Of a stretch of 64,000 bases of DNA, positions 1-64,000 are shown in pieces. Where the stretch lies: contig NZ_CP059557.1 in assembly GCF_022828475.1 (NCBI RefSeq), positions 3,147,470-3,211,469 of the forward strand, read 5' to 3'. Position numbers and translations under genes: made by a program. The stretch comes from Saccharopolyspora gloriosae (GTDB lineage Bacteria > Actinomycetota > Actinomycetes > Mycobacteriales > Pseudonocardiaceae). The notes beneath the pieces were generated by a model. The model did not search any database and had not been told where the DNA came from. It worked only from the letters and a program-made list of their open reading frames with translations. Within the stretch, counting starts at the first letter, position 1, and each line of letters begins with the position of its first letter.

Positions 1-299
1 CAGGGGTCGGCTCTGCGCCGTTCGCGCATGCACCCGGGACCGAGCCCTGCGCGGCAGGACGGTCCTGGCCTGCCAGCCGCCGAGGCACCTCGCTGAGAAG
101 GCGAACCCCATGGCACAGGCCGACGCCGGTAGCGCGCGGCCCCGAAGCCCCCCGGCAGCTGACTCCACGAGGCTGCGGCGTCCGCGGACACGGCCACCGA
201 CCGGGTCGGAAGTGACGGCCACGAGCTACTCGCATCGCAGCACCAACGGTTCACTGGTGGTGAACCATCATGAGCACCGAGCCTCCTCGCATTCAGTGG

Positions 300-535
300 A
301 GCTCGAGGCCGCACGTCTCCTGCTGTCCCGTATGGGCGTCCCACCTGAAGATCTCGTCGACAGTCCCGAAGCGCGGCCATTGGCGCCGACGTTCGCCGAC
401 TACGTTCCGAAAGTCGCCGACGCCGTCTCAGCCGATACCCGCCGGGTCTACCGGTCCTGCTGGAATCTAATCGTCGAACACCGGGTACACCGGCGCCTTG
501 ACGAACCGGGTCCGCTGGAGATCCGTCATTCGCCG
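300..535 (+). pseudogene. Tyrosine recombinase, N-terminal fragment
   Basis: The frame reads like the N-terminal SAM-like (core-binding) part of an actinomycete phage-type integrase: a stretch around FADYVPKVADAVSADTRR followed by YRSCWNLIVEH and RRLDEP. The catalytic half with the Arg-His-Arg-Tyr residues is absent. The frame runs directly into a piece of an unrelated glycosidase at about 550-590, so this is a truncated remnant at a recombination junction. Family assignment is by pattern recognition only and the exact limits are uncertain. Confidence 0.5.
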
Positions 536-555
536 AAGAGATCCGCGCCCGGGCG

Positions 556-1083
556 GTGCGCTGTCGTAATGCTCGTGCCGGCGTAGCGCAGATCTACGTC
601 TCAGCCCCTGGGGCACGAGTCGACCGCCCGCGCCGCGAACTGAAGGCGTTCCGCAAAGAACACCTCGCTCCCGGCGAGTCCACGACCATCACGTTCGAGC
701 TCGACCAGCGCGCCTTCGCCCACTGGTCGAGCACAGGATGGACGACCAGCTCCGGCGAATACGTCATCGAGGTCGGTGCGTCCTCCCGCGACGTCATCGA
801 AAGAGCAACGGTTCACTTCGAGATCCCCGCCGCATCCGCCCCGCTGCGCGCCGACTCCACGCTCGACGAATGGAACGCTCACTCAGTGGGGCGGCCTGTC
901 CTTCAAAGCCTGTTCGACCAGTTCGGCGGCACGCCCTCCGAACTCGTCGATCCACAACTGCGCGCCATGGCAGGCCCGATGCCACTCGCTCGCATCATCT
1001 CCATCGCCGCCGGAATCGATGGCAACGCCATCGTGTCCAACCTGCTCACCGAGGTCGAACAGCGCACCCCGAGCCCGAACTGA
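556..1083 (+). pseudogene. GH3 beta-glucosidase C-terminal fragment (Fn3-like domain)
   Basis: The frame encodes the C-terminal fibronectin III-like domain of family 3 glycoside hydrolases: AQIYVSAPGA near the start, then RELKAFRKEHLAPGEST and FELDQRAFAHW, followed by the short helical tail typical of these enzymes, ending at a natural stop. The (beta/alpha)8 catalytic domain and its Asp nucleophile are missing. It joins an integrase fragment upstream, so it cannot be a working glycosidase. Confidence 0.7.
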
Positions 1084-1084
1084 C

Positions 1085-1287
1085 ATCTCCGCGAAGTGCA
1101 GGTAGATGCTCGGCGCCGAGACTCCGACTTCCTTGGCCACCGCCCGCATCGTGAGCTTCTCGTCGCTGCCCCACTCGGCCGGCAACCGGTTCACCGCGGC
1201 GAGCACCTCCACGCGGAGGTGCTCGCCGTGACCACGAGGACCGCGGGGACGACCACTCAAGCCGCCCGTTTTCACACCCGCGCACAC
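1085..1287 (-). pseudogene. TetR-type regulator, N-terminal HTH fragment
   Basis: On the minus strand a TetR-like helix-turn-helix is readable: LTMRAVAKEVGVSAPSIYLHF, preceded by a basic GRPRG arm. After the HTH the frame enters sequence antisense to the glycosidase fragment, so the ligand-binding domain is lost. It marks another break point at about 1085. The family is assigned from the HTH only. Confidence 0.45.
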
Positions 1288-1463
1288 CGCGCGAGCTGCG
1301 CGGCGATCCGCCGCGTCCGAGAGAAGTTGCCGTCATCGCGAGGAAGTGGCTGAGAATCATCGGGTGATCGTGCGCGGGTGGTCACTGCTCAGCGGTTTCG
1401 GCGCCGACAAGACAGGGATCAAGGGGCGCCGAGTCGCTGCCGCGAGGGCGGTGCGCGGTTGGA

Positions 1464-2114
1464 TCAGTCCGTGACGATGTCGGACTTGGCGACCATGTCC
1501 AGGCGGAAGCCGCGGTGCTCATCCATGGCTTTGATGATCCCCTCGGCGTCGCGCGCTTCGTAGAGCTCGAGTTGCTCGAGGTGGTCCTTCTGCGCGTGGT
1601 CGCTGTCGATGAGGTCGAGAGCGACGTACGGCGCCGAGATGTCCCACAGGTACGTGAGCAGCTGCAGCAGGATGGGCGACCCGGCGCGCTGGAACACGAC
1701 GAAGTGGAACTCCCGGTTGAGCTCCATGTACCGGATCCGGTCCTCGTTCTGGGTGAGCTTCTGCATCTCGCCGAGGATCGTGCGCATGCGGGCGATGTCC
1801 TCGTCGGTGATCTTCGGGACCGCCGCCCGGTACGCCTCGGTCTCCAGGACTTGGCGCCAGCGGTAGATGTCCTCGATCTCCTCCCGGTGCACCTCGCGGG
1901 TGAAGAAGCCACGTGACCGGTGGTGGACGATGTAGCCCTTCGCCGCCATCGAACTCAGAGCCTCGCGCACTGGGATGTGCGAGACGTCGTACTCGCCGGC
2001 GAGGTTGCTGGCGGAGAGCCTGGATCCGGGCGGGAACTTGTGTCGCGCGATATCGGTCTGGACGCGCCGCGTGATGTACGCGACCAATGCCTCAGGACGC
2101 TGATCGTTGGTCAC
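1464..2114 (-). CDS. GntR family transcriptional regulator (FCD type)
   Basis: About 216 residues. The N-terminal winged HTH is typical of GntR proteins: ITRRVQTDIARHKFPPGSRL, then VSHIPVREALSSMAAKGYI. The C-terminal all-helical ligand domain resembles FCD, with ELNREFHFVVF and a final helix carrying EHRGF. The GTG start at 2112-2114 is preferred because GGGAGG lies just upstream on this strand and translation begins directly before the HTH. It reads away from the enoyl-CoA hydratase remnant at 2182, which may once have been its target. FCD regulators usually sense small acids; the ligand here is unknown. Confidence 0.85.
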   Translation of the reverse strand: MTNDQRPEALVAYITRRVQTDIARHKFPPGSRLSASNLAGEYDVSHIPVREALSSMAAKGYIVHHRSRGFFTREVHREEIEDIYRWRQVLETEAYRAAVPKITDEDIARMRTILGEMQKLTQNEDRIRYMELNREFHFVVFQRAGSPILLQLLTYLWDISAPYVALDLIDSDHAQKDHLEQLELYEARDAEGIIKAMDEHRGFRLDMVAKSDIVTD

Positions 2115-2181
2115 GCCCCGCCTCCCGTCAATGGAACACTGTTGAATACCTGAACAATACTGCCAGTCGTTCACGTTCGAC

Positions 2182-2561
2182 ATGCTCAAGAAGGGGGCCG
2201 CCTGCTTGCGGGACGCGCAGGAGGACGACTCGGTGCGGGTGGTCACGGTCACGGGTGCCGGTGGCGCGTTCTGCGCCGGCGTCGACTTGGACGACTTCGA
2301 GGCCGAGGGAGGCACGCCCTACGCCGACAAGCAGCTGCATTTCGAGAAGGCGCATCAGGGCGCCCGCGGCGTCGAGGCGTTCGGCAAGCGGCGGCCTCGT
2401 CCCTCGCCACCTGGGGTGATCAAGCGGGCCGTGGTGCACGGGAGATCATGACGTTCGCGGCGTCACTCGACCTGATCGCGTCGCACCAAGCGATCATCCA
2501 GTCCACTGAGGACTCGCGCGAGGCGATGGCCGCCTTTCATGAGAAGCGACCTACGCGCGCA
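2182..2561 (+). pseudogene. Enoyl-CoA hydratase/isomerase remnant with internal deletion
   Basis: The first part (2182-2400) is the N-terminus of a crotonase-fold protein: VRVVTVTGAGGAFCAGVDL is the strand and oxyanion-hole region. From about 2450, in another frame, the C-terminus of the same family appears: ASLDLIASHQAIIQSTEDS then EAMAAFHEKR. The middle of the protein, including the second oxyanion-hole glycine and the catalytic glutamate, is missing. The gene has therefore lost several hundred bases and is not functional. Confidence 0.65.
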
Positions 2562-3039
2562 GCGCCCTCTGCGACGTTTCCGGGTCATCCCTGTACCCGG
2601 TCTCCCGAGCTTGCAGATCCGTCGGCGACGTTCGCTGAACATGGCGCAGTGGAAGAACCGGTGGTGGGAGGCTGGTCATGGAGGTCGCGCGAGCACTATT
2701 GACGCCCCATTCGCCCCCAATAATGCTGATGATCCCAATGCGTACATGAGCTCAAAATATGAACCTCGGCGATGTGCGGTCCGGCGACGAGGTCGTGATC
2801 ACTTGGATTCCCCGCGCTCCGCTTGAAGGGCGGCCGCCGGGGCCGCCGCAGGTGGTCTTGCCGGACGGGGAAGTGGCCAAGAGCCACAACACTTTCACCT
2901 CGGGTATGCACGCGGTGGCCGATGAGCAGGGTGGAGGTCCCGAGTGGCGGTGCTCCAGCTCCGGGTCGCGCCGCGCGACCTCCCGCACTTCACGACGACC
3001 TCCGCGCGTCACGCACACCGGCGATCAGGGGTTGGCTGC
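2562..3039. other. Intergenic stretch without a recognisable gene
   Basis: Roughly 480 bases between the hydratase remnant and the sortase gene. A plus-strand frame from 2759 starts like a protein (MNLGDVRSGDEVVITW) but becomes low-complexity arginine-rich sequence and matches no family I recognise. It is probably decayed sequence. Confidence 0.4.
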
Positions 3040-3681
3040 TCACGGCACGACACCGGTGAAGGTGGCGTAGGCGATGATGTTGTCTCGGTAGCTGCCCGCG
3101 GCATCGTCGAACGCGCCGCCGCACGTGATCAGCCGTAGTTCGGGCTCCGTCGTGTCGCCGTAGACCTCGTCGGTGGGGAACCGGTCCTTCGGCACTTGGT
3201 CCATGCGTGTCACGGTGAACCGCGCGACTGTGCCGTCTTCGCGCCCGACGCGGATTTCGTCGCCGGACCCGAGTTGGTGCAGGCGCGCGAAGATGCCGTC
3301 CTGACCGTCGCCGTTGACGTGCCCGAGGATCACCGCGGGTCCCGTCTCACCGGGCGTCGGCCCGTAGCGATACCAACCGGCTTGCATCGGTTCGTGGACG
3401 GAGGGGACGGCGACCGTGCGATCGTCGTTGAGCCCCAGCGGCAGCAGCGTCGAGTGCGCGTCGATGTCCGGCACGTCGAGCCAGTCCGGTGTCGACTCCG
3501 GGAGTTTCGGGAGCTGTTCGCCTGCCGGGCTCGCCGACGTGACAGCCGGTGGCTGCGGGGCGAGGTCGATCTCCTGCCCGGCGGCCGAACAACCGGACAG
3601 CGCGAGCACAGCGGCGACTGCGGCCAGCGGGGAGGCCGCGACGGTGCCGCGACCTCCCCACACGCGGAAACGCGCGTTCAT
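3040..3681 (-). CDS. Class F sortase, lipoprotein-like N-terminus
   Basis: 213 residues. A hydrophobic leader ends in the lipobox-like LALSGCSA, so the protein is probably exported and lipid-anchored, or held by an uncleaved leader. The sortase beta-barrel follows. The catalytic His lies in ILGHVNGDG, the Cys in LRLITCGG, and a late Arg in SYRDN. Length and motif spacing fit the class F sortases of actinomycetes, transpeptidases that cut a sorting signal and transfer the protein to a cell-wall acceptor. The gene immediately upstream on the same strand encodes a secreted protein with a sorting-signal-like tail, a natural substrate. The two-component genes at 4220 are divergent. Confidence 0.85.
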   Translation of the reverse strand: MNARFRVWGGRGTVAASPLAAVAAVLALSGCSAAGQEIDLAPQPPAVTSASPAGEQLPKLPESTPDWLDVPDIDAHSTLLPLGLNDDRTVAVPSVHEPMQAGWYRYGPTPGETGPAVILGHVNGDGQDGIFARLHQLGSGDEIRVGREDGTVARFTVTRMDQVPKDRFPTDEVYGDTTEPELRLITCGGAFDDAAGSYRDNIIAYATFTGVVP

Positions 3682-3691
3682 CCGCCGTACC

Positions 3692-4081
3692 TCACTGCTC
3701 GGTCACGCGACGTCGGCGCAGCACGAGCACGGTGCCTGCCCCGGCCGCGGCGATCGCCGCCGTACCGCCCGCGGCGTAGGCGGGCGTGGCGTTCCATTCG
3801 GCTGGAGCGCCGCCGGTGTCGGGTGCTCCGGCCGGCTGTTGCGAAACCTGGCGACGTCGCTCGGTCGCATCGGTCGTGTCCGCACGCTCGCCGTCTTCGG
3901 CCCGGCCGGCCCGTTGCTGTTCCGCTGCTTCCCGTTGCCGTTCGGAGACTTGCGCCTCCTCGTTCGTCCCGGGCCGTTGGTCTTCTCGCGCTGCGGTGTC
4001 CGCCCAGCTGACGGTCGCAGTCAGCGGCACCGCCAACGTCCCGAGCACCGCGGCTGCCGCGCAGGTTCGGCCAATTTTCAT
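3692..4081 (-). CDS. Secreted cell-wall anchor protein, probable sortase substrate
   Basis: About 129 residues. The start at 4081 is chosen because GAGAGG lies upstream and a clean signal peptide follows (MKIGRTCAAAAVLG, cleavage after SWA). The mature part is short, charged and Gln/Glu/Arg-rich, probably a disordered or coiled stalk. The C-terminus is a sorting-signal architecture: APDTGGAP in place of LPXTG, a hydrophobic segment (AAGGTAAIAAAGAGTVLVL) and a final RRRR tail. It lies 10 bases upstream of the class F sortase, which supports an enzyme-substrate pair. Function beyond surface display cannot be told. Confidence 0.75.
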   Translation of the reverse strand: MKIGRTCAAAAVLGTLAVPLTATVSWADTAAREDQRPGTNEEAQVSERQREAAEQQRAGRAEDGERADTTDATERRRQVSQQPAGAPDTGGAPAEWNATPAYAAGGTAAIAAAGAGTVLVLRRRRVTEQ

Positions 4082-4219
4082 CGGTCGTGTCCTCTCGTGC
4101 GTCTGCTTGCCTGACGAGGTACACGCTTCCGGATACATTCCAAGATCCAGTTCAGTGATGGTAAAGAAGTTGTTCGATTTTTGATCCTGTTATTCGAGCG
4201 GCCGCCGCTGTCGGTGATA

Positions 4220-4936
4220 ATGACTCGAGTGTGCGCACAGGTACTGGTCGCTGAGGACGACCCGAAGCAGGCCGAGCTGATCCGGCGCTATCTGGAGCTC
4301 GACCACCACACGGTGCTGATCGTCCATGATGGACGTGCCGCGATCGACGAGGCGCGGCGCAGGCGCCCGGACCTCGCCGTGCTCGACGTGATGATGCCGA
4401 AGGTCGACGGCCTCGACGTCTGCCGTGTGCTGCGTGCCGAATCCGAAATGGCGATCGTGCTGCTCACCGCGCGGACCACGGAGGACGACGTGCTGCTCGG
4501 ACTCGACCTCGGCGCCGACGACTACGTCACCAAGCCCTACAGCCCGCGCCAGCTCGCCGCACGCGTGCGTGCGATCCTGCGCCGTTCCGGGAGGGAAACG
4601 CGCCGGGAACGGCACGTGCTGGAGATCGGCGATCTCGTCATCAATGCGGAACGTCACGAGGTCACGCTGGCCGGCGTGCTGCTGGACTGCACACCCGCGG
4701 AGTTCCGCCTCCTCGAGGTGCTGGCCGCGGAGCCGGGGCGGGTGTTCAGCCGCGGCCAGCTGCTCAGCCAGGCGTTCGGCATGGACAGGTTCGGCACCGA
4801 GCGCACGATCGACGTCCACGTCATGAACCTGCGCCGCAAGCTCGAACCCGACCCGCGCAAGCCCGTTCGCCTGCTCACCGTGTACGGAGTCGGTTACAAG
4901 CTCCAGGACGGTTCGGCCGATGCGACTACGGCGTAG
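4220..4936 (+). CDS. OmpR-family response regulator
   Basis: About 238 residues from the ATG at 4220. The receiver domain carries the acidic pocket (VAEDD), the phosphoacceptor Asp in LAVLDVMMPK, a Thr in LLTART and the conserved Lys in YVTKPYS. A winged-helix DNA-binding domain fills the C-terminus (LTPAEFRLLEVL-like region, then ERTIDVHVMNLRRKLEPD and VYGVGYKL). It overlaps the histidine kinase start by 17 bases, so the two are translationally coupled. The divergent sortase and substrate genes are possible targets, by position only. Confidence 0.9.
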   Translation: MTRVCAQVLVAEDDPKQAELIRRYLELDHHTVLIVHDGRAAIDEARRRRPDLAVLDVMMPKVDGLDVCRVLRAESEMAIVLLTARTTEDDVLLGLDLGADDYVTKPYSPRQLAARVRAILRRSGRETRRERHVLEIGDLVINAERHEVTLAGVLLDCTPAEFRLLEVLAAEPGRVFSRGQLLSQAFGMDRFGTERTIDVHVMNLRRKLEPDPRKPVRLLTVYGVGYKLQDGSADATTA

Positions 4937-6799
4937 CAGGCATGGCCTGCTCACCCGGCTGCTCGTGATGGCCGTGGTCGTCGCGGCTTGTTCGATCGGC
5001 GCGACGGCGTGGCTGGCCGCGCAGAGCACGAGCGGCGCCATCAACCGCGAACTCGGCGAGACGTTGGCTGACGACGCGGAGATCTACGATTCGCTCCTGG
5101 GATACGCCGCGACGCACCGGCAGTGGTCGGGAGCGCAGCGGCTCGTTGACGACCTGGCCGACAACACCGGTCGCAGGGTCACGGTGACGACCACGACGCG
5201 GAGAACCATCGCCGACTCCGGCGGCGCACCGGGCGCCGGCCTGCCGCGAACCCCGTCCGCGGTGGTCGATCCGCTCGCTGTGGACGCGGCGCTCAACTCC
5301 GACGTCACGGCGTCGGGGATCGACGCGCGGGCTGTCGGGCCTTACCGGCTCACCGAGGTCGAGCGCACGCGTCTGCACCAGGCCGCGCAGGCGCAGTTGA
5401 CATGCGTGCGCAGGCACGGCGAGGACGGCATGATCGTGGAGCGACCCAACGGGCGCCCGGTGGTCGAGCGGGTGACCCCGTCGGCCTCGCCGCGCGTACC
5501 CGATCGGAACTCGTCCCGGCGAGCGATCGAAGAGGCGGCGAGGGCCGCCGCCGAGGCGTCCCCGGCCTGGCGGGACGATGTCTGCACCGGCCCGCCGCCG
5601 ACGATGCCGACCGAGCGCGACGCGAGCGAGTCCCTGCTGGAGCTCGTGAACGCGTGCCTCGCCCGGCAGGGCAGCGGACCGTTGCCCGTCGACGTCCGCG
5701 GGCTGACCGCCCCGGACGAGCTGAACACGGGTTCCGACGCGAAGCGGTGCGTCGACACGGCACGACGGGAGCAGCTCGGGCCGTACGTCGCACCCGCCGC
5801 GCAGCTGTTCATCACCAGGCCCGACGGCAACGTCGCCACGGCGGATCTGTCCACGGTGCCCGTGTCGCAGATCGTGTGGACGGCGTTGGCCGTGCTGGTG
5901 GTGACGATCGGCGTCGCGGCGTTCGCGGCGGGCAGGCTCGTCCGCCCGATCCACGCGATCACCTACGCGGCCAGGAGAATGGGCGACGGTGACCGCTCCG
6001 TGCACGTCGAAACGGGCGCGCGGGGGAGATCGGGGAGCTGGCGGTGGCGTTCAACACGATGTCGGCGCGGATCGAGACCTCGGAACGGCACCGCAGGACG
6101 ATGGTCAGCGACGTCGCGCACGAGCTGCGCACACCGCTGGTGAACGTGCGGGGATGGCTGGAGGCCGCGCAGGACGGTGTCGCGGAGATCGACCCGCCGC
6201 TGGTCGCGTCGCTGCTCGAAGAGACGGTGCTGCTGCAACACTTGATCGATGACTTGCAGGACCTCGCACTCGCCGATGCGGGGAAGCTGCGCGTGCATCC
6301 GAAGCCGGTGAACGTGCGTTCCATTGTGGACCAGGTCGCGGCGGCGCACCGGGGTGGGGCGGAGGCCGTCGGCGTCGAATTGAGCGTGCACGTCGACGGT
6401 GAACCGGACCTGTCGGCCGACCCGACGCGGCTGCGGCAGTCGCTCGGCAACCTGGTGTCGAACGCCGTGCACCACACGCCGCCGGGCGGTCAAGTGACGC
6501 TGCGGGTTCGGAGCAGTGGCGACGAGGTGCTGATCGACGTCGAGGACACGGGCACCGGCATCGACGAGGAGTCGCTGTCGCGCATCTTCGATCGCTTCTG
6601 GCGCGCGGAGAAGTCGAGAAGCCGGGCTGCTGGTGGCAGCGGACTCGGCCTCGCCATCACACATCATCTGGTGCAGGCGCACGGTGGCCGCATCGAAGTG
6701 CGCAGCACGGTCGGCGAAGGCACGACGTTCACGATCCACCTCCGGTCAGGCGCCCATCGGCGCCCGGCAGGCCCGTCCTCGGCGTCGGATTCGGCGTAG
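4920..6799 (+). pseudogene. Sensor histidine kinase, frame broken once
   Basis: The first frame (4920 on) gives a basic N-terminus, a membrane helix (VMAVVVAACSIGATAW), an extracytoplasmic sensor region of about 270 residues, a second membrane helix (VWTALAVLVVTIGVAAF) and the start of HAMP. The second frame continues with HAMP, the phosphoacceptor box (VSDVAHELRTPLVNV), and an HATPase domain (N box LVSNAVHH, then DTGTGI and GSGLGLAI). The frames meet at the G run at 6022-6026: one extra G would restore a continuous protein of about 626 residues. It is either a sequencing error or a recent mutation. Partner of the response regulator. Confidence 0.8.
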
Positions 6800-6826
6800 T
6801 TCAGCGAGGTCTGCGCGGAAACGGCC

Positions 6827-7353
6827 TCAAGCCGACCTGGTGGCCGTGAGCCGGGCGCGGAGGACTTCAGTCTGCTCGTCAACCGCCTGCGGACCGTTTC
6901 CGGTGAGGACACGGACTTTCGGTTCCCAGATCACTTTGATCGCACCGGGATTGGGCGCGACGGTCTCGACCTGGTACCCGGCCTGTTCGAGCGCCTCGTC
7001 GACGTAGTAGGTCAAGCGGGTCTTCTGGCCGGGAAGCTTGAGGAATCCGGCCTTGGAGAAGCCGATCTCGCCGTATTTCGGCACGGTCGTCAGCCGCGTC
7101 CCGACGAAGCGGTGGTCGTTGCTGGTGTGGACTTGACCGTTGTCGTCGACCCGGTATTTCGCCGAGGCCATCGCGACGGGGCCGTGGCAGATCAGGGAGA
7201 TCAGCACGTTGTTGTCGTGGAGGGTGTTGAGCAGTTCGCCCAGCCAGGGTCGTCGACGAAGTCGACCATCGGCGCGTGCCCGCCGGGCAGGTGCACGAAG
7301 TCGAACTCGCCCAGGTCGAACGGGTCGGCTGCGGCACGGTGTTTCTCGGCCTA
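6827..7353 (-). pseudogene. DJ-1/PfpI-family protein, truncated and frameshifted
   Basis: The C-terminal 150 residues are clearly a type 1 glutamine-amidotransferase-like (HSP31/YajL class) protein: the nucleophile elbow VLISLICHGPVAMASA, then TYYVDEALEQAGYQVET. Upstream the proper reading (FDLGEFDFVHLPGGHAPM) sits in another frame; adding one base at the G run 7247-7249 would join them. Further upstream there is a stop in that frame and the family's N-terminus cannot be found. Proteins of this class act as glyoxalase III or chaperones. Confidence 0.6.
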
Positions 7354-9111
<1,758 letters not shown>

Positions 9112-9226
9112 GCAGGCGGGCCTGACCACAAAAGTTCCCGCCGAGTGCTTCGCCGGTGACGGTGGTTCGGCCGTCCCCGCACCCGCGGCTGCTGACATCG
9201 GCCACTGCCGGGCTCATCCGGGGCCA

Positions 9227-9264
9227 GACGGGGCTGTGAGTGGAAATCCGCTCACAGCCCCGTC
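9227..9264 (+). terminator. Rho-independent-type hairpin after the aldo/keto reductase
   Basis: Perfect 14-bp arms, GACGGGGCTGTGAG and CTCACAGCCCCGTC, around a 10-base loop, about 115 bases beyond the stop codon. No long T tract follows, as is usual in actinomycetes. Confidence 0.75.
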
Positions 9265-9538
9265 ATGTTCACAGTGGACCCTGGTCAAACCTCCTCGTCG
9301 GCAGGGGATATCGGTGCTTCCTCTGTGAGGCCTTGGGGCGATCGCAGGTCCTCATCTGCCTAGGGGGGTACCGCCGTTACCCCCGAAGGGCAGGCCCTCC
9401 CGCGTCGCCGCAGCGGGGTGTTTCCTGTGAGCAGGCGGGAAACCGGCTTGTTCCGCTGGTGCGGGGTCTCCCGGAAGACCGGTCGAGCAGGCCGGGCCTC
9501 ACCGCCTCACACGCCAGAGATCCGAGCACAGGAGAATC

Positions 9539-10582
9539 ATGCGCACGGTCAATGCGTTCGCCGCGTCGTCGGCGACCGAGCCGCTGGGGCCGACCACGAT
9601 CGAGCGTCGTGATCCGCTTCCGCACGACGTGGTGATCGAGATCAAGTACGCGGGGATCTGCCACTCCGACATCCATCATGCGCGCGGTGACTGGAAGTCC
9701 GAGACGTATCCGATGGTCCCAGGCCACGAGATCGCCGGGGTCGTCACCAAAGTCGGCTCGGCGGTCACCGGGCACGAGGTGGGTGACCGGGTCGGGGTCG
9801 GGTGCATGGTCGATTCGTGCAGGGAGTGCGTGAACTGTCGTGCGGGTGAGCAGCAGTACTGCCTCAACGGCACGGTGCTGACGTACGCCGGTCGCGACCG
9901 CGACGGGCGGCCGACGCAGGGCGGGTATTCCACGCACATCGTGGTGACCGAGGACTTCGTGCTCAACATCCCCGAGGGCCTCTCGCCGGCGGAGGCCGCG
10001 CCACTGCTGTGCGCGGGCATCACGACTTACGCGCCGTTGCGGCAGTGGAACGCGGGACCGGGCAAGAGGGTGGCGGTCGTCGGTCTCGGCGGGCTCGGAC
10101 ACGTGGCCGTCAAGCTCGCTCGCGCGATGGGGGCCGATGTGACGGTGCTGTCGCGGACGCTGAAGAAGCAGGACGACGGTTTCAGCCTCGGCGCGCACGA
10201 CTACCGCGCCACCGAGGACCTGGCGACCTTCGAGGAGCTGGCCGGTTCGTTCGACCTCATCGTGAACACGGTGAGCGCGTCGGTGGATGTGAGCGCGTAC
10301 CTGTCGCTGCTGGGACTCGACGGCGCCCTCGCGAACGTCGGCGCACCGCCGGATCCGGTGTCGTTCAACGTGTTCTCGCTGCTGGGAAATCGGCGGTCGA
10401 TGTCCGGTTCGCTGATCGGCGGGATTCGCGAGACCCAGGAGATGCTGGATTTCTGCGCCGAGCACGGGGTGGGCGCCGAGGTCGAAGTGATCGGTGCCGA
10501 GAAGATCAACGAGGCCTACGATCGCGTGTTGGCCTCGGACGTGCGCTACCGCTTCGTCATCGACATCGCGACGTTGGCGTGA
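9539..10582 (+). CDS. Zinc-dependent NAD(P) alcohol dehydrogenase (YahK/cinnamyl-type)
   Basis: 347 residues. Catalytic zinc ligands lie in [12 protein letters not shown] and VPGHEIAG. The structural zinc lobe has the expected cysteines ([21 protein letters not shown]). The Rossmann motif is [15 protein letters not shown], followed by a serine/arginine-type turn (LSRTLKK) that favours NADP. It closely follows the AdhC/YahK group, broad aldehyde reductases. AGGAG stands 6 bases before the ATG. It shares no obvious operon with its neighbours. A role in aldehyde reduction is likely; a link to the C1 island is not shown. Confidence 0.9.
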
Positions 10583-10900
10583 CCGTCCACCCGCGCGGCG
10601 TCGCGGAACCGTCCACGGCCACTTGGTCATCGCGTTGATGGAGGCGGTCCCGCCGCCTCCGCGCGCGGCGATCGTCGAGCGGCTCCGCCCGCCGTTCCGG
10701 TTGCCGCCCGGGACTTTCGCCGTCAGCGTTGTCCGTGACGAGCTCACCGAACATCCGCCCGATTCGGCGCCCGGGAAGCAGGCGACGGGACCCCTGACTT
10801 CGGTGCCGGGCCGTCTCGGATGGCCGGAGTGCGCGGTGTTTCCGCCGATGGCCCCGCACCGCCCACTGCATTCCGAAGTACCAGATGAGGAGGATTACCG
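10583..10900. other. Intergenic stretch
   Basis: About 320 bases with no convincing coding signal on either strand. The last part carries GAGGAGG, the ribosome site of the next gene. Confidence 0.4.
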
Positions 10901-11296
10901 ATGAGCACGACCACTTGGTCCGCGGACGAGTTGCGCGGGATCGGCGCCGCGACGGAGTTGCAGGTCGCGTCCTACCGTCAGGACGGCTCGCTGCGGCCGT
11001 ACATCACCATCTGGACCGTGGCCGTGGGGGACGCGGTGTACATCCGCTCCGCCTACGGTCCCGGCAACGGCTGGTTCCGGCGGGCGATCGACGCGGGCAG
11101 CGGGCGCATCCGGGCAGGCGGGGTGGAACGCGACGTCGAGTTCCACCACCTGGAGGCGGGCGATCCGGCGCACGCCGACATCGACGCCGCCTACCACTCC
11201 AAGTACGACCAGTACGGCCAATCCATCGTCGGCACCGTCACCGGCGAGCACTCCACGCGCACCACGTTGCAGGCCGATCCGCTGGCGGAGCGGTGA
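10901..11296 (+). CDS. DUF2255 family protein
   Basis: 131 residues, with a strong GAGGAGG ribosome site. It has the split-barrel look of DUF2255 proteins found in actinomycetes: LQVASYRQDGSLRPYITIW, then DAVYIRSAYGPGNGWFRRA, and YHSKYDQYGQSIV in the second half. These proteins resemble nitroreductase/F420- or flavin-binding split barrels, but no activity is established for this family as far as I can tell, so I assign none. It stands alone between oxidoreductase genes. Confidence 0.8.
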   Translation: MSTTTWSADELRGIGAATELQVASYRQDGSLRPYITIWTVAVGDAVYIRSAYGPGNGWFRRAIDAGSGRIRAGGVERDVEFHHLEAGDPAHADIDAAYHSKYDQYGQSIVGTVTGEHSTRTTLQADPLAER

Positions 11297-11686
11297 TCGG
11301 CAGGAGCCCCGGCGCGATATTCGACTTCGAGCCCGGGTCGTCGTCGTTCGCGTAAAACACCGCCGTGCGAACCGGATTCCCGTTCGCGGGCTTCGGGTGT
11401 TCGAGCCGGAGTTCCGGTTCCCGAACCGAGGAGTCCACATAGGATATGGATTGGACAGTTGCTCAGCCATGCGAGTCCCTGCGGGGCATCAGCCGCGTCG
11501 ACGTACCTCAGTACCAGGACGGCAACGCGCCCACCGAACTAGGAGCTGACGCGGCCGGTTCTTGGGGCACGCGGCCAGGAGGTGGGACATCGGCGACCGC
11601 ACCTTCCCGAAAACGAGCGGCTGGAGCATATGACCGACCAGTAGCACCACGGCGCGCGATCACAAGGACGAAGGAGCGAATCCACG
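11297..11686. other. Intergenic stretch
   Basis: About 390 bases. A short plus-strand frame at 11446-11691 has unconvincing composition and no family match. The final bases hold the GAAGGAG ribosome site of the following gene. Confidence 0.4.
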
Positions 11687-12673
11687 ATGAGTGAGACGAT
11701 GACCGCCTTGTTCGGCGGAGCCGGCCCCGACTGGGAGTCGCGGCGGGTCCCGGTGCCCGAGCCGGGGCCAGGTCAGGTCCTGGTCCGCGCCCGAGCGGTC
11801 GCCGTGAACGAAGCGGACATCTCCATGCTCGACCGGGCCGACCCGGCCAGCGGGGGCAGCGGTGAGCCGTACCTGGCCGGTTTCGAGTTCGCCGGAGAGG
11901 TCGCTGCGCTGGGGGACGGCGTCGACGATGCCGAGGTGGGCGAGCGGGTCATGGGCACCACGCCGCGGTCCTTCGCCCAGTACGTGCTGGCGGACCACCG
12001 GCACCTCGCGCGCGTTCCCGGTGAGATCGGCTTCGAGGAGGCCGCCGCGTTGCCGACCGGGCTGCTCACCGAACACGGTTCGCTGCAGCTGGGCGGCTTC
12101 GCCCCCGGGCAGACCGTCCTGATCACCGCGGGGACCTCCGGCATCGGGCTGATCGGAGTGCAGATGGCCAAGGCCCTCGGTGCGAGGAGCGTCCTGGCGA
12201 CCACCCGCTCCGCGGACAAGCACCAACTGCTGAGGCGAGCCGGAGCGGACGTGGTCGTCAACACCACCACCCAGAACCTCGCCGAGGTGGTCTTGGACGC
12301 CACCGGCGGGCAGGGCGTGGACCTCGTGCTCGACCACGTGGCCGGGCAGACCTTCGCCGACTGCTTGCCCGCCACTCGTGTGGACGGCCACGTCGTCAAC
12401 ATCGGCCGCCTCGACCGAGCCGCCTCCACCATCGACATCGACGCGCTGTCCTACCGGCACCTGCGGCTGATCGGGGTCTCCTTCGGCTTCACCCGGGCCG
12501 AAGAACTCGGCCAGGTCATCGCGGGCCTCGCTCCGGAGGTCCTTCCCGCCGTGGCTTCCGGGGAGATCCGCGCGACCATCGACAGCACCTTCGAACTCAC
12601 CCAAGCTGCACAGGCCGCCGCCCGGATTCGCGGCGGCCAGGCACAGGGCAAGATCGTCCTATCCCTGTCATGA
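11687..12673 (+). CDS. NADP-dependent quinone oxidoreductase-like protein (zinc-free MDR)
   Basis: 328 residues. A medium-chain dehydrogenase/reductase without zinc ligands: the GroES-like half (PEPGPGQVLVRARAVAVN, FEFAGEV) lacks the catalytic Cys and the structural four-Cys lobe. The nucleotide half has TAGTSGIGLIGVQMAKALG. This is the quinone oxidoreductase/zeta-crystallin group, which reduces quinones or enals with NADPH. GAAGGAG precedes the ATG. No functional link to neighbours is visible. Confidence 0.9.
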   Translation: MSETMTALFGGAGPDWESRRVPVPEPGPGQVLVRARAVAVNEADISMLDRADPASGGSGEPYLAGFEFAGEVAALGDGVDDAEVGERVMGTTPRSFAQYVLADHRHLARVPGEIGFEEAAALPTGLLTEHGSLQLGGFAPGQTVLITAGTSGIGLIGVQMAKALGARSVLATTRSADKHQLLRRAGADVVVNTTTQNLAEVVLDATGGQGVDLVLDHVAGQTFADCLPATRVDGHVVNIGRLDRAASTIDIDALSYRHLRLIGVSFGFTRAEELGQVIAGLAPEVLPAVASGEIRATIDSTFELTQAAQAAARIRGGQAQGKIVLSLS

Positions 12674-12997
12674 CGCTGCTGCGCTTGGATGGACTCGTAC
12701 TGGATCAATCAACGGACCGGTCACCGGTACATCAGGGAATGCGAAATCCGCAGGAGTCGTGGGCGCTACCTCTGGTGGCATCTCTCGATCACGTTTCCAG
12801 CGACTGGCCCGAGGCACGTGAAGGCACCTTCGTCGGCTAACGCTCGTAGCGGATGGTCATGCGTCCGTAGCGGAACAACCAGGCGCTAGCTTGCTCGCTG
12901 AAACCCGCGGCGGTTGCGAGGGCAGGTCGCTGGCGATGGCCACGTTGCTGAGCTCCCGGCTTTGCGCCGCGCAGGATCCGGGAGCGGCACGCTGCTG
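12674..12997. other. Intergenic stretch between convergent genes
   Basis: About 320 bases between the end of the MDR gene and the end of the NACHT gene. Small frames on both strands look like chance; no hairpin stood out. Confidence 0.35.
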
Positions 12998-15121
12998 CTA
13001 TCGGGCTTGGTGGCGCCCTGCGCCCGGCGGGGGGAGTGCGCGCAGGTGGTCTCGGAGCCGGGCGTGGCGGAACTGGTAGGTGGCGCCTGTTCTGCGCAGG
13101 ATTCCGCGTTGGTAGGCGTCTTCGAGGAAACGCTTCGGGCGCAACGGCAGACGTCCGGTCAACGGGAGCCACAGGCGCGTGAACAGGAGCCAGCTACCCC
13201 AGGCCGACAGCGTGAGCCTGACGATTCCGCCGAACAGGCCGTACATGATGCCCGTCTCGATCGGGGCGTCGAGCACGAGGACGGCGGCGAGCACGATCGC
13301 GGGCACGGCCAGGATCGTCTGGACGAGCGTGACGGAGCGGTCCGTGCTCAGCAGGATCCACGGGTCGGCGGCGTCGGGTTCGTGGGCTTCCCCGAGTGCG
13401 GAGACCGCGACGTTCACGAGCCCGAACGCGACCCCGACCGCGATCCCGGCGAAAAGCCCGTCGGTGGTCAGGACGAGGAACCCGAGCGGGATTCCCCTCC
13501 AGAGCCGGTATTCGCGCACGCTGGGACCCGCTGCCAGCACACCGGCCACCATGCCGAGGGGTAACTCGATGCTGAAGGTGAACGCGACTGGAATGGCGAT
13601 CGCGGTGGTCGCCAGCGCCGCGATCACCTTGAACATCTCGCCGTCCATGCGCGCCCGCAGGGCCGCTCGTTCGTCCAAGGCCGCGCCCGCAACACCGCCC
13701 ACGAGCCCGATCACGAGCCCGGCCGAAAGCTCGGACACCAACCCCTGACCAGCTACGAGCCCGACCACCGCCCCGACCACGATCCCCTTGAAGAACTCGT
13801 TCAAGGACTGGCCGGAGGGCTTGCGGGCGATCCCGGCGCGGTTGCGCAACCGCAGTCGCAGCCGGAACCGTCCGGGCTCCTGCCCGGCCTGCCCGCGGAC
13901 GAACCCTGCTTCCTTGATGAGCCCGACCACGAGCCCGATGAGGGCTGCGTGCGCGAGCACGGTGGCGGCCCCGGGCGTGACGTATCCGAGCGCCTGCCAC
14001 AGTCCGTAGACGAGCCAAATCGCCGCGCCGACGGCGGTTGCAGTGGTCAGCACCCGGGTGTGCCGGTGGAGTCCGGCGGGCAGTTGCCACCAGGTGAGGT
14101 CGTGGGTGTTGCGCGCGCTGAGTTGGGTGGCGAGGTGGCTGAGCCAGCGGCGTGCTCGCACCGGATGTGGTGAGCCGGTGTCGCGGTCGTCGTAGCAGAG
14201 GCGAAGGTAGCTGGCGAGCAGGTGTTCTTCGAGGTCGGCGCGAGTGGGGAAGCGCTGGGCGTCGAGAAGCTCGTGGGGATGCCGCCCGGGACCGTCGTTG
14301 TAGGTGGCGCGGGCGAGCATGACCATCAGCGGTGTGGTCAAGGTCGTCCGGAGGTTCTCGGCCGGGGTGTCGACGGCGGCACGGCGCAGCCGGTCGAAGA
14401 CCGCGTCCCAACCGGGGGTGAAATCTTTTCCGGCGCTGTGGCGCAAATACCGGTGGGATTCGTCGAGGCCGAGGTCTTCGAGCTCGATCGCCGCGGCGCC
14501 GCCCACGGCTTTGGCGGAGCGAACAGCGCTCGCGTACTCGTCCGGCCGGCTGGTGACGATGACGGGCATGTCGAGGCTGCTGATGTCCCCGATGGCGGCG
14601 AGGTGGTGCTGCTCGGGCAGTTCGTCGAACCCGTCCAGCACGGGCAGGATCAGCTCCTGGTCGACGAGTTCTTCGGCACCGTTCTGCCGTGTGGTGCGGT
14701 CGCGTCGTTCCAGGGAGGGGTAGTCGCGCAGGAGCTGCCGGATCAGCCAGTTCCGGAGTCCGGTCGTGGCGGGGTTCCAGTCGCCGAGGCTGAACAGCAC
14801 CGGCACCGGCCCGGAACCGGCACTTCCGAGCAGGTCGAGGATGAGGCGGTGGGCCAGCACGGACTTGCCCGCTCCGGCCCCACCGAGGATCACCAGCCGC
14901 TTCGAGCTGATGGCCCGGTAGGTATCGTGGATGGCGGTGAAGTGCGGAATCTGCACCGATCGGGCACAACGGCCCGACTCGATAACCCGTTTGGGAGTCC
15001 ATCGTGGACGAACGGCTTGCGGGAGAACCCGCGCGAACCTGGGTGGTGGATCTCGATCGCTGCAAGTCCTCGTGATGGCTTGAGGTTTCGTGGCGGTCCG
15101 CAAGGATCCGCACCGAGGCAT
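12998..15121 (-). CDS. NACHT-domain ATPase with C-terminal membrane helices
   Basis: About 708 residues from the ATG at 15121. The NACHT P-loop is LVILGGAGAGKS, and Walker B with the NACHT acidic signature is LPVLDGFDELPE. After the ATPase comes a winged-helix region and then a long hydrophobic part with many membrane helices (AIWLVYGLWQALGYV, VVGAVVGLVAGQGL and others). It ends with the family's tail, FLEDAYQRGILRR then YQFRHARLRDHL. Such STAND-type proteins are common in actinomycetes; some NACHT proteins act in anti-phage defence, but this subgroup's role is unproven. The true N-terminus is probably damaged: a matching membrane segment sits just upstream in another frame (15163-15288). It lies beside an IS701 scrap and an RHS toxin. 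Confidence 0.75.
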   Translation of the reverse strand: MPRCGSLRTATKPQAITRTCSDRDPPPRFARVLPQAVRPRWTPKRVIESGRCARSVQIPHFTAIHDTYRAISSKRLVILGGAGAGKSVLAHRLILDLLGSAGSGPVPVLFSLGDWNPATTGLRNWLIRQLLRDYPSLERRDRTTRQNGAEELVDQELILPVLDGFDELPEQHHLAAIGDISSLDMPVIVTSRPDEYASAVRSAKAVGGAAAIELEDLGLDESHRYLRHSAGKDFTPGWDAVFDRLRRAAVDTPAENLRTTLTTPLMVMLARATYNDGPGRHPHELLDAQRFPTRADLEEHLLASYLRLCYDDRDTGSPHPVRARRWLSHLATQLSARNTHDLTWWQLPAGLHRHTRVLTTATAVGAAIWLVYGLWQALGYVTPGAATVLAHAALIGLVVGLIKEAGFVRGQAGQEPGRFRLRLRLRNRAGIARKPSGQSLNEFFKGIVVGAVVGLVAGQGLVSELSAGLVIGLVGGVAGAALDERAALRARMDGEMFKVIAALATTAIAIPVAFTFSIELPLGMVAGVLAAGPSVREYRLWRGIPLGFLVLTTDGLFAGIAVGVAFGLVNVAVSALGEAHEPDAADPWILLSTDRSVTLVQTILAVPAIVLAAVLVLDAPIETGIMYGLFGGIVRLTLSAWGSWLLFTRLWLPLTGRLPLRPKRFLEDAYQRGILRRTGATYQFRHARLRDHLRALPPPGAGRHQAR

Positions 15122-15162
15122 CAGGTGTCTGATCGGCGGTGGGCGGCGGCAGCGGACGGGGT

Positions 15163-15288
15163 TCAGCGACGCTTGACATAACCCACGAAGGCGAGCACTC
15201 CGCAAATCACCGCGATCGTAACCGCGGCGAGGAGCAAGGCGGTCGGCTCGCCACCGAATTCAACGAGTCCCACACCTGCGCCGAACAC
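15163..15288 (-). pseudogene. Detached N-terminal membrane segment of the NACHT protein
   Basis: A 41-residue GTG-initiated frame: about 20 hydrophobic residues (TALLLAAVTIAVICGVLAF) followed by GYVKRR and a stop at 15163. Actinomycete NACHT proteins of this architecture usually begin with such an anchor followed by a basic turn, so this is probably the real start, separated from the NACHT frame by indels between about 15060 and 15165. A separate small membrane protein is the alternative. Confidence 0.45.
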
Positions 15289-15389
15289 GGTGCACGGTGA
15301 ATTCCTCGATGTGGCAGCGTGATCCAGCGGTCAAGGCGAGGTCGAGCGGTGGGGTCCGCAGTGGACGTAGCAAGCGAGCTCGCTGGGGT

Positions 15390-15529
15390 TGCTGATCGAA
15401 CAGCCAGAGTCTTCCTTGCGAGGCCCGTGACCAGGCCCGTCACACACTCGTGCGCGGCTTCGAACGCACGAACCGGCCACCGATCCGCTCATGCGCCCGC
15501 TCCAGCTCCGCCGCGACCACACCCACCAT
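15390..15529 (-). mobile_element. IS701-family transposase remnant
   Basis: From the ATG at 15529 the minus strand reads VVAAELERAHERIGGRFVRS, the characteristic N-terminus of IS701 transposases. A stop follows, and the next conserved piece (TGLVTGLARKTL) continues in a shifted frame. The DDE catalytic region is gone. I saw no terminal inverted repeats or target duplication. Confidence 0.6.
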
Positions 15530-15852
15530 GATCCGCTACGACTCGAGCGAGTGCCGTTGCGGTACCAGAGGGTGCCCCAGGTGGATTGATCAAGCTCTGT
15601 CATGATCGGGGCTCGTGGTGGATGATCTGTCTCGGCGCCTGGTGTCCCTCGCGGTCCGGGTAAACGCTTGATCACGAATCCGGGAGTCAGGCTAACGGTC
15701 GGCGCAACATGGATATCCTGGCAGCGTTCTCGTGAGTGGACGCGAGCCGATGTGCTCGTGCTGGAAGGTCGGCCGACGGCCTCTCCGGGCCACCCACCTG
15801 GTCAGATCCGGTGTCGTCTGAAGCGCGGGGCCGCCGTCGAGGAGAAGGCGTC
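15530..15852. other. Intergenic stretch
   Basis: About 320 bases with no recognised gene. It ends in GAGGAGAAGG, the ribosome site of a small frame at 15853. Confidence 0.35.
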
Positions 15853-15984
15853 ATGCCCAGCGAGCACCATCCGCGCCGCGAACCGCCCGGGTATCGGCGG
15901 AGCCGCGGAACTCGGCCGCAGCGGCATCCCGAACTCGACGACGATGACGAGTCGGTCCCTGACTTCGATCCGCTGCGGGACTGA
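15853..15984 (+). CDS. Small acidic-tailed hypothetical protein
   Basis: 43 residues, preceded by a strong GAGGAGAAGG ribosome site. The first half is basic and proline-rich; the tail is acidic (ELDDDDESVPDFDP). It ends about 60 bases before the RHS gene and on the same strand, so it may be co-transcribed with it. I do not recognise a family; the ribosome site and charge pattern are the only support for it being real. Confidence 0.45.
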   Translation: MPSEHHPRREPPGYRRSRGTRPQRHPELDDDDESVPDFDPLRD

Positions 15985-16042
15985 TCCCCGCCCTGCTGTT
16001 GCGTTCTGATCTGTCCGTGCTGGTTGTCTTGGGAGTGGTGTC

Positions 16043-19000
16043 GTGACGAATCCGTTGGTGTCGGAGCGTCAGGATTCGACGCAGTCGTTTTCCGGTGTGC
16101 AGCTGATGGAATCGGTCGACGAGACGAAGAAGGCGGTCGAGTCCGAAGATTGGGCCGCGGGCGTGATGGGTGCGGTGGGGGCCGGCCTGGACACGCTGGG
16201 CATGGCCTTGGATCCGTTCGGGTCGATCCTGGCTGCGGGTGTGGGTTGGCTGATGGAGCACGTCGGCCCGGTCTCCGATGCCCTCGATGCGTTGGCCGGT
16301 GATCCGGACCAGATCAAGGCGCACTCGCAGACGTGGAAGAACGTCGCCGACGAGCTGGGCAAGGTCGGCGAGGACATGACCGATTTCGTCACCACCGACA
16401 CCGCCGAATGGACCGGCGTGGCCGGTGACGCATACCGAGCACGCAGCAAGGACACCGCGGCGCTGATCGAGGCCGCGAAGAAGGCGGCCGAGGGCGCGTC
16501 CAACGGCATCGGCAGCGCGGGTGAAGTCGTCGGCGCGGTGCGGTCGCTGGTCCGCGACATCATCGCCGAGCTGGTCGGTCACCTGGTCAGCTGGGCGCTA
16601 CAAGTGCTGGCGACGCTGGGCATCGCGACGGCTTGGGTGGTGCCGCAGGTGGTCGCCGAGGTCGCCAAGGTCGCGTCGAAGATCGCTGACATCACCATGA
16701 AGCTGGTCAAGGCGATGAAGGCCTTGACGCCACTGCTGAAGAATCTCCAGAAGGGCTTCGGCGACGCGAGCAAGGCCCTCAAGAAGATCAAGGCCGACAA
16801 CGGCAAGGCCGACGGCCCCGCCTCGACCAAATCGCAGAACTCCGACGGTTCCGGGTCCGGGAACGGCGGGCAGGGCGCGGACGGCGGCAAGGGCGACGCG
16901 CCGGGCGACGGCCACGGAGGGGGCACGCCCCGAAGCGGTCCCGCCGGCACCGAAGCAAGCAGCGCCCGCCCGAACGACCCGAAGACCGCCGGACGTGATC
17001 AAGGCTGCAAACCGGGTTCCGGCGACCCGGTGGATCCGGCGACCGGCGACATGTTCGATTCCACGGTCGATGTGCGGATCGACGCCGCGCTGTCACTGGT
17101 GCTGCAACGCGCCCACATCTCCTCGTACCGCGCGGGCCGTTCGTTCGGTCGAACCTGGGCGTCCACAGTGGATCAGCGCTTGGAATTCGACGAGCAGGGT
17201 GTGGTGTTCGCGACCGAGGACGGTGCCCTGCTGGTGTATCCCGATCCGGCGGCCGGTCATGGCGTGCTTCCGGAGGCGGGGGCGAGGTGGCCGCTGTCCC
17301 GCACCGACGACGGCTACCAGATCTGGCGGCCGCTGACCGGCGAAATACTCCACTTCGGACCGAATGCCACCGGGGTCGCCCCCATCCTCGCCGTGGTGGA
17401 CGGCAACGGGGACCGGATCGACTTCGACTACGACGCGGGCGTGCTCACCGGAATCCGGCATTCCGGCGGCCACCACATCGACGTGGTCACCGACCACGGG
17501 CTGATCACCGAGTTCCGGTTGCGCGACGGAGACGACACCATCCCGCTCGTCCGATATTCGTACGTGGACGGACAACTCGCGGAGGTCGCCAACTCATCCG
17601 GCCGCCCGATGCGGTTCAGCTACGACGCCGCAGGGCGGATCACGCGCTGGGAGGACCGCAACGGCGAGTGGTACGGGTACCACTACGACGGCATCGGACG
17701 GGTCGTGCGCACCGAAGGCTCGGGCGGCGCGCTCACCGGCGAGTGGGCCTACGACGGTTCGACCACGATCTACACCGACGCCGAAGGTCACGCCACCCGT
17801 TTCGAGTTCAACGAGGCGCATCAGCTGGTCCGGGAAACCGACCCGCTCGGCCACGTGACGCTGTCGGAATGGGACGAGCACAACCGATTGCTGTCCCGCA
17901 CCGACCCGCTGGGCCGCACCTATCGCTACCGCTACGCCCTGCTGGGCGAACTCACCGAGATCACGCGGCCGGACGGCACCCGAGAGATCACCGAGTACGA
18001 CGGCATCGGCAGGCGCATCGCGGTGGTCGAGGCCGATGGCGGGGTCTGGCGCTACACCTACGACGAGTTCGGGAACCCGAGCTCTGTCGTGGATCCCTCT
18101 GGGGCCGGTATCGGTTACGCCTACGACGAGCGCGGTTACCTCGCGGCGATCACGGACCCGCTCGGCGGCGTGCTCCGCATGGAGAACGACGTGGCAGGCC
18201 GGGTGCTCGCCGCCACCGACCGCCAGGGCGCGACCACTCGCTACACGCGCGACCAGTTCGGCCGGATCGCCACGATCACCGACCCGCTCGGCGGGGTGAC
18301 CACGCTTCGGTGGACGGTCGAGGGAAGCCTGCTGTCGCGGACCCTGCCGGACGGCACCACCGAAGGGTGGCAGTACGACCCGGAGGGCAACGGGGTCGGG
18401 TACCTCGACGAGCAGCGACGGCTGACCCGTGTCGAAACGACCCACTTCGACCTCCCGTCCAGCGAGACCCGGCCCGACGGCAGCAGGCTGGAGTTCGACT
18501 ACGACACCGCGCTCCGTCCGATCGCCGTCCGCGATCCGAACGGGTTCAGCTGGCACTACCGGTATGACGCCAGGGGGAACCTGATCGCGGAGAAGGATTT
18601 CGACGGCAGCGAGATCCGCTACGGCTACGACGCGGCGGGCCAGCTCATCGAGCGCGTCAACGGGGCGGGCGAGGTCACGCGGTTCGTGCGGGACCAGCTC
18701 GGCAAGGTGGTGGAAAAGCACTCCGGAGGCCAGGTTTCGCGTTTCGAGTACGACGAGGCCGAACGGCTGGTGCGCGCGGTCAACGCCGATGCGGACGTGA
18801 TCCTCGTACGGGACTTGCTCGGTCGAGTGGTCCGCGAAACCGTGAACGGCCGGGTGCTGGAGTCCCGCTACGACGCGGCGGGGCGGCGGGTGTACCGGCG
18901 TACGCCCACCGGTGCGGAGAGCGTCTGGAACTACAACGTTGACCACCAGGCCACCGGGCTGCGTACCGGAGGACGCACGCTGAGCTTCGGCTTCGACCCG

Positions 19001-20563
19001 GTCGGCCGCGAGGTCGAGCGGCTGCTCGACACCGGTACGGTGCTGGCGCAGCGGTGGGACGCGCGGGACCGGCTGGTGGAGCAGCAGATGTCCGCGGTGA
19101 CCGGAGGTCACCCGCAGGCGAGGCCGATCCAGCAGCGCAAGTACCGCTACCGCCCGGACGGCAACGTGGCGGCCATCGACGACCTGCTCGCGGGGAACCG
19201 CTCGTTCGAACTCGACAACGCCGGTCAGGTGACGGCCGTGCGCGGCGCGGGCTGGTCCGAGCGCTACGCCTACGACGGTGCGGGCAACGTGGTGGACGCG
19301 GCATGGCCGGCTGTGTCCGGCATGGAGCCCGATGCGCAGGGGCCGCGCGCGTACCAGGGCACACGGCTCCAGGCTGCGGGCCGCTTGACCTACGCCTACG
19401 ACGCGCACGGCCGGGTCGTCATGCGGCAGCGGAAGCGCTTGTCCCACAAGCCCGACACCTGGCATTTCAGCTGGGACGCCGAGGACCGGCTGGTCGGCGC
19501 GGTCACCCCGGACGGCACCCGCTGGGTCTACCGCTACGACGCCCTCGGCCGCCGGGTGGCCAAGCAGCGTCTTGCGCCGGACGGCGTGACCGTCGTCGAG
19601 CAGGTGGAGTTCACCTGGGACGACACCGTGCTGGTCGAGCAGGTGCACAACGGCCGGCGCGCGATCACCTGGAACTACCAGGAGGCCACCGGTACCCCGA
19701 TCACCCAGGTCGCGCGAGTGCTCACGGCGGATCAGCAATGGGTGGACGCCGAGTTCTACTCGATCGTCACCGACATCATCGGCACGCCGATGGAACTCGT
19801 GGACGCACGCGGGAACCTGGCGTGGAAGGCCCGGTCCACCTTGTGGGGCGAGCCGCTGCCGTCGGCGCCGGGTCAGGCGGGCACGCCGCTGCGCTTCCCG
19901 GGGCAGTACTTCGACGCCGAAACGGGCCTGCACTACAACGTCCACCGCTACTACGATCCGGCCACGGCGCGGTTCACCAGCAACGACCCGCTGGGCCTCG
20001 ACCCGTCACCGAACCCCGCGGCGTACGTGCACAACCCGCTCACGTGGATGGACCCGCTCGGGCTCACCGGCTCGCCCGGTGGCTGTAGCGCGGGTTCCCG
20101 CAACATCGTGTACCGGAACATTCGGGCGGACGAGGACCCGCGCAAGGGCCTGTTCCCCAAGAACAAGGATTTCGTGCCGGAAAGGTATCAGCGGGGTCCT
20201 AAGGCGGGCCAGATCAAATACGACGAGATGGGCAAACCGTCCGGGCACGTCGGCAAAGGCAGTGGGCCCGATTTCAAGTCCCGGTTCATTTCCACGACGA
20301 AGGACTACTCGGTGGCGGAAACGCACCGCGAACCTGGTCAGCGGACGGTCGCGATCGACCTGAAAAAGTACAAGGAGCTCGGCAGCGGCGGTCCCGGCAG
20401 TGTCTTCGACGTCTCGACCCAGGCGGGACGGGACAAAGCCACCAAGTTGTGCGGAGGCGAATGGGGGAAGACGGCGACGGGGTTCGCGGAAAAATCCAAG
20501 GAGACCCTCCTGGGCGGAGCCGTGCATCCGGGGGCGATCACGCAGGTTCATCCCGGATCGTGA
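16043..20563 (+). CDS. WXG100/RHS-repeat polymorphic toxin with DUF7587/ART-like C-terminus
   Basis: 1506 residues, GTG start. Residues 1-250 are helical and resemble a WXG100/LXG-like secretion domain (KNVADELGKVGEDMTDFV, EWTGVAGDAYRARS), with two hydrophobic helices. A glycine-rich linker leads to a DUF6531-like region (GDPVDPATGDMFDSTVDV). YD/RHS repeats fill about 400-1270 (many copies of the type YDAAGRI, YDGIGRVV). The core box is LRFPGQYFDAETGLHYN through NDPLGLDPSPNPAAYV. The last 152 residues, after NPLTWMDPLGLTG, form the toxin domain: IVYRNIRADEDPRKGLF and FKSRFISTTKDYSVA resemble DUF7587, an ADP-ribosyltransferase-like fold. Type VII-type export is likely. No immunity gene is obvious downstream. 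Confidence 0.88.
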   Translation: MTNPLVSERQDSTQSFSGVQLMESVDETKKAVESEDWAAGVMGAVGAGLDTLGMALDPFGSILAAGVGWLMEHVGPVSDALDALAGDPDQIKAHSQTWKNVADELGKVGEDMTDFVTTDTAEWTGVAGDAYRARSKDTAALIEAAKKAAEGASNGIGSAGEVVGAVRSLVRDIIAELVGHLVSWALQVLATLGIATAWVVPQVVAEVAKVASKIADITMKLVKAMKALTPLLKNLQKGFGDASKALKKIKADNGKADGPASTKSQNSDGSGSGNGGQGADGGKGDAPGDGHGGGTPRSGPAGTEASSARPNDPKTAGRDQGCKPGSGDPVDPATGDMFDSTVDVRIDAALSLVLQRAHISSYRAGRSFGRTWASTVDQRLEFDEQGVVFATEDGALLVYPDPAAGHGVLPEAGARWPLSRTDDGYQIWRPLTGEILHFGPNATGVAPILAVVDGNGDRIDFDYDAGVLTGIRHSGGHHIDVVTDHGLITEFRLRDGDDTIPLVRYSYVDGQLAEVANSSGRPMRFSYDAAGRITRWEDRNGEWYGYHYDGIGRVVRTEGSGGALTGEWAYDGSTTIYTDAEGHATRFEFNEAHQLVRETDPLGHVTLSEWDEHNRLLSRTDPLGRTYRYRYALLGELTEITRPDGTREITEYDGIGRRIAVVEADGGVWRYTYDEFGNPSSVVDPSGAGIGYAYDERGYLAAITDPLGGVLRMENDVAGRVLAATDRQGATTRYTRDQFGRIATITDPLGGVTTLRWTVEGSLLSRTLPDGTTEGWQYDPEGNGVGYLDEQRRLTRVETTHFDLPSSETRPDGSRLEFDYDTALRPIAVRDPNGFSWHYRYDARGNLIAEKDFDGSEIRYGYDAAGQLIERVNGAGEVTRFVRDQLGKVVEKHSGGQVSRFEYDEAERLVRAVNADADVILVRDLLGRVVRETVNGRVLESRYDAAGRRVYRRTPTGAESVWNYNVDHQATGLRTGGRTLSFGFDPVGREVERLLDTGTVLAQRWDARDRLVEQQMSAVTGGHPQARPIQQRKYRYRPDGNVAAIDDLLAGNRSFELDNAGQVTAVRGAGWSERYAYDGAGNVVDAAWPAVSGMEPDAQGPRAYQGTRLQAAGRLTYAYDAHGRVVMRQRKRLSHKPDTWHFSWDAEDRLVGAVTPDGTRWVYRYDALGRRVAKQRLAPDGVTVVEQVEFTWDDTVLVEQVHNGRRAITWNYQEATGTPITQVARVLTADQQWVDAEFYSIVTDIIGTPMELVDARGNLAWKARSTLWGEPLPSAPGQAGTPLRFPGQYFDAETGLHYNVHRYYDPATARFTSNDPLGLDPSPNPAAYVHNPLTWMDPLGLTGSPGGCSAGSRNIVYRNIRADEDPRKGLFPKNKDFVPERYQRGPKAGQIKYDEMGKPSGHVGKGSGPDFKSRFISTTKDYSVAETHREPGQRTVAIDLKKYKELGSGGPGSVFDVSTQAGRDKATKLCGGEWGKTATGFAEKSKETLLGGAVHPGAITQVHPGS

Positions 20564-20786
20564 GAGCAGGCGGATGCGGCTCGGCACGTCCTCGGTACCG
20601 GCTGTGGTCGCCCGCTGCTCGGCTGGAGCGGGACTCTTCGGTGGGAGGCACGGACGGCGGCCGTCGGCAACGCCTCGACGGCCCGCCCTCCGGTACACCA
20701 GCAGCGCCGCACCCGCCACGCTGCACGGTCATCCCGCACACCAAGACCACACCTGGCACAACGCGCAAAGATGGTAGAAAAGGCTG

Positions 20787-22139
20787 GTGAGCGAGCACAG
20801 GGAGACCACTGCGGACGATCATGACGCCGGTCTGCGGCAGGCCGAGGACGAGGTCGTCGGGCTGGCCAGCGACTTGATCAGGATCGATACGACGAACACG
20901 GGCGATCCGGCGACGCTGGCCGGCGAGCGGGTCGCCGCGGAGTACGTCGCGGACAAGCTGGCGGAGGTCGGGTACGAGACGACCTACGTCGAGTCCGGTG
21001 ACCACCCGGGCCGTGGGAATGTGATCGCGCGGCTGCCCGGTGCCGGGTCGGACCGGGGCGGGCTGCTGGTGCACGGGCATCTCGACGTGGTGCCCGCGGA
21101 CGCCTCCGAATGGTCGGTGCACCCGTTCTCGGGGGCGGTGCAGGACGGCTACGTGTGGGGGCGCGGCGCCGTTGACATGAAGGACATGCTGGCCATGAGC
21201 CTGGCCGTGGCGCGGCGGTTCAAGCGGGACGGGATCACGCCGAAGCGGGACATCGTGTTCGCGTTCCTGGCCGACGAGGAAGCCGGGGGACTGCAGGGCG
21301 CGCAGTGGCTGGCGGATCACCGGCCGGAGCTGTTCGAGGGCTGCACGGAGGCGATCAGCGAGGTCGGCGGCTACTCGGTGACGTTCAAGGACGGGGTTCG
21401 CGCCTACTTGGTGCAGACCGCGGAGAAGGGCATCCGCTGGCTGAAGCTGCGCACTCGGGCGCGGGCCGGGCACGGGTCGATGGTGCACGAGGACAACGCG
21501 GTGACGCAGCTGGCCGAGGCGGTCTCGAAGCTGGGCCGTCACCGGTTCCCGCTGGTGCTCAACGACTCGGTGCGGGAGTTCCTCGACGGGGTCACGGAGT
21601 TGACCGGGTGGGACTTCCCGGCCGACGACCTGGACGGTTCCGTGGCGAAGTTGGGGAACCTGTCGCGGATCGTCGGAGCGACGCTGCGGGACACGGCGAA
21701 TCCGACGATGCTCACCGCCGGGTACAAGCACAACGTGATCCCGTCGGTGGCGGAGGCCGCGGTGGACTGCCGGATCCTGCCGGGGCGCGAAGAGGAGTTC
21801 GACCGCGAGCTCGCCGAGCTGCTCGGTCCGGACGTCGAACGGGAATGGGTCGGGCTGCCGCCGGTCGAGACGAAGTTCGAAGGCCGCTTGGTGGACATGA
21901 TGAGCACGTCGCTGATCGCCGAAGATCCGGCGGCGAAGACCTTGCCGTACATGATGTCCGGTGGCACCGACGCGAAATCGTTCAGCAGGCTCGGCATGAA
22001 CTGCTACGGCTTCGCGCCGCTGCGACTGCCTGCCGAACTCGACTTCAGCGCCCTGTTCCACGGCGTCGACGAGCGCGTTCCCGTGGACGCGCTGCGGTTC
22101 GGAACGCGGGTCCTGGACCGGTTCCTGCGCGAAGCCTGA
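20787..22139 (+). CDS. M20 family metallopeptidase
   Basis: 450 residues, GTG start. The two-zinc active site is complete: LLVHGHLDVVPAD (His and catalytic Asp), GRGAVDMKDMLAM (bridging Asp), FLADEEAGG (catalytic Glu and ligand Glu) and GGTDAKSF near the end. The dimerisation domain lies between (ARAGHGSMVHEDN). It belongs to the ArgE/DapE/CPG2-like exopeptidases that cut dipeptides or N-acyl amino acids; substrate unknown. It precedes the pqq operon by 660 bases, but I see no reason to make it the PqqA-processing protease. Confidence 0.85.
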   Translation: MSEHRETTADDHDAGLRQAEDEVVGLASDLIRIDTTNTGDPATLAGERVAAEYVADKLAEVGYETTYVESGDHPGRGNVIARLPGAGSDRGGLLVHGHLDVVPADASEWSVHPFSGAVQDGYVWGRGAVDMKDMLAMSLAVARRFKRDGITPKRDIVFAFLADEEAGGLQGAQWLADHRPELFEGCTEAISEVGGYSVTFKDGVRAYLVQTAEKGIRWLKLRTRARAGHGSMVHEDNAVTQLAEAVSKLGRHRFPLVLNDSVREFLDGVTELTGWDFPADDLDGSVAKLGNLSRIVGATLRDTANPTMLTAGYKHNVIPSVAEAAVDCRILPGREEEFDRELAELLGPDVEREWVGLPPVETKFEGRLVDMMSTSLIAEDPAAKTLPYMMSGGTDAKSFSRLGMNCYGFAPLRLPAELDFSALFHGVDERVPVDALRFGTRVLDRFLREA

Positions 22140-22290
22140 GCAGCGGGCGCGAGGTGGGCGAGTACCTGATCGGTCACCTCGACGTCGACGAGGTGGCGTT
22201 CACCGGCACCATGGAGGACACCGGCCGAGAGCAGTACGAGCGCAGGGTCGCGGTGACGCAGACCGGCGTCTTCCTGGGGGATGAAGTCCT
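22140..22290 (+). pseudogene. Aldehyde dehydrogenase scrap
   Basis: Directly after the peptidase stop the plus strand reads SGREVGEYLIGHLDVDEV then AFTGTM, the region just before the catalytic part of NAD aldehyde dehydrogenases (normally VAFTGSTEAG). Nothing else of the enzyme follows. Short, so only suggestive. Confidence 0.4.
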
Positions 22291-22798
22291 GCGCGGGCTT
22301 GCTCAAAGCGTCCGACTTCCTGCCGGGCGTCGAAGCCGGTCTGGAAAGCGGTGACTCCGGTTCCGGGCGAGCTGATCTCGGTGGCTTCGAAGATCTCTTC
22401 GGGCGACGAGCCGAGGTCGAGAGTGACTCGGCTGTGGGTCTGGACGTGTCCCTGGGAGGCACGCATGACCGTCGGGCTTGCAGATGATTCCAGTCCCCGG
22501 GGCTTGCCGAGGCGAGCTTCGAGGAACGCGCCGGTGTCAACGATTTCGCGGTCGTTTGCACCTCCCGCGAAGCCGCGCGACAAGCCTGCGAACTGCGCGA
22601 CGTGTCAGAAGCCGCGTTGCGAGAGCCGGAGATCCGCACCGGCGCAGCGGAGAAACGAACAGGGCTGATCCTGCGCCGCCGCTCGTCCCGGGAGACGCAC
22701 CTTTGGTCGGGGATCGGGATCCACTGGTTGCCGATGGGTTGTCACGGAACCACTGATCGCGGAGGCTCGATGTCATCCCGTTGATCGAGGAGGATGGC
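22291..22798. other. Intergenic stretch upstream of pqqA
   Basis: About 510 bases. Open frames on both strands (for example minus 22200-22583) have some protein-like sequence but no family I recognise. The pqq promoter must lie here; I cannot pick out its boxes. The 28-bp RuMP element is not present. Confidence 0.4.
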
Positions 22799-22873
22799 AT
22801 GAACTGGGAAAAGCCTGAATACACCGTGATCGAGGTCTGCGCCGAGGCGACCGGCTACTTCCACCGGGGCTAA
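22799..22873 (+). CDS. pqqA: PQQ precursor peptide PqqA (operon copy)
   Basis: 24 residues, GAGGAGG ribosome site just upstream. It has the full PqqA pattern: Trp3, Lys5-Pro6 after the start, then Glu16-Ala-Thr-Gly-Tyr20. Glu and Tyr spaced E-x3-Y are the residues the radical SAM enzyme PqqE crosslinks to make PQQ. Length equals the usual 22-29 residues. It ends 3 bases before pqqB, so it is the first gene of a compact pqqABCDE operon. A Cys at position 14 is a feature shared with the second copy at 31271. The identification rests on both motif and context. Confidence 0.92.
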   Translation: MNWEKPEYTVIEVCAEATGYFHRG

Positions 22874-22876
22874 CCG

Positions 22877-23764
22877 GTGCTGCTGCGTTGTCTCGGAGTC
22901 GCCGCGGGCGGCGGTTTCCCGCAGTGGAACTGCGCCTGCGGCGGCTGCCGCGCGGCCCGAGAACGGCCGGAACGAGCCAGCATGCACGCCGGTCTCGCCG
23001 TCTCCGGGACGGGACAGCGGTGGTTCCTGCTCAACGCCACCCCGGACGTGCACCACCAGATCGCAGCCGACCCGAAGCTGCACCCCGGCCCCGGCCCGCG
23101 GGACACCCCGGTGTCCGGGGTACTGCTCACCGACGCCGAATTCGACCACACCATCGGTCTGCTCATGCTGCGCGAAGGCGCGGACCTCGTCGTGCACGGC
23201 ACGCCCGAGGTGCTCGAAGCGCTCGAAACGCGGTTCCCGGTGCGGGACCTGCTCAGCGACTACGCCGCGATCGACTGGCGGCCGGTGGAACCGGGCGAGC
23301 CGATCGAGCTGGACGAGCGCCTGCGCGCGACTCCGTTCCGGACCGGCGGCAAGCCGCCGCGCTACGTGGGCTCATCGGACCGCCCGAACTGGGAGCTGGG
23401 CTACCGGCTGGAGGACACCGCGACCGGCGGTACGGCGGTGTACGCCCCGACGGTGCCCCGCTGGGACGACGCCTTCGCCGCACAGGTCTCCGACGTCGAC
23501 TGCGTGTTCTGCGACGGCACCTTCCACACCGATGACGAGATGTCGCGCCAGGGCACGGGTTCCCGGCCGGGGTTGTCCATGGGGCACATGCCCGTCGACG
23601 GCCCGGACGGCTCCGCGCGGAAGCTGGCCGAGCTGCCCGGTCGCAAGATCTACGTCCACGTCAACAACACCAACCCGATCCTCGCCGAGGGGTCCGCGGA
23701 ACGCCGCAGCCTGCAGCGGCAGGGCATCGAGGTCGGGCACGCCGGTTTGGAGGTCGAGCTATGA
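22877..23764 (+). CDS. pqqB: PQQ biosynthesis protein PqqB
   Basis: 295 residues, GTG start 3 bases after pqqA. PqqB is a metallo-beta-lactamase-fold protein acting late in PQQ maturation, as a proposed hydroxylase of the crosslinked intermediate. Family motifs visible: LGVAAGGGFPQWNC at the start, a Cys-rich CACGGCRAAR, LLTDAEFDHTIGLLMLR and DGTFHTDDEM, and LSMGHMPVDG toward the end. Length is normal (about 300). It overlaps pqqC by four bases (ATGA), which implies coupled translation. Confidence 0.93.
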   Translation: MLLRCLGVAAGGGFPQWNCACGGCRAARERPERASMHAGLAVSGTGQRWFLLNATPDVHHQIAADPKLHPGPGPRDTPVSGVLLTDAEFDHTIGLLMLREGADLVVHGTPEVLEALETRFPVRDLLSDYAAIDWRPVEPGEPIELDERLRATPFRTGGKPPRYVGSSDRPNWELGYRLEDTATGGTAVYAPTVPRWDDAFAAQVSDVDCVFCDGTFHTDDEMSRQGTGSRPGLSMGHMPVDGPDGSARKLAELPGRKIYVHVNNTNPILAEGSAERRSLQRQGIEVGHAGLEVEL

Positions 23765-24456
23765 CGCCGTTGTCCGCTGCGGAGTTCGAGGAGGAGCTGC
23801 GGGAGGTCGGCGAGCGGCGCTACCACCACCTGCACCCGTTCAACGAGCGGATGCACGCCGGCGACCTCACCGAGGAGGAGTTCCGCGGCTGGGCGCGCAA
23901 CCGCTTCTACTACCAGCTCAACCTGCCGATCAAGGATGCCTACATCCTCACCAAACTGCCCGGCGCGGAGCACCGCAGGCGGTGGATCAAGCGCATCACC
24001 GACCACGACGGCACGCCGGGCACCGAGGGCGGCATCGAGCGCTGGGTGCGGCTCGGCGAGGCGGTCGGGCTCACCCGCGAGGAGCTGCACGACACCCGCA
24101 CGGTGCTGCCCGGGGTGCGCTTCGCGGTGGACGCCTACGTGGAGTTCTGCCGCGACCGGTCGTGGCTGGAGGCGGTGGCCTCGGCGTTGACCGAGTTGTT
24201 CGCCCCGGATCTGCTCAGCCGCCGCATCACCGACGTGCGCGAGCACTACCCGTGGATCGGCGCCGAGGGCCTGGAGTACTTCCGGGTCCGGCTGACCCAG
24301 CAGCCCGCCGACATCGAGCACCTGCTGGAGCTGGTGCTCGACAACGCGACGACGCGGGAGCAGCAGGAGGCCTGCGTGCGGGCGCTGGAGTTCAAGTGCG
24401 ACGTGCTGTGGACCCTGCTGGACACGGTGCAGCTGACGTTCGGCAAGGACTCTTGA
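23761..24456 (+). CDS. pqqC: Pyrroloquinoline-quinone synthase PqqC
   Basis: 231 residues. PqqC is a cofactor-free all-helical oxidase that closes the ring and performs the last eight-electron oxidation with O2. Recognisable stretches: YHHLHPFNERMHAG, RNRFYYQLNLPIKDA, then ERWVRLGEAVGL, FRVRLTQQPADIEHLLELV and a final LDTVQLTFG. The conserved His, Tyr and Arg positions of the family are present. Start overlaps the pqqB stop and its stop overlaps the pqqD start. Confidence 0.95.
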   Translation: MTPLSAAEFEEELREVGERRYHHLHPFNERMHAGDLTEEEFRGWARNRFYYQLNLPIKDAYILTKLPGAEHRRRWIKRITDHDGTPGTEGGIERWVRLGEAVGLTREELHDTRTVLPGVRFAVDAYVEFCRDRSWLEAVASALTELFAPDLLSRRITDVREHYPWIGAEGLEYFRVRLTQQPADIEHLLELVLDNATTREQQEACVRALEFKCDVLWTLLDTVQLTFGKDS

Positions 24457-24719
24457 TGGACCTCGACGGCAGGCCGCGCCTGGTGCCCAAGGGCAGGCTG
24501 CGCTTCGACAAGGTGCGCGGCGACGACATGCTGCTGCTGCCCGAGCGGGTGGTGCGGCTCAACACCTCCAGCGCCGCGATCCTGCGGCTGTGCGACGGCA
24601 CCCGCACCGCGGTCGAGATCGTCGCGAAGCTGGAAGCCGAATTCGAGGCCGACGGCCTGTCCGACGACGTGCTGGAATTCCTGCGCGAAGCGCGCGAAAA
24701 AGGCTGGGTGACGACATGA
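24456..24719 (+). CDS. pqqD: PQQ biosynthesis chaperone PqqD
   Basis: 87 residues, ATG overlapping the pqqC stop (TGATG). PqqD is the RiPP recognition element that binds PqqA and presents it to PqqE. The small winged-helix sequence is typical: ERVVRLNTSSAAILRLCDG, a helix with VEIVAKLEAEF and FLREAREKGWV at the end. It overlaps pqqE by four bases. Confidence 0.93.
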   Translation: MDLDGRPRLVPKGRLRFDKVRGDDMLLLPERVVRLNTSSAAILRLCDGTRTAVEIVAKLEAEFEADGLSDDVLEFLREAREKGWVTT

Positions 24720-25789
24720 TCAACGCGCCTTACGGCTTGCTGGCCGAGCTCACCCACAAGTGCCCGCTGCACTGCTTGTACTGCTCCAACCCGCTGGCGC
24801 TGCGGCCGCGCGAGGAGGAACTGGGTACCGAGGACTGGCTGCGGGTGATCCGGGAGGCCGCCGAGCTCGGCGTGCTGCAGGTGCACTTCTCCGGCGGCGA
24901 GCCGTTGCTGCGCAACGATCTGGAGGAGCTGATCGCCGAGGCGGACCGCTGCGAGCTCTACACCAACCTGATCACCAGCGGGCTCGGGCTCACCGAGCGC
25001 CGGGCGAAAGGACTGGTCGCCGCCGGTCTCAACAGCGCGCAGCTGAGCGTCCAAGGCGACAACCCGGAGTCCACCGCGCTGATCGCGGACAGCAAGCGGT
25101 TCGACAAGAAGGTGGAGGCGGCGGGCATCATCCGCGAGAGCGGACTGCCGCTGAACATGAACGTCGTGCTGCACCGGCTCAACCTCGACCGGCTGGATGC
25201 GATCATCGACGTCTGCGACTCCTGGGGCGCCGAGCGCCTGGAGCTGGCCAACACCCAGTACTACGGCTGGGGGTTGCGCAACCGCGAGGTGCTGATGCCC
25301 AGCCGCGAGCAGCTGGCCCGCGGCGAGGAAGTTTACCGGCGCCGCAAGGAGGAGCTGGCAGGCCGCATGGAGCTGCTGTGGATCCTGCCGGATTACTACG
25401 AGCGGTATCCGAAGCCGTGCATGGGCGGGTGGGCGCATTCCAGCTTCACCGTCGCCCCGGACGGAATGGCCTATCCGTGCCCGGTGGCCGCCGACATCGA
25501 CAGCCTCGAGTTCCCCTCGGTGCGCACCGCCGCGCTGTCCTGGATCTGGATGGAATCGCCCGCGTTCCAGGCGTTCCGGGGCACCGACTGGATGCCCGAT
25601 CCGTGCCGCAGCTGCGCGCGCAAGGAAATCGACTTCGGGGGCTGCCGCTGCCAGGCGTTCGCGCTGACCGGGGACGCCGCGCGCACCGACCCGGTTTGTG
25701 TGCACTCGCCGGACCACCACCTGATCTCCGATGCCGTGGAGCGCGCCAACGGCGACACTCCGGCGCCGGACCCGGTCTTCCGCCGGTAG
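24716..25789 (+). CDS. pqqE: Radical SAM/SPASM enzyme PqqE
   Basis: 357 residues. PqqE forms the Glu-Tyr carbon-carbon crosslink in PqqA. The radical SAM cluster motif is CPLHCLYC near residue 16, with HFSGGEPLLR for SAM binding. The C-terminal SPASM region carries further cysteines (PKPCMGGW, YPCPVAA, DPCRSCARKE and GGCRCQAF, DPVCVHS), enough for the two auxiliary clusters. Last gene of the operon. No pqqF/G-type protease gene follows; the operon ends toward the strong hairpin at 26072. Confidence 0.95.
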   Translation: MINAPYGLLAELTHKCPLHCLYCSNPLALRPREEELGTEDWLRVIREAAELGVLQVHFSGGEPLLRNDLEELIAEADRCELYTNLITSGLGLTERRAKGLVAAGLNSAQLSVQGDNPESTALIADSKRFDKKVEAAGIIRESGLPLNMNVVLHRLNLDRLDAIIDVCDSWGAERLELANTQYYGWGLRNREVLMPSREQLARGEEVYRRRKEELAGRMELLWILPDYYERYPKPCMGGWAHSSFTVAPDGMAYPCPVAADIDSLEFPSVRTAALSWIWMESPAFQAFRGTDWMPDPCRSCARKEIDFGGCRCQAFALTGDAARTDPVCVHSPDHHLISDAVERANGDTPAPDPVFRR

Positions 25790-26071
25790 GCCTGCTCGTA
25801 CGGAATGGTCCTGTGCCGAATCAGCGTGGGACTCGGTGATCGCGAGCCCGGCCGGCGAGCATCCGTTGATAGCGCAGGGTTTCACTCCCAGTTACGGCAT
25901 TCTCACGAAGCCGAAGCACCGGTGGTCGACGACGATTCAGACGTCGTCGACGTGGGTCCGACCGTTGAGGTGAGAACGTGTCGTCGTGCCGGTCGCTTCG
26001 GGCACGACAGAGCACCCCCACCGGCAGTCCCTTGCCGCGTCCCGCACTTGTGAGCGGTCCACTCCACGCGC

Positions 26072-26115
26072 TCGAAGGCACCCCCACCGGCGAATCGCGG
26101 TGGGGGTGCCTTCGA
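26072..26115. terminator. Bidirectional terminator between pqqE and tkt
   Basis: A perfect 18-bp stem (26072-26089 with 26098-26115, containing GGCACCCCCACCG) and an 8-base loop, lying between two converging operons: pqqABCDE from the left and the RuMP genes from the right. It can serve both. Confidence 0.85.
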
Positions 26116-26166
26116 AGCTCTGCGAGCCGGGCGGTCAGGTGCTCGGCAGCGCGGGTGGGGCGTGCG

Positions 26167-28284
26167 TCAGCTCGACCGGGCCGCGCGCAGTGCGCGCCGG
26201 GCGGCTTCGGTGACCGCTTCGGGAGTGAACCCGAACTCGGTGAACAGCGTCCGCTGGTCGGCCGAGGCGCCGAAGTGCTCCAGCGAGACGACCTCGCCCG
26301 CGTCCCCGACGAAGCGGTGCCAGCACTGCGCGATCCCGGCCTCCACGGCGACCCGTGCGCGCACCGCCGGGGGCAGCACCGCGCGGCGGTAGGACTCGTC
26401 CTGCGCGTCGAACCACTCCACGCACGGCATGGACACGACCCGGGTGGCCACTCCCTCGGACTCCAGGGACTTCCTGGCTGCCACGGCCAGCTGCACCTCG
26501 GAACCGGTGGCGATCAGCACCACCTCGGGCTCGCCCGACGATGCCTCGGCGAGGACGTAGCCGCCGCGGGACACGCCTTCCGGATTCGTGCCCTCGAGGA
26601 TCGGCACCCCCTGCCGGGTCAGCGCCAGCCCGGTGGGGCCGTCGGAGTGTTCCAGGGCGGCCTTCCACACCGCAGCGGTCTCGTTGGCGTCGGCAGGGCG
26701 CGCGACCGCCAGACCCGGGATGGCCCGCAGCCCGGCGAGGTGCTCGACGGGCTGGTGCGTCGGCCCGTCCTCACCGAGGCCGATCGAGTCGTGGGTCCAG
26801 ACGTAGATCACGGGCTGGTGCATCAGCGCCGCCAGCCGCACGGCCGGGCGCATGTAGTCGCTGAAGACCAGGAACGTGCCGCCGTAGGGGCGGGTCCCGC
26901 CGTGCAGCGCGATGCCGTTGAGGATCGAGCCCATGGCGTGCTCTCGGATGCCGAAGTGCAGCGTCCGCCCGTAGGGGTTGGCGTTCCACGTGCTGGTGGA
27001 GGTGCTCTCCGGCCCGAACGAGTCCGCGCCCTTCATGGTGGTGTTGTTGCTCTCCGCCAGGTCGGCGGAGCCGCCCCACAGTTCCGGCAGCACGTCCGCC
27101 AGGTACGCCAGCACCTCGGCCGATGCCTTCCGGGTCGCGACGTCCTTCTCCGCGAGATCCCAGCTCGGCAGCCCGTCGGCCCACCCTGACGGCAGTTCGC
27201 GCGCCTGCATCCGGTGCAGCAGCGCCTTGCGCCGCGGGTTGGCCTCGGCCCACGCGTCGAAGGCGATCTGCCACTTCTCGCGGGCGGCCCGGCCGCGTTC
27301 GCCGACCGCTCGGGTGTGGTCCAGCACCCCGTCGTCGACCTGGAACGTCCGGTCGGGGTCGAACCCCAGCAGGTTCTTGACCTCGGCGAGCTCCTCGGCG
27401 CCCAGCGCGGCGCCGTGCGCCTTGCCGGTGTTCATCTTGGTCGGCGCCGGGTAGCCGATGACCGTGCGCAGCACGATCAGCGTCGGCCGGTGGGTCTCCG
27501 CCCGGGCGGCCTTGAGCGCCTCGAGCAGGTCGGTGATGCGCTCGCCGCCGTCGACGGTCACCACGTGCCAGCCGTAGGCCTCGTAGCGCTTCGCGGTGTC
27601 CTCGGACAGCGCGATCTTGGTGTCGTCCTCGATTGAGATCTCGTTCGCGTCGTAGATCACCGTGAGGTCGCCCAGCTGCTGAGTGCCCGCCAGCGACGAA
27701 GCCTCGGAGGTGACGCCCTCCTCGATGTCGCCGTCGGAGGCGATCACGTAGATCCGGTGGTCGAAAACGCTTTCACCGGGCGCGGGCTCGGGATCGAGCA
27801 GGCCGCGTTCGCGCCGGGCCGCCATCGCCATGCCCACCGCGTTCGCCAAACCCTGGCCCAACGGTCCGGTCGTGGTCTCCACGCCGCTGGTGTGCCCGTA
27901 CTCGGGGTGGCCAGGGGTGAGCGAGCCCCAGGTGCGCAGCGCCTTGATGTCGTTGATCTCCAGCCCGTACCCGGACAGGAACAACTGCACGTACAGCGTC
28001 AGGCTGGAGTGGCCCGCCGAGAGCACGAACCTGTCCCGGCCGAGCCAGTTCGGGTCGTTCGGATCGTGTCGCATGACGTGCTGGAACAGCGCGTAGGCGG
28101 CCGGCGCCAGGCTCATCGCGGTGCCCGGGTGGCCGCTGCCGCACTGCTCCACCGCGTCGGCGGCCAGCACGCGGGCGGTGTCGATAGCCCGCACGTCCAG
28201 CTCGGTCCAGTCGCTGGGGACGGCGGCGGTCGTCAAGCGGGTGATGTCGTCGCTCACGCGACGATCGGCTTCGTTCGCGGTCAT
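26167..28284 (-). CDS. tkt: Transketolase (RuMP cycle)
   Basis: 705 residues from the ATG at 28284 (AGGAG upstream). Thiamine diphosphate enzyme moving two-carbon units between sugar phosphates. Visible motifs: QCGSGHPGTAMSL, LSAGHSSLTLYV, TGPLGQGLANAVGMA, the ThDP motif SDGDIEEGVTSEA, FGIREHAMGSILNGIALHG and VWTHDSIGLGEDGPTHQPVEH. Full length, single polypeptide. Its place downstream of hps and rpe on the same strand marks it as the copy that regenerates ribulose 5-phosphate for formaldehyde fixation, rather than only a housekeeping copy. Confidence 0.95.
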   Translation of the reverse strand: MTANEADRRVSDDITRLTTAAVPSDWTELDVRAIDTARVLAADAVEQCGSGHPGTAMSLAPAAYALFQHVMRHDPNDPNWLGRDRFVLSAGHSSLTLYVQLFLSGYGLEINDIKALRTWGSLTPGHPEYGHTSGVETTTGPLGQGLANAVGMAMAARRERGLLDPEPAPGESVFDHRIYVIASDGDIEEGVTSEASSLAGTQQLGDLTVIYDANEISIEDDTKIALSEDTAKRYEAYGWHVVTVDGGERITDLLEALKAARAETHRPTLIVLRTVIGYPAPTKMNTGKAHGAALGAEELAEVKNLLGFDPDRTFQVDDGVLDHTRAVGERGRAAREKWQIAFDAWAEANPRRKALLHRMQARELPSGWADGLPSWDLAEKDVATRKASAEVLAYLADVLPELWGGSADLAESNNTTMKGADSFGPESTSTSTWNANPYGRTLHFGIREHAMGSILNGIALHGGTRPYGGTFLVFSDYMRPAVRLAALMHQPVIYVWTHDSIGLGEDGPTHQPVEHLAGLRAIPGLAVARPADANETAAVWKAALEHSDGPTGLALTRQGVPILEGTNPEGVSRGGYVLAEASSGEPEVVLIATGSEVQLAVAARKSLESEGVATRVVSMPCVEWFDAQDESYRRAVLPPAVRARVAVEAGIAQCWHRFVGDAGEVVSLEHFGASADQRTLFTEFGFTPEAVTEAARRALRAARSS

Positions 28285-28577
28285 GAACGCGCACTCCTGA
28301 CGCTCGTGGTGCTTCGTTGGTCTTTGCTGGGGGCTGGGTCCTGGCTGCGCGCTTGGGGGCCGTGCAGGATGATCTTTTGATCTGTGTCTTGTCAGCGGCG
28401 GAGCCGATGAGCAGTGACCGGCTTGAGCGGACCGACCACCGGCGGGTTCTCGGCGGCTTCCACGCGAGGACAGCGATCTCGCTCGTGGCGGAGCCACTTG
28501 CGAAATCGATCCCGCAGCGAGGAAGCCGCCGAGGTTCCGCTACCCGACCCACTACGCGCGCCATTTCGAGGGGCCGC

Positions 28578-28841
28578 CTAAGCGGGCCAGAGCCGGGAGC
28601 GTTCGGGGTGGTCGTCGTCGATCAGGCGGTGTGCCAGGGCGATCGCCTCGTTGAAGTCGGCCTTGTGCAGTGCGGGCTCGGATCGGGCGATTCCTTCGAG
28701 GAAGTGGGACAGCCCTTCCGCCGCGCCGGGGGACACGCTGTCGTCGCGGCCGACGCGCGCGTATCGCCGGCGTAGCACCGCGGCGGCCTCCAGCAGCAAG
28801 GAACGTTGCGCTTGGTGCAGAGCTTTTTCGTTGAGCGCCAT
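28578..28841 (-). CDS. Small helical hypothetical protein in the RuMP gene row
   Basis: 87 residues from the ATG at 28841 (GAGGAAGGGG ribosome site). Predicted all-helical: LHQAQRSLLLEAAAVLRRRY, SHFLEGIARSEPALHKADF and EAIALAHRLIDDD. It sits 17 bases after rpe and before tkt on the same strand, so it is probably co-transcribed. No family comes to mind. The good ribosome site and tight spacing make it likely real; a small regulatory or assembly role is only a guess. Confidence 0.65.
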   Translation of the reverse strand: MALNEKALHQAQRSLLLEAAAVLRRRYARVGRDDSVSPGAAEGLSHFLEGIARSEPALHKADFNEAIALAHRLIDDDHPERSRLWPA

Positions 28842-28858
28842 AGGATTTCCCCTTCCTC

Positions 28859-29635
28859 TCACGCAAGTCTTCTGTGGACACTGCTCCCGTTCACGGTTTC
28901 GGGCTGCGGGGAAGTCATGGCGCGGTGCAGCTCGGCCACCGCGGCCTTCTTCCCGCCCGGGTGGGAGAGCACGGCGGAGCCCGCGACGAGGAGCTCGGCT
29001 CCCGCGTACCAGGCCGCCTTAGCGGTGGCGGTGGAGATGCCACCGTCCACCTCGATCTGCACCGCGCGACCGGAGCCGTCCACCAGCGCCCGCATCTCGG
29101 CGACCTTCTCCTCCATCGCGGGGATGTACTTCTGCCCGCCGAAACCGGGGTTGACGGTCATGATCACGATCTCGTCGAGGTGATCGAGCACGTGGTGGAC
29201 GAAGTTGAGCGGGGTGGACGGGTTGACGGCCACGCCGGCCTGCGCCCCGAGTTCGCGAATCGTGGCGAGGGTCCGCAGCAGGTGCGGGCAGGTCTCGGCG
29301 TGCACGATGACGGTCTCGCATCCGGCCGCGACGAAGTCGGCCAGCATCGGGTCCGGGTCCTGCACCATGAGGTGGGCCTCGAACGGCACGTCGCCGTACT
29401 TCCGGCAGGCAGCCACCACATCCGGGCCGAACGTCATGTTGGGCACGAAGCGCCGGTCCATGACGTCCCACTGGATGCGCCCGACGCCCGCGGCGGTGAG
29501 GCTCGCGACTTCGTTGCCGAGGTTCGCGTAGTCGGCGCCGAGGACCGAACCCACGATCACCGGTTCGTCCAACGGCCGACGCGGGGCGGAATGCCGCGCG
29601 CCCGCGTGCGGGGTCGTTCCTGGCTGATCGACCAT
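28859..29635 (-). CDS. rpe: Ribulose-phosphate 3-epimerase
   Basis: 258 residues. A TIM barrel interconverting ribulose 5-phosphate and xylulose 5-phosphate. Metal and catalytic residues: WDVMDRRFVPNMTFG, FEAHLMVQDPD, the VNPGFGGQKYIP loop, and IEVDGGIS with the catalytic Asp. The N-terminus has an extra 25-residue polar stretch compared with most Rpe; a later start is possible. It lies between hps and tkt on one strand, the RuMP rearrangement set. Confidence 0.93.
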   Translation of the reverse strand: MVDQPGTTPHAGARHSAPRRPLDEPVIVGSVLGADYANLGNEVASLTAAGVGRIQWDVMDRRFVPNMTFGPDVVAACRKYGDVPFEAHLMVQDPDPMLADFVAAGCETVIVHAETCPHLLRTLATIRELGAQAGVAVNPSTPLNFVHHVLDHLDEIVIMTVNPGFGGQKYIPAMEEKVAEMRALVDGSGRAVQIEVDGGISTATAKAAWYAGAELLVAGSAVLSHPGGKKAAVAELHRAMTSPQPETVNGSSVHRRLA

Positions 29636-29891
29636 CGAGCGATCCTCCCGATCACTTGTCCGGTTTGCTCGAGTCGGCGTCCCCGCGAAGATCGGTGAGG
29701 ACGAGTCCGCCGAGGACGCCTGAAGTCGCTACTTCGCGGTTCGGTCGGTTCCCAGGACGCAATTCGAGGCAGTGGCGACTTCGCGGTCGTGGTCGCCCTC
29801 GGCGAAATGGTGGTGGCAATTGCCCAGCGGTGATCAAGAACTGCGTCGCCGCGTCCCGGAACCGAATTGCGGGCACCGATGTCGGGGAGGT

Positions 29892-29925
29892 GAAGGGGCG
29901 GCCCGAAGAACGAACCGGCCCCTTC
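29892..29925 (-). terminator. Hairpin downstream of hps
   Basis: Inverted repeat GAAGGGGC/GCCCCTTC about 25 bases beyond the hps stop, in the 315-base gap before rpe. It could be a partial terminator that keeps hps expression higher than rpe-tkt, or stabilise the hps 3' end. I see no other gene in the gap. Confidence 0.5.
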
Positions 29926-29950
29926 CGCCTCCCGCGCATGTGCTGTGCCG

Positions 29951-30577
29951 TCAGCGGATCCGGCTCTTGAGGGCCTTGGCGGCCGCGGCCGGATCCTCGG
30001 CGCTGCGGATCGCCCCGCCCGCCACCGCGACGACCGCACCGGCGTCCTGCACGGCGGCGATGGTCTCGGCGGTGATCCCACCGGCGATGGAGAACGGAAC
30101 GCCCGCCTGCCGCCCGTCCTCGACCAGGCGCTCGATCGTGTAGCCGGGCCTGGCCTGCTCGTCGAGCCCGGCGTGAATTTCGACGAAGGACACGCCCATC
30201 TTCGAGACCTCGCGGATCCGGGAGACCCGGCCCTCCACGATGGTGATCATGTCGGCGACGACGTCCTTGCCGTGCTTCTTGCCTGCGGCGACGGCTCCGC
30301 GCACGGTGTCGTCGTCGGCCGCGCCCATGACGGTGACCAGGTCCGCGCCCGCGGCGAACGCGAGGTCGGCCTCCAGCTCACCGGCGTCGGCGGTCTTCAT
30401 GTCGGCGAAAACGAGCTTGTCCGGGTGCGCGGCCTTGATCGCCGTGATCGCCGACAGGCCCTCGGCCTTGATCAGCGGGGTGCCCAGCTCGAGGACGTCC
30501 ACGTAGTCCTTGGCCTGGTACGCCAGCGAAAGCGCGTCGCCGAGGGTGGCGACGTCCAGTGCTACCTGCAGCTTCAC
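29951..30577 (-). CDS. hps: 3-hexulose-6-phosphate synthase
   Basis: 208 residues, exactly the family length. It condenses formaldehyde with ribulose 5-phosphate to hexulose 6-phosphate, the fixation step of the RuMP cycle. Orotidine-decarboxylase-fold motifs: MKLQVALDV at the start, VLELGTPLIKAEG, the Asp-x-Lys-x-x-Asp triad in FADMKTADAG, VEIHAGLDEQ and FSIAGGI. It is the first gene of the minus-strand RuMP row. The conserved 28-bp element lies 244 bases upstream of its start, pointing toward it, and the second pqqA is divergent beyond that. Confidence 0.95.
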   Translation of the reverse strand: MKLQVALDVATLGDALSLAYQAKDYVDVLELGTPLIKAEGLSAITAIKAAHPDKLVFADMKTADAGELEADLAFAAGADLVTVMGAADDDTVRGAVAAGKKHGKDVVADMITIVEGRVSRIREVSKMGVSFVEIHAGLDEQARPGYTIERLVEDGRQAGVPFSIAGGITAETIAAVQDAGAVVAVAGGAIRSAEDPAAAAKALKSRIR

Positions 30578-31270
30578 GGTGTTCTCCTCGTCAGTCGTGC
30601 TCGGTGGCGTTGCGGTTCTTCGGGCGCGGGTGGTCCTGCGCCGGGATCCACAACGCGACGCGCAATGCGGTCACACGTATCCGGATTTCCCGGAGTCCGG
30701 GAAGAATGGTCAGTGGATCACGACGTCGTTCAGCAGGTGCCGTTCCTCGAATCATTCCGGCTGCCCGTTCTGTTGCCCCGCGGTTCTGCGGCGGAGCGAG
30801 AACGGGCAACGGCCTGTGACACTGCACGGATCTGTACGTCTGGTCAACGGCGCCCGAACGAACGGATGCCCAGGAAGCACAGACGGCGATGGCGCACTTC
30901 CAAATGGCAATTCCGGGGGAGTCGCAGAATGGTGTTGCGATCCGGATGAACGTCGACGTATCATCGCCGCGTTCCGAATCGTCCGGGTGTTTCCGGAAGA
31001 GGATCTGACTCCTCTGAATCGTTCGGATGCAGATCCGCCCCAAGAGCGCGGCGGGCGAGTCCCGGAGCTTCGTCCCCGCCCGTCCGCGTGGCCTGGCGGT
31101 CGCCGCTGTTCGCGATGAGCGCCATTCGTCCGGTCGGCCTCGGGCGGGGAAGTGCGGTAACGCCCGGCCTCGGCTCCGGTGGTCCTGATGTCCGCCGAAG
31201 CGCCGGCCGTGGCAAAACCCTGGGTCCTGTCAGGGGCCTTGCCCGTCGATTCTCGAAAGGAGGTGTAGCC
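30578..31270. other. Divergent regulatory region between hps and pqqA2
   Basis: About 690 bases with no credible gene. It holds the 28-bp RuMP element (30822-30849) reading toward hps. The promoter of the second pqqA must also be here; GGAGG stands just before its ATG. Confidence 0.6.
30822..30849 (-). promoter_or_regulatory. RuMP element, copy 1 (hps)
   Basis: Read on the minus strand it begins CGTTGACCAGACGTAC and, after one variable base (A), continues GATCCGTGCAG. Two other copies (31654, 44780) differ at only three positions. TTGACC followed after 17 bases by CAGTGT could be -35 and -10 boxes, but the identical spacer argues for a bound regulator as well. It is 244 bases from the hps start. 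Confidence 0.75.
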
Positions 31271-31366
31271 ATGGAGTCCGTTGCCCCGCAGTGGGAAACG
31301 CCGCGATTCGAGGAGATCGGGTGCGCGGCCGAGGTGACCATGTACGTCGCCCAGGCTGAGGACTGA
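31271..31366 (+). CDS. pqqA: Second PQQ precursor peptide PqqA, stand-alone
   Basis: 31 residues with a GGAGG ribosome site 8 bases before the ATG. It carries the PqqA signature: Trp8-Glu-Thr-Pro11, Gly17, and Glu21-Val-Thr-Met-Tyr25, the E-x3-Y pair crosslinked by PqqE. Compared with the operon copy it has a longer N-terminus and an acidic tail (AQAED); both share a Cys shortly before the Glu. It is 5.5 kb from pqqBCDE, between hps and phi, and is followed 33 bases later by a strong terminator, so it forms its own transcript. Likely expressed with the C1 genes to raise precursor supply. Confidence 0.85.
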   Translation: MESVAPQWETPRFEEIGCAAEVTMYVAQAED

Positions 31367-31399
31367 GCTCGTCCGCCGGTCGGCGGCTGAGCGGTAACG

Positions 31400-31439
31400 C
31401 GTGACTGTGGGCACCGGAGATCCGGTGCCCACAGTCACG
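31400..31439 (+). terminator. Terminator after pqqA2
   Basis: A perfect 18-bp stem (CGTGACTGTGGGCACCGG with its complement at 31422-31439) and a 4-base loop AGAT. It closes the pqqA2 transcript before phi. Confidence 0.88.
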
Positions 31440-31814
31440 TGACCAGGGTGAACGGCCGCTGGGAGCGCCGCACGCCGTCGCGCGAGCTCTGCCGATCGGC
31501 TTGACGCCCCTTCGGCGCGGAGACCACGCGGTGCGCGAATGCGCATCCTCCGCCGACCGATCGGAGTCATGATCGATGCGGAGATTGCGGCGGTTCCGTT
31601 TGATCGGATTCCGGAACCGCTCATACGACCCTGGTATCTCTTCGTTGCGGATACGTTGACTGGACGTACCGATCCGTGCAGTCTCTCCAGCGTGATTCGT
31701 CCGGGTGGCGACCTGAAACCCAATAGGGTCAAGGAAACTCCGGTCCCGCGCCGCGACACGACGCTCGCGCGCTGAAACGACGAATACATCCGACCGACCA
31801 GTGGAGTGTGCTCA
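31440..31814. other. Upstream region of phi
   Basis: About 375 bases without a gene. It contains the second RuMP element at 31654-31681 and the GTGGAGTG ribosome site before phi. Confidence 0.6.
31654..31681 (+). promoter_or_regulatory. RuMP element, copy 2 (phi)
   Basis: Begins CGTTGACTGGACGTAC and, after a variable base (C), continues GATCCGTGCAG. It is 133 bases upstream of the phi start and reads toward it. TTGACT plus CAGTCT at 17-base spacing could be promoter boxes. Confidence 0.75.
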
Positions 31815-32420
31815 ATGACGGGTACGGACACCGCTCACGAGAACCTCGGTGAAAAGCTGAATCCGCCGCATTTCAGTTACGCGACGATGGCCATCAGCAC
31901 CGAGGTGGACCAGATTCGCAAGGGCATCGAGCCCGCGGCGTGGGCTCGCGCGGGTGCGCTGCTGCTCGAAGCGTCCGCTGTGTTCACCGTCGGCACCGGG
32001 CGCAGCGGACTCGCCTTGCAGATGGCCGCGATGCGCTTCATGCACCTCGGACTGGACACCCACGTCGTGGGCGAGACCACCGCGCGGGCGATCGGTTCCG
32101 GCGATGTCCTGGTGGCCGCCTCGGGCTCCGGTTCCACGGCCCGCGTGGTGCGAGCGGCCGAGACCGCGCGCGCTCAGGGCGCGAGCGTGGTGGCGCTGAC
32201 CACCAATCCCGATTCCGCGCTGGCCAAGACCGCGACCGAGGTGCTGGTGATCCCGGCGGCCGACAAGCAGGACTTCGACGGAACGGCCTCCACCCAGTAC
32301 GGGGGCAGCCTGTTCGAGCAGTCGGTCCTGCTGCTCACCGACGCGCTGTTCCACACCCTGTGGCGTTCCAGCGGCACCCAGGCCAGTGAGCTCTGGCGGC
32401 TGCACGCGAATCTCGAATGA
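31815..32420 (+). CDS. phi: 6-phospho-3-hexuloisomerase
   Basis: 201 residues. A SIS-domain isomerase turning hexulose 6-phosphate into fructose 6-phosphate, the second RuMP step. Motifs: VFTVGTGRSGLALQMAAMRFMHLG, then ASGSGSTARVVRAAETARAQG and VALTTNPDSALAK, with PAADKQDFDGTASTQYGGSLFEQS near the end, as in other Phi proteins. ATG at 31815 is chosen for its GTGGAGTG site. First gene of the plus-strand row phi-glpX-pfk-exchanger. Hps and Phi are separate genes on opposite strands here, not fused. Confidence 0.94.
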   Translation: MTGTDTAHENLGEKLNPPHFSYATMAISTEVDQIRKGIEPAAWARAGALLLEASAVFTVGTGRSGLALQMAAMRFMHLGLDTHVVGETTARAIGSGDVLVAASGSGSTARVVRAAETARAQGASVVALTTNPDSALAKTATEVLVIPAADKQDFDGTASTQYGGSLFEQSVLLLTDALFHTLWRSSGTQASELWRLHANLE

Positions 32421-32558
32421 CCGGTGCCCGGCGATTTCGCCGGCAGCGCACGCACTTCGCACATCACGCGTGGACGAGTCCGGATCTGCTCGCAGTGCTC
32501 GCCCGATTTCGCAGGCATTCCGCCGTACTGAGGCATGAGACGAGACAAGGAGTCCGTG

Positions 32559-33545
32559 ATGCAGCGCCAGAACAAGACCGCGCAGCGCACCGACATCAGC
32601 ACGCTGGAGTCGGTGGCCTTGGCCGCAACCCGGAGCGCGGCGGTGGCCAGCCACCCCTGGGTCGGCCGCAACGACAAGAAAGCAGCCGACGCGGCGGCGA
32701 CCGAGGCCATGCGCCAGGTGCTGGCCGACGCCCCGGGCCGGGGCGTGGTGGTCATCGGGGAGGGCGAGAAGGACGAGGCCCCGATGTTGTTCAACGGTGA
32801 GACCGTGGGCAACGGTCTGGGCGGCCCGGACTTCGACATCGCCGTGGACCCGCTCGAGGGCACTTCGTTCTGCGCGAAGAACCTGCCGGGCTCGATGGCC
32901 ACCATCGCCTTCGCGGAATCCGGGACGATGTGGTCGCCCGGTCCCGGTTTCTACATGGACAAGATCGTGGTGCCGCCGCAGGCCAAGGGCGCCGTGGACC
33001 TCGCCGACCCGCCGGAGCGCACTCTCGGCAAGGTCGCCGAGGCCCTCGGCAAGCAGGTAGGCGAGCTGCGCGTGGTCATCATGGACAAGCCGCGGCACCA
33101 GGACCTGATCAAGCGGGTGCTGAAGGCGGGCGCGGCCGTGCACACCCCGGCGGAGGGCGACGTCGGCGGCAGCCTCGAAGTGCTGCTGCCGACCGGCTCC
33201 GCCGACCTGCTCCTGGGCATCGGGGGCACGCCGGAGGGCGTGATGACCGCGGCGGCGGTGCGCGCACTGGGCGGCGACATGCTCGGTCGCCTGGCCCCGC
33301 AACGCGAAGAGGAGGCCGACGCGATCCGTGCGGCGGGCATGGACGTCGACCGCATCTACGTTCGCGACGAGCTGGTCGGTGGCGACGCGCTGTTCGCAGC
33401 CACCGGCGTCACAGGGGGCGCGTTGTTGAGCGAGCCGCGGGAATCCGGGGGCACGGTGCTCGCGGAATCCCTGCTCGTTTCCCGCGGTGAGGTGCGCCGC
33501 GTCTCGCACACGACTTTCGGCTCCATGCTCCGGATGGCGTCTTGA
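32559..33545 (+). CDS. glpX: Class II fructose-1,6-bisphosphatase
   Basis: About 328 residues from the ATG at 32559, which has AAGGAG 7 bases upstream; an in-frame ATG at 32535 lacks one. Lithium-sensitive phosphatase fold: VVIGEGEKDEAPML (metal Glu/Asp), DIAVDPLEGT, then GGTPEGVMTAAA and IRAAGMD. GlpX enzymes hydrolyse fructose 1,6-bisphosphate and often sedoheptulose 1,7-bisphosphate. Inside a RuMP cluster with tkt and fba, the sedoheptulose bisphosphatase route of ribulose 5-phosphate regeneration is the likely job. Confidence 0.93.
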   Translation: MQRQNKTAQRTDISTLESVALAATRSAAVASHPWVGRNDKKAADAAATEAMRQVLADAPGRGVVVIGEGEKDEAPMLFNGETVGNGLGGPDFDIAVDPLEGTSFCAKNLPGSMATIAFAESGTMWSPGPGFYMDKIVVPPQAKGAVDLADPPERTLGKVAEALGKQVGELRVVIMDKPRHQDLIKRVLKAGAAVHTPAEGDVGGSLEVLLPTGSADLLLGIGGTPEGVMTAAAVRALGGDMLGRLAPQREEEADAIRAAGMDVDRIYVRDELVGGDALFAATGVTGGALLSEPRESGGTVLAESLLVSRGEVRRVSHTTFGSMLRMAS

Positions 33546-33615
33546 CGGCGCGGGGCCGGCTCGGCATCGAATCCGCCGGCCTCGTGCACCTTCGTTGTTG
33601 AGGAGATTCGGTGAC

Positions 33616-35085
33616 ATGCACCTGGAAAACCTGCGCGTTCGCCACCTCGGTGAGTGCCACTACGACTCACCGTTCTACGAGGTGCTCGCGGCCAAGCGGA
33701 CTTCGCCGCACTACGTAGCGGAGGGCGACCGGGTCCTGCTCGAGGACACCGTTTCGATGCTCGCCGAGCACGACCTGCCGCCGAACCTGCTGCCGAGCTT
33801 CGAAGCGGCCGGTCCGCGCCGGAAGATCTACTTCGACCTCTCCAGCGTCACGGCGGGCGTGGTGACCTGCGGCGGACTGTGCCCGGGTCTCAACGACGTC
33901 ATCCGGGGCATCGTCCAGGAGCTCACCGTGCACTACGGCGTGCAGCGGATCCTGGGATTCCGCAACGGACTTCGCGGGCTGACGGCGGAGAACTGCCACG
34001 ACACCGAGGATCTGACGCCGGATCGCGTCCGCGAGATCCACAACTCCGGCGGCACCATCCTGGGCAGCTCGCGCGGTGCGCAGGAGCCCGACGAGATGGT
34101 GGACAGCCTGGTCCTGCGCGGGGTCAACGTCCTGTTCGTCATCGGTGGCGACGGGGGAATGCGCGCCGCCACGAACCTGGTGGCCGCGATCCGCCGACGT
34201 GATCTGGACATCGCGGTCATCGGCGTGCCCAAGACCATCGACAACGACCTGCCTTACACCGACCAGTCCTTCGGGTTCCAGAGCGCGTTCGCGCAAGCGG
34301 CCAACTTCATCGACTCGGTCGCCATCGAGGCCGCGGCCAGTCCCGACGGCATCGGCATCGTGAAGCTGATGGGCAGGCATTCGGGTTTCATCGCCTGCTA
34401 CGCCTCGCTGGCCCGCAACGCCGCCGACGTCGTGCTCATCCCGGAGGTGCCGTTCGCGCTCGACGGGCCGGACGGCCTGCTGGCTCGTGTGGAGCGGCAC
34501 GTGCGGGAGAAGGGCTTCGTGGTCATCGTCGCGGCCGAGGGCGCGGGGCAGGACCTGCTGGAGGAGCGCGGTCTGCTCGCCGACGCCACCGATCCCTCCG
34601 GGAACGCCAAACTCGGCGACATCGGTGCACTGCTGCGGGAGACCATCACCGCGCACTTGACCGAGGCCGGTCTGTCGCCCACGGTGCGCTACATCGATCC
34701 GAGCTACGCCGTGCGCAGCGTGACCGCCAACGCCTACGACAGCGTCTACTGCCTGCGCCTGGCCCACGCCGCGGTGCACGCGGCCATGGCAGGGCGCACC
34801 GAGACCGCGGTGGTGCGCTGGCGGCGCCGCTTCGTGCACGTGCCGATGCCGCTGATCATCAGCCACCGCAACGAGGTCGATCCCGACGGTGATCTGTGGA
34901 TGTCCGTGCTCGAAGCGACCGGTCACCTGGCTTCCACGTACGGCTTGCACAGCAGGACGAGTGCTCAGGACTACCGGGGAATCTGCCGGTCGCCGGACGA
35001 GCGGGACGGCGGCGTGGGCGAGCCGCGCGACGTTCCCGGTACCGGCCCAGTCAGTACCGCAACCACGATGAGGAGCTGCCGATGA
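33616..35085 (+). CDS. pfk: 6-phosphofructokinase, probably ATP-dependent
   Basis: 489 residues, longer than the 320 of classical enzymes, with an extra N-terminal 80 residues as in the long-chain 'X' group. Nucleotide motif VIGGDGGMRAA: the Gly at the key position (GGDG, not GGDD) points to ATP, while Lys206 in PKTIDNDLPYTD is seen in both long ATP-PFKs and PPi enzymes. Substrate loop: LMGRHSGFIACYA. It makes fructose 1,6-bisphosphate for cleavage by Fba in the RuMP cycle. GAGGAG precedes the ATG. Its stop overlaps the next start by four bases. Confidence 0.92.
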   Translation: MHLENLRVRHLGECHYDSPFYEVLAAKRTSPHYVAEGDRVLLEDTVSMLAEHDLPPNLLPSFEAAGPRRKIYFDLSSVTAGVVTCGGLCPGLNDVIRGIVQELTVHYGVQRILGFRNGLRGLTAENCHDTEDLTPDRVREIHNSGGTILGSSRGAQEPDEMVDSLVLRGVNVLFVIGGDGGMRAATNLVAAIRRRDLDIAVIGVPKTIDNDLPYTDQSFGFQSAFAQAANFIDSVAIEAAASPDGIGIVKLMGRHSGFIACYASLARNAADVVLIPEVPFALDGPDGLLARVERHVREKGFVVIVAAEGAGQDLLEERGLLADATDPSGNAKLGDIGALLRETITAHLTEAGLSPTVRYIDPSYAVRSVTANAYDSVYCLRLAHAAVHAAMAGRTETAVVRWRRRFVHVPMPLIISHRNEVDPDGDLWMSVLEATGHLASTYGLHSRTSAQDYRGICRSPDERDGGVGEPRDVPGTGPVSTATTMRSCR

Positions 35086-36194
35086 TGGCCGTGCTGGAGT
35101 TCGCGTTGGGGATCGCGCTGCTGGTGTACAGCGCGGAGAAGCTGATCGGATACCTGGTCGGGGTGTCCAGCCGGTGGGTCGTTTCGCTGTTCCTGGTGGC
35201 GGTGCTGTTCACCGGGATCGAGTTCGACGACCTCGCGTACGGCATCGTGCTCAACGTCGAGGAACTGCAGCACGCGGCTCTGGGCACCGTCATCGGCACG
35301 ACGATCGCGATCATGGGAATCGTGCTGGCGCTGGCGGCGCTCATCGCCCCGTGCCGGGTGGACGTCCCCAAGGACTACCTCGTGCTCTTCGCGGCCGGGC
35401 CGCTGGCGATGCTGCTGTTCGCCACGACCGGCGGGTTGACCCAGTTCATGGGCGTGGTGCTGGTGGTCCTGTTCGTGGCGTTCGTCGGCTGGATCGGTTA
35501 TCGCGAGTACGCCGCGCGACGCCCGGTGTTCCGCAGCGCGGAGTTCTACGAGCAGGTTGAGAAGGCAGCCGCGGTGAAGGTCGCGACCGCCTCGGAATCC
35601 GGCGCCACCGGTGAGCAGCTCTCCGCTCGCACGCCCGCGGCGGGCTCGGGGACGGGCGGTGGCTTCGAGCTGCCCGGGGATCTGCGGGTCGATCAGAGAT
35701 TCCTCAAAGCGAGGCAGCGACCCCTGTGGGGCAGCCTGCTGTTCGCGTTGCTGGCACTGGCCGGTCTGATCGGAGGTGCCGCGCTCGCCGGGCAGGGCAC
35801 CGAGGGCGTCCTCGAGACCTTTGACATGGACGGCACCGTTTTCGGCGTCACGATCGCGACGCTGGCGCTCTCGCTGGAGGACATCTTCCTCACCGTGGAG
35901 CCCGCACGCAGGGGTGCGCCGGAGATCGGGGTCGCCAACGTCATCGGCAGCGTCGTGTTCTCGCTGACCGGCAAGCTCGGGATCGTCCTGCTCGTGGGCG
36001 GGAGCATCACGGTCGGCGAGAACGTGCTGTCGTGGCACTTGCCGGTCCTGCTGGGCATGACCGTCCTGTCGGCGATCTTCCTGGCGACCGGGCATCTGCG
36101 CCGCTGGCACGGGGCGGTGCTGCTCGCGCTCTACGCCGGCTATTTCGTCATCAGCCTGACGGTCTTCGGCGGAGTGCCCATCGACAGCGACTAG
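35082..36194 (+). CDS. CaCA-family sodium/calcium exchanger-like membrane protein
   Basis: About 370 residues, roughly ten membrane helices in two halves around a cytoplasmic loop (about 145-215). The two alpha-repeats of the cation/Ca2+ exchanger family can be read: GIEFDDLAYGIVLN with ALGTVIGTTIAIMGI, and LALSLEDIFLTVEPARR with GVANVIGSVVFSLTGK. The acidic residue (Glu/Asp) of each repeat is retained. Translation is coupled to pfk (ATGA overlap), so it belongs to the phi-glpX-pfk row. A divalent or trivalent metal supply role for the PQQ enzyme is possible but unproven; ion and direction are unknown. Confidence 0.82.
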   Translation: MMAVLEFALGIALLVYSAEKLIGYLVGVSSRWVVSLFLVAVLFTGIEFDDLAYGIVLNVEELQHAALGTVIGTTIAIMGIVLALAALIAPCRVDVPKDYLVLFAAGPLAMLLFATTGGLTQFMGVVLVVLFVAFVGWIGYREYAARRPVFRSAEFYEQVEKAAAVKVATASESGATGEQLSARTPAAGSGTGGGFELPGDLRVDQRFLKARQRPLWGSLLFALLALAGLIGGAALAGQGTEGVLETFDMDGTVFGVTIATLALSLEDIFLTVEPARRGAPEIGVANVIGSVVFSLTGKLGIVLLVGGSITVGENVLSWHLPVLLGMTVLSAIFLATGHLRRWHGAVLLALYAGYFVISLTVFGGVPIDSD

Positions 36195-36624
36195 GCCGTT
36201 CCAGCGAACGATCGGGCTCCGCGAGCCCGTTGGAGATTGCGGGGAAAGGACGATCATGGCTGCCGCTGGTTGTCGTAAGGCCGCCGTTCGTGCGCCGTTC
36301 GCCAGCGGTCGTCGCGTCGATCTTGCCCGCCGAATCTTCGGCGACGTAACTTTCCGTTCCACGTCGGGGAAGACGGAGCTCGGAAGCACCGCGGATGTGC
36401 GTTCGGTTCAGCGCCCGACTCGTGCGCAGGCACGAGTCGGGCGACTACTTGTGCATTGTCGCGGCGAACTGTCCGGATCCGGATCTCTTGGCGTTTCCAG
36501 CAGGACACCGGTCCGCGTGCGAAATCGGAGCAGTGACGCGGACTCGCTCGGAACGCGAAGTGACATGCGGTCGCACCGGCTTCGCGCGCGTTCCGGGTCG
36601 GTGACGGACCAAAGGCGGTCTCGT
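36195..36624. other. Intergenic region before the first GAF-LytTR regulator
   Basis: 430 bases containing a terminator (36412-36443). An in-frame upward extension of the regulator from 36256 exists but is not shared with the paralogue at 50359, so I treat it as non-coding. The 20 bases before the start (ACCAAAGGCGGTCT region) are conserved between the two paralogues. Confidence 0.6.
36412..36443 (+). terminator. Terminator of the phi-glpX-pfk-exchanger row
   Basis: Perfect 14-bp arms CGCCCGACTCGTGC and GCACGAGTCGGGCG with a 4-base loop GCAG, 218 bases after the exchanger stop. Confidence 0.8.
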
Positions 36625-37319
36625 ATGGGAGAGATGCACCGGCTCCGCGCCAGGACGGGCGGCGGGGACCAGTCGGCGGTGTACGGGGCGTGGGAGCGCT
36701 TCGTGCGGGGCGAGGACGACATCCGCGGTGTGCGGCCGGAAGTGGCGTTGTCCTGGCAGCGGTGCCGCGATCAGTACCGGGTCGATCCGTACCTGGCCGA
36801 AGCCCCGGTGGCCATCACGGATGTGGACCACACGCTCGAGCACGACGTGGTCTTCGCCGAGCTCGGCTTCCGGGCGGCCGCTGTTGTCAACGAGGTGAGC
36901 AACGCGGGCGGAGTCGTGACGGTCACCGACGCCACCGGGCGGATGCTGGCCCAGTGGGGCAACACGGACACGCGCAACTACGCCGCCAAGGCGAACATGG
37001 CGCCGTGGTTCTCCTGGGCGGAGGGTTCGACCGGGACCAACGGCATGGGCACCGCGCTGGAGTCGCGATCACCGGTGGTGATCCGGGGTGCGGAGCACTG
37101 GTGTCAGGCCTTCCACGACTGGAACTGCGCGGGAGTGGCGGTGCGCGACGTGGTGACCGGCGACCCGGTCGCGGCGCTGAACATCTCCTGCTGGCGCAGC
37201 GAACTCCCGGAGTCCGTCCGCGCTTGGCTGAGCAATGCCGCCAGCAGGACGCAGTTCATGCTGCGGCGGCGCGCTCGGGACGCGGGTGCCGAGCTGATCG
37301 CGGCGTACAACCACGCGCG

Positions 37320-40314
<2,995 letters not shown>

Positions 40315-40375
40315 CGATTCGCCCGGCCACCGGACGCGTTCCGGCGCGGCGCGAACGCACGGCGATTTCCACCGA

Positions 40376-40404
40376 GCCCGCGGGGACCAACGGTCCGCGC
40401 GGGC
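40376..40404 (+). terminator. Hairpin after katG
   Basis: GCCCGCG and GGACC pair with GGTCC and CGCGGGC around a 3-base loop, with a single internal mismatch, 62 bases after the katG stop. Confidence 0.65.
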
Positions 40405-41077
40405 CGTTGCATGCCGGTCGGCCTGCGATCCTCGAAAGACGGTGCGCGGCAACGGTTTCCGGCACCGATGTGCCGGAGGTTCGCCCGGATGCCGGGAGCG
40501 CTCGCAGCGGTGATGGCGGTCGCGCGCCCAGGTCTCTAAGATCGATGCCGCAGCCGAGAGTTCCGGCAGGCGGCCGCTTTCGCGGTTCGGTGGCATCGCT
40601 GCGGGGCCGGTCGGGCAGTCCACTGTTGAGGACCTCGGATCACGAACCGGGTTGGGCGGTAGCTGATTCCGTGCGAGCGGTGTGGCGATCCGGGTTAGCG
40701 GTCAACCCTTTCGGTGTGCTCTGGGACACCGTAAAATTCATGAGTACCACAGGTTGAAGAAAGAAGCGGAACTCCGGACTGGAGATCACTCCGCGAAGCT
40801 CTGCTCACCACGACACCGTGTTCCTGTGGGAGGGCACAGCGTTTCAGCGCGCACATCCTTCGCTGAGTGCCGCTGATTCCCGTCTTGTGCGACGACCACG
40901 GGAGTCGCCGGTGAATTCGAACAACGGCTGAGGCTTTTTCCGTCGAACGGAAGTGTCTGCGGAGGCATCGCAAAGGGGAACGATGGGCCTGCATGTGAAG
41001 CACACCCATTTGCGAGCGAACCCAGATAGGTATGAGCGATCCGGAAATGGATTCCGAAAATGAGGAGGTGAGGTCCA
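40405..41077. other. Upstream region of the PQQ dehydrogenase operon
   Basis: About 670 bases. Apart from the short frame at 40983-41063 there is no gene. AT content is somewhat higher than nearby in 40720-41060, as expected for a regulated promoter. The 28-bp RuMP element is not present, so this promoter probably uses other boxes. GAGGAGG stands before the ATG at 41078. Confidence 0.5.
40983..41063 (+). CDS. Possible 26-residue leader peptide
   Basis: ATG preceded by AAAGGGG at 5-base spacing; basic, His-rich start (MGLHVKHTHLRANP) and a stop that overlaps the ribosome site of the next gene. It could be a leader controlling the dehydrogenase operon or a chance frame. It does not have the PqqA E-x3-Y motif. 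Confidence 0.35.
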   Translation: MGLHVKHTHLRANPDRYERSGNGFRK

Positions 41078-41539
41078 ATGACGACGACTCGGGAACGCGA
41101 CGACCTTCTGGGCGAGCTCGGCTTGGACGAGCAGAACAGCGCAGCGATCGGCCGGGTGCTGGGCACCGGCAGGATCGAGCGGGCCACCGAGCGTGCGGAC
41201 GGCACGATGGAGGCCACCATCCGGATCCGGGAGGACCAGATCGCCTGGGACCCCGCGATCCTGGTCCTGCCGCACGGCGGTGACGTCGAGCTGACCGTCA
41301 TCAACGACGACAAGAACACCCACGCCTGCTTGCTGCCGAGCAACGGCGACAAGAAGTTCCTCTGGCTGTTGAACCATTCCAAAGGCACGGCGAAGCTCAA
41401 CCTCGATGGCCCCGGCTACTACTGGTACAGCTCGCCCGGTGGCAATGACGAGGGCCGTGGCCTGACCGCCGCCATCGTCGTTCTCGGCGAGGTGCCGCCG
41501 GAAGCCCGTCTTGATCGCCCCGACCAGCCGCGCCAGTAG
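41078..41539 (+). CDS. Cupredoxin-like protein with degenerate copper site
   Basis: 153 residues, GAGGAGG ribosome site, 14 bases before the PQQ dehydrogenase. After a charged helical N-terminus (no signal peptide) comes a cupredoxin-type beta-sandwich: ILVLPHGGDVELTVINDDKNTH, then KGTAKLNLDGPGYYWYSSPGGNDEGRG and LTAAIVV in separate strands. The first His ligand position is kept (NTHACL), but where type 1 copper proteins have Cys-x-x-x-x-His-x-x-x-x-Met this protein has Ser, Gly and Leu. It is therefore unlikely to carry a blue copper centre. An electron-transfer, chaperone or subunit role with the next gene is suggested only by the tight spacing. Confidence 0.7.
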   Translation: MTTTRERDDLLGELGLDEQNSAAIGRVLGTGRIERATERADGTMEATIRIREDQIAWDPAILVLPHGGDVELTVINDDKNTHACLLPSNGDKKFLWLLNHSKGTAKLNLDGPGYYWYSSPGGNDEGRGLTAAIVVLGEVPPEARLDRPDQPRQ

Positions 41540-41553
41540 AAAGGGACGAACTG

Positions 41554-43242
41554 ATGACAGTCGAATACGTTGACGCCGGTGAGGCCATCGACCACGGTGC
41601 GCTGAGCGCCGTTTCCGGCACTGCCCCCGCCGTGACCGACAACATCAACTACGAGCGCATCAAGGACGCGCGTTCGGAATCGCACAACTGGATCACCTAT
41701 TACGGCGATTACGACGGCAAGCGGTTCAGCCTGCTCGACCAGATCAATACCGAGAACGTCAAGCGCATCGGTCCGGCCTGGATTTTCCAGGCGGGTGCCT
41801 CCGGTCAGATCGCGGGTGCGTCGACCTACGCCTTCGAGACCACCCCGATGGTCGTGGACGGCGTCATGTTCGTCACCGGCTGGGACGGCTGGTTCTGGGC
41901 GCTCGACGCCAAGACCGGTGAGCAGCTCTGGCGCTACAAGCACGCGGTTCCCTTCGACGTGTCGCTGTGTTGCGGCAACGTCAACCGCGGTTCCGCGGTG
42001 GCCAACGGCAAGGTCTACTTCGTGACCCCGAACGCCCACCTGCTGGCGCTGGACGCCACCAACGGCAAGAAGGTCTGGGAGAAGACCATCGGCGACGTGC
42101 GCGCCGGTGAGAGCGCCTCGCTGGCCCCGCTGGTCATCAAGGACACGCTGATCACCGGTAGCGCCGGCGGCGAGTTCGGGGTGCGCGGCCACATCGACTG
42201 CTGGGACCTGGAAACCGGTGAGCAGCGCTGGCGCTGCTACACCGTTCCGAAGCCGGGCGAGCCGGGCTCCGAGACCTGGCCCGCCGACGGCGAGGCATGG
42301 GCGCGCGGCGGTGCGAACCACTGGGTCACCGGTACCTACGACCCGGAGACCAACCTGTACTACGCGGGCACCGGCAACCCGGCACCCGACTTCGACGGTG
42401 CGGTCCGCGAGGGCGACAACCTCTACACCGACAGCGTCGTCGCGGTCGACGTCGACACCGGTGAGATCAAGTGGCACTACCAGTTCACCCCGCACGACCT
42501 CTGGGACTACGACTCCACCATGGAGATGACCCTGTTCGAGCGGGACGGGAAGAAGCTTCTCGGCCACTTCGACAAGAACGGCTACTTCTTCGTGCTGGAC
42601 CGCACGAACGGCGAGCTGCAGCACGTGACGCCGTTCGTCGACCGGATCGACTGGGGCGCCATCACCCGCGACGGCAAGGTCACTCCGCGGAAGTACCCGG
42701 ACAAGGAGGGCGAACCCGTCCACTTCTACCCGGGTCCTGCCGGAGCCAAGGAATGGACGCACGCCGCTTACAGCCCGCGCACCGAGATGTTCTACGTGCC
42801 GGTCGCGGACGTGGGCGCCACCGCGACCCGCCGCCGTCGTGAGTTCAGGGAGGGCATGCCCTACTGGGGCGCCGCCGTCCAGGTGGACATCGACAACATG
42901 GCGGGTTCGGTCAGCGCCTTCGACAGCCACGGCGTCGAGAAGTGGCGTTGGCGCAACCCCCACCCGATGGCCGCCTCGGTGCTGGCCACCGCGGGGGACC
43001 TGGTGTTCACCGGTACCCCGACGGGCGAGTTCCTCGCGCTGCACGCCGGCACCGGCGAAGAGCTGTGGAAGTTCCAGTGCGGTAGCGGCCACCACGGCAG
43101 CCCGATGACCTACATGGTCGACGGAAGGCAGTACGTCGCCGTGCCGGTCGGTTGGGGCGGATGGCTCGAGGGCATCATCCCCGGAATGCTCGGTGCGGGT
43201 CACGGCAGTGCGCTGATCGTGTTCGCCCTGCCGCCGGACTGA
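41554..43242 (+). CDS. PQQ-dependent alcohol dehydrogenase, lanthanide-type active site, no signal peptide
   Basis: 562 residues, an eight-bladed quinoprotein propeller of the methanol/ethanol dehydrogenase family. Cofactor-site residues: vicinal Cys139-Cys140 (SLCCGNVNRG), metal ligands Glu207 (GGEFGVRG) and Asn275 (GTGNPAPD), catalytic Asp318 and, two residues later, Asp320 in HDLWDYDSTME. That second Asp marks XoxF/PedH-type lanthanide enzymes; calcium enzymes have Ala or Ser there. Trp-docking repeats (GEELWKF, GEQLWRY) are present. AAAGGG precedes the ATG and the N-terminus (MTVEYVDAGEAIDHG) is hydrophilic, with no Sec, Tat or lipoprotein signal, unlike the periplasmic enzymes of proteobacteria. 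No heme c domain and no cytochrome gene nearby. Substrate (methanol or ethanol) cannot be fixed from sequence. Confidence 0.93.
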   Translation: MTVEYVDAGEAIDHGALSAVSGTAPAVTDNINYERIKDARSESHNWITYYGDYDGKRFSLLDQINTENVKRIGPAWIFQAGASGQIAGASTYAFETTPMVVDGVMFVTGWDGWFWALDAKTGEQLWRYKHAVPFDVSLCCGNVNRGSAVANGKVYFVTPNAHLLALDATNGKKVWEKTIGDVRAGESASLAPLVIKDTLITGSAGGEFGVRGHIDCWDLETGEQRWRCYTVPKPGEPGSETWPADGEAWARGGANHWVTGTYDPETNLYYAGTGNPAPDFDGAVREGDNLYTDSVVAVDVDTGEIKWHYQFTPHDLWDYDSTMEMTLFERDGKKLLGHFDKNGYFFVLDRTNGELQHVTPFVDRIDWGAITRDGKVTPRKYPDKEGEPVHFYPGPAGAKEWTHAAYSPRTEMFYVPVADVGATATRRRREFREGMPYWGAAVQVDIDNMAGSVSAFDSHGVEKWRWRNPHPMAASVLATAGDLVFTGTPTGEFLALHAGTGEELWKFQCGSGHHGSPMTYMVDGRQYVAVPVGWGGWLEGIIPGMLGAGHGSALIVFALPPD

Positions 43243-43297
43243 TCGCCGAAGTAGTGGCCACGACCGTCGCCGACGGCGTGGCGGCATGAGGCCGCGG

Positions 43298-43351
43298 AAC
43301 CTCCGGGCGGGGGTGCGAGCGTACGACGCCCGCACCGCCCGCCCGGAGGTT
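43298..43351 (+). terminator. Terminator after the PQQ dehydrogenase
   Basis: Long stem: AACCTCCGGGCGGG pairs with CCCGCCCGGAGGTT, with an inner GGTGCG/CGCACC pair, followed by TCTCT. It lies 55 bases after the stop. Confidence 0.85.
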
Positions 43352-43574
43352 TCTCTCCGAGCCATGACTCCTACCTCGCGGACGGCACCGGAATCCGGTG
43401 CCGCACCCGTAGCCGGGGCCGGCGACAGAGCCGGCGGCACCGCCGGTGATCACCGGCGGTTGCGGAAACCCGGCGAGCAGCACGGGAACGCCGTCACCGG
43501 ACAGCCCCGGGCAGTACTACCTGGACAGAGTCAGGCGACTGAATGGCTTCCGAACAGTGCTACGGGAGGATGCA

Positions 43575-43916
43575 TTGGGGTCGACGCGACGTGTTGTCGG
43601 GATCAAAGGGGAGCGGCAGGTCCTGTTCGACATCGCCGAGGTGATCGTGGCCGAGGCGGTGGGAAGGGCCGTGTGGCTGAGGACCGACCTCGGACGCTTC
43701 CGGTGTGCGATCGACGGGATCGACAACATCGATGACAAGTACGCGGAATGCGGCTTCGTACGAGTTCACCGGAGCTACCTGGTGAACCTCAGCCGCGTGC
43801 GCGAAGTGGAGCGCAAGGACGGCGGGGAACTCGAGCTCACCGTCGAGAACTACAGCGGAGTCGTTCCGGTGTCCCGTCGCCGCGCGAAGTTCGTCACCGA
43901 AGCTCTCGGGCTCTGA
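43575..43916 (+). CDS. LytTR-domain-only DNA-binding protein
   Basis: About 113 residues if translation starts at the TTG at 43575, which has GGAGG 5 bases upstream; the open frame extends up to 43446 without a better site. Nearly the whole protein is a LytTR domain: VGIKGERQVLFDIAEVIVAEA, VWLRTDLGRFRCAI, FVRVHRSYLVNLSRVREVE and GVVPVSRRRAKFV. No sensor domain. It lies just beyond the dehydrogenase terminator and resembles the C-termini of the GAF-LytTR proteins, so it may compete for or share their sites. Confidence 0.8.
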   Translation: MGSTRRVVGIKGERQVLFDIAEVIVAEAVGRAVWLRTDLGRFRCAIDGIDNIDDKYAECGFVRVHRSYLVNLSRVREVERKDGGELELTVENYSGVVPVSRRRAKFVTEALGL

Positions 43917-43961
43917 GCGCCGGTGCGCGCGGAGGACGGGGCTGCTCGCCGGCTGCCGCCC

Positions 43962-44561
43962 TCACCGCGAACGGGCGTCACCGCCGGAGGCTCTCTTCGA
44001 CTCCTTGGCCTTCTCCAGCACCTGCAGCGCCGTGGCCTGCGCGATGTCGGCGGCCACGGGATCCCGCTCGAGCAGGGCCGTCGTGGTCGCCCCCTCCATG
44101 AGCTGAGCGATCTGGCTCGCGACGAACTGCTTGTTCGGCAACCCGCACTCCTCGACGAGCTTGACCACCCATGCGCGCATGGCGTTCTTGTGCTCGCGCA
44201 CCGCGTTTCGCACCCGCGGTGAGGTGTCGGCGAGCTCGATGGTCGCGTTGACGAAGGCGCAGCCGCGGAACGACGGCGTGCCGAACCACACGCGCAGGGA
44301 GTCGAAGACCGAGAGCAGCCGTTCCCTGGGCGGTGAGGTCCAGTCGACCTCCCCGCTCAGCCGAACCCGGTGGCAGTCGTCCATGTGCCCCAGGCACGCG
44401 ACGATGAGGTCGGTCTTGGTCGGGAAATGCTTGTAGAGCGTCATCTTCGCGACGCCGATCTCGCTGACGAGCGTGTCCACGCCCACTCCGGTGCCGCGCT
44501 CGTACATCATCCGCGAGGCTTCCCTGATAATGAGTTCCCGCTTGGTCGCAGCGTGCTCCAT
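43962..44561 (-). CDS. TetR/AcrR family regulator
   Basis: About 199 residues from the ATG at 44561; a GTG at 44570 with AAGGGT upstream is an alternative. HTH: GVDTLVSEIGVAKMTLYKHFPTK. The C-terminal helices (FVNATIELADTSPRVRNAV, FVASQIAQLMEGATTTALL) resemble the TetR_C_11/LmrA-like group. Divergent from fba, with a 500-base gap that contains the third RuMP element, so autoregulation or control of fba is possible. Ligand unknown. Confidence 0.88.
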   Translation of the reverse strand: MEHAATKRELIIREASRMMYERGTGVGVDTLVSEIGVAKMTLYKHFPTKTDLIVACLGHMDDCHRVRLSGEVDWTSPPRERLLSVFDSLRVWFGTPSFRGCAFVNATIELADTSPRVRNAVREHKNAMRAWVVKLVEECGLPNKQFVASQIAQLMEGATTTALLERDPVAADIAQATALQVLEKAKESKRASGGDARSR

Positions 44562-45065
44562 CGGTGACACAGATGCACCCTTGATCGAATTTGAAAGCCG
44601 GTGCTTTCGGTGAAGTCGACTCAGGATAACCGTACTGTTGGTGCCGCGCAATGAGTTCCACGTCGAACCGATGCGTCCAGTCCTGAATTCGTCGCGCCGG
44701 TCGCGCCGTCGGGTCGCGAATCCATTTGGTCCCCTTTTCGGTCCGTTCGTGCCGCACGAGTATCGCTTCGTGCGGAATGCGTTGACTGGACGTACAGATC
44801 CGTGCAGCCTGGCAACTCGGCACACGTCCTGGCTGTGGCTGAAACCGCAGGAAGGGTGGCATGGAAGAAGAAAGTGGTCGCAGGGTCCGGTCGGGTCCTG
44901 CCTGCTCGGCCTGAGGCCCGAACGGCGGACACCGGCTGAATCCGGCAGCGACTCGCCGAAGCGCCGGTCGGCGAGAAGCGCAACTTTTTCTTGATCGCTC
45001 AGTGGTCCGCAATTCCGAACCGGTCAGCCGGTTGAAATACGGCACGCTAGGAGGCGTAACGACCC
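44562..45065. other. Divergent region between tetR and fba
   Basis: About 500 bases with no gene. It contains the third RuMP element (44780-44807), oriented to fba. A good ribosome site AGGAGG lies before the fba start. Confidence 0.6.
44780..44807 (+). promoter_or_regulatory. RuMP element, copy 3 (fba)
   Basis: Begins CGTTGACTGGACGTAC and, after a variable base (A), continues GATCCGTGCAG. It lies 258 bases upstream of fba and points toward it. TTGACT plus CAGCCT at 17-base spacing could be promoter boxes. The bases just upstream (TTCGTGCGGA) also resemble those of copy 2 (TTCGTTGCGGA). Confidence 0.75.
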
Positions 45066-46043
45066 ATGTCCAGCTTGACCGAAGTCGCCAACACGCTCGT
45101 TTCGAACAAGCGAGGGATTCTCGCCGCCGACGAGAGCATCGCAACGATGTCCTCCCGACTGGAAAGCGTCGGAGTCGAGGCCGCGGACGAGAATCGGCGC
45201 GTCTATCGCGAATTGATCGTCACCACTCCCGGCCTGGCCGATTCCATCAGCGGGGTCATCCTCGCCGACGACACGCTTCGCCAGAAGCTGTCGGACGGGC
45301 GCACCTTCCCCGAGGCGTTGGCGGCTCTGGGCATCCACGCCGGCATCAAGGTCGACACCGGTGCCAAGCCGTTGGCGGGAGCTCCGGGGGAGAAGGTCAC
45401 CGAGGGGCTGGACGGGCTGCGCGAACGCGTCGCGGAGTACGTGCGCCTCGGGGCGACCTTCGCGAAGTGGCGCGCAGTGCTCAGCATCGGGGACGGCCTC
45501 CCCTCGGAGCGCGCCGTCCGCGCCAACGTGCACGCGCTGGCGCGGTACGCGGGGCTCTGTCAGGAGGGCGGTCTGGTGCCGATCGTGGAGCCCGAGGTGC
45601 TGATGGACGGTTCCCATTCGCTCGCCCAGTGCCAGCAGGTGACCAGGGTGGTGCTGCGGTCGCTGTTCGACGAGCTCGCCTTCATGCAGGTCGACTTCGA
45701 CGGCATGGTCCTGAAGCCGAACATGGTGGTCGCAGGCAAGGACTGCCCGGAGCAGCCCAGCGTGGACGAGGCCGCTCAGACCACTGTGGACACTCTGCGT
45801 GAGACGGTGCCGCCGTCGGTGCCGGGCATCGCCTTCCTCTCCGGCGGGCAGAGTCCGGAGACCGCGACCAGGCACCTCGGGGCCATGCAGAACTGCGGCT
45901 CGCTGCCCTGGGAGCTCACCTACTCGTTCGGCCGGGCGCTGGTCGGCCCGGCGCTCGAGACCTGGCGGGGCGACCACGGCAACTGGGAGGCCGCCCAGCG
46001 GGCGCTTTCGGTGCGCGCGGCCGCGAACGCCGCCGCGCGCTGA
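45066..46043 (+). CDS. fba: Class I fructose-bisphosphate aldolase
   Basis: 325 residues. The eukaryote-like class I (Schiff-base) aldolase family: KRGILAADESIATM near the start, GVILADDTLRQK, FAKWRAVLSI (Lys and Arg of the active site) and the Schiff-base Lys217 in MVLKPNMV, then FLSGGQSPETATRHL. Metal-independent. It cleaves fructose 1,6-bisphosphate to triose phosphates and can make sedoheptulose bisphosphate. The upstream RuMP element ties it to hps and phi, although it sits 15 kb away from them. Most actinomycetes use a class II enzyme for glycolysis, so this is likely the C1-dedicated copy. Confidence 0.93.
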   Translation: MSSLTEVANTLVSNKRGILAADESIATMSSRLESVGVEAADENRRVYRELIVTTPGLADSISGVILADDTLRQKLSDGRTFPEALAALGIHAGIKVDTGAKPLAGAPGEKVTEGLDGLRERVAEYVRLGATFAKWRAVLSIGDGLPSERAVRANVHALARYAGLCQEGGLVPIVEPEVLMDGSHSLAQCQQVTRVVLRSLFDELAFMQVDFDGMVLKPNMVVAGKDCPEQPSVDEAAQTTVDTLRETVPPSVPGIAFLSGGQSPETATRHLGAMQNCGSLPWELTYSFGRALVGPALETWRGDHGNWEAAQRALSVRAAANAAAR

Positions 46044-46272
46044 ACGCGGGCCGCATGCTGAGCACCGACCGGACCGCGACACCGGTCCGGTCGGTGCCGC
46101 GGTCGGTCGAGCCTCGTGGAGCACCGTCCAAGAGCGGGCGGTGCTTGGTTCTGCGCTGTTCGAGCCGCAGGTGGACGGGCGGTCGGCGGAGAAGACGGGT
46201 CCGTCCGGCGGACGCTCGGCGGCGCGGCGGTGCAACACTTGCCCGCATGTCCGAGCTGAACGGGGCAATCCG

Positions 46273-48906
46273 GTGAGCGCTCCGCCGCCCGTCGTCGAGC
46301 ACGGGCACGCGGCTTCCGCCGACGACGTCCTGGAACGGCTCGGGGTCGACCCTGCTCGCGGCCTCGGCGAGCAGGAGGCCGCGGCCCGGCTGGTGCGCTT
46401 CGGCCCCAACCGGCGGGTCCGGCCGCGACGCGTGACCTTCTGGCGGGTGCTGCGCGAGGAGAGCACCGAGCCGATGATCCTGCTGCTGCTCGCGGTGGCC
46501 GTGCTCTACGGCGTGTGGGGAGAGCTCGAGGACACCGTCGCGATCGTCCTGGTCATCGCCGTGGTCGTGCTGGTGGAGGTGTTCACCGAGTACCGGGCCA
46601 AGGCCGCCACCGCCGCGCTGAGCAGGCTGTCCGAGCCCACCGCGCCCGCGCTGCGCGAGGGAGCGGTGCGCGCGGTGCCCACCGAGAACCTGGTGCCCGG
46701 CGACGTGCTCGTGCTGCGCGCGGGGGAGCGGCTGACCGCCGACGCCCGGCTGATCGAATCCGCCGGGCTGCGCGTGGACGAATCGGTGCTCACCGGGGAA
46801 TCGGTGCCTGCGGACAAGGACGCCCGTGCTGTGCTCGCCGTTGACACGCCGCTCGGACAGCGCCGCAACGCTGCCTTCGCCGGGACGACCGTGGCCGCCG
46901 GTCGAGCCCGCGCGGTTGTGCTGGGCACCGCCATGGACACCGAGCTCGGGCGGATCACCGGGCTGGTCAACGAGTCGAAGCCGCCGCGCACCGCGCTGCA
47001 GCAGGCCATGCGCGACCTCGCCCGGTGGCTGGCCTGGCTCGCGCTCGCGCTGAGCGTGCTCGTCCCGGTGCTCGGGCTGCTCGGCGGGCAGCCCTGGCGG
47101 GAGATGATCCTGACCGGACTCACCCTGGCCTTCGCCACCATTCCCGAAGAGCTTCCGATCATCATCACCATGGTCCTCGGGATGGGCGCCTACCGGCTGT
47201 CTCGCCGCCACGTGGTGATCAAGCGGCTCCGGGCCGCCGAAACCCTCGGCACCGTCACCGTCGTGGCCACCGACAAGACCGGCACCGTCACCGAGAACCG
47301 GATGACTCTGTCGCACCTGGTCACCGATGCGTCCACGGCGCTGGAGGGCGATCCCGACGCCGCGCAGCGGCGATTGCTCGCGTTCGCCGCGGGCTGCACG
47401 GACGCGACGGTGGTGCACCAGGACGACACCGTGCGCGTCCTCGGCGACCCGACCGACGCCGCGCTGTTGGAAGCCGCTCACCGCCACGGCCTGCTGCCCG
47501 GTCAGCCCGGTGGCGTTTCCGGCGAGCTGCTGGCCGAGCACCCCTTCGACACCGACCGCAAGATCATGTCCGCGGTGCATCGCGGTGACGGCGGGCCGCT
47601 GCTGATCGCCAAGGGAGCGCCCGAGGTCGTGCTCGGCCGGTGCGCGAGCCGGCTGGTCGGGGGACGTGCCGAGCCGCTCACCGAGGACGATCGGAACCGC
47701 TTGCGCGCTCAGGTCGACCGGATGGCCGCGCAGGGGATGCGGGTGATCGCGGTGGCCACCCGCGAGGTGCCCGGCGGGGCGCTCGACCGCGACGAAGCCG
47801 AGACCGGACTCGTGCTGACCGGGTTCGCCGGGCTGATCGACCCGGCACGCCCCGAGGTCGCCGCAGCGGTGCGCGATCTGCGGCAGGCGGGCATCCGGGT
47901 CGTCATGATCACCGGCGATCACCCGGACACCGCGAGGGCCATCGCCGCCGAGATCGGACTCGACGGCACCGGATCGCTGCTCACCGGCCCGCAGATCGAC
48001 GAGCTCGACGACGAAGCGCTGGCCGAGGCCGTCTCGGTGACTTCGCTGTTCGCGCGCACCATTCCGGAGCACAAGCTGCGGCTGGTGCGCACGCTGCACG
48101 CCCGGCGGGAGATCGTCGCGGTCACCGGTGACGGCGTCAACGACACCCCGGCGCTGGCCCAGGCCGACGTGGGCATCGCGATGGGAGCCGGCGGCACGGA
48201 CGTCGCCCGCGAGGCCGCCGATGTCGTGCTGGCCGACGACGACTTCGCCACCATCACCCGCGCGGTGCGCGAGGGCAGGCAGCTGTTCGACAACCTGCGC
48301 AAGGGCGTGCGCTACTACCTGGCCTGCAAGGTCGGGCTCATCGCCACGGCGGTGGGCGGAGTCGCGCTGGGGCTGCCGGTGCCGTTCACCCCGATCCAGA
48401 TCGTGGTGCTGGAGATGTTCATGGACATCGCGGGCAGCGCCACCTTCGCCGCCGAACCCGCCGAGAGCGACACCATGCGACGGGCGCCGCGCGACCAGCG
48501 GCGTCCGTTCCTGGACCGGCCGCTGATCACCGCGATCTTCACCTGCGGTGCCACGCTGTTCGCCGCGGTCACCTCCATCTATCTCGGGGCGATCTGGGGC
48601 GGCGTGCCGATCGCCACCGCGCAGACGCTCGCTTTCGTCGGATGGATGGTCGGCTATTCGGCACTGGCCTGGGTGATGCGTTCGGAACGAACCCCGTTGG
48701 TGCGACTGGGAATGCGCTCCAACGGCTTCCTGCCGCCTTGGACTCTGGTCACCGCCGCTTCGCTGGTGCTGATCATGACCGTGCCCGTGGTGCGCGACGC
48801 GCTGAACCTCACGACCTTGACCGCAGGTCAGTGGCTCGTGGCGGTGCTGGTTCCGGTTCTGGCGGTGGTGTGGATCGACCTGGTGAAGCTGCGTCGCCGG
48901 CGCTGA
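46273..48906 (+). CDS. P2-like cation-transporting P-type ATPase
   Basis: 877 residues from a GTG at 46273. All P-type motifs are present: TGES in SVLTGESVPAD, the phosphorylated Asp334 in VATDKTGTVTEN, KGAPE, and TGDGVNDTPALAQADVGIAMG. The layout resembles Ca2+ ATPases (N-terminal RFGPNRRVRPR, M4 motif PEELPIIITM). However, M5 reads LACKVGLIAT where SERCA-type pumps have Asn and Glu ligands, and M6 is LEMFMDIAGSA, so the calcium sites are not conserved and the transported ion is open. It follows fba by 230 bases on the same strand. A metal link with the PQQ enzyme is only a possibility. Confidence 0.88.
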   Translation: MSAPPPVVEHGHAASADDVLERLGVDPARGLGEQEAAARLVRFGPNRRVRPRRVTFWRVLREESTEPMILLLLAVAVLYGVWGELEDTVAIVLVIAVVVLVEVFTEYRAKAATAALSRLSEPTAPALREGAVRAVPTENLVPGDVLVLRAGERLTADARLIESAGLRVDESVLTGESVPADKDARAVLAVDTPLGQRRNAAFAGTTVAAGRARAVVLGTAMDTELGRITGLVNESKPPRTALQQAMRDLARWLAWLALALSVLVPVLGLLGGQPWREMILTGLTLAFATIPEELPIIITMVLGMGAYRLSRRHVVIKRLRAAETLGTVTVVATDKTGTVTENRMTLSHLVTDASTALEGDPDAAQRRLLAFAAGCTDATVVHQDDTVRVLGDPTDAALLEAAHRHGLLPGQPGGVSGELLAEHPFDTDRKIMSAVHRGDGGPLLIAKGAPEVVLGRCASRLVGGRAEPLTEDDRNRLRAQVDRMAAQGMRVIAVATREVPGGALDRDEAETGLVLTGFAGLIDPARPEVAAAVRDLRQAGIRVVMITGDHPDTARAIAAEIGLDGTGSLLTGPQIDELDDEALAEAVSVTSLFARTIPEHKLRLVRTLHARREIVAVTGDGVNDTPALAQADVGIAMGAGGTDVAREAADVVLADDDFATITRAVREGRQLFDNLRKGVRYYLACKVGLIATAVGGVALGLPVPFTPIQIVVLEMFMDIAGSATFAAEPAESDTMRRAPRDQRRPFLDRPLITAIFTCGATLFAAVTSIYLGAIWGGVPIATAQTLAFVGWMVGYSALAWVMRSERTPLVRLGMRSNGFLPPWTLVTAASLVLIMTVPVVRDALNLTTLTAGQWLVAVLVPVLAVVWIDLVKLRRRR

Positions 48907-48925
48907 ACCCGGTTCCGCGCGGACC

Positions 48926-49676
48926 GGGCGGGTGGCTCCGTTAGATGCCGAGTGCGCGGCGGAGGGCGGGGGTGTTGCGTCGGGAGACGGGGATCATGGT
49001 GTGGGCGTGGTCGTCCATGATGAGGGTGAGTTCGCCTTTGGTGCCGCGTTCGATTTCGCGGATGCGGTTGAGGTTGACGATGTATTGGCGGTGGACGCGC
49101 AGGCCGGTGTGGGCGAGTTGTGTTTCGAGTTTGTCGAGGGCTGGTGTGGCGGCGCGGAGTCGTCCTTGGTCGGTGGTGAGCCAGACGTCGTTGCCGTCGG
49201 ATTCGGCGAAGGAGATTTCGGGGTGGTGTAGCAGCACCATGCGGTTGTCGCGTGTGGCCACGACCCGGGAGCCCCGGCCCTGCCCCTGCCCCTGTTGTTG
49301 ACTGTGGTTGTGGTGGGGGGTGGTGTGGGTGTGGGGGAGTTGTTCGGCGTCGGATACGCCGAATTCGACGAGGTTGCCGACGAGGTGTCCGGCCAGGAAT
49401 ACCGGGCGGATGCTGATCGGGGTGGGTTCGTCGGCCAGGTGTGTGAAGATCTGGGTGGCCCCGACCCAGTCCGGGTTTCGTGATGCTTGTTTGGCCGCGT
49501 ATCCGGCCACCCGGGCCAGCTCCGGGAGGCCCGGGTTCCAGCGTGCCGCGGGATCGGACGCGGGCGTCGAACCCGGCACCCCCAGCAGCACACTCGCCCG
49601 ATCATCGGCGATCACCACCCGGCCCGCCGGATCCAACGCCGCCAACGACACCCCCACCCGCACCCGCACCCGGTTG
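48926..49676 (-). repeat. ~751-bp inverted repeat, right arm
   Basis: Inverse copy of 37320-38070. It spans the second half of regulator B and 15 bases past its stop, ending just after the P-type ATPase gene. Same frames, same translations as the left arm. Confidence 0.88.
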
Positions 49677-50359
49677 TAGGCGGCGATCAGCTCGGCGCAG
49701 CCGTCCTGGGCGCGCTTGCGCAGCGTGCGCCCGGTCCGGGTGGCGGCGTTCGACAACCAGGCGCCCGCCGCCGTGGGGAGTTCGCTGCGCAAACAGGAGA
49801 TGTTCAACGCGGCGATGGGTTCCCCGGTGACCAAGTCGTGCACCGCCACTCCCGCGCAGTTCCAGTCGTGGAAGGCCTGACACCAGTGCTCCGCGCCCCG
49901 GATCATCACCGGTGATCGCGATTCCAGCGCGGTGCCGATGCCGTTGGTCCCGGTCGAGCCCTCCGCCCAGGAGAACCACGGCGCCAGGTTGGCCTGTGCG
50001 GCGTGATCACGGGTGCGCGGATCGCCCCATTCGGCCAGCACCCGTCCGGTGGCGTCGGTGACCGTCACGATGCCGCCCGCGTTGCTCACCTCGTGGGCCA
50101 CCGTGGCCGCGCGGAAGCCGAGCTCGGCGAGGACCACGTCATGTTCCAGCGTGTGCTCGACCTCGGCGACCGCGACCGGCGCCTTGGCGAGGTTCGGATC
50201 GACCCGATAGCGGTCCCGGCAGCGGAGCCAGGAGACCAGCACTTCCGGTCGCACACCGCGGATGTCGTCTTCACCCCGCACGAAGCGTTCCCACGCCGCG
50301 TACACCGTCGACTTCCCGGGGCTGCGGTGGATCGGGTCGAGCCGGTGCACTTCCGCCAT
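48941..50359 (-). CDS. GAF-LytTR transcriptional regulator, copy B
   Basis: 472 residues, same architecture as copy A: helical leader, AcoR-like GAF (EGSTGTNGIGTALE, RGAEHWCQAFHDWNCAG), PAS-like region, His/Gln-rich linker, LytTR domain. The N-terminal 230 residues are related but clearly diverged from copy A, while the last 245 or so are identical to it, as is the DNA. This mosaic points to gene conversion or a recent duplication of the effector half. It reads toward the P-type ATPase and away from copy C. Confidence 0.88.
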   Translation of the reverse strand: MAEVHRLDPIHRSPGKSTVYAAWERFVRGEDDIRGVRPEVLVSWLRCRDRYRVDPNLAKAPVAVAEVEHTLEHDVVLAELGFRAATVAHEVSNAGGIVTVTDATGRVLAEWGDPRTRDHAAQANLAPWFSWAEGSTGTNGIGTALESRSPVMIRGAEHWCQAFHDWNCAGVAVHDLVTGEPIAALNISCLRSELPTAAGAWLSNAATRTGRTLRKRAQDGCAELIAAYNRVRVRVGVSLAALDPAGRVVIADDRASVLLGVPGSTPASDPAARWNPGLPELARVAGYAAKQASRNPDWVGATQIFTHLADEPTPISIRPVFLAGHLVGNLVEFGVSDAEQLPHTHTTPHHNHSQQQGQGQGRGSRVVATRDNRMVLLHHPEISFAESDGNDVWLTTDQGRLRAATPALDKLETQLAHTGLRVHRQYIVNLNRIREIERGTKGELTLIMDDHAHTMIPVSRRNTPALRRALGI

Positions 50360-51100
50360 ACAAGACCGCCTTTGGTCTCACCGGGCCGACCGGTAACCGT
50401 CCGGATGCCGCGCTGGGAGTGCCCACCGCAGATTCGCACGTTAAGACGCCGAATGAGGCGAGTACCAGCGGGCTGGGACAACGGCGGCCCAACCTGACAC
50501 GAGCGGTAGCCAGGCGGTAATGAACGGTCCGGGAGCACACATCAGTGGCGGAACGCTTCCGGTGTCGACGCCGTGGGCGGGCAGGATCGACGCGCTGGCG
50601 GGAAAGTGATCGCGATGCGCCGAAATCGCGCTCTCCGCGCGCCGGTCCGGCTAGCGTTCGGGCTTGCCGTAATGCAACCGCCGGGCGAGTGATCGTGGGT
50701 CGGCGGGTTCGTTCAGGTCGCCTCGGCGGGGAATCCACGGTGGACCGGACGAAAATTCTTTGATGCGCGGGAGTTCGGGCATGTCGGCGACGGTTCCGGT
50801 GGCGGCGCCGCGTCCGCCCGTTCATCGACTTGGAGGGACCGTTCGTGCGTGATCGGCTTCCGTTCGGTGGCGATCCGTTGGCATAACGGACAACACCCGG
50901 CATCCTGTCGTCCGAACTGGGGTCGAGGCGATGCTTTTCACCGAGGCAAAGGAGGTCTTCGGCGTCCCGACCGGCGCGGCGGATCTGCCGCGTGAAGCCT
51001 GCATGCCTTGAAGCGGTGCACTCCGGGGGCTACCTTGTGACAGGAGTCACTGTGATCCTCTGCGCGGGTACCGCCCTTCGAGAGCGACGAGGAGGTCGCG
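50360..51100. other. Divergent region between regulators B and C
   Basis: About 740 bases with no credible gene. Next to copy B the start region is conserved with copy A. At 51037-51050 there is a small palindrome, GTGAC-AGGA-GTCAC, in front of copy C, a possible operator. The 28-bp RuMP element is absent. Confidence 0.5.
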
Positions 51101-52537
51101 ATGACCGGGAGATTGCCACCTCTGGAGATCGTCTCGAGCCGTTCCGGCAGCAGCGAGGGCGATTCCCTGACGGCCACCTCGAGCCAGGTCGCCCGCGCAT
51201 GGGAGAGCTTCGCGACCGGCGAGGACATCGAGCACGGCGTGCGCCCGGAGGTCCTCGCCTCCTGGTACCGCTGCCGGGACCAGTACGAAGTCGATCCCAC
51301 GCTGCACGTCGCGCCCGACGCTCCCGGTTACAACGACCACCGGCTGGACAACGACGTGATCTTCGCGAAGCTCGGCGGCCTGGGCGCGCTGGCCGGCCGC
51401 GACGTCGAGTTCGACGGCGGCGTCGTGGCGGTGACCGACGGAGCCGGCCGGATCCTGGGCTCCTGGGGCGACCCGAACACCCGCAAACGAGCCGAGTCGG
51501 CCAACATGGCGCCCTGGTCGTCCTGGTCGGAGCAGTGCACCGGCACCAACGGGATGGGCACCTCCCTCGAGGTCTCGGGTCCGGTCACCGTCACCGGGCC
51601 GGAGCACTGGTGCGAGGGCTTCCATCGATGGGCCTGCGCGGGCATCTCGATCCGCGACGTGGTCACCGGCTCGCCGGTCGCCGCGATCAACATCTCCCGG
51701 TGGAACGCGCCGATGTCCGAACGTGTCCCGGAGTGGCTGACGATGGCCGCCGCGAGCGTGGAGCAGGAGATCTATCGTCGCGCGCTGTCCGAAGCCAAGA
51801 GCGTGCTCGCCGAGTTCAACGCCGAGACCGCCCAGAGCGGCGGCGCGGTCATGGCCGTCGACCGCGGCGGCAATGTCGTCGCGGCCAACCACGCGGCGGC
51901 TTCGCTGCTGCGGCTGACCAACGACAGCCCGGTCGTCACCGGCGTGTTCGAACCGGCCAACCGCTGGCAGCCGGACATCCCGGGCTTCGCCGAGGTCGTG
52001 CGCTGGGCGACGGGCCGGTCGGTGGACCGGCCACAGTGGACCGGCCATGCCTGGTTAGCGGTGTGTCCGGGCGAGAATCCGATCCCGGTCACGTTGCGCC
52101 CCATCGTGGACGCCAACCACGTGGTGGGCATGTTCTGCGCGTTCGGCACGCAGGAGGGCGAGCCCTACGAGAACACCGCCCAGTCTGCGGCGATTTCGCT
52201 GCCGCGACGGGTGATCGGCATCCGCAACGACCGGCTGGTGCTGCTGGCTCCCTCGGAGATCCGCTACGCCGAGGCCGACCGCAACATCGTGTGGCTGGGC
52301 ACTGATCGCGGCCGCATCCAGGCGGCCACCCGCGGGCTCGACAACGTCGAGGAACTGCTCGTCCCGCACGGTTTCCGGCGGGTGCACCGGCGCTTTGTGG
52401 CCAACCTGCGCCGGGTCGCCGAGCTGGAACGCGGTGTGAAGGGTGAACTCGTGCTAGTCACCGATCCCCGCTTGCACGAGCTGGTGCCGGTCTCGCGGCG
52501 GCACGCACCGGAGATCCGGCGACTGCTCGGCCTCTGA
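51101..52537 (+). CDS. GAF-LytTR transcriptional regulator, copy C
   Basis: 478 residues, the most diverged of the three. Leader: ARAWESFATGEDIEHGVRPEV; GAF: SEQCTGTNGMGTSLE, GPEHWCEGFHRWACAG and GSPVAAINIS; PAS-like middle (GAVMAVDRGGNVVAAN); LytTR end (NIVWLGTDRGRIQA, GFRRVHRRFVANLRRV, LVPVSRRHAPEIRR). It lacks the His-rich linker of copies A and B. It lies 310 bases upstream of the mscR operon on the same strand and is the natural candidate to control formaldehyde oxidation. GAGGAGG precedes the ATG. Confidence 0.88.
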   Translation: MTGRLPPLEIVSSRSGSSEGDSLTATSSQVARAWESFATGEDIEHGVRPEVLASWYRCRDQYEVDPTLHVAPDAPGYNDHRLDNDVIFAKLGGLGALAGRDVEFDGGVVAVTDGAGRILGSWGDPNTRKRAESANMAPWSSWSEQCTGTNGMGTSLEVSGPVTVTGPEHWCEGFHRWACAGISIRDVVTGSPVAAINISRWNAPMSERVPEWLTMAAASVEQEIYRRALSEAKSVLAEFNAETAQSGGAVMAVDRGGNVVAANHAAASLLRLTNDSPVVTGVFEPANRWQPDIPGFAEVVRWATGRSVDRPQWTGHAWLAVCPGENPIPVTLRPIVDANHVVGMFCAFGTQEGEPYENTAQSAAISLPRRVIGIRNDRLVLLAPSEIRYAEADRNIVWLGTDRGRIQAATRGLDNVEELLVPHGFRRVHRRFVANLRRVAELERGVKGELVLVTDPRLHELVPVSRRHAPEIRRLLGL

Positions 52538-52847
52538 GCCGCTCGTGGCGGCAGCGCCGCCGTTCGTCCGGGATCGCTCGCCGGTGGTTGAAGATCGGTT
52601 GTTCCACATCGGCGCGTCGCGCAGGCTCTCCAGCGGCAGTACCGCATTCGGCAGTTGTCCGACGTCCACTACGCGGTCGCGTTCGACCCGTGGGCGAGCG
52701 GGAGTTCGGCGGCCGCGTCGCAGTGCGGTTCCGCGTCGCGGGCGAGGTCTTCCTGGACTTGGCCGGTTCGTTGTCCGGACGCACCTCGGCCGTGGCGGGT
52801 GCTCGCCGACGCGGTGGCGGTGGAGATCTTCTTGAAGGGATCCGTGG
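52538..52847. other. Intergenic stretch before mscR
   Basis: 310 bases; the open frames are arginine-rich shadows. It presumably carries the mscR promoter, but I cannot identify boxes. Immediately before mscR is TTGAAGGGA as a ribosome site. Confidence 0.4.
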
Positions 52848-53930
52848 ATGAGCAAGTCGCGTGCTGTGGTGGCACCTGGTCGTGGAAAACCCGTCGAGGT
52901 GGTGACGATCGATGTGCCCGAGCCGGGGCCGGGTGAGGTCCAGGTGCGCGTGCAGGCCTGCGGGGTCTGCCACACCGACCTGCACTACCGCGAGGGCGGG
53001 ATCAACGACGAATTCCCGTTCCTGCTCGGCCACGAGGCCGCCGGGATCGTCGAGGCCGTCGGCCCGAACGTCACCGAGGTCGGCGAAGGCGATTTCGTAG
53101 TCCTCAACTGGCGCGCGGTCTGCGGCGAGTGCCGCGCCTGCGAGCGCGGGCGCCCGCAGTACTGCTTCGACACCCACAACGCCGAGCAGTCCATGACCCT
53201 CGAGGACGGCACCCCGCTCTCGCCCGCGCTGGGCATCGGGGCGTTCACCGAGCGAACGCTGGTGCACGCGGGGCAGTGCACGAAGGTGGATCCGGAGGCC
53301 CGGCCCGCCGTGGTGTCGCTGCTCGGCTGCGGCGTGATGGCCGGAGTCGGTGCCGCGGTCAACACCGGCGACGTCTCCCGCGGTGACTCGGTGGCCGTGA
53401 TCGGCTGCGGCGGTGTCGGAGACGGCGCGATCGCGGGCGCCCGGCTGGCCGGGGCCGCTCGGATCATCGCGGTGGACACCGATCCGGCGAAGCTCAACTG
53501 GGCAGCGGACTTCGGCGCGACGCACACCGTCAACGCCGCCGAGGTCGACGCGGTCGCCGAGATCAGGTCGCTGACCGGTGGCAACGGCGCGGACGTGGTG
53601 ATCGACGCGGTCGGCCGTCCGGAGACCTACCAGCAGGCCTTCTACGCCCGCGACCTCGCCGGGACCGTGGTGCTGGTCGGGGTTCCCACCCCGGACATGG
53701 AGATCAAGCTCCCGCTGCTGGACGTCTTCGGCCGGGGCGGGGCGCTGAAGTCCTCGTGGTACGGCGATTGCCTGCCGAGCCGCGACTTCCCGATGCTCGC
53801 CGACCTCTACCGGCAGGGCAGGTTCCCGCTGGAGAAGTTCGTGACCGAGGAGATCGCGCTCGGCGAGGTCGAGGACGCGTTCGCGAAGATGAAGCGCGGC
53901 GAGGTGCTGCGTTCGGTGGTGGTGTTCTGA
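52848..53930 (+). CDS. mscR: S-(hydroxymethyl)mycothiol dehydrogenase (formaldehyde dehydrogenase)
   Basis: 360 residues. A zinc MDR of the mycothiol-dependent formaldehyde dehydrogenase group. Catalytic zinc: [17 protein letters not shown] and [11 protein letters not shown]. Structural zinc lobe: [16 protein letters not shown]. Long insert with [21 protein letters not shown], typical of this family. NAD motif [15 protein letters not shown] with an acidic residue after it (VDTDPAK), favouring NAD. It oxidises the formaldehyde-mycothiol adduct and also acts as an S-nitrosomycothiol reductase in mycobacteria. In this island it drains excess formaldehyde toward formate. Its stop overlaps the next start by one base. 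Confidence 0.93.
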
Positions 53931-54559
53931 TGGGCGCCCGCATCGACCACGCGATCACCTCGGGCACCTTCTCGCTGGACGGGCAGACCTTCGAGGTGGA
54001 CAACAACGTCTGGGTCATCGGTGACGACGACGAGTGCGTCGTTCTCGACGCCCCGCACGACGTCGCCGCGATCCGGGAGGTGATCGGCGACCGGCGGGTG
54101 GTGGCGGTGCTGGCCACCCACGCGCACGACGACCACGTGCGGGTGGCCCCGCAGCTGATCGAGGCCACCGGCTCACCGCTGCTGCTGCACCGCGACGACC
54201 TGGTGTTGTGGCGGCAGACCCACGGCAGCCGAGACCCCGACGGGTACCTGGTCGACGGTCAGGAGATCGAGGTCGCCGGAGTGGTGCTGCACGTGCTGCA
54301 CACCCCGGGGCACGCGCCGGGCGCGGTGTGCTTCGACGTTCCGCGGCTGGACGCGGTGTTCACCGGCGACACGTTGTTCGCCGGCGGGCCAGGGGCGACC
54401 GGCCGGTCCTATTCGGACTTCGGTGTCATCGTCGAGTCCATCCGGGACAGGCTGTTCGCGCTGCCGGATTCTCGCGCGGTGCACCCCGGCCACGGGGACA
54501 CCACGACGATCGGCGCCGAACGACCGCACCTCGACGAGTGGATCAGCAGGGGGCACTGA
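53930..54559 (+). CDS. Metallo-beta-lactamase-fold hydrolase, probable S-formylmycothiol hydrolase
   Basis: 209 residues. Binuclear metal motif VLATHAHDDHVRVAP (HxHxDH), further ligands in LHTPGHAPGAVC, FTGDTLFAGGPGATGRS and VHPGHGDTTTIG. This is the glyoxalase II-like group regularly found directly after mscR in actinomycetes, where cleavage of S-formylmycothiol to formate is the proposed role. One-base overlap with mscR (TGATG) shows translational coupling. The hydrolase activity is inferred from context. Confidence 0.88.
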   Translation: MGARIDHAITSGTFSLDGQTFEVDNNVWVIGDDDECVVLDAPHDVAAIREVIGDRRVVAVLATHAHDDHVRVAPQLIEATGSPLLLHRDDLVLWRQTHGSRDPDGYLVDGQEIEVAGVVLHVLHTPGHAPGAVCFDVPRLDAVFTGDTLFAGGPGATGRSYSDFGVIVESIRDRLFALPDSRAVHPGHGDTTTIGAERPHLDEWISRGH

Positions 54560-54604
54560 CCGGTCGCTCTCGCATCCGCGAGCGCACAGGGAGGGACGTG
54601 GTCG

Positions 54605-54949
54605 ATGGGACGGGCCACTCACCGGGTGCGGGCCTGCAGCTTGCAGGAGCTCCCGCCGGGCACGGCGCGCAAGTTGCGCATCGCCTTTCCCGCGATCGCG
54701 ATCTTCAACCTGGACGGCACCGTCTACGCCGTGGAGGACCTGTGCACGCACGCCTTCGCGTTGCTCAGCGAGGGCCGCGTAGAGGGTACGTCGGTGAGGT
54801 GCCCGCTGCACCGGTCGCAGTTCGACGTGCGCACCGGCGAGCCGCTCTGCGGCCCGGCGACGGAATCGCTGCGCACCTACGAAGTGGAGGTGATCGCGGG
54901 CGAGGTCATCGTGCACATCGAGACCTCGTTGTTCGGCACCTCCGCGTGA
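54605..54949 (+). CDS. Rieske [2Fe-2S] ferredoxin-like protein
   Basis: 114 residues. Rieske cluster motifs are Cys-x-His in DLCTHAFALLSEG and Cys-x-x-His in VRCPLHRSQFDVRTGE. It resembles the small Rieske ferredoxins of dioxygenase systems (BphF/NirD type), so it is cytoplasmic. No oxygenase or reductase is nearby. It lies 45 bases after the hydrolase and probably in the same transcript, an unusual companion for mscR. Electron transfer role only. Confidence 0.88.
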   Translation: MGRATHRVRACSLQELPPGTARKLRIAFPAIAIFNLDGTVYAVEDLCTHAFALLSEGRVEGTSVRCPLHRSQFDVRTGEPLCGPATESLRTYEVEVIAGEVIVHIETSLFGTSA

Positions 54950-55094
54950 CGCGGCCCCTGAAAACCACCCGGGCAGGGCGTCCTGAGCTATCCATTGTGG
55001 ACGAAATTGTGGATGCCGAACGACATCGAGCGGTCAGTGCGGGTGCCATGCATCAGAAATCGATCGCACGGCGAGGGGGGCGCTGAGCGACCGG

Positions 55095-56231
55095 CTACGC
55101 AGTCCGTCCTGAAAGGACAGCGAGGTCGGCCGCCGTCCAGGCCATCGCGGTGGCCCCGTCGAGGACGGCTCGGTCCGCGGCCGGGGTGACGCAGGCGGCC
55201 GTGAACTCGGGTTGGTGGTTGACCGCGGGCAGGCAGTCCAGCCCCAGCATCGGGTGGATGACCGGTACGCGGTGGGAGACGTTGCCCATGTCGGTCGCCG
55301 CACCGACTGCGGGAGCTTCCGCGGGGAACCTGCGGCCGAGGGATTCGGCGTTGGCGCGGTACGACTCGAGCATCGCGAGGTCCGGGCGCAGGTCCGCGTA
55401 GTCGGGGCCGCGCGGTGTCATGGTCAGCGTGCTGCCGGTGGCGTGCGCTCCCGCTTCGAAGCAGCGTTGCACGCGCGCCTTGAGCGCGGCCAGGTTCTGC
55501 GCGGAGTCGGAGCGCACGATCCAGTTGCCGCCACTGGTGTCGGGGATGATGTTGGCGGCGGTTCCGGCCTCCGTGACGATGCCTTGGATGCGGTCGCTCG
55601 CAGCGGTTTGCTGGCGCAGCAGGCCGATCGCGACCTGCGCGACGGTCATGGCATCGGCGGCGTTGATGCCCAGGTGCGGGTGGGATCCGGCGTGCGCCGA
55701 TCTGCCTCGGTAGGTGACGTCGAACTGGGAAACGGCCATGCCCGGCATCGCCGCCGCTTCGGTCGCCGCCGGATGCACCATCATCGCGGCGTCGAGGCCG
55801 TCGAAGGCGCCGCGGTCGAGCATCCACACCTTGCCGCCGCCGCCCTCCTCGGCGGGCGTGCCGAGGACGGTCACCGTCAGCCCGAGGGCGTCAACGTGTT
55901 CGGCCAAGCCGATCGCCGCGCCGACCGCCGCTGCGGCGATGATGTTGTGCCCGCAGGCGTGCCCGATGTCGGGCAGGGCGTCGTACTCGGCGCAGATCCC
56001 GACGTGCAGCGGACCGGAACCGATGGTGGCGTGCACCGCGGTGGGCAGCTCGTAACAGCCGTGGGTCACGGTGTACCCGGCGTTGCCCAGCGCTTCGGCG
56101 ACCCAGGTGCTGGCTCGGGTCTCCTGGTAGCCGAGTTCGGGGTGGGCGTGGATGCGGTGGGACAGGCCGAGCAGGTCCTGTTCGGCCGCGTCGATCCGCT
56201 TCGCGATGGCGTCCTTGCGACTGCCGGTCAC
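55095..56231 (-). CDS. M20D amidohydrolase
   Basis: 378 residues. Aminoacylase/indoleacetyl-amino-acid hydrolase-like: HAHPELGYQETRAS, ICAEYDALPDIGHACGHNIIAAA (His and metal ligands), TPAEEGGGGK (catalytic Glu) and HAGSHPHLGINAADAM in the lid domain; ATDMGNVSHRVPVIHP near the end. The metal ligands are complete. It follows the broken GMC gene on the same strand by 62 bases, probably one operon controlled by the GbsR-type gene. Substrate unknown, an N-acylated amino acid or amide. Confidence 0.88.
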   Translation of the reverse strand: MTGSRKDAIAKRIDAAEQDLLGLSHRIHAHPELGYQETRASTWVAEALGNAGYTVTHGCYELPTAVHATIGSGPLHVGICAEYDALPDIGHACGHNIIAAAAVGAAIGLAEHVDALGLTVTVLGTPAEEGGGGKVWMLDRGAFDGLDAAMMVHPAATEAAAMPGMAVSQFDVTYRGRSAHAGSHPHLGINAADAMTVAQVAIGLLRQQTAASDRIQGIVTEAGTAANIIPDTSGGNWIVRSDSAQNLAALKARVQRCFEAGAHATGSTLTMTPRGPDYADLRPDLAMLESYRANAESLGRRFPAEAPAVGAATDMGNVSHRVPVIHPMLGLDCLPAVNHQPEFTAACVTPAADRAVLDGATAMAWTAADLAVLSGRTA

Positions 56232-56293
56232 GACGCCTGCCGGGCGCCGTTGATGAGGTTCGTGCTCATGGCGTGTGCCTCCTGGGAACCGCG

Positions 56294-57846
56294 TCAGTCG
56301 AGCCGGTCGGCCATCAGCTCGCCCGCCATGATCGCGGTGAGGTTGGTGTTGGCCCTGGGTACGGCGGGGAAGATCGAGGCGTCGATCACCCGCAGGTTGT
56401 CGAGTCCGAGCACACGGCAGGACGGATCAACCACGGTGTCCGGGTCTCCCGGTGCGCCCATCCGGCAGGTGCTGGTGCCGTGCTGCGCGTCCCCCGCCGT
56501 GGCCAGCAGGTGGGCGTCCAGTGCCGCATCGTCGTCGAGCGCGGCGAACAACGCCTCGTTGCTCTGCGCCGGTGGTTTCGCGGTGATCGCGGCGGTGTCG
56601 GCGTGCTCTGCCAGTTCGATGAGCGTGCGCACGCCGTCGCGCAGCCGGGACAGATCCCGGTCGTCGGAGAGCATTCGCTCGGCGACGTCCGGTTGCGTGG
56701 TGGGGTCGGCCGAGCTCAGGGTCACCGCCCCGCGCGAATAGGTCTGGTTCACCCACACTCCGAACGCGCCCGAGCCGGCGTCGGCGCCCGCCATCGACAG
56801 GACGTTCTGGTTCAGCGAGGTGAGCAGCATGTCGTTGCCGTCCGCGCCGCCGCCGGTGTAGCGGACGCACACGTTGGTGTGCCGGGCGTCCGGCGTGCGC
56901 ACGGTGGCGTCGTCCGTCAGCGCGAGCGTGACCAGCGCGATGGGATGGTCCTGCAAGCCCTGGCCGACCGGTAGCTCCGCGCGCACGTCGATTCCCAGCG
57001 CGTTCAGCTGCGCGGCGGGTCCCACTCCGGACCGCAACAAGATCGTGGGAGAGTGGATCGCTCCCGCGCACAGCGCGATCTCGTCGGCGTATTCGATGCT
57101 CCGTCCGCCCGTTCCGACGACGTGGACCCCGACGGCGCGGTCACCGGAGAACGCGACGCGATCAACGAGCGCATCTCCCGAACCGTCAGATTCGCCCGCG
57201 CCCGCGCCGGTTCCAGGTAAGCGTCGTTGACCGAGATCCGGCGACCGGCCCGGGAGTTGATCGGATACGGCGACACACCGGTGGCTCCGGGTGCGTTCAC
57301 GTCTGCGGCCCACGGGTACCCGGCCGACAGCGCGGCGCTGGAGAGCGCGGCATCAACGGCGCCCCACTCGGCGGACGGCGTCCGGTGGATCGGCGTCGGA
57401 CCATCCTGGCCGTGGTACGGCAGGTGGCCGAATTGTTCGTCGTCTTCCAGTTTCGCGAAGTACGGCAGCACCTCATCCGGCGACCAGCCCGCGGCGCCCC
57501 AGCGCACCCATTCGTCGAAGTCGTCCATCGGGGGACGGATCGCGATCTGGCCGTTGATCGCCGAGCTGCCGCCCGCCCCTCTGCCGCGCCAGTACGGCGC
57601 CGGCGCTTGCCGCTCGGTCCGGGTGGCGTGCAAGCCCGCCCACACCACCTCGGCGGTGGCCGTCGGATCGGCCAGCGCGCGTGCCGGGTTCGGGCTTCGC
57701 CACACCTCCGGCGTCTGCGCGGACCGGTGGTCGGGACCGGCTTCCAGCAACAGCACGCGTTTGCCGCGCTCGGCGCAGCGAGCCGCCAGGGCCGCGCCCG
57801 ACGACCCCGCGCCCACGACGATCAGATCCCAGCCCTGTGATGCCAT
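56294..57846 (-). pseudogene. GMC-family oxidoreductase (choline dehydrogenase-like), frame broken once
   Basis: The N-terminal frame from 57846 has the FAD Rossmann motif (LIVVGAGSSGAALAAR), then YWRGRGAGGSSAINGQ. It continues to NLTVRE, where the expected continuation GDALVDRV is found one base off. Restoring one C (plus strand) in the run at 57177-57179 joins it to the C-terminal frame, with HGTSTCRMG (active-site His) and NTNLTAIMAGELMA (Asn). The whole would be about 517 residues, normal for GMC enzymes oxidising alcohols or choline. Sequencing error or fresh mutation cannot be separated here. Confidence 0.85.
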
Positions 57847-57930
57847 GGCGGCCTCCGCTGCTGATGTGAGCGACCGCGTCTCTGGTGGGCCTCGGGTCGC
57901 GCTTGCTGGGTATCGTGGTTCGAGCTGAAA

Positions 57931-57948
57931 GTTCAGTCAATAGTGAAC
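57931..57948. promoter_or_regulatory. Palindromic operator between GMC and gbsR-like genes
   Basis: GTTCA-N8-TGAAC, with a further TGAAC half-site at 57962-57966, in the 133-base gap between divergent genes. It fits autoregulation by the GbsR/MarR protein and control of the GMC operon. Confidence 0.55.
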
Positions 57949-57979
57949 GGTCATTGTTTTGTGAACGGAGGCCCGGACG

Positions 57980-58468
57980 GTGCCTGCTGAGAACGACGTC
58001 GACGGCCCGCTCATCGAGGACTTCGGACGCCACATCGGTGCCGTGATGGGATGGCCTCGGATGGCCGGGCGGGCCGCGGGCGTGCTGATGCTGAACGAAG
58101 AGCCCATGACGTCGGCGCAGTTGCAGCGGGCGCTGGATGCCAGCAAGGGCTCGGTCTCCGAAACGACCCGCTTGCTGGTCGACGGCGGAACCGTCGCGCG
58201 ATTCAAGCAGCCGGGGACCCGGCACTTCGTCTTCCAGTGGCGCGAGGACGCTTGGGTCGGTTGCCTGCGGCACCAGCTCGACCAGACGATGCGGTTGCTC
58301 GCGCTGGCAGAGGACGCCCGGACCCGCACCGAACACCTGCCCGCACCCCAGCGGGCACGTGCCCGGGAGATGCTCGAGTACTACCGGTTCATGGCCCGCC
58401 GGCTGGAGATGCTTCTTGACGAGTACACCGCCGGGTGGCGCGAACGGCACCCGGGTGGCGAATCGTGA
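57980..58468 (+). CDS. GbsR/MarR family transcriptional regulator
   Basis: 162 residues, GTG start with GGAGG upstream. Winged HTH of the GbsR type: MGWPRMAGRAAGVLMLNEEP, SAQLQRALDASKGSVSETTRLL and VARFKQPGTRHFVF as the wing. The C-terminal helix (EMLEYYRFMARRLEMLLDEY) is for dimerisation. GbsR represses choline/betaine genes in Bacillus; here it is divergent from a choline-dehydrogenase-like GMC gene, which supports the family call, but the ligand is not known. Confidence 0.87.
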   Translation: MPAENDVDGPLIEDFGRHIGAVMGWPRMAGRAAGVLMLNEEPMTSAQLQRALDASKGSVSETTRLLVDGGTVARFKQPGTRHFVFQWREDAWVGCLRHQLDQTMRLLALAEDARTRTEHLPAPQRARAREMLEYYRFMARRLEMLLDEYTAGWRERHPGGES

Positions 58469-58561
58469 GCGAATGACGGTCCACAATGGAGCAACGTTGC
58501 CGTGGAGCGGTTGCGGCGCAACGACTTGCCCGACTCCGGATCGACGGAGCGCGCGGCTTGC

Positions 58562-59086
58562 TCACGACGTGCTCCAGGGCGAGTGCGACCCCGCGGATTC
58601 CTCGAAGATGAGCCAGGTGTGGGTGGCGCGGACGCTGTCGATGGCCTGGATGCGTTCGAGGACGACGTCCCTCAAGGTGGCGTTGTCCGGAGCCCGAACG
58701 AGCACCAGCACGTCGAACTCGCCGGAGACGAGGGCGATGTGCTCGACGTAAGGGATGTCGCGCAGCGCGCCGGTCATGTCCCGCCAAGACGGCTGTTCCA
58801 CGGTCAGCAGCACGTACGCGCTGGTGCCGAGCCCGGCGCGGTGCGGGTCGATGGAGGCCGTGAACCCGGTGAGGACTCCCTCGTCGCGCAGGCGGGCGAG
58901 CCGGTTGTGCGCGTTGCTCCGGGAGATGTGCAACCGCTCGGCCAGTGTTCGGACCGAAGCACGCCCGTCCGCCGAGAGGGCTTCGAGGATCGCGTAGTCC
59001 ACCTCGTCCAATTCGCTCGCCGATCGTCCCGTCGGACGGCGATTTCCGGCCTCACTCGCGGACATGTGGTTCTGCATGAGCCCCAT
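58562..59086 (-). CDS. Lrp/AsnC family regulator (BkdR-like)
   Basis: 174 residues, or 167 from a later ATG at 59065. HTH: DEVDYAILEALSADGRASV and LAERLHISRSNAHNRLARL. The RAM ligand domain follows (VEHIALVSGEFDVLVLVRAP). It is divergent from the 2-oxoacid dehydrogenase genes with a 100-base gap, the arrangement of bkdR with bkd operons, so it most likely controls them in response to an amino acid such as a branched-chain one. Confidence 0.9.
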   Translation of the reverse strand: MGLMQNHMSASEAGNRRPTGRSASELDEVDYAILEALSADGRASVRTLAERLHISRSNAHNRLARLRDEGVLTGFTASIDPHRAGLGTSAYVLLTVEQPSWRDMTGALRDIPYVEHIALVSGEFDVLVLVRAPDNATLRDVVLERIQAIDSVRATHTWLIFEESAGSHSPWSTS

Positions 59087-59186
59087 TATGGGGCCGACCG
59101 ACCTCGAAATCTCTGAGTCGTTGAACTACCGGACGCCGCGTAGCAGGCTCGTTCTGTCAATTGGCGCCGCAAAGTGAGGCTGGTCC

Positions 59187-60271
59187 ATGGACGCGCAGCA
59201 GATGCTTCCGACGGCGGATCCGGTGCGGTTCGTGGCCGAAGACGGTGCGGCCGTCGGAACACCGGCCGGGTACGCGGAACCGTCGACGCAGCGGTTGTCG
59301 CGCGCCTACCGCCGGATGGTGCTGGGGCGGCGTTTCGACCAGCAGGCCGCGGCGCTGGTACGGCAAGGGCGGTTGGCGGTGTATCCGTCGGCGCTGGGCA
59401 AGAGGCCTGCCAGATCGGTGGCGGGCTCGCGATGGAACCGGGCGATTGGTTGTTCCCGACGTACCGGGACTCGATGGCGCTGGTGGCGCACGGCCTCGAC
59501 CCGGCCGAGGTGCTGGAACTGCTGCGGGGCGGGTGGCATTGCGGTTACGACCCGTCGCAGGTGCGGGTGGCGCCGCAGTGCACGCCGCTGGCCACGCAGA
59601 CTCCGCACGCGGCGGGACTGGCGACGGCGCTGCGCCGCAACGGCGGTGGCGAAGTGGTGCTGGCCTTCACCGGCGACGGCGGCACCAGTGAGGGCGATTT
59701 CCACGAGGCGCTCAACTTCGCAGCCGTGTTCCGGGCGCCGGTGGTGTTCCTGGTGCAGAACAACCGGTATGCGATCTCGGTGCCGCTGGAGAAGCAGACG
59801 GCCGCGCCCGCGCTCGCCTACAAGGGCGTGGGTTACGGCGTGCCGTCCGAACAGGTCGACGGCAACGACCTCGTGGCGGTGCTGTCGGTACTGGACAAGG
59901 CCATGGCCCGCGCACGAGCCGGCGACGGTCCGACTCTGGTCGAGGCCCACACCTACCGGATCGATGCGCACACCAACGCCGACGACGCCACCCGCTACCG
60001 CACCGACGACGAGGTCGCGCGGTGGCGTGCGGCCGATCCGCTCGCCCGGCTGGAAACGTACCTGCGCGACAAGGGAGAGCTCACCGACGCGGATGTGGAA
60101 GCGGCGTCCGCCGCCGCGGAGGAGTTCGCGGTCGCGGTCCGCGCGCGGATGAATCAAGAGCCGGTGGTCGACCCGCTGCACCTGTTCGATCACGTCTACG
60201 CCGAGCCGACCCGGCAACTCGCCGCGCAGCGCGCGTTCCTGGCCGCCGAACTCGCCGAGCAGGAGAACTGA
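59187..60271 (+). pseudogene. 2-oxoacid dehydrogenase E1 alpha subunit, frame broken once
   Basis: From the ATG at 59187 one frame reads LSRAYRRMVLGRRFDQQAAA and ends in RLAVYPSALG; the family continues with GQEACQIGGGLAMEPGDW, found one base off from 59396. One extra G in the run 59396-59398 would restore a protein of about 361 residues. The rest is intact: the ThDP motif TGDGGTSEGDFHEALNFAAV, NNRYAISVP and the phosphorylation-loop region TYRIDAHTNADDATRYR. Substrate may be pyruvate or branched-chain 2-oxoacids; the latter is favoured by the Lrp neighbour. Confidence 0.85.
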
Positions 60272-60272
60272 C

Positions 60273-61298
60273 ATGGCACCGTCCACGATGGCTCAAGCGC
60301 TCAACGCCGCCATGCGCGATGCGCTGGAGGAAGACGACGCCGTGCTGGTCTTCGGCGAGGACGTCGGCCCGCTGGGCGGCGTGTTCCGGGTGACCGACGG
60401 GCTGAGCCGCGATTTCGGCGAACAGCGGTGCTTCGACACCCCGCTGGCCGAGGCCGGGATCGTCGGGTTCGCCGTCGGCATGGCCATGGGCGGGTTCCGG
60501 CCGGTGGTGGAAATGCAGTTCGACGCGTTCGCCTACCCGGCCTTCGAGCAGATCACCTCGCACGTGGCGAAGCTGGCGAACCGCACGCGCGGGCGGGTCC
60601 GGCTGCCCATGGTGATCCGGATCCCCTACGGCGGCGGTATCGGGGGAGTGGAGCACCACTGCGATTCGAGCGAGGTCTACTACACCCACACCCCGGGCCT
60701 GCGGGTGGTGACGCCCGCGACCCCGCAGGACGGGTATGACCTGCTGCGCGATGCGATCGAGTGCCCTGACCCGGTGATCTTCTTGGAGCCGAAGAGCCGT
60801 TACTGGGCAAGGGAAGCAGTGTCCTTCGAACGCGGTTCTCCCGCTTTGGACCGGGCCGTGGTGCGGCGTCCCGGCACGGACGTCTCGCTGATCGCTTACG
60901 GCCCGATGGTGGCCACTGCGCTGGCGACGGCCGAGGCGGCGACGGAGGAAGGCTACGACGTGGAGGTCATCGACCTGCGCAGCCTCGCACCGTTCGATGA
61001 CGAGACCGTGACCGCCTCGGTGCGCCGCACCGGTCGTGCGGTCGTCGTGCACGAGGCCGCCCGCTTCTGCGGTTACGGTGCCGAGGTCGCGGCTCGGGTC
61101 AGCGAACAGTGCTTCCACCACCTGCACGCCCCCGTCACCCGGGTGTCCGGCTTCGACATCCCTTATCCCGCGCCGAAGCTGGAAAAGCACCACCTGCCCG
61201 GAGTCGACCGCATTCTGGACGCGATCGACCGGTTGCAGTGGGACGACCAAGTCGCGCTGCCCGTCGGCGCGGTGCAAGGAGCGCGCCACCATGCCTGA
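60273..61298 (+). CDS. 2-oxoacid dehydrogenase E1 beta subunit
   Basis: 341 residues. Transketolase-like beta chain: MAQALNAAMRDALEEDDAV, VFGEDVGPLGGVFRVTDGL, CFDTPLAEAGIVGFAVGMA (catalytic Glu), FDAFAYPAFEQI and RIPYGGGIGGVEHHC. The C-terminal domain has VEVIDLRSLAPFDDETV. It pairs with E1 alpha, which ends 1 base before. The complex decarboxylates a 2-oxoacid and passes the acyl group to E2. Confidence 0.93.
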   Translation: MAPSTMAQALNAAMRDALEEDDAVLVFGEDVGPLGGVFRVTDGLSRDFGEQRCFDTPLAEAGIVGFAVGMAMGGFRPVVEMQFDAFAYPAFEQITSHVAKLANRTRGRVRLPMVIRIPYGGGIGGVEHHCDSSEVYYTHTPGLRVVTPATPQDGYDLLRDAIECPDPVIFLEPKSRYWAREAVSFERGSPALDRAVVRRPGTDVSLIAYGPMVATALATAEAATEEGYDVEVIDLRSLAPFDDETVTASVRRTGRAVVVHEAARFCGYGAEVAARVSEQCFHHLHAPVTRVSGFDIPYPAPKLEKHHLPGVDRILDAIDRLQWDDQVALPVGAVQGARHHA

Positions 61299-62709
61299 TT
61301 TCCTGCTGCCCGATCTCGGCGAAGGCCTCACCGAGGCTGACATCGTGGCGTGGCACGTCTCAGTGGGCGACGAGATCGCGGTTGATCAGGTGGTGGTCGA
61401 GGTGGAGACCGCCAAGGCCGCCGTGGAGGTGCCGGCACCGTTCGCCGGAACCGTCGCGGCATTGCACGGCGAACCGGGGGCCACCCTCGAAGTCGGTGCG
61501 CCCCTGCTCAGGATCGACCAGCCGGTCACCGGCGAGGGATCGAACCCGTCGGCGGGCTGGGACGAACCCGGCGTCGTCACCGGTCGCGAGCCGTCGCATC
61601 ACGATGGCAGCGGCAACGTGCTGGTCGGATACGGCACCTCCACCACCCCGCGCCGCAGGCGGGGCCGCCGCAACGGCCGTACGGCGACAACGGCGGCCGC
61701 ACCCGCCGGGCGAAGTCGCGAAGCGGACGTGAACCAGGTGTCCGCGGTCATCTCGCCGCTGGTGCGCCGGCTCGCGCGCGAACGAGGATTGGACGTCACC
61801 CGGATCAGGGGCAGCGGGGAAGACGGCATCGTGCGCCGAGCCGACGTCGACGCGGCCTGCGCTGCCGCACCGTCACCCACGACCGAGCCGGAGTCCACGA
61901 CGGCACCGGAATCAACGACGCCACCGGAGCCCACGACCGCACCGGAGTCAATGACGCCACCGAAGTCCACGACGGCACCCGACGATGAGCCGACTCGCAT
62001 CGACGCGCGCAGCGCCGAGGTCGGCGACCGCCGCATCCCGTTGCGCGGGCGGCGAAAGGCCGTAGCGGACAAGATGACGCTCTCGCGCCGCGAGATCCCG
62101 GAAGCCACGGTCTGGGTCGACGCCGACGCCACCGAACTGGCCGCCCTCCGCAAGGAGATCAACGACCACGCCCCGGATCAGCGGGTGTCCCTGTTGTCGC
62201 TGATCGCGCGATTCACCGTGTCCGCGCTCAAGAAGTTCCCCGAACTGAACTCCCGGGTGGACGGCGACGAGATCGTGCTGCGCGGTCCGGTCCACCTCGG
62301 CGTGGCGGCTCAAACCGACCGGGGGCTGCTCGTCCCGGTCATCAAGGACGCAGGCGAGCTGTCGGCCCGCCGGCTATCCGAGGCCATCGCCGTGCGGACC
62401 GAGGCAGGACGCGCGGGCACGTTGCAGCCTGCTCAGCTCACCGGGAGCACCTTCACCATCAACAACTACGGGGTCTTCGGCGTCGACGGCTCGGCGGCGA
62501 TCATCAACCATCCCGAGGCGGGCATCCTGGGCATCGGGCGGATCATCGAACGCCCGTGGATCGTCGACGGCGAACTCGTCGGCCGATCCATCTGCCCGCT
62601 CACCTTGGCCTTCGACCACCGCGTCTGCGACGGCGGCACGGCAGGCGGATTCCTCCGCTTCATCGCCGACTGCATCGAAGCACCGGCCCGGGCGCTCGCG
62701 GAGATCTAG
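61291..62709 (+). CDS. Dihydrolipoamide acyltransferase (E2)
   Basis: 472 residues; start overlaps E1 beta by 8 bases. One lipoyl domain with the modified Lys in VEVETAKAAVEVPAPF, a Pro/Thr/Glu linker with short repeats of the type TTAPESTTPPE, an E3-binding domain (ISPLVRRLARERGLDVTRI, GSGEDGIVRRADV), and the acyltransferase core ending with AFDHRVCDGGTAGGF (catalytic His and Asp). An additional basic patch (TPRRRRGRRNGR) lies between lipoyl and E3-binding domains. No E3 gene follows, so lipoamide dehydrogenase must come from elsewhere. Confidence 0.93.
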   Translation: MPDFLLPDLGEGLTEADIVAWHVSVGDEIAVDQVVVEVETAKAAVEVPAPFAGTVAALHGEPGATLEVGAPLLRIDQPVTGEGSNPSAGWDEPGVVTGREPSHHDGSGNVLVGYGTSTTPRRRRGRRNGRTATTAAAPAGRSREADVNQVSAVISPLVRRLARERGLDVTRIRGSGEDGIVRRADVDAACAAAPSPTTEPESTTAPESTTPPEPTTAPESMTPPKSTTAPDDEPTRIDARSAEVGDRRIPLRGRRKAVADKMTLSRREIPEATVWVDADATELAALRKEINDHAPDQRVSLLSLIARFTVSALKKFPELNSRVDGDEIVLRGPVHLGVAAQTDRGLLVPVIKDAGELSARRLSEAIAVRTEAGRAGTLQPAQLTGSTFTINNYGVFGVDGSAAIINHPEAGILGIGRIIERPWIVDGELVGRSICPLTLAFDHRVCDGGTAGGFLRFIADCIEAPARALAEI

Positions 62710-62999
62710 CGCGCCGGACTCGCCACGGTCTCGCCGGTCGCGTCAGAGGTGTCTCGAATGGCGACGACACCGCACGGCGGCGGTCGAGACCTGCGACGGA
62801 TCGCCTGCTGCGCCGATTCGTGCTGATCGCATCCGCTGGTGGGCGAGTCCGACCGAGTTCGCCGTCCTGGTCGTTGTCAGCGCGGGAGTGGCATCCACCG
62901 GCGTCCCAGCATGCGCGGGTCACCGACGCCGCCTCGGCGGCCGGCGGTGCGACCCGGTTCCCGGCGGTCAGCCCTCCACAGGTCCGGCTCGTGTCCGCC

Positions 63000-63848
63000 T
63001 CACTCATCGGCGAGCGCGTCGATGATCATCTGATGACCCTGCCGCTCGAATCGTTCGTCGCCGACTCGGTGAGCCCAGACCGCGGTACCGATGGCTTCGC
63101 GGATCTGGTTGCGCCGCCATGCCGCCGATTCCCGCGGATCCGTGCCATAGCCCTCGAAGAACGCGGCCTCGAGCGCGGCGTGCGCCCGGAACTGCTGTGC
63201 CGAGAGCCGAGCCAAGTCGGTGAACGCCGGACGCAGATCGGCGCGGCCGAAATCGATCGCACTCACCGTTGCCCCGCACATCAGCCAGTTGCGGGGCTGC
63301 CAGTCACCGTGCGTCGGTACCAGCCTGCTCGGTGGTGCCGGCCACGATTCCACGACGGAACGGAGCCGGGCGGCGACATCGGGGGCGATCCGATGGGGCT
63401 CGTCCAGCCACCGCAACGACTTCTCCTGCGCCCGCGCCTCGAACCCGGCGTCGTCGCAGCCCTCCTGATCGTGCAAGCGCGCGAGCAGTTCGCCTGCCTG
63501 CCGGTAGGTCTCCGGCTGGTGCTCGGCGTCGGTGCCCTCGACGAGTCTTCCGGGCAGGTACCGGGTCACGAGCAGCTTCGCCGCGGCATCGGTTCGGAGG
63601 ACCTCCGGCGCCCGGCCGAGGGCGGTCCAGGGCCGCAACCAGTTGTGGTGCGCCCTGATCTCCCGAGCGATGTGATGATCGTCGTCGCCGCCGGCCTTGA
63701 GGATGTAGTGCTCCCCGTTGTGCCGGAGTTCGAGCACGGTCGTGCCGACCAGACCCCAGCTGTGGTCGACGACGACCTCCGCAGCGGGCAGCCACGTTCG
63801 TACGAGATCTTGTTGCCGAGGCGAGAGCCCGTCGATCCTTTTGTCCAC
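63000..63848 (-). CDS. APH-family phosphotransferase
   Basis: 282 residues. Aminoglycoside/choline-kinase-like fold: a Lys in EHYILKAGG for nucleotide binding, the Brenner motif VPTHGDWQPRNWLM (catalytic Asp and Asn) and the DFG-like SAIDFGRADLRP. Such kinases phosphorylate antibiotics or small metabolites; nothing here identifies the substrate and resistance should not be assumed. Single gene; about 290 bases of featureless sequence separate it from the E2 gene. Confidence 0.87.
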   Translation of the reverse strand: MDKRIDGLSPRQQDLVRTWLPAAEVVVDHSWGLVGTTVLELRHNGEHYILKAGGDDDHHIAREIRAHHNWLRPWTALGRAPEVLRTDAAAKLLVTRYLPGRLVEGTDAEHQPETYRQAGELLARLHDQEGCDDAGFEARAQEKSLRWLDEPHRIAPDVAARLRSVVESWPAPPSRLVPTHGDWQPRNWLMCGATVSAIDFGRADLRPAFTDLARLSAQQFRAHAALEAAFFEGYGTDPRESAAWRRNQIREAIGTAVWAHRVGDERFERQGHQMIIDALADE

Positions 63849-64000
63849 GGCCCCAGGCTACAACCGGCGCCGGCCGATGAGTTCCACAACGCGCAACGAT
63901 CAATGTCGCGTCGGCGATTGCCCGCGGGGACCTCGATCGCCGTTTCTTTCCATTCGGCTTACAGCTTCGCAACGTCCTGTTATCTTCGAATCTTCGCTGC

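What the first reader, a model, noticed from the sequence alone, without database searches (positions are those of the whole stretch)
22799..54949. A complete PQQ-plus-RuMP methanol-type island in an actinomycete
Seen: pqqABCDE, a second pqqA, a PQQ alcohol dehydrogenase, hps, phi, rpe, tkt, glpX, pfk, class I fba and mscR within 32 kb, with shared regulators. Known: Bacillus methanolicus carries nearly the same sugar-phosphate set with an NAD methanol dehydrogenase, proteobacterial PQQ methylotrophs mostly use periplasmic enzymes, and actinomycete methylotrophs described so far use nicotinoprotein-type methanol oxidoreductases with RuMP. Inference: this is a self-contained methanol (or other primary alcohol) assimilation unit that combines a PQQ enzyme with RuMP in a Gram-positive.
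Basis: partly seen in the sequence, partly recalled or inferred. Interest (0 to 1): 0.88.

Follow-up and report, generated by a model that had tools for sequence, protein, structure and literature searches.

The report
Alcohol-oxidising and formaldehyde-fixing gene island
An actinomycete carries, side by side, genes to make the cofactor PQQ, a PQQ alcohol dehydrogenase that appears to have no export signal, and genes that fix formaldehyde into sugar; the set recurs in related actinobacteria and suggests an unusual, probably internal, way of using methanol that still has to be tested by experiment.

Summary
The gene content is confirmed at the stated coordinates: pqqABCDE, a second pqqA, a PQQ alcohol dehydrogenase (ADH), hps, phi, rpe, tkt, glpX, pfk, class I fba and mscR. 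The genome gives no NDMA-methanol dehydrogenase match; its one Fe-ADH over cut-off is glycerol dehydrogenase. Among 150 related genomes 10 have Hps over cut-off; all 10 have this ADH, and in 8 the two lie within 15 kb.

Its MSMEG_3727-family partner is a predicted cupredoxin without copper ligands. A KatG distinct from the housekeeping KatG sits beside it.

Best reading: a probably cytosolic, lanthanide-type PQQ alcohol (likely methanol) dehydrogenase feeding formaldehyde to RuMP. Substrate, location, metal and electron acceptor are inferred. NDMA-methanol dehydrogenase coexists in many related genomes, which weakens exclusivity.

The parts
22799..22873 (+). pqqA (first copy), 24 aa
   Evidence: E-x3-Y motif and ribosome site
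22877..23764 (+). pqqB
   Evidence: PF12706; position in operon
23761..24456 (+). pqqC
   Evidence: PF03070 TENA/PQQC, 173 bits
24456..24719 (+). pqqD, 87 aa
   Evidence: PF05402 57.6 bits, cut-off 23.4
24716..25789 (+). pqqE radical SAM
   Evidence: TIGR02109 489 bits, cut-off 381
26167..28284 (-). transketolase tkt
   Evidence: TIGR00232 797 bits, cut-off 682
28859..29635 (-). ribulose-phosphate 3-epimerase rpe
   Evidence: TIGR01163 237 bits, cut-off 213
29951..30577 (-). hps, 3-hexulose-6-phosphate synthase
   Evidence: TIGR03128 227 bits, cut-off 200
30822..30847 (-). operator-like 26-mer upstream of hps
31271..31366 (+). pqqA (second copy), 31 aa
   Evidence: MESVAPQWETPRFEEIGCAAEVTMYVAQAED, motif and strong ribosome site
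31656..31681 (+). operator-like 26-mer upstream of phi
31815..32420 (+). phi, 6-phospho-3-hexuloisomerase
   Evidence: TIGR03127 218 bits, cut-off 160
32535..33545 (+). glpX class II fructose bisphosphatase
   Evidence: TIGR00330 271 bits, cut-off 259
33616..35085 (+). pfk, ATP-dependent 6-phosphofructokinase
   Evidence: NF005301 594 bits, cut-off 400
35082..36194 (+). Na/Ca-exchanger-like cation antiporter (candidate metal transporter)
   Evidence: PF01699 98 bits, cut-off 24.9
36634..38055 (+). LytTR regulator A
   Evidence: PF04397
38086..40314 (+). ADH-linked katG, catalase-peroxidase
   Evidence: TIGR00198 1053 bits, cut-off 770; outside the housekeeping KatG group
41078..41539 (+). MSMEG_3727-family protein: predicted cupredoxin without copper ligands
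   Evidence: TIGR04339 270 bits, cut-off 75; fold; ligands lost
41554..43242 (+). PQQ alcohol dehydrogenase, lanthanide-type, no signal peptide
   Evidence: TIGR03075 633 bits, cut-off 480
43446..43916 (+). short LytTR regulator
   Evidence: PF04397
43962..44561 (-). TetR-family regulator
   Evidence: PF00440, PF16925
44782..44807 (+). operator-like 26-mer upstream of fba
45066..46043 (+). class I fructose-bisphosphate aldolase
   Evidence: NF033379 477 bits, cut-off 250
46273..48906 (+). P-type cation ATPase
   Evidence: PF00122, PF00689, PF00690
48941..50359 (-). LytTR regulator B
   Evidence: PF04397; 751-nt perfect inverted repeat with regulator A
51101..52537 (+). GAF + LytTR regulator C
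   Evidence: PF04397, PF01590
52848..53930 (+). mscR, S-(hydroxymethyl)mycothiol dehydrogenase
   Evidence: TIGR03451 662 bits, cut-off 513
53930..54559 (+). metallo-beta-lactamase-fold hydrolase after mscR
   Evidence: PF00753 83 bits, cut-off 22.7
54605..54949 (+). Rieske-type ferredoxin
   Evidence: PF00355

Best explanation
The island encodes an alcohol-to-sugar unit. PQQ made by pqqABCDE loads a lanthanide-type PQQ alcohol dehydrogenase that, unlike the exported PQQ alcohol dehydrogenases described so far (recalled), probably stays in the cytosol. It oxidises methanol (perhaps also other primary alcohols) to formaldehyde. Hps and Phi fix the formaldehyde on ribulose 5-phosphate to fructose 6-phosphate; Pfk, Fba, GlpX, Tkt and Rpe rebuild the acceptor; MscR and the hydrolase beside it oxidise the surplus. 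The ADH evolved from an exported enzyme whose neighbour was a copper cupredoxin; in actinobacteria both lost the signal and the cupredoxin lost its copper ligands, so electrons must leave by another route. I think it most likely that they end on oxygen as hydrogen peroxide, directly or through the partner, and that the KatG next door handles it. Shown by sequence: gene content, linkage, residues, missing signals, lost ligands. Inferred: direction of the losses, location, methanol as substrate, metal, electron route.
For: Gene set over cut-offs. Hps over cut-off in 10 of 150 genomes, all ADH-positive, 8 of 10 within 15 kb; Fisher p about 2e-8, kinship ignored. RuMP genes sit by the ADH in different arrangements in Saccharopolyspora, Prauserella/Amycolatopsis/Pseudonocardia, Rhodococcoides, Arthrobacter, Streptomyces and Flexivirga; well-supported branches of the quick ADH tree force at least 6 label changes. 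No NDMA-methanol dehydrogenase match in this genome; 7 of 18 Hps-positive named genomes have none over cut-off. E207, D318, the lanthanide-type D320 and the CC pair are in 88 of 88 loci, N275 in 87; the +2 residue is D in PedH but S or T in 1flg, 1kb0, 1kv9. No signal by a hydropathy and lipobox test from the aligned start in 87 of 87 actinobacterial ADHs and partners, against 7 of 7 examined outgroup ADHs with one. Cys and second His copper ligands are S and D in 87 of 88 partners; the exception is the Gemmatimonadaceae locus. ADH-linked KatGs lie outside the housekeeping KatG group.
Against: No substrate, metal, localisation or product was measured. NDMA-methanol dehydrogenase over cut-off coexists in 8 of 10 Hps-positive genomes of the 150 and in 11 of 18 Hps-positive named genomes. 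Only 25 of 79 distinct actinobacterial ADH loci have hps or phi within 13 kb of held flank, and none of the 14 ADHs under 75% identity do, so the ADH family as a whole is not tied to RuMP. The best solved relative is PedH, an ethanol-type enzyme, not XoxF. The hps/phi/fba operator was not found upstream of the ADH. The invariant adjacent Cys pair, a disulphide in known enzymes (recalled), would be odd in the cytosol. No KatG match lies by the 14 lower-identity ADHs, so it is not a universal need. A mycofactocin maturase is present, so other alcohol oxidation routes may exist.
Confidence: 0.55

Rival explanations
1. The ADH is a general primary-alcohol dehydrogenase (ethanol or longer, PedH-like). 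The RuMP and MscR genes serve formaldehyde from other sources (methylated compounds, detoxification), and the neighbourhood reflects shared induction or transfer rather than one pathway.
For: Closest solved enzyme is PedH. 54 of 79 distinct loci show no hps or phi within 13 kb of held flank, many on truncated contigs. The RuMP operator was not found at the ADH. Mycofactocin maturase present.
Against: All 10 genomes with Hps over cut-off among 150 have the ADH and 0 of 121 ADH-negative ones have such an Hps; the linkage takes different forms in several lineages; this genome has no other recognised methanol dehydrogenase among those searched.
Confidence: 0.25
2. The ADH is exported without a classical signal (for example with a partner, or by a SecA2-like route as recalled for some mycobacterial KatG and SodA) and passes electrons to the respiratory chain outside the membrane as other PQQ enzymes do.
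For: The Cys-Cys pair is invariant. KatG, recalled as exported without a signal in some mycobacteria, is the neighbour.
Against: No signal by the test used in 87 of 87 ADHs and 87 of 87 partners; the partner lost its copper ligands; no heme-c gene among the 27 genes checked, 26 of the island and one upstream (the one CxxCH is the zinc motif of MscR).
Confidence: 0.18
3. Another enzyme, such as a mycofactocin-dependent zinc alcohol dehydrogenase, oxidises methanol in this strain and the ADH has a side role.
For: Mycofactocin maturase over cut-off; NDMA-methanol dehydrogenase coexists with the ADH in many relatives.
Against: No NDMA-methanol dehydrogenase match at E 0.001 in this genome; the only Fe-ADH over cut-off is glycerol dehydrogenase. 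Zinc-type NDMA enzymes were not searched.
Confidence: 0.12

Closest known systems
PedH / ExaF-type lanthanide-dependent quinoprotein alcohol dehydrogenase (PDB 6zcv, 6zcw; their identity as PedH is recalled)
   Same: Same family (TIGR03075), +2 Asp shared, best solved match.
   Different: No signal peptide; no cytochrome gene seen in the island; partner is a copper-free cupredoxin-like protein; linked to RuMP.
XoxF lanthanide methanol dehydrogenase
   Same: Lanthanide-type Asp; role in methanol proposed.
   Different: Lower similarity (294 versus 369 bits for PedH); XoxF is periplasmic (passage of PMC10875860) and uses cytochrome c (recalled); neither is seen here.
Mycobacterium smegmatis MSMEG_3726 cassette (PMC3023750, passages read)
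   Same: PQQ alcohol dehydrogenase in the same cassette as PQQ genes; the partner family is named after locus MSMEG_3727.
   Different: The passages read mention no RuMP genes, missing signal, lost copper site or KatG.
Bacillus methanolicus RuMP methylotrophy
   Same: Similar sugar-phosphate set (recalled).
   Different: NAD methanol dehydrogenase there; PQQ enzyme here.
Actinobacterial NDMA-dependent methanol oxidoreductase with RuMP
   Same: Actinobacterial methanol oxidation feeding RuMP.
   Different: No match in this genome, though present in many relatives.
Peroxisomal alcohol oxidase plus catalase of methylotrophic yeasts (recalled)
   Same: Works alike if the peroxide step is right: intracellular methanol oxidation, peroxide removal and formaldehyde fixation side by side.
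   Different: No homology; flavin oxidase there, quinoprotein here; analogy only.

Membership tests
PQQ-dependent methanol/ethanol dehydrogenase (TIGR03075) | score over curated cut-off and PQQ/metal residues | tested here: met
   633 bits, cut-off 480; E207, D318 in 88 of 88, N275 in 87 of 88
Lanthanide-dependent PQQ dehydrogenase (XoxF/PedH kind) | Asp two residues after the catalytic Asp | tested here: met
   D320 in 88 of 88; D in PedH, S/T in three other structures
Lanthanide-dependent PQQ dehydrogenase (XoxF/PedH kind) | activity with lanthanide | not testable with these tools
   needs purified enzyme
Exported PQQ alcohol dehydrogenases (XoxF, MxaF, PedH) | export signal | tested here: not met
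   0 of 87 actinobacterial ADHs pass the hydropathy or lipobox test; of 7 outgroup ADHs 7 pass the hydropathy test and 6 the lipobox test
XoxF proper | closer to XoxF than to other solved PQQ ADHs | tested here: not met
   PedH 369 bits, 1kb0 319, 1flg 308, XoxF 294
XoxF proper | cytochrome c acceptor gene nearby | tested here: not met
   no heme-type CxxCH in 27 genes, 26 of the island
RuMP pathway | Hps and Phi over cut-off | tested here: met
   227/200 and 218/160 bits
RuMP pathway | acceptor regeneration enzymes tkt, rpe, glpX, pfk, fba | tested here: met
RuMP pathway | ribose-5-phosphate isomerase | not tested
   not searched in the genome
MSMEG_3727 family (TIGR04339, PF23509) | score over cut-off | tested here: met
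   270 bits, cut-off 75
Type-1 copper cupredoxin | cupredoxin fold | tested here: met
   model pLDDT 77, best hit auracyanin E 7e-7, TM 0.53/0.64
Type-1 copper cupredoxin | His, Cys, His, Met ligands | tested here: not met
   first His kept; S, D, L instead of C, H, M in the window protein
Catalase-peroxidase KatG | score; distal R-W-H, proximal H, Tyr and Met of the adduct (roles recalled) | tested here: met
   1053 bits, cut-off 770; window keeps all, but 27 of 60 distinct ADH-linked KatGs lack the Met
NDMA-dependent methanol dehydrogenase (TIGR04266) | gene in this genome | tested here: not met
   no match at E 0.001

The most novel reading that the evidence does not exclude
Actinobacteria evolved an intracellular quinoprotein methanol-oxidising system: an exported lanthanide PQQ dehydrogenase with a copper cupredoxin partner was pulled into the cytosol, its partner lost copper, and oxygen/peroxide with a dedicated KatG-type peroxidase became the electron sink, so that formaldehyde is made where RuMP fixes it. 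It would be a bacterial parallel of the yeast peroxisomal alcohol oxidase plus catalase system and would need lanthanide inside the cell.
Probability: 0.28. Interest if true: 0.92.

Novelty: new variant of a known kind. Interest (0 to 1): 0.8.

Why it matters
Known PQQ alcohol dehydrogenases are exported enzymes of mostly Gram-negative bacteria (recalled). Signal-less, lanthanide-type relatives in many actinobacterial genera, often linked to PQQ synthesis and in some to RuMP, would add a methanol route that marker-gene surveys may miss. It would raise the question of how a lanthanide reaches a cytosolic enzyme, and would put formaldehyde production and fixation in one compartment, which is useful for synthetic methylotrophy. 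The copper-less cupredoxin and the separate KatG make the electron acceptor a sharp, testable question.

Tried and rejected
NDMA-methanol dehydrogenase or Bacillus-type Mdh as the real methanol enzyme of this strain: searched and not found (of the three Fe-ADH matches the weakest, L128, was not identified). Export signal hidden by a wrong start: rejected for the window, because the frame upstream closes 13 codons before the ADH start and the partner's stop lies 14 nt upstream; in relatives some upstream frames stay open longer (up to 151 codons) and longer starts were not tested, but the partner's stop lies -4 to 48 nt before the ADH start in 86 of 87 actinobacterial loci (122 nt in L047). Partner as a working copper protein: rejected for the actinobacterial form by its residues. 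KatG as mere housekeeping: rejected, since the genome has a second KatG and ADH-linked KatGs lie outside the housekeeping group; but loss of the adduct Met in 27 of 60 means simple catalase detoxification does not fit all clusters (role of that Met recalled). One operator for ADH and RuMP: not found.

Led nowhere: PDB search with the partner sequence; one search used a wrong Pfam accession and tells nothing; paper searches returned no paper.

Rows dropped before counts: ADH matches under 50% identity or under 90% coverage (including the truncated second copy in G073 and loci L116-L125) are not in the 88; the short loci L001-L020 were left out, so L020's genome enters through L052, while G022, whose ADH place was not fetched, is missing. 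The 88 include 8 repeats of a protein (80 distinct, 79 actinobacterial). The named loci come from one pattern scan with one sequence and favour close relatives. Of the 55 named loci L061-L115, 24 were sent for whole-genome checks and one was not held; at least three of those 23 genomes (those of L063, L065 and L083) are also among the 150. In the Gemmatimonadota search 14 of 298 genomes matched; loci of the 7 genomes over cut-off were read (one, L142, showed no ADH) and the 7 weaker ones (L143-L149) were not. Gene-neighbour counts use identity floors (hps 60%, phi 50%, katG 55%) and 13 kb, so they miss, for example, hps at 14.7 kb in G073 and at 54% in L076.
Full report
What is there. The window lies in a 6.88 Mb single-contig genome. 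The closest named ADH relatives found are six Saccharopolyspora species at 93-95% protein identity. From 22799 to 54949 it holds pqqABCDE, a second pqqA at 31271-31366, tkt, rpe, hps, phi, glpX, pfk, a cation antiporter, three large LytTR regulators, a short LytTR, a TetR regulator, katG, an MSMEG_3727-family gene, a PQQ alcohol dehydrogenase (ADH), class I fba, a P-type cation ATPase, mscR, a hydrolase and a Rieske ferredoxin. NCBIfam cut-offs are passed by pqqE, tkt, rpe, hps, phi, glpX, the MSMEG_3727 protein, the ADH, pfk, fba, katG and mscR.

Is the linkage more than chance? Among 150 genomes (own genome included) 29 have an ADH match at E 1e-30; two of these (G006, G029) are only distant. 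Hps over cut-off occurs in 10 of 150, and all 10 are ADH-positive. In 8 of the 10 hps lies within 15 kb of the ADH; in G047 and G079 it does not. Fisher's test gives p about 2e-8, but the genomes are related, so this is a guide only. Of 24 named loci sent for whole-genome search, 23 genomes were held and 18 have Hps over cut-off. The RuMP genes sit beside the ADH in different arrangements in different genera. On a quick ADH tree the RuMP-linked label needs 15 changes, at least 6 forced by well-supported branches, and 0 of 500 shuffles were as low. Counted within 13 kb of held flank, 25 of 79 distinct actinobacterial loci have hps or phi; flanks are often truncated and identity floors were used, so this is a lower bound. 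All 25 belong to the 65 ADHs with at least 75% identity to the window's; none of the 14 others has them.

Is there another methanol dehydrogenase? NDMA-methanol dehydrogenase (TIGR04266) gives no match at E 0.001 in this genome. The one Fe-ADH over the Pfam cut-off is a glycerol dehydrogenase; of two weaker matches one is a dehydroquinate-synthase-like protein and the other was not identified. A mycofactocin maturase is present, so other alcohol oxidation is possible; zinc-type NDMA enzymes were not searched. Against an exclusive role: 8 of the 10 Hps-positive genomes also have NDMA-methanol dehydrogenase over cut-off (not G000 and G073), as do 11 of 18 Hps-positive named genomes; the 7 without it are Psychromicrobium, Cryobacterium, two Arthrobacter, Paenarthrobacter, Nesterenkonia and one Amycolatopsis.

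The dehydrogenase. The best solved relatives are 6zcv/6zcw, PedH (369 bits), then 1kb0 and 1flg (319, 308), then XoxF (294). In 88 of 88 loci Glu207, Asp318, Asp320 and the Cys-Cys pair are invariant, and Asn275 in 87. Asp320 aligns with the Asp of PedH; 1flg has Ser and 1kb0 and 1kv9 have Thr there. That this Asp marks rare-earth enzymes is stated in the abstract and passages of PMC5606694. In the window the frame upstream of the ADH is closed after 13 codons and the start lies 14 nt after the partner's stop. From the aligned start, none of 87 actinobacterial ADHs has a 12-residue hydropathy mean of 2.0 or more or a lipobox in the first 45 residues.

The partner. The MSMEG_3727-family protein (41078-41539) is predicted as a cupredoxin fold (mean pLDDT 77; best hit auracyanin, with N2O reductase, NirK and CuA domains close behind). 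Of the four type-1 copper ligands only the first His remains; Cys is Ser and the second His is Asp in 87 of 88, and Met is Leu in 84 of 88. Only the Gemmatimonadaceae locus keeps all. A search of 298 genomes of that phylum gave seven loci in six genomes with an ADH beside the gene: eight cupredoxins, of which seven keep C-x4-H-x4-M, each beside an ADH with an export signal (signal test on the seven ADHs). All seven outgroup ADHs keep the lanthanide-type Asp. Parsimony, helped by the recalled fact that known PQQ ADHs are exported, says the actinobacterial pair lost signal and copper. This is inference.

KatG. A katG lies within 13 kb in 61 of 65 distinct loci of the higher-identity ADH group and in 0 of 14 of the lower; three of the four misses have under 2 kb of flank on at least one side. 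KatG itself is common (119 of 150 genomes) and this genome has a second copy. On a quick tree of 80 distinct KatGs the 20 fetched housekeeping copies (one of them, of G049, also lies near an ADH) form one fully supported group, and the 60 ADH-linked ones lie outside it. The distal Arg-Trp-His, the Tyr and the proximal His are in 66 of 66 rows from ADH loci and 20 of 20 housekeeping rows. The Met of the Trp-Tyr-Met adduct is Leu or Phe in 27 of 60 distinct ADH-linked KatGs and in 0 of 20 housekeeping ones, with at least 11 changes on the tree. The window's KatG keeps Met. That this Met is needed for catalase but not peroxidase activity is recalled. So a dedicated peroxidase role is plausible; simple catalase detoxification would not explain all clusters.

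Regulation. A 26-mer, TTGACNNGACGTACNGATCCGTGCAG, occurs three times in the window, each exact (0 expected), upstream of hps, phi and fba; its 19-base core occurs nowhere else in the genome at two or fewer mismatches. It is exact at the same three genes in G004, G005 and G073. The ADH promoter has a different, partly conserved block, judged by eye. So the RuMP arms look co-regulated; ADH and RuMP under one regulator is not shown.

How it most likely works. Methanol enters the cell, is oxidised by the PQQ/lanthanide ADH to formaldehyde in the cytosol, and is fixed by Hps/Phi; the sugar-phosphate enzymes regenerate the acceptor and MscR oxidises the rest. With no copper site in the partner and no heme-c gene among 27 genes checked, the electron acceptor is open; oxygen, with peroxide handled by the neighbouring KatG, is my preferred, unproven answer. 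The antiporter and the P-type ATPase are possible metal transporters (inference; an antiporter match lies within 13 kb in 22 of 79 loci).

What is known. PMC3023750 (passages read) names the M. smegmatis PQQ ADH MSMEG_3726 as lying in the PQQ cassette. PMC5606694 (abstract and passages) reports a xoxF5-like amplicon from one actinobacterial isolate and mentions PQQ made by actinobacteria on methanol and Pseudonocardia PQQ methanol dehydrogenase genes in the Atacama. PMC3763247 (passages) places PQQ methanol dehydrogenase in Gram-negatives and the NDMA enzyme in actinobacteria. PMC5023230 (passages) found no methanol genes in Gram-positive strains that did not grow on methanol, querying only the NAD and NDMA enzymes. 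PMC11303327 (passages) and PMC10875860 (passages) were also looked into. In the listings of searches (titles and starts of abstracts) I saw no paper on the signal-less ADH, the copper-less partner or the RuMP linkage; searches were empty; the library lacks most subscription journals. An old report of a PQQ-containing methanol dehydrogenase in Nocardia sp. 239 is recalled and was not seen.

Verdict. Real and recurrent; a new variant of known PQQ alcohol oxidation coupled to RuMP, with a possibly new cellular location and electron route that only experiments can settle.

Noticed in passing
window 36607-38070 and 48926-50377: Two LytTR regulator genes share a 751-nt perfect inverted repeat (about 90% over 1.48 kb), about 86% over 1.4 kb in G004 and G005: recent gene conversion or a substrate for inversion of the segment with katG, ADH and fba.
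   Followed up: partly
L029-L034 (G081, G049, G046): Clusters of the Prauserella/Amycolatopsis type carry two nearly identical hps copies as inverted repeats of about 0.8 kb some 23 kb apart around the ADH cluster, which may explain the many contigs of about 20 kb.
   Followed up: partly
ADH loci, e.g. L065, L092, L096: ADH-linked KatGs repeatedly lost the Met of the catalase adduct (27 of 60 distinct, at least 11 changes) while housekeeping KatGs did not (0 of 20).
   Followed up: yes
L021-L022 (G073): A truncated second ADH copy and a 1064-nt perfect inverted repeat near the cluster.
   Followed up: no
NZ_CP109439.1 71434-73609: A 1.56 Mb Streptomyces sp. NBC_01483 plasmid carries the ADH (77%) and its partner (71%), neither listed in the gene table, so the pair can be plasmid-borne.
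   Followed up: no
window 16043-20563: A 1506-aa RHS-repeat protein with a WXG100-like N-terminal match lies upstream of the island.
   Followed up: no
window 56294-57313: A 339-aa GMC oxidoreductase matching only the C-terminal part of the mycofactocin dehydrogenase MftG model, below its cut-off.
   Followed up: no
L150 (G462): One Gemmatimonadota cupredoxin copy has also lost the C-H-M motif although its neighbour ADH keeps an export signal.
   Followed up: no
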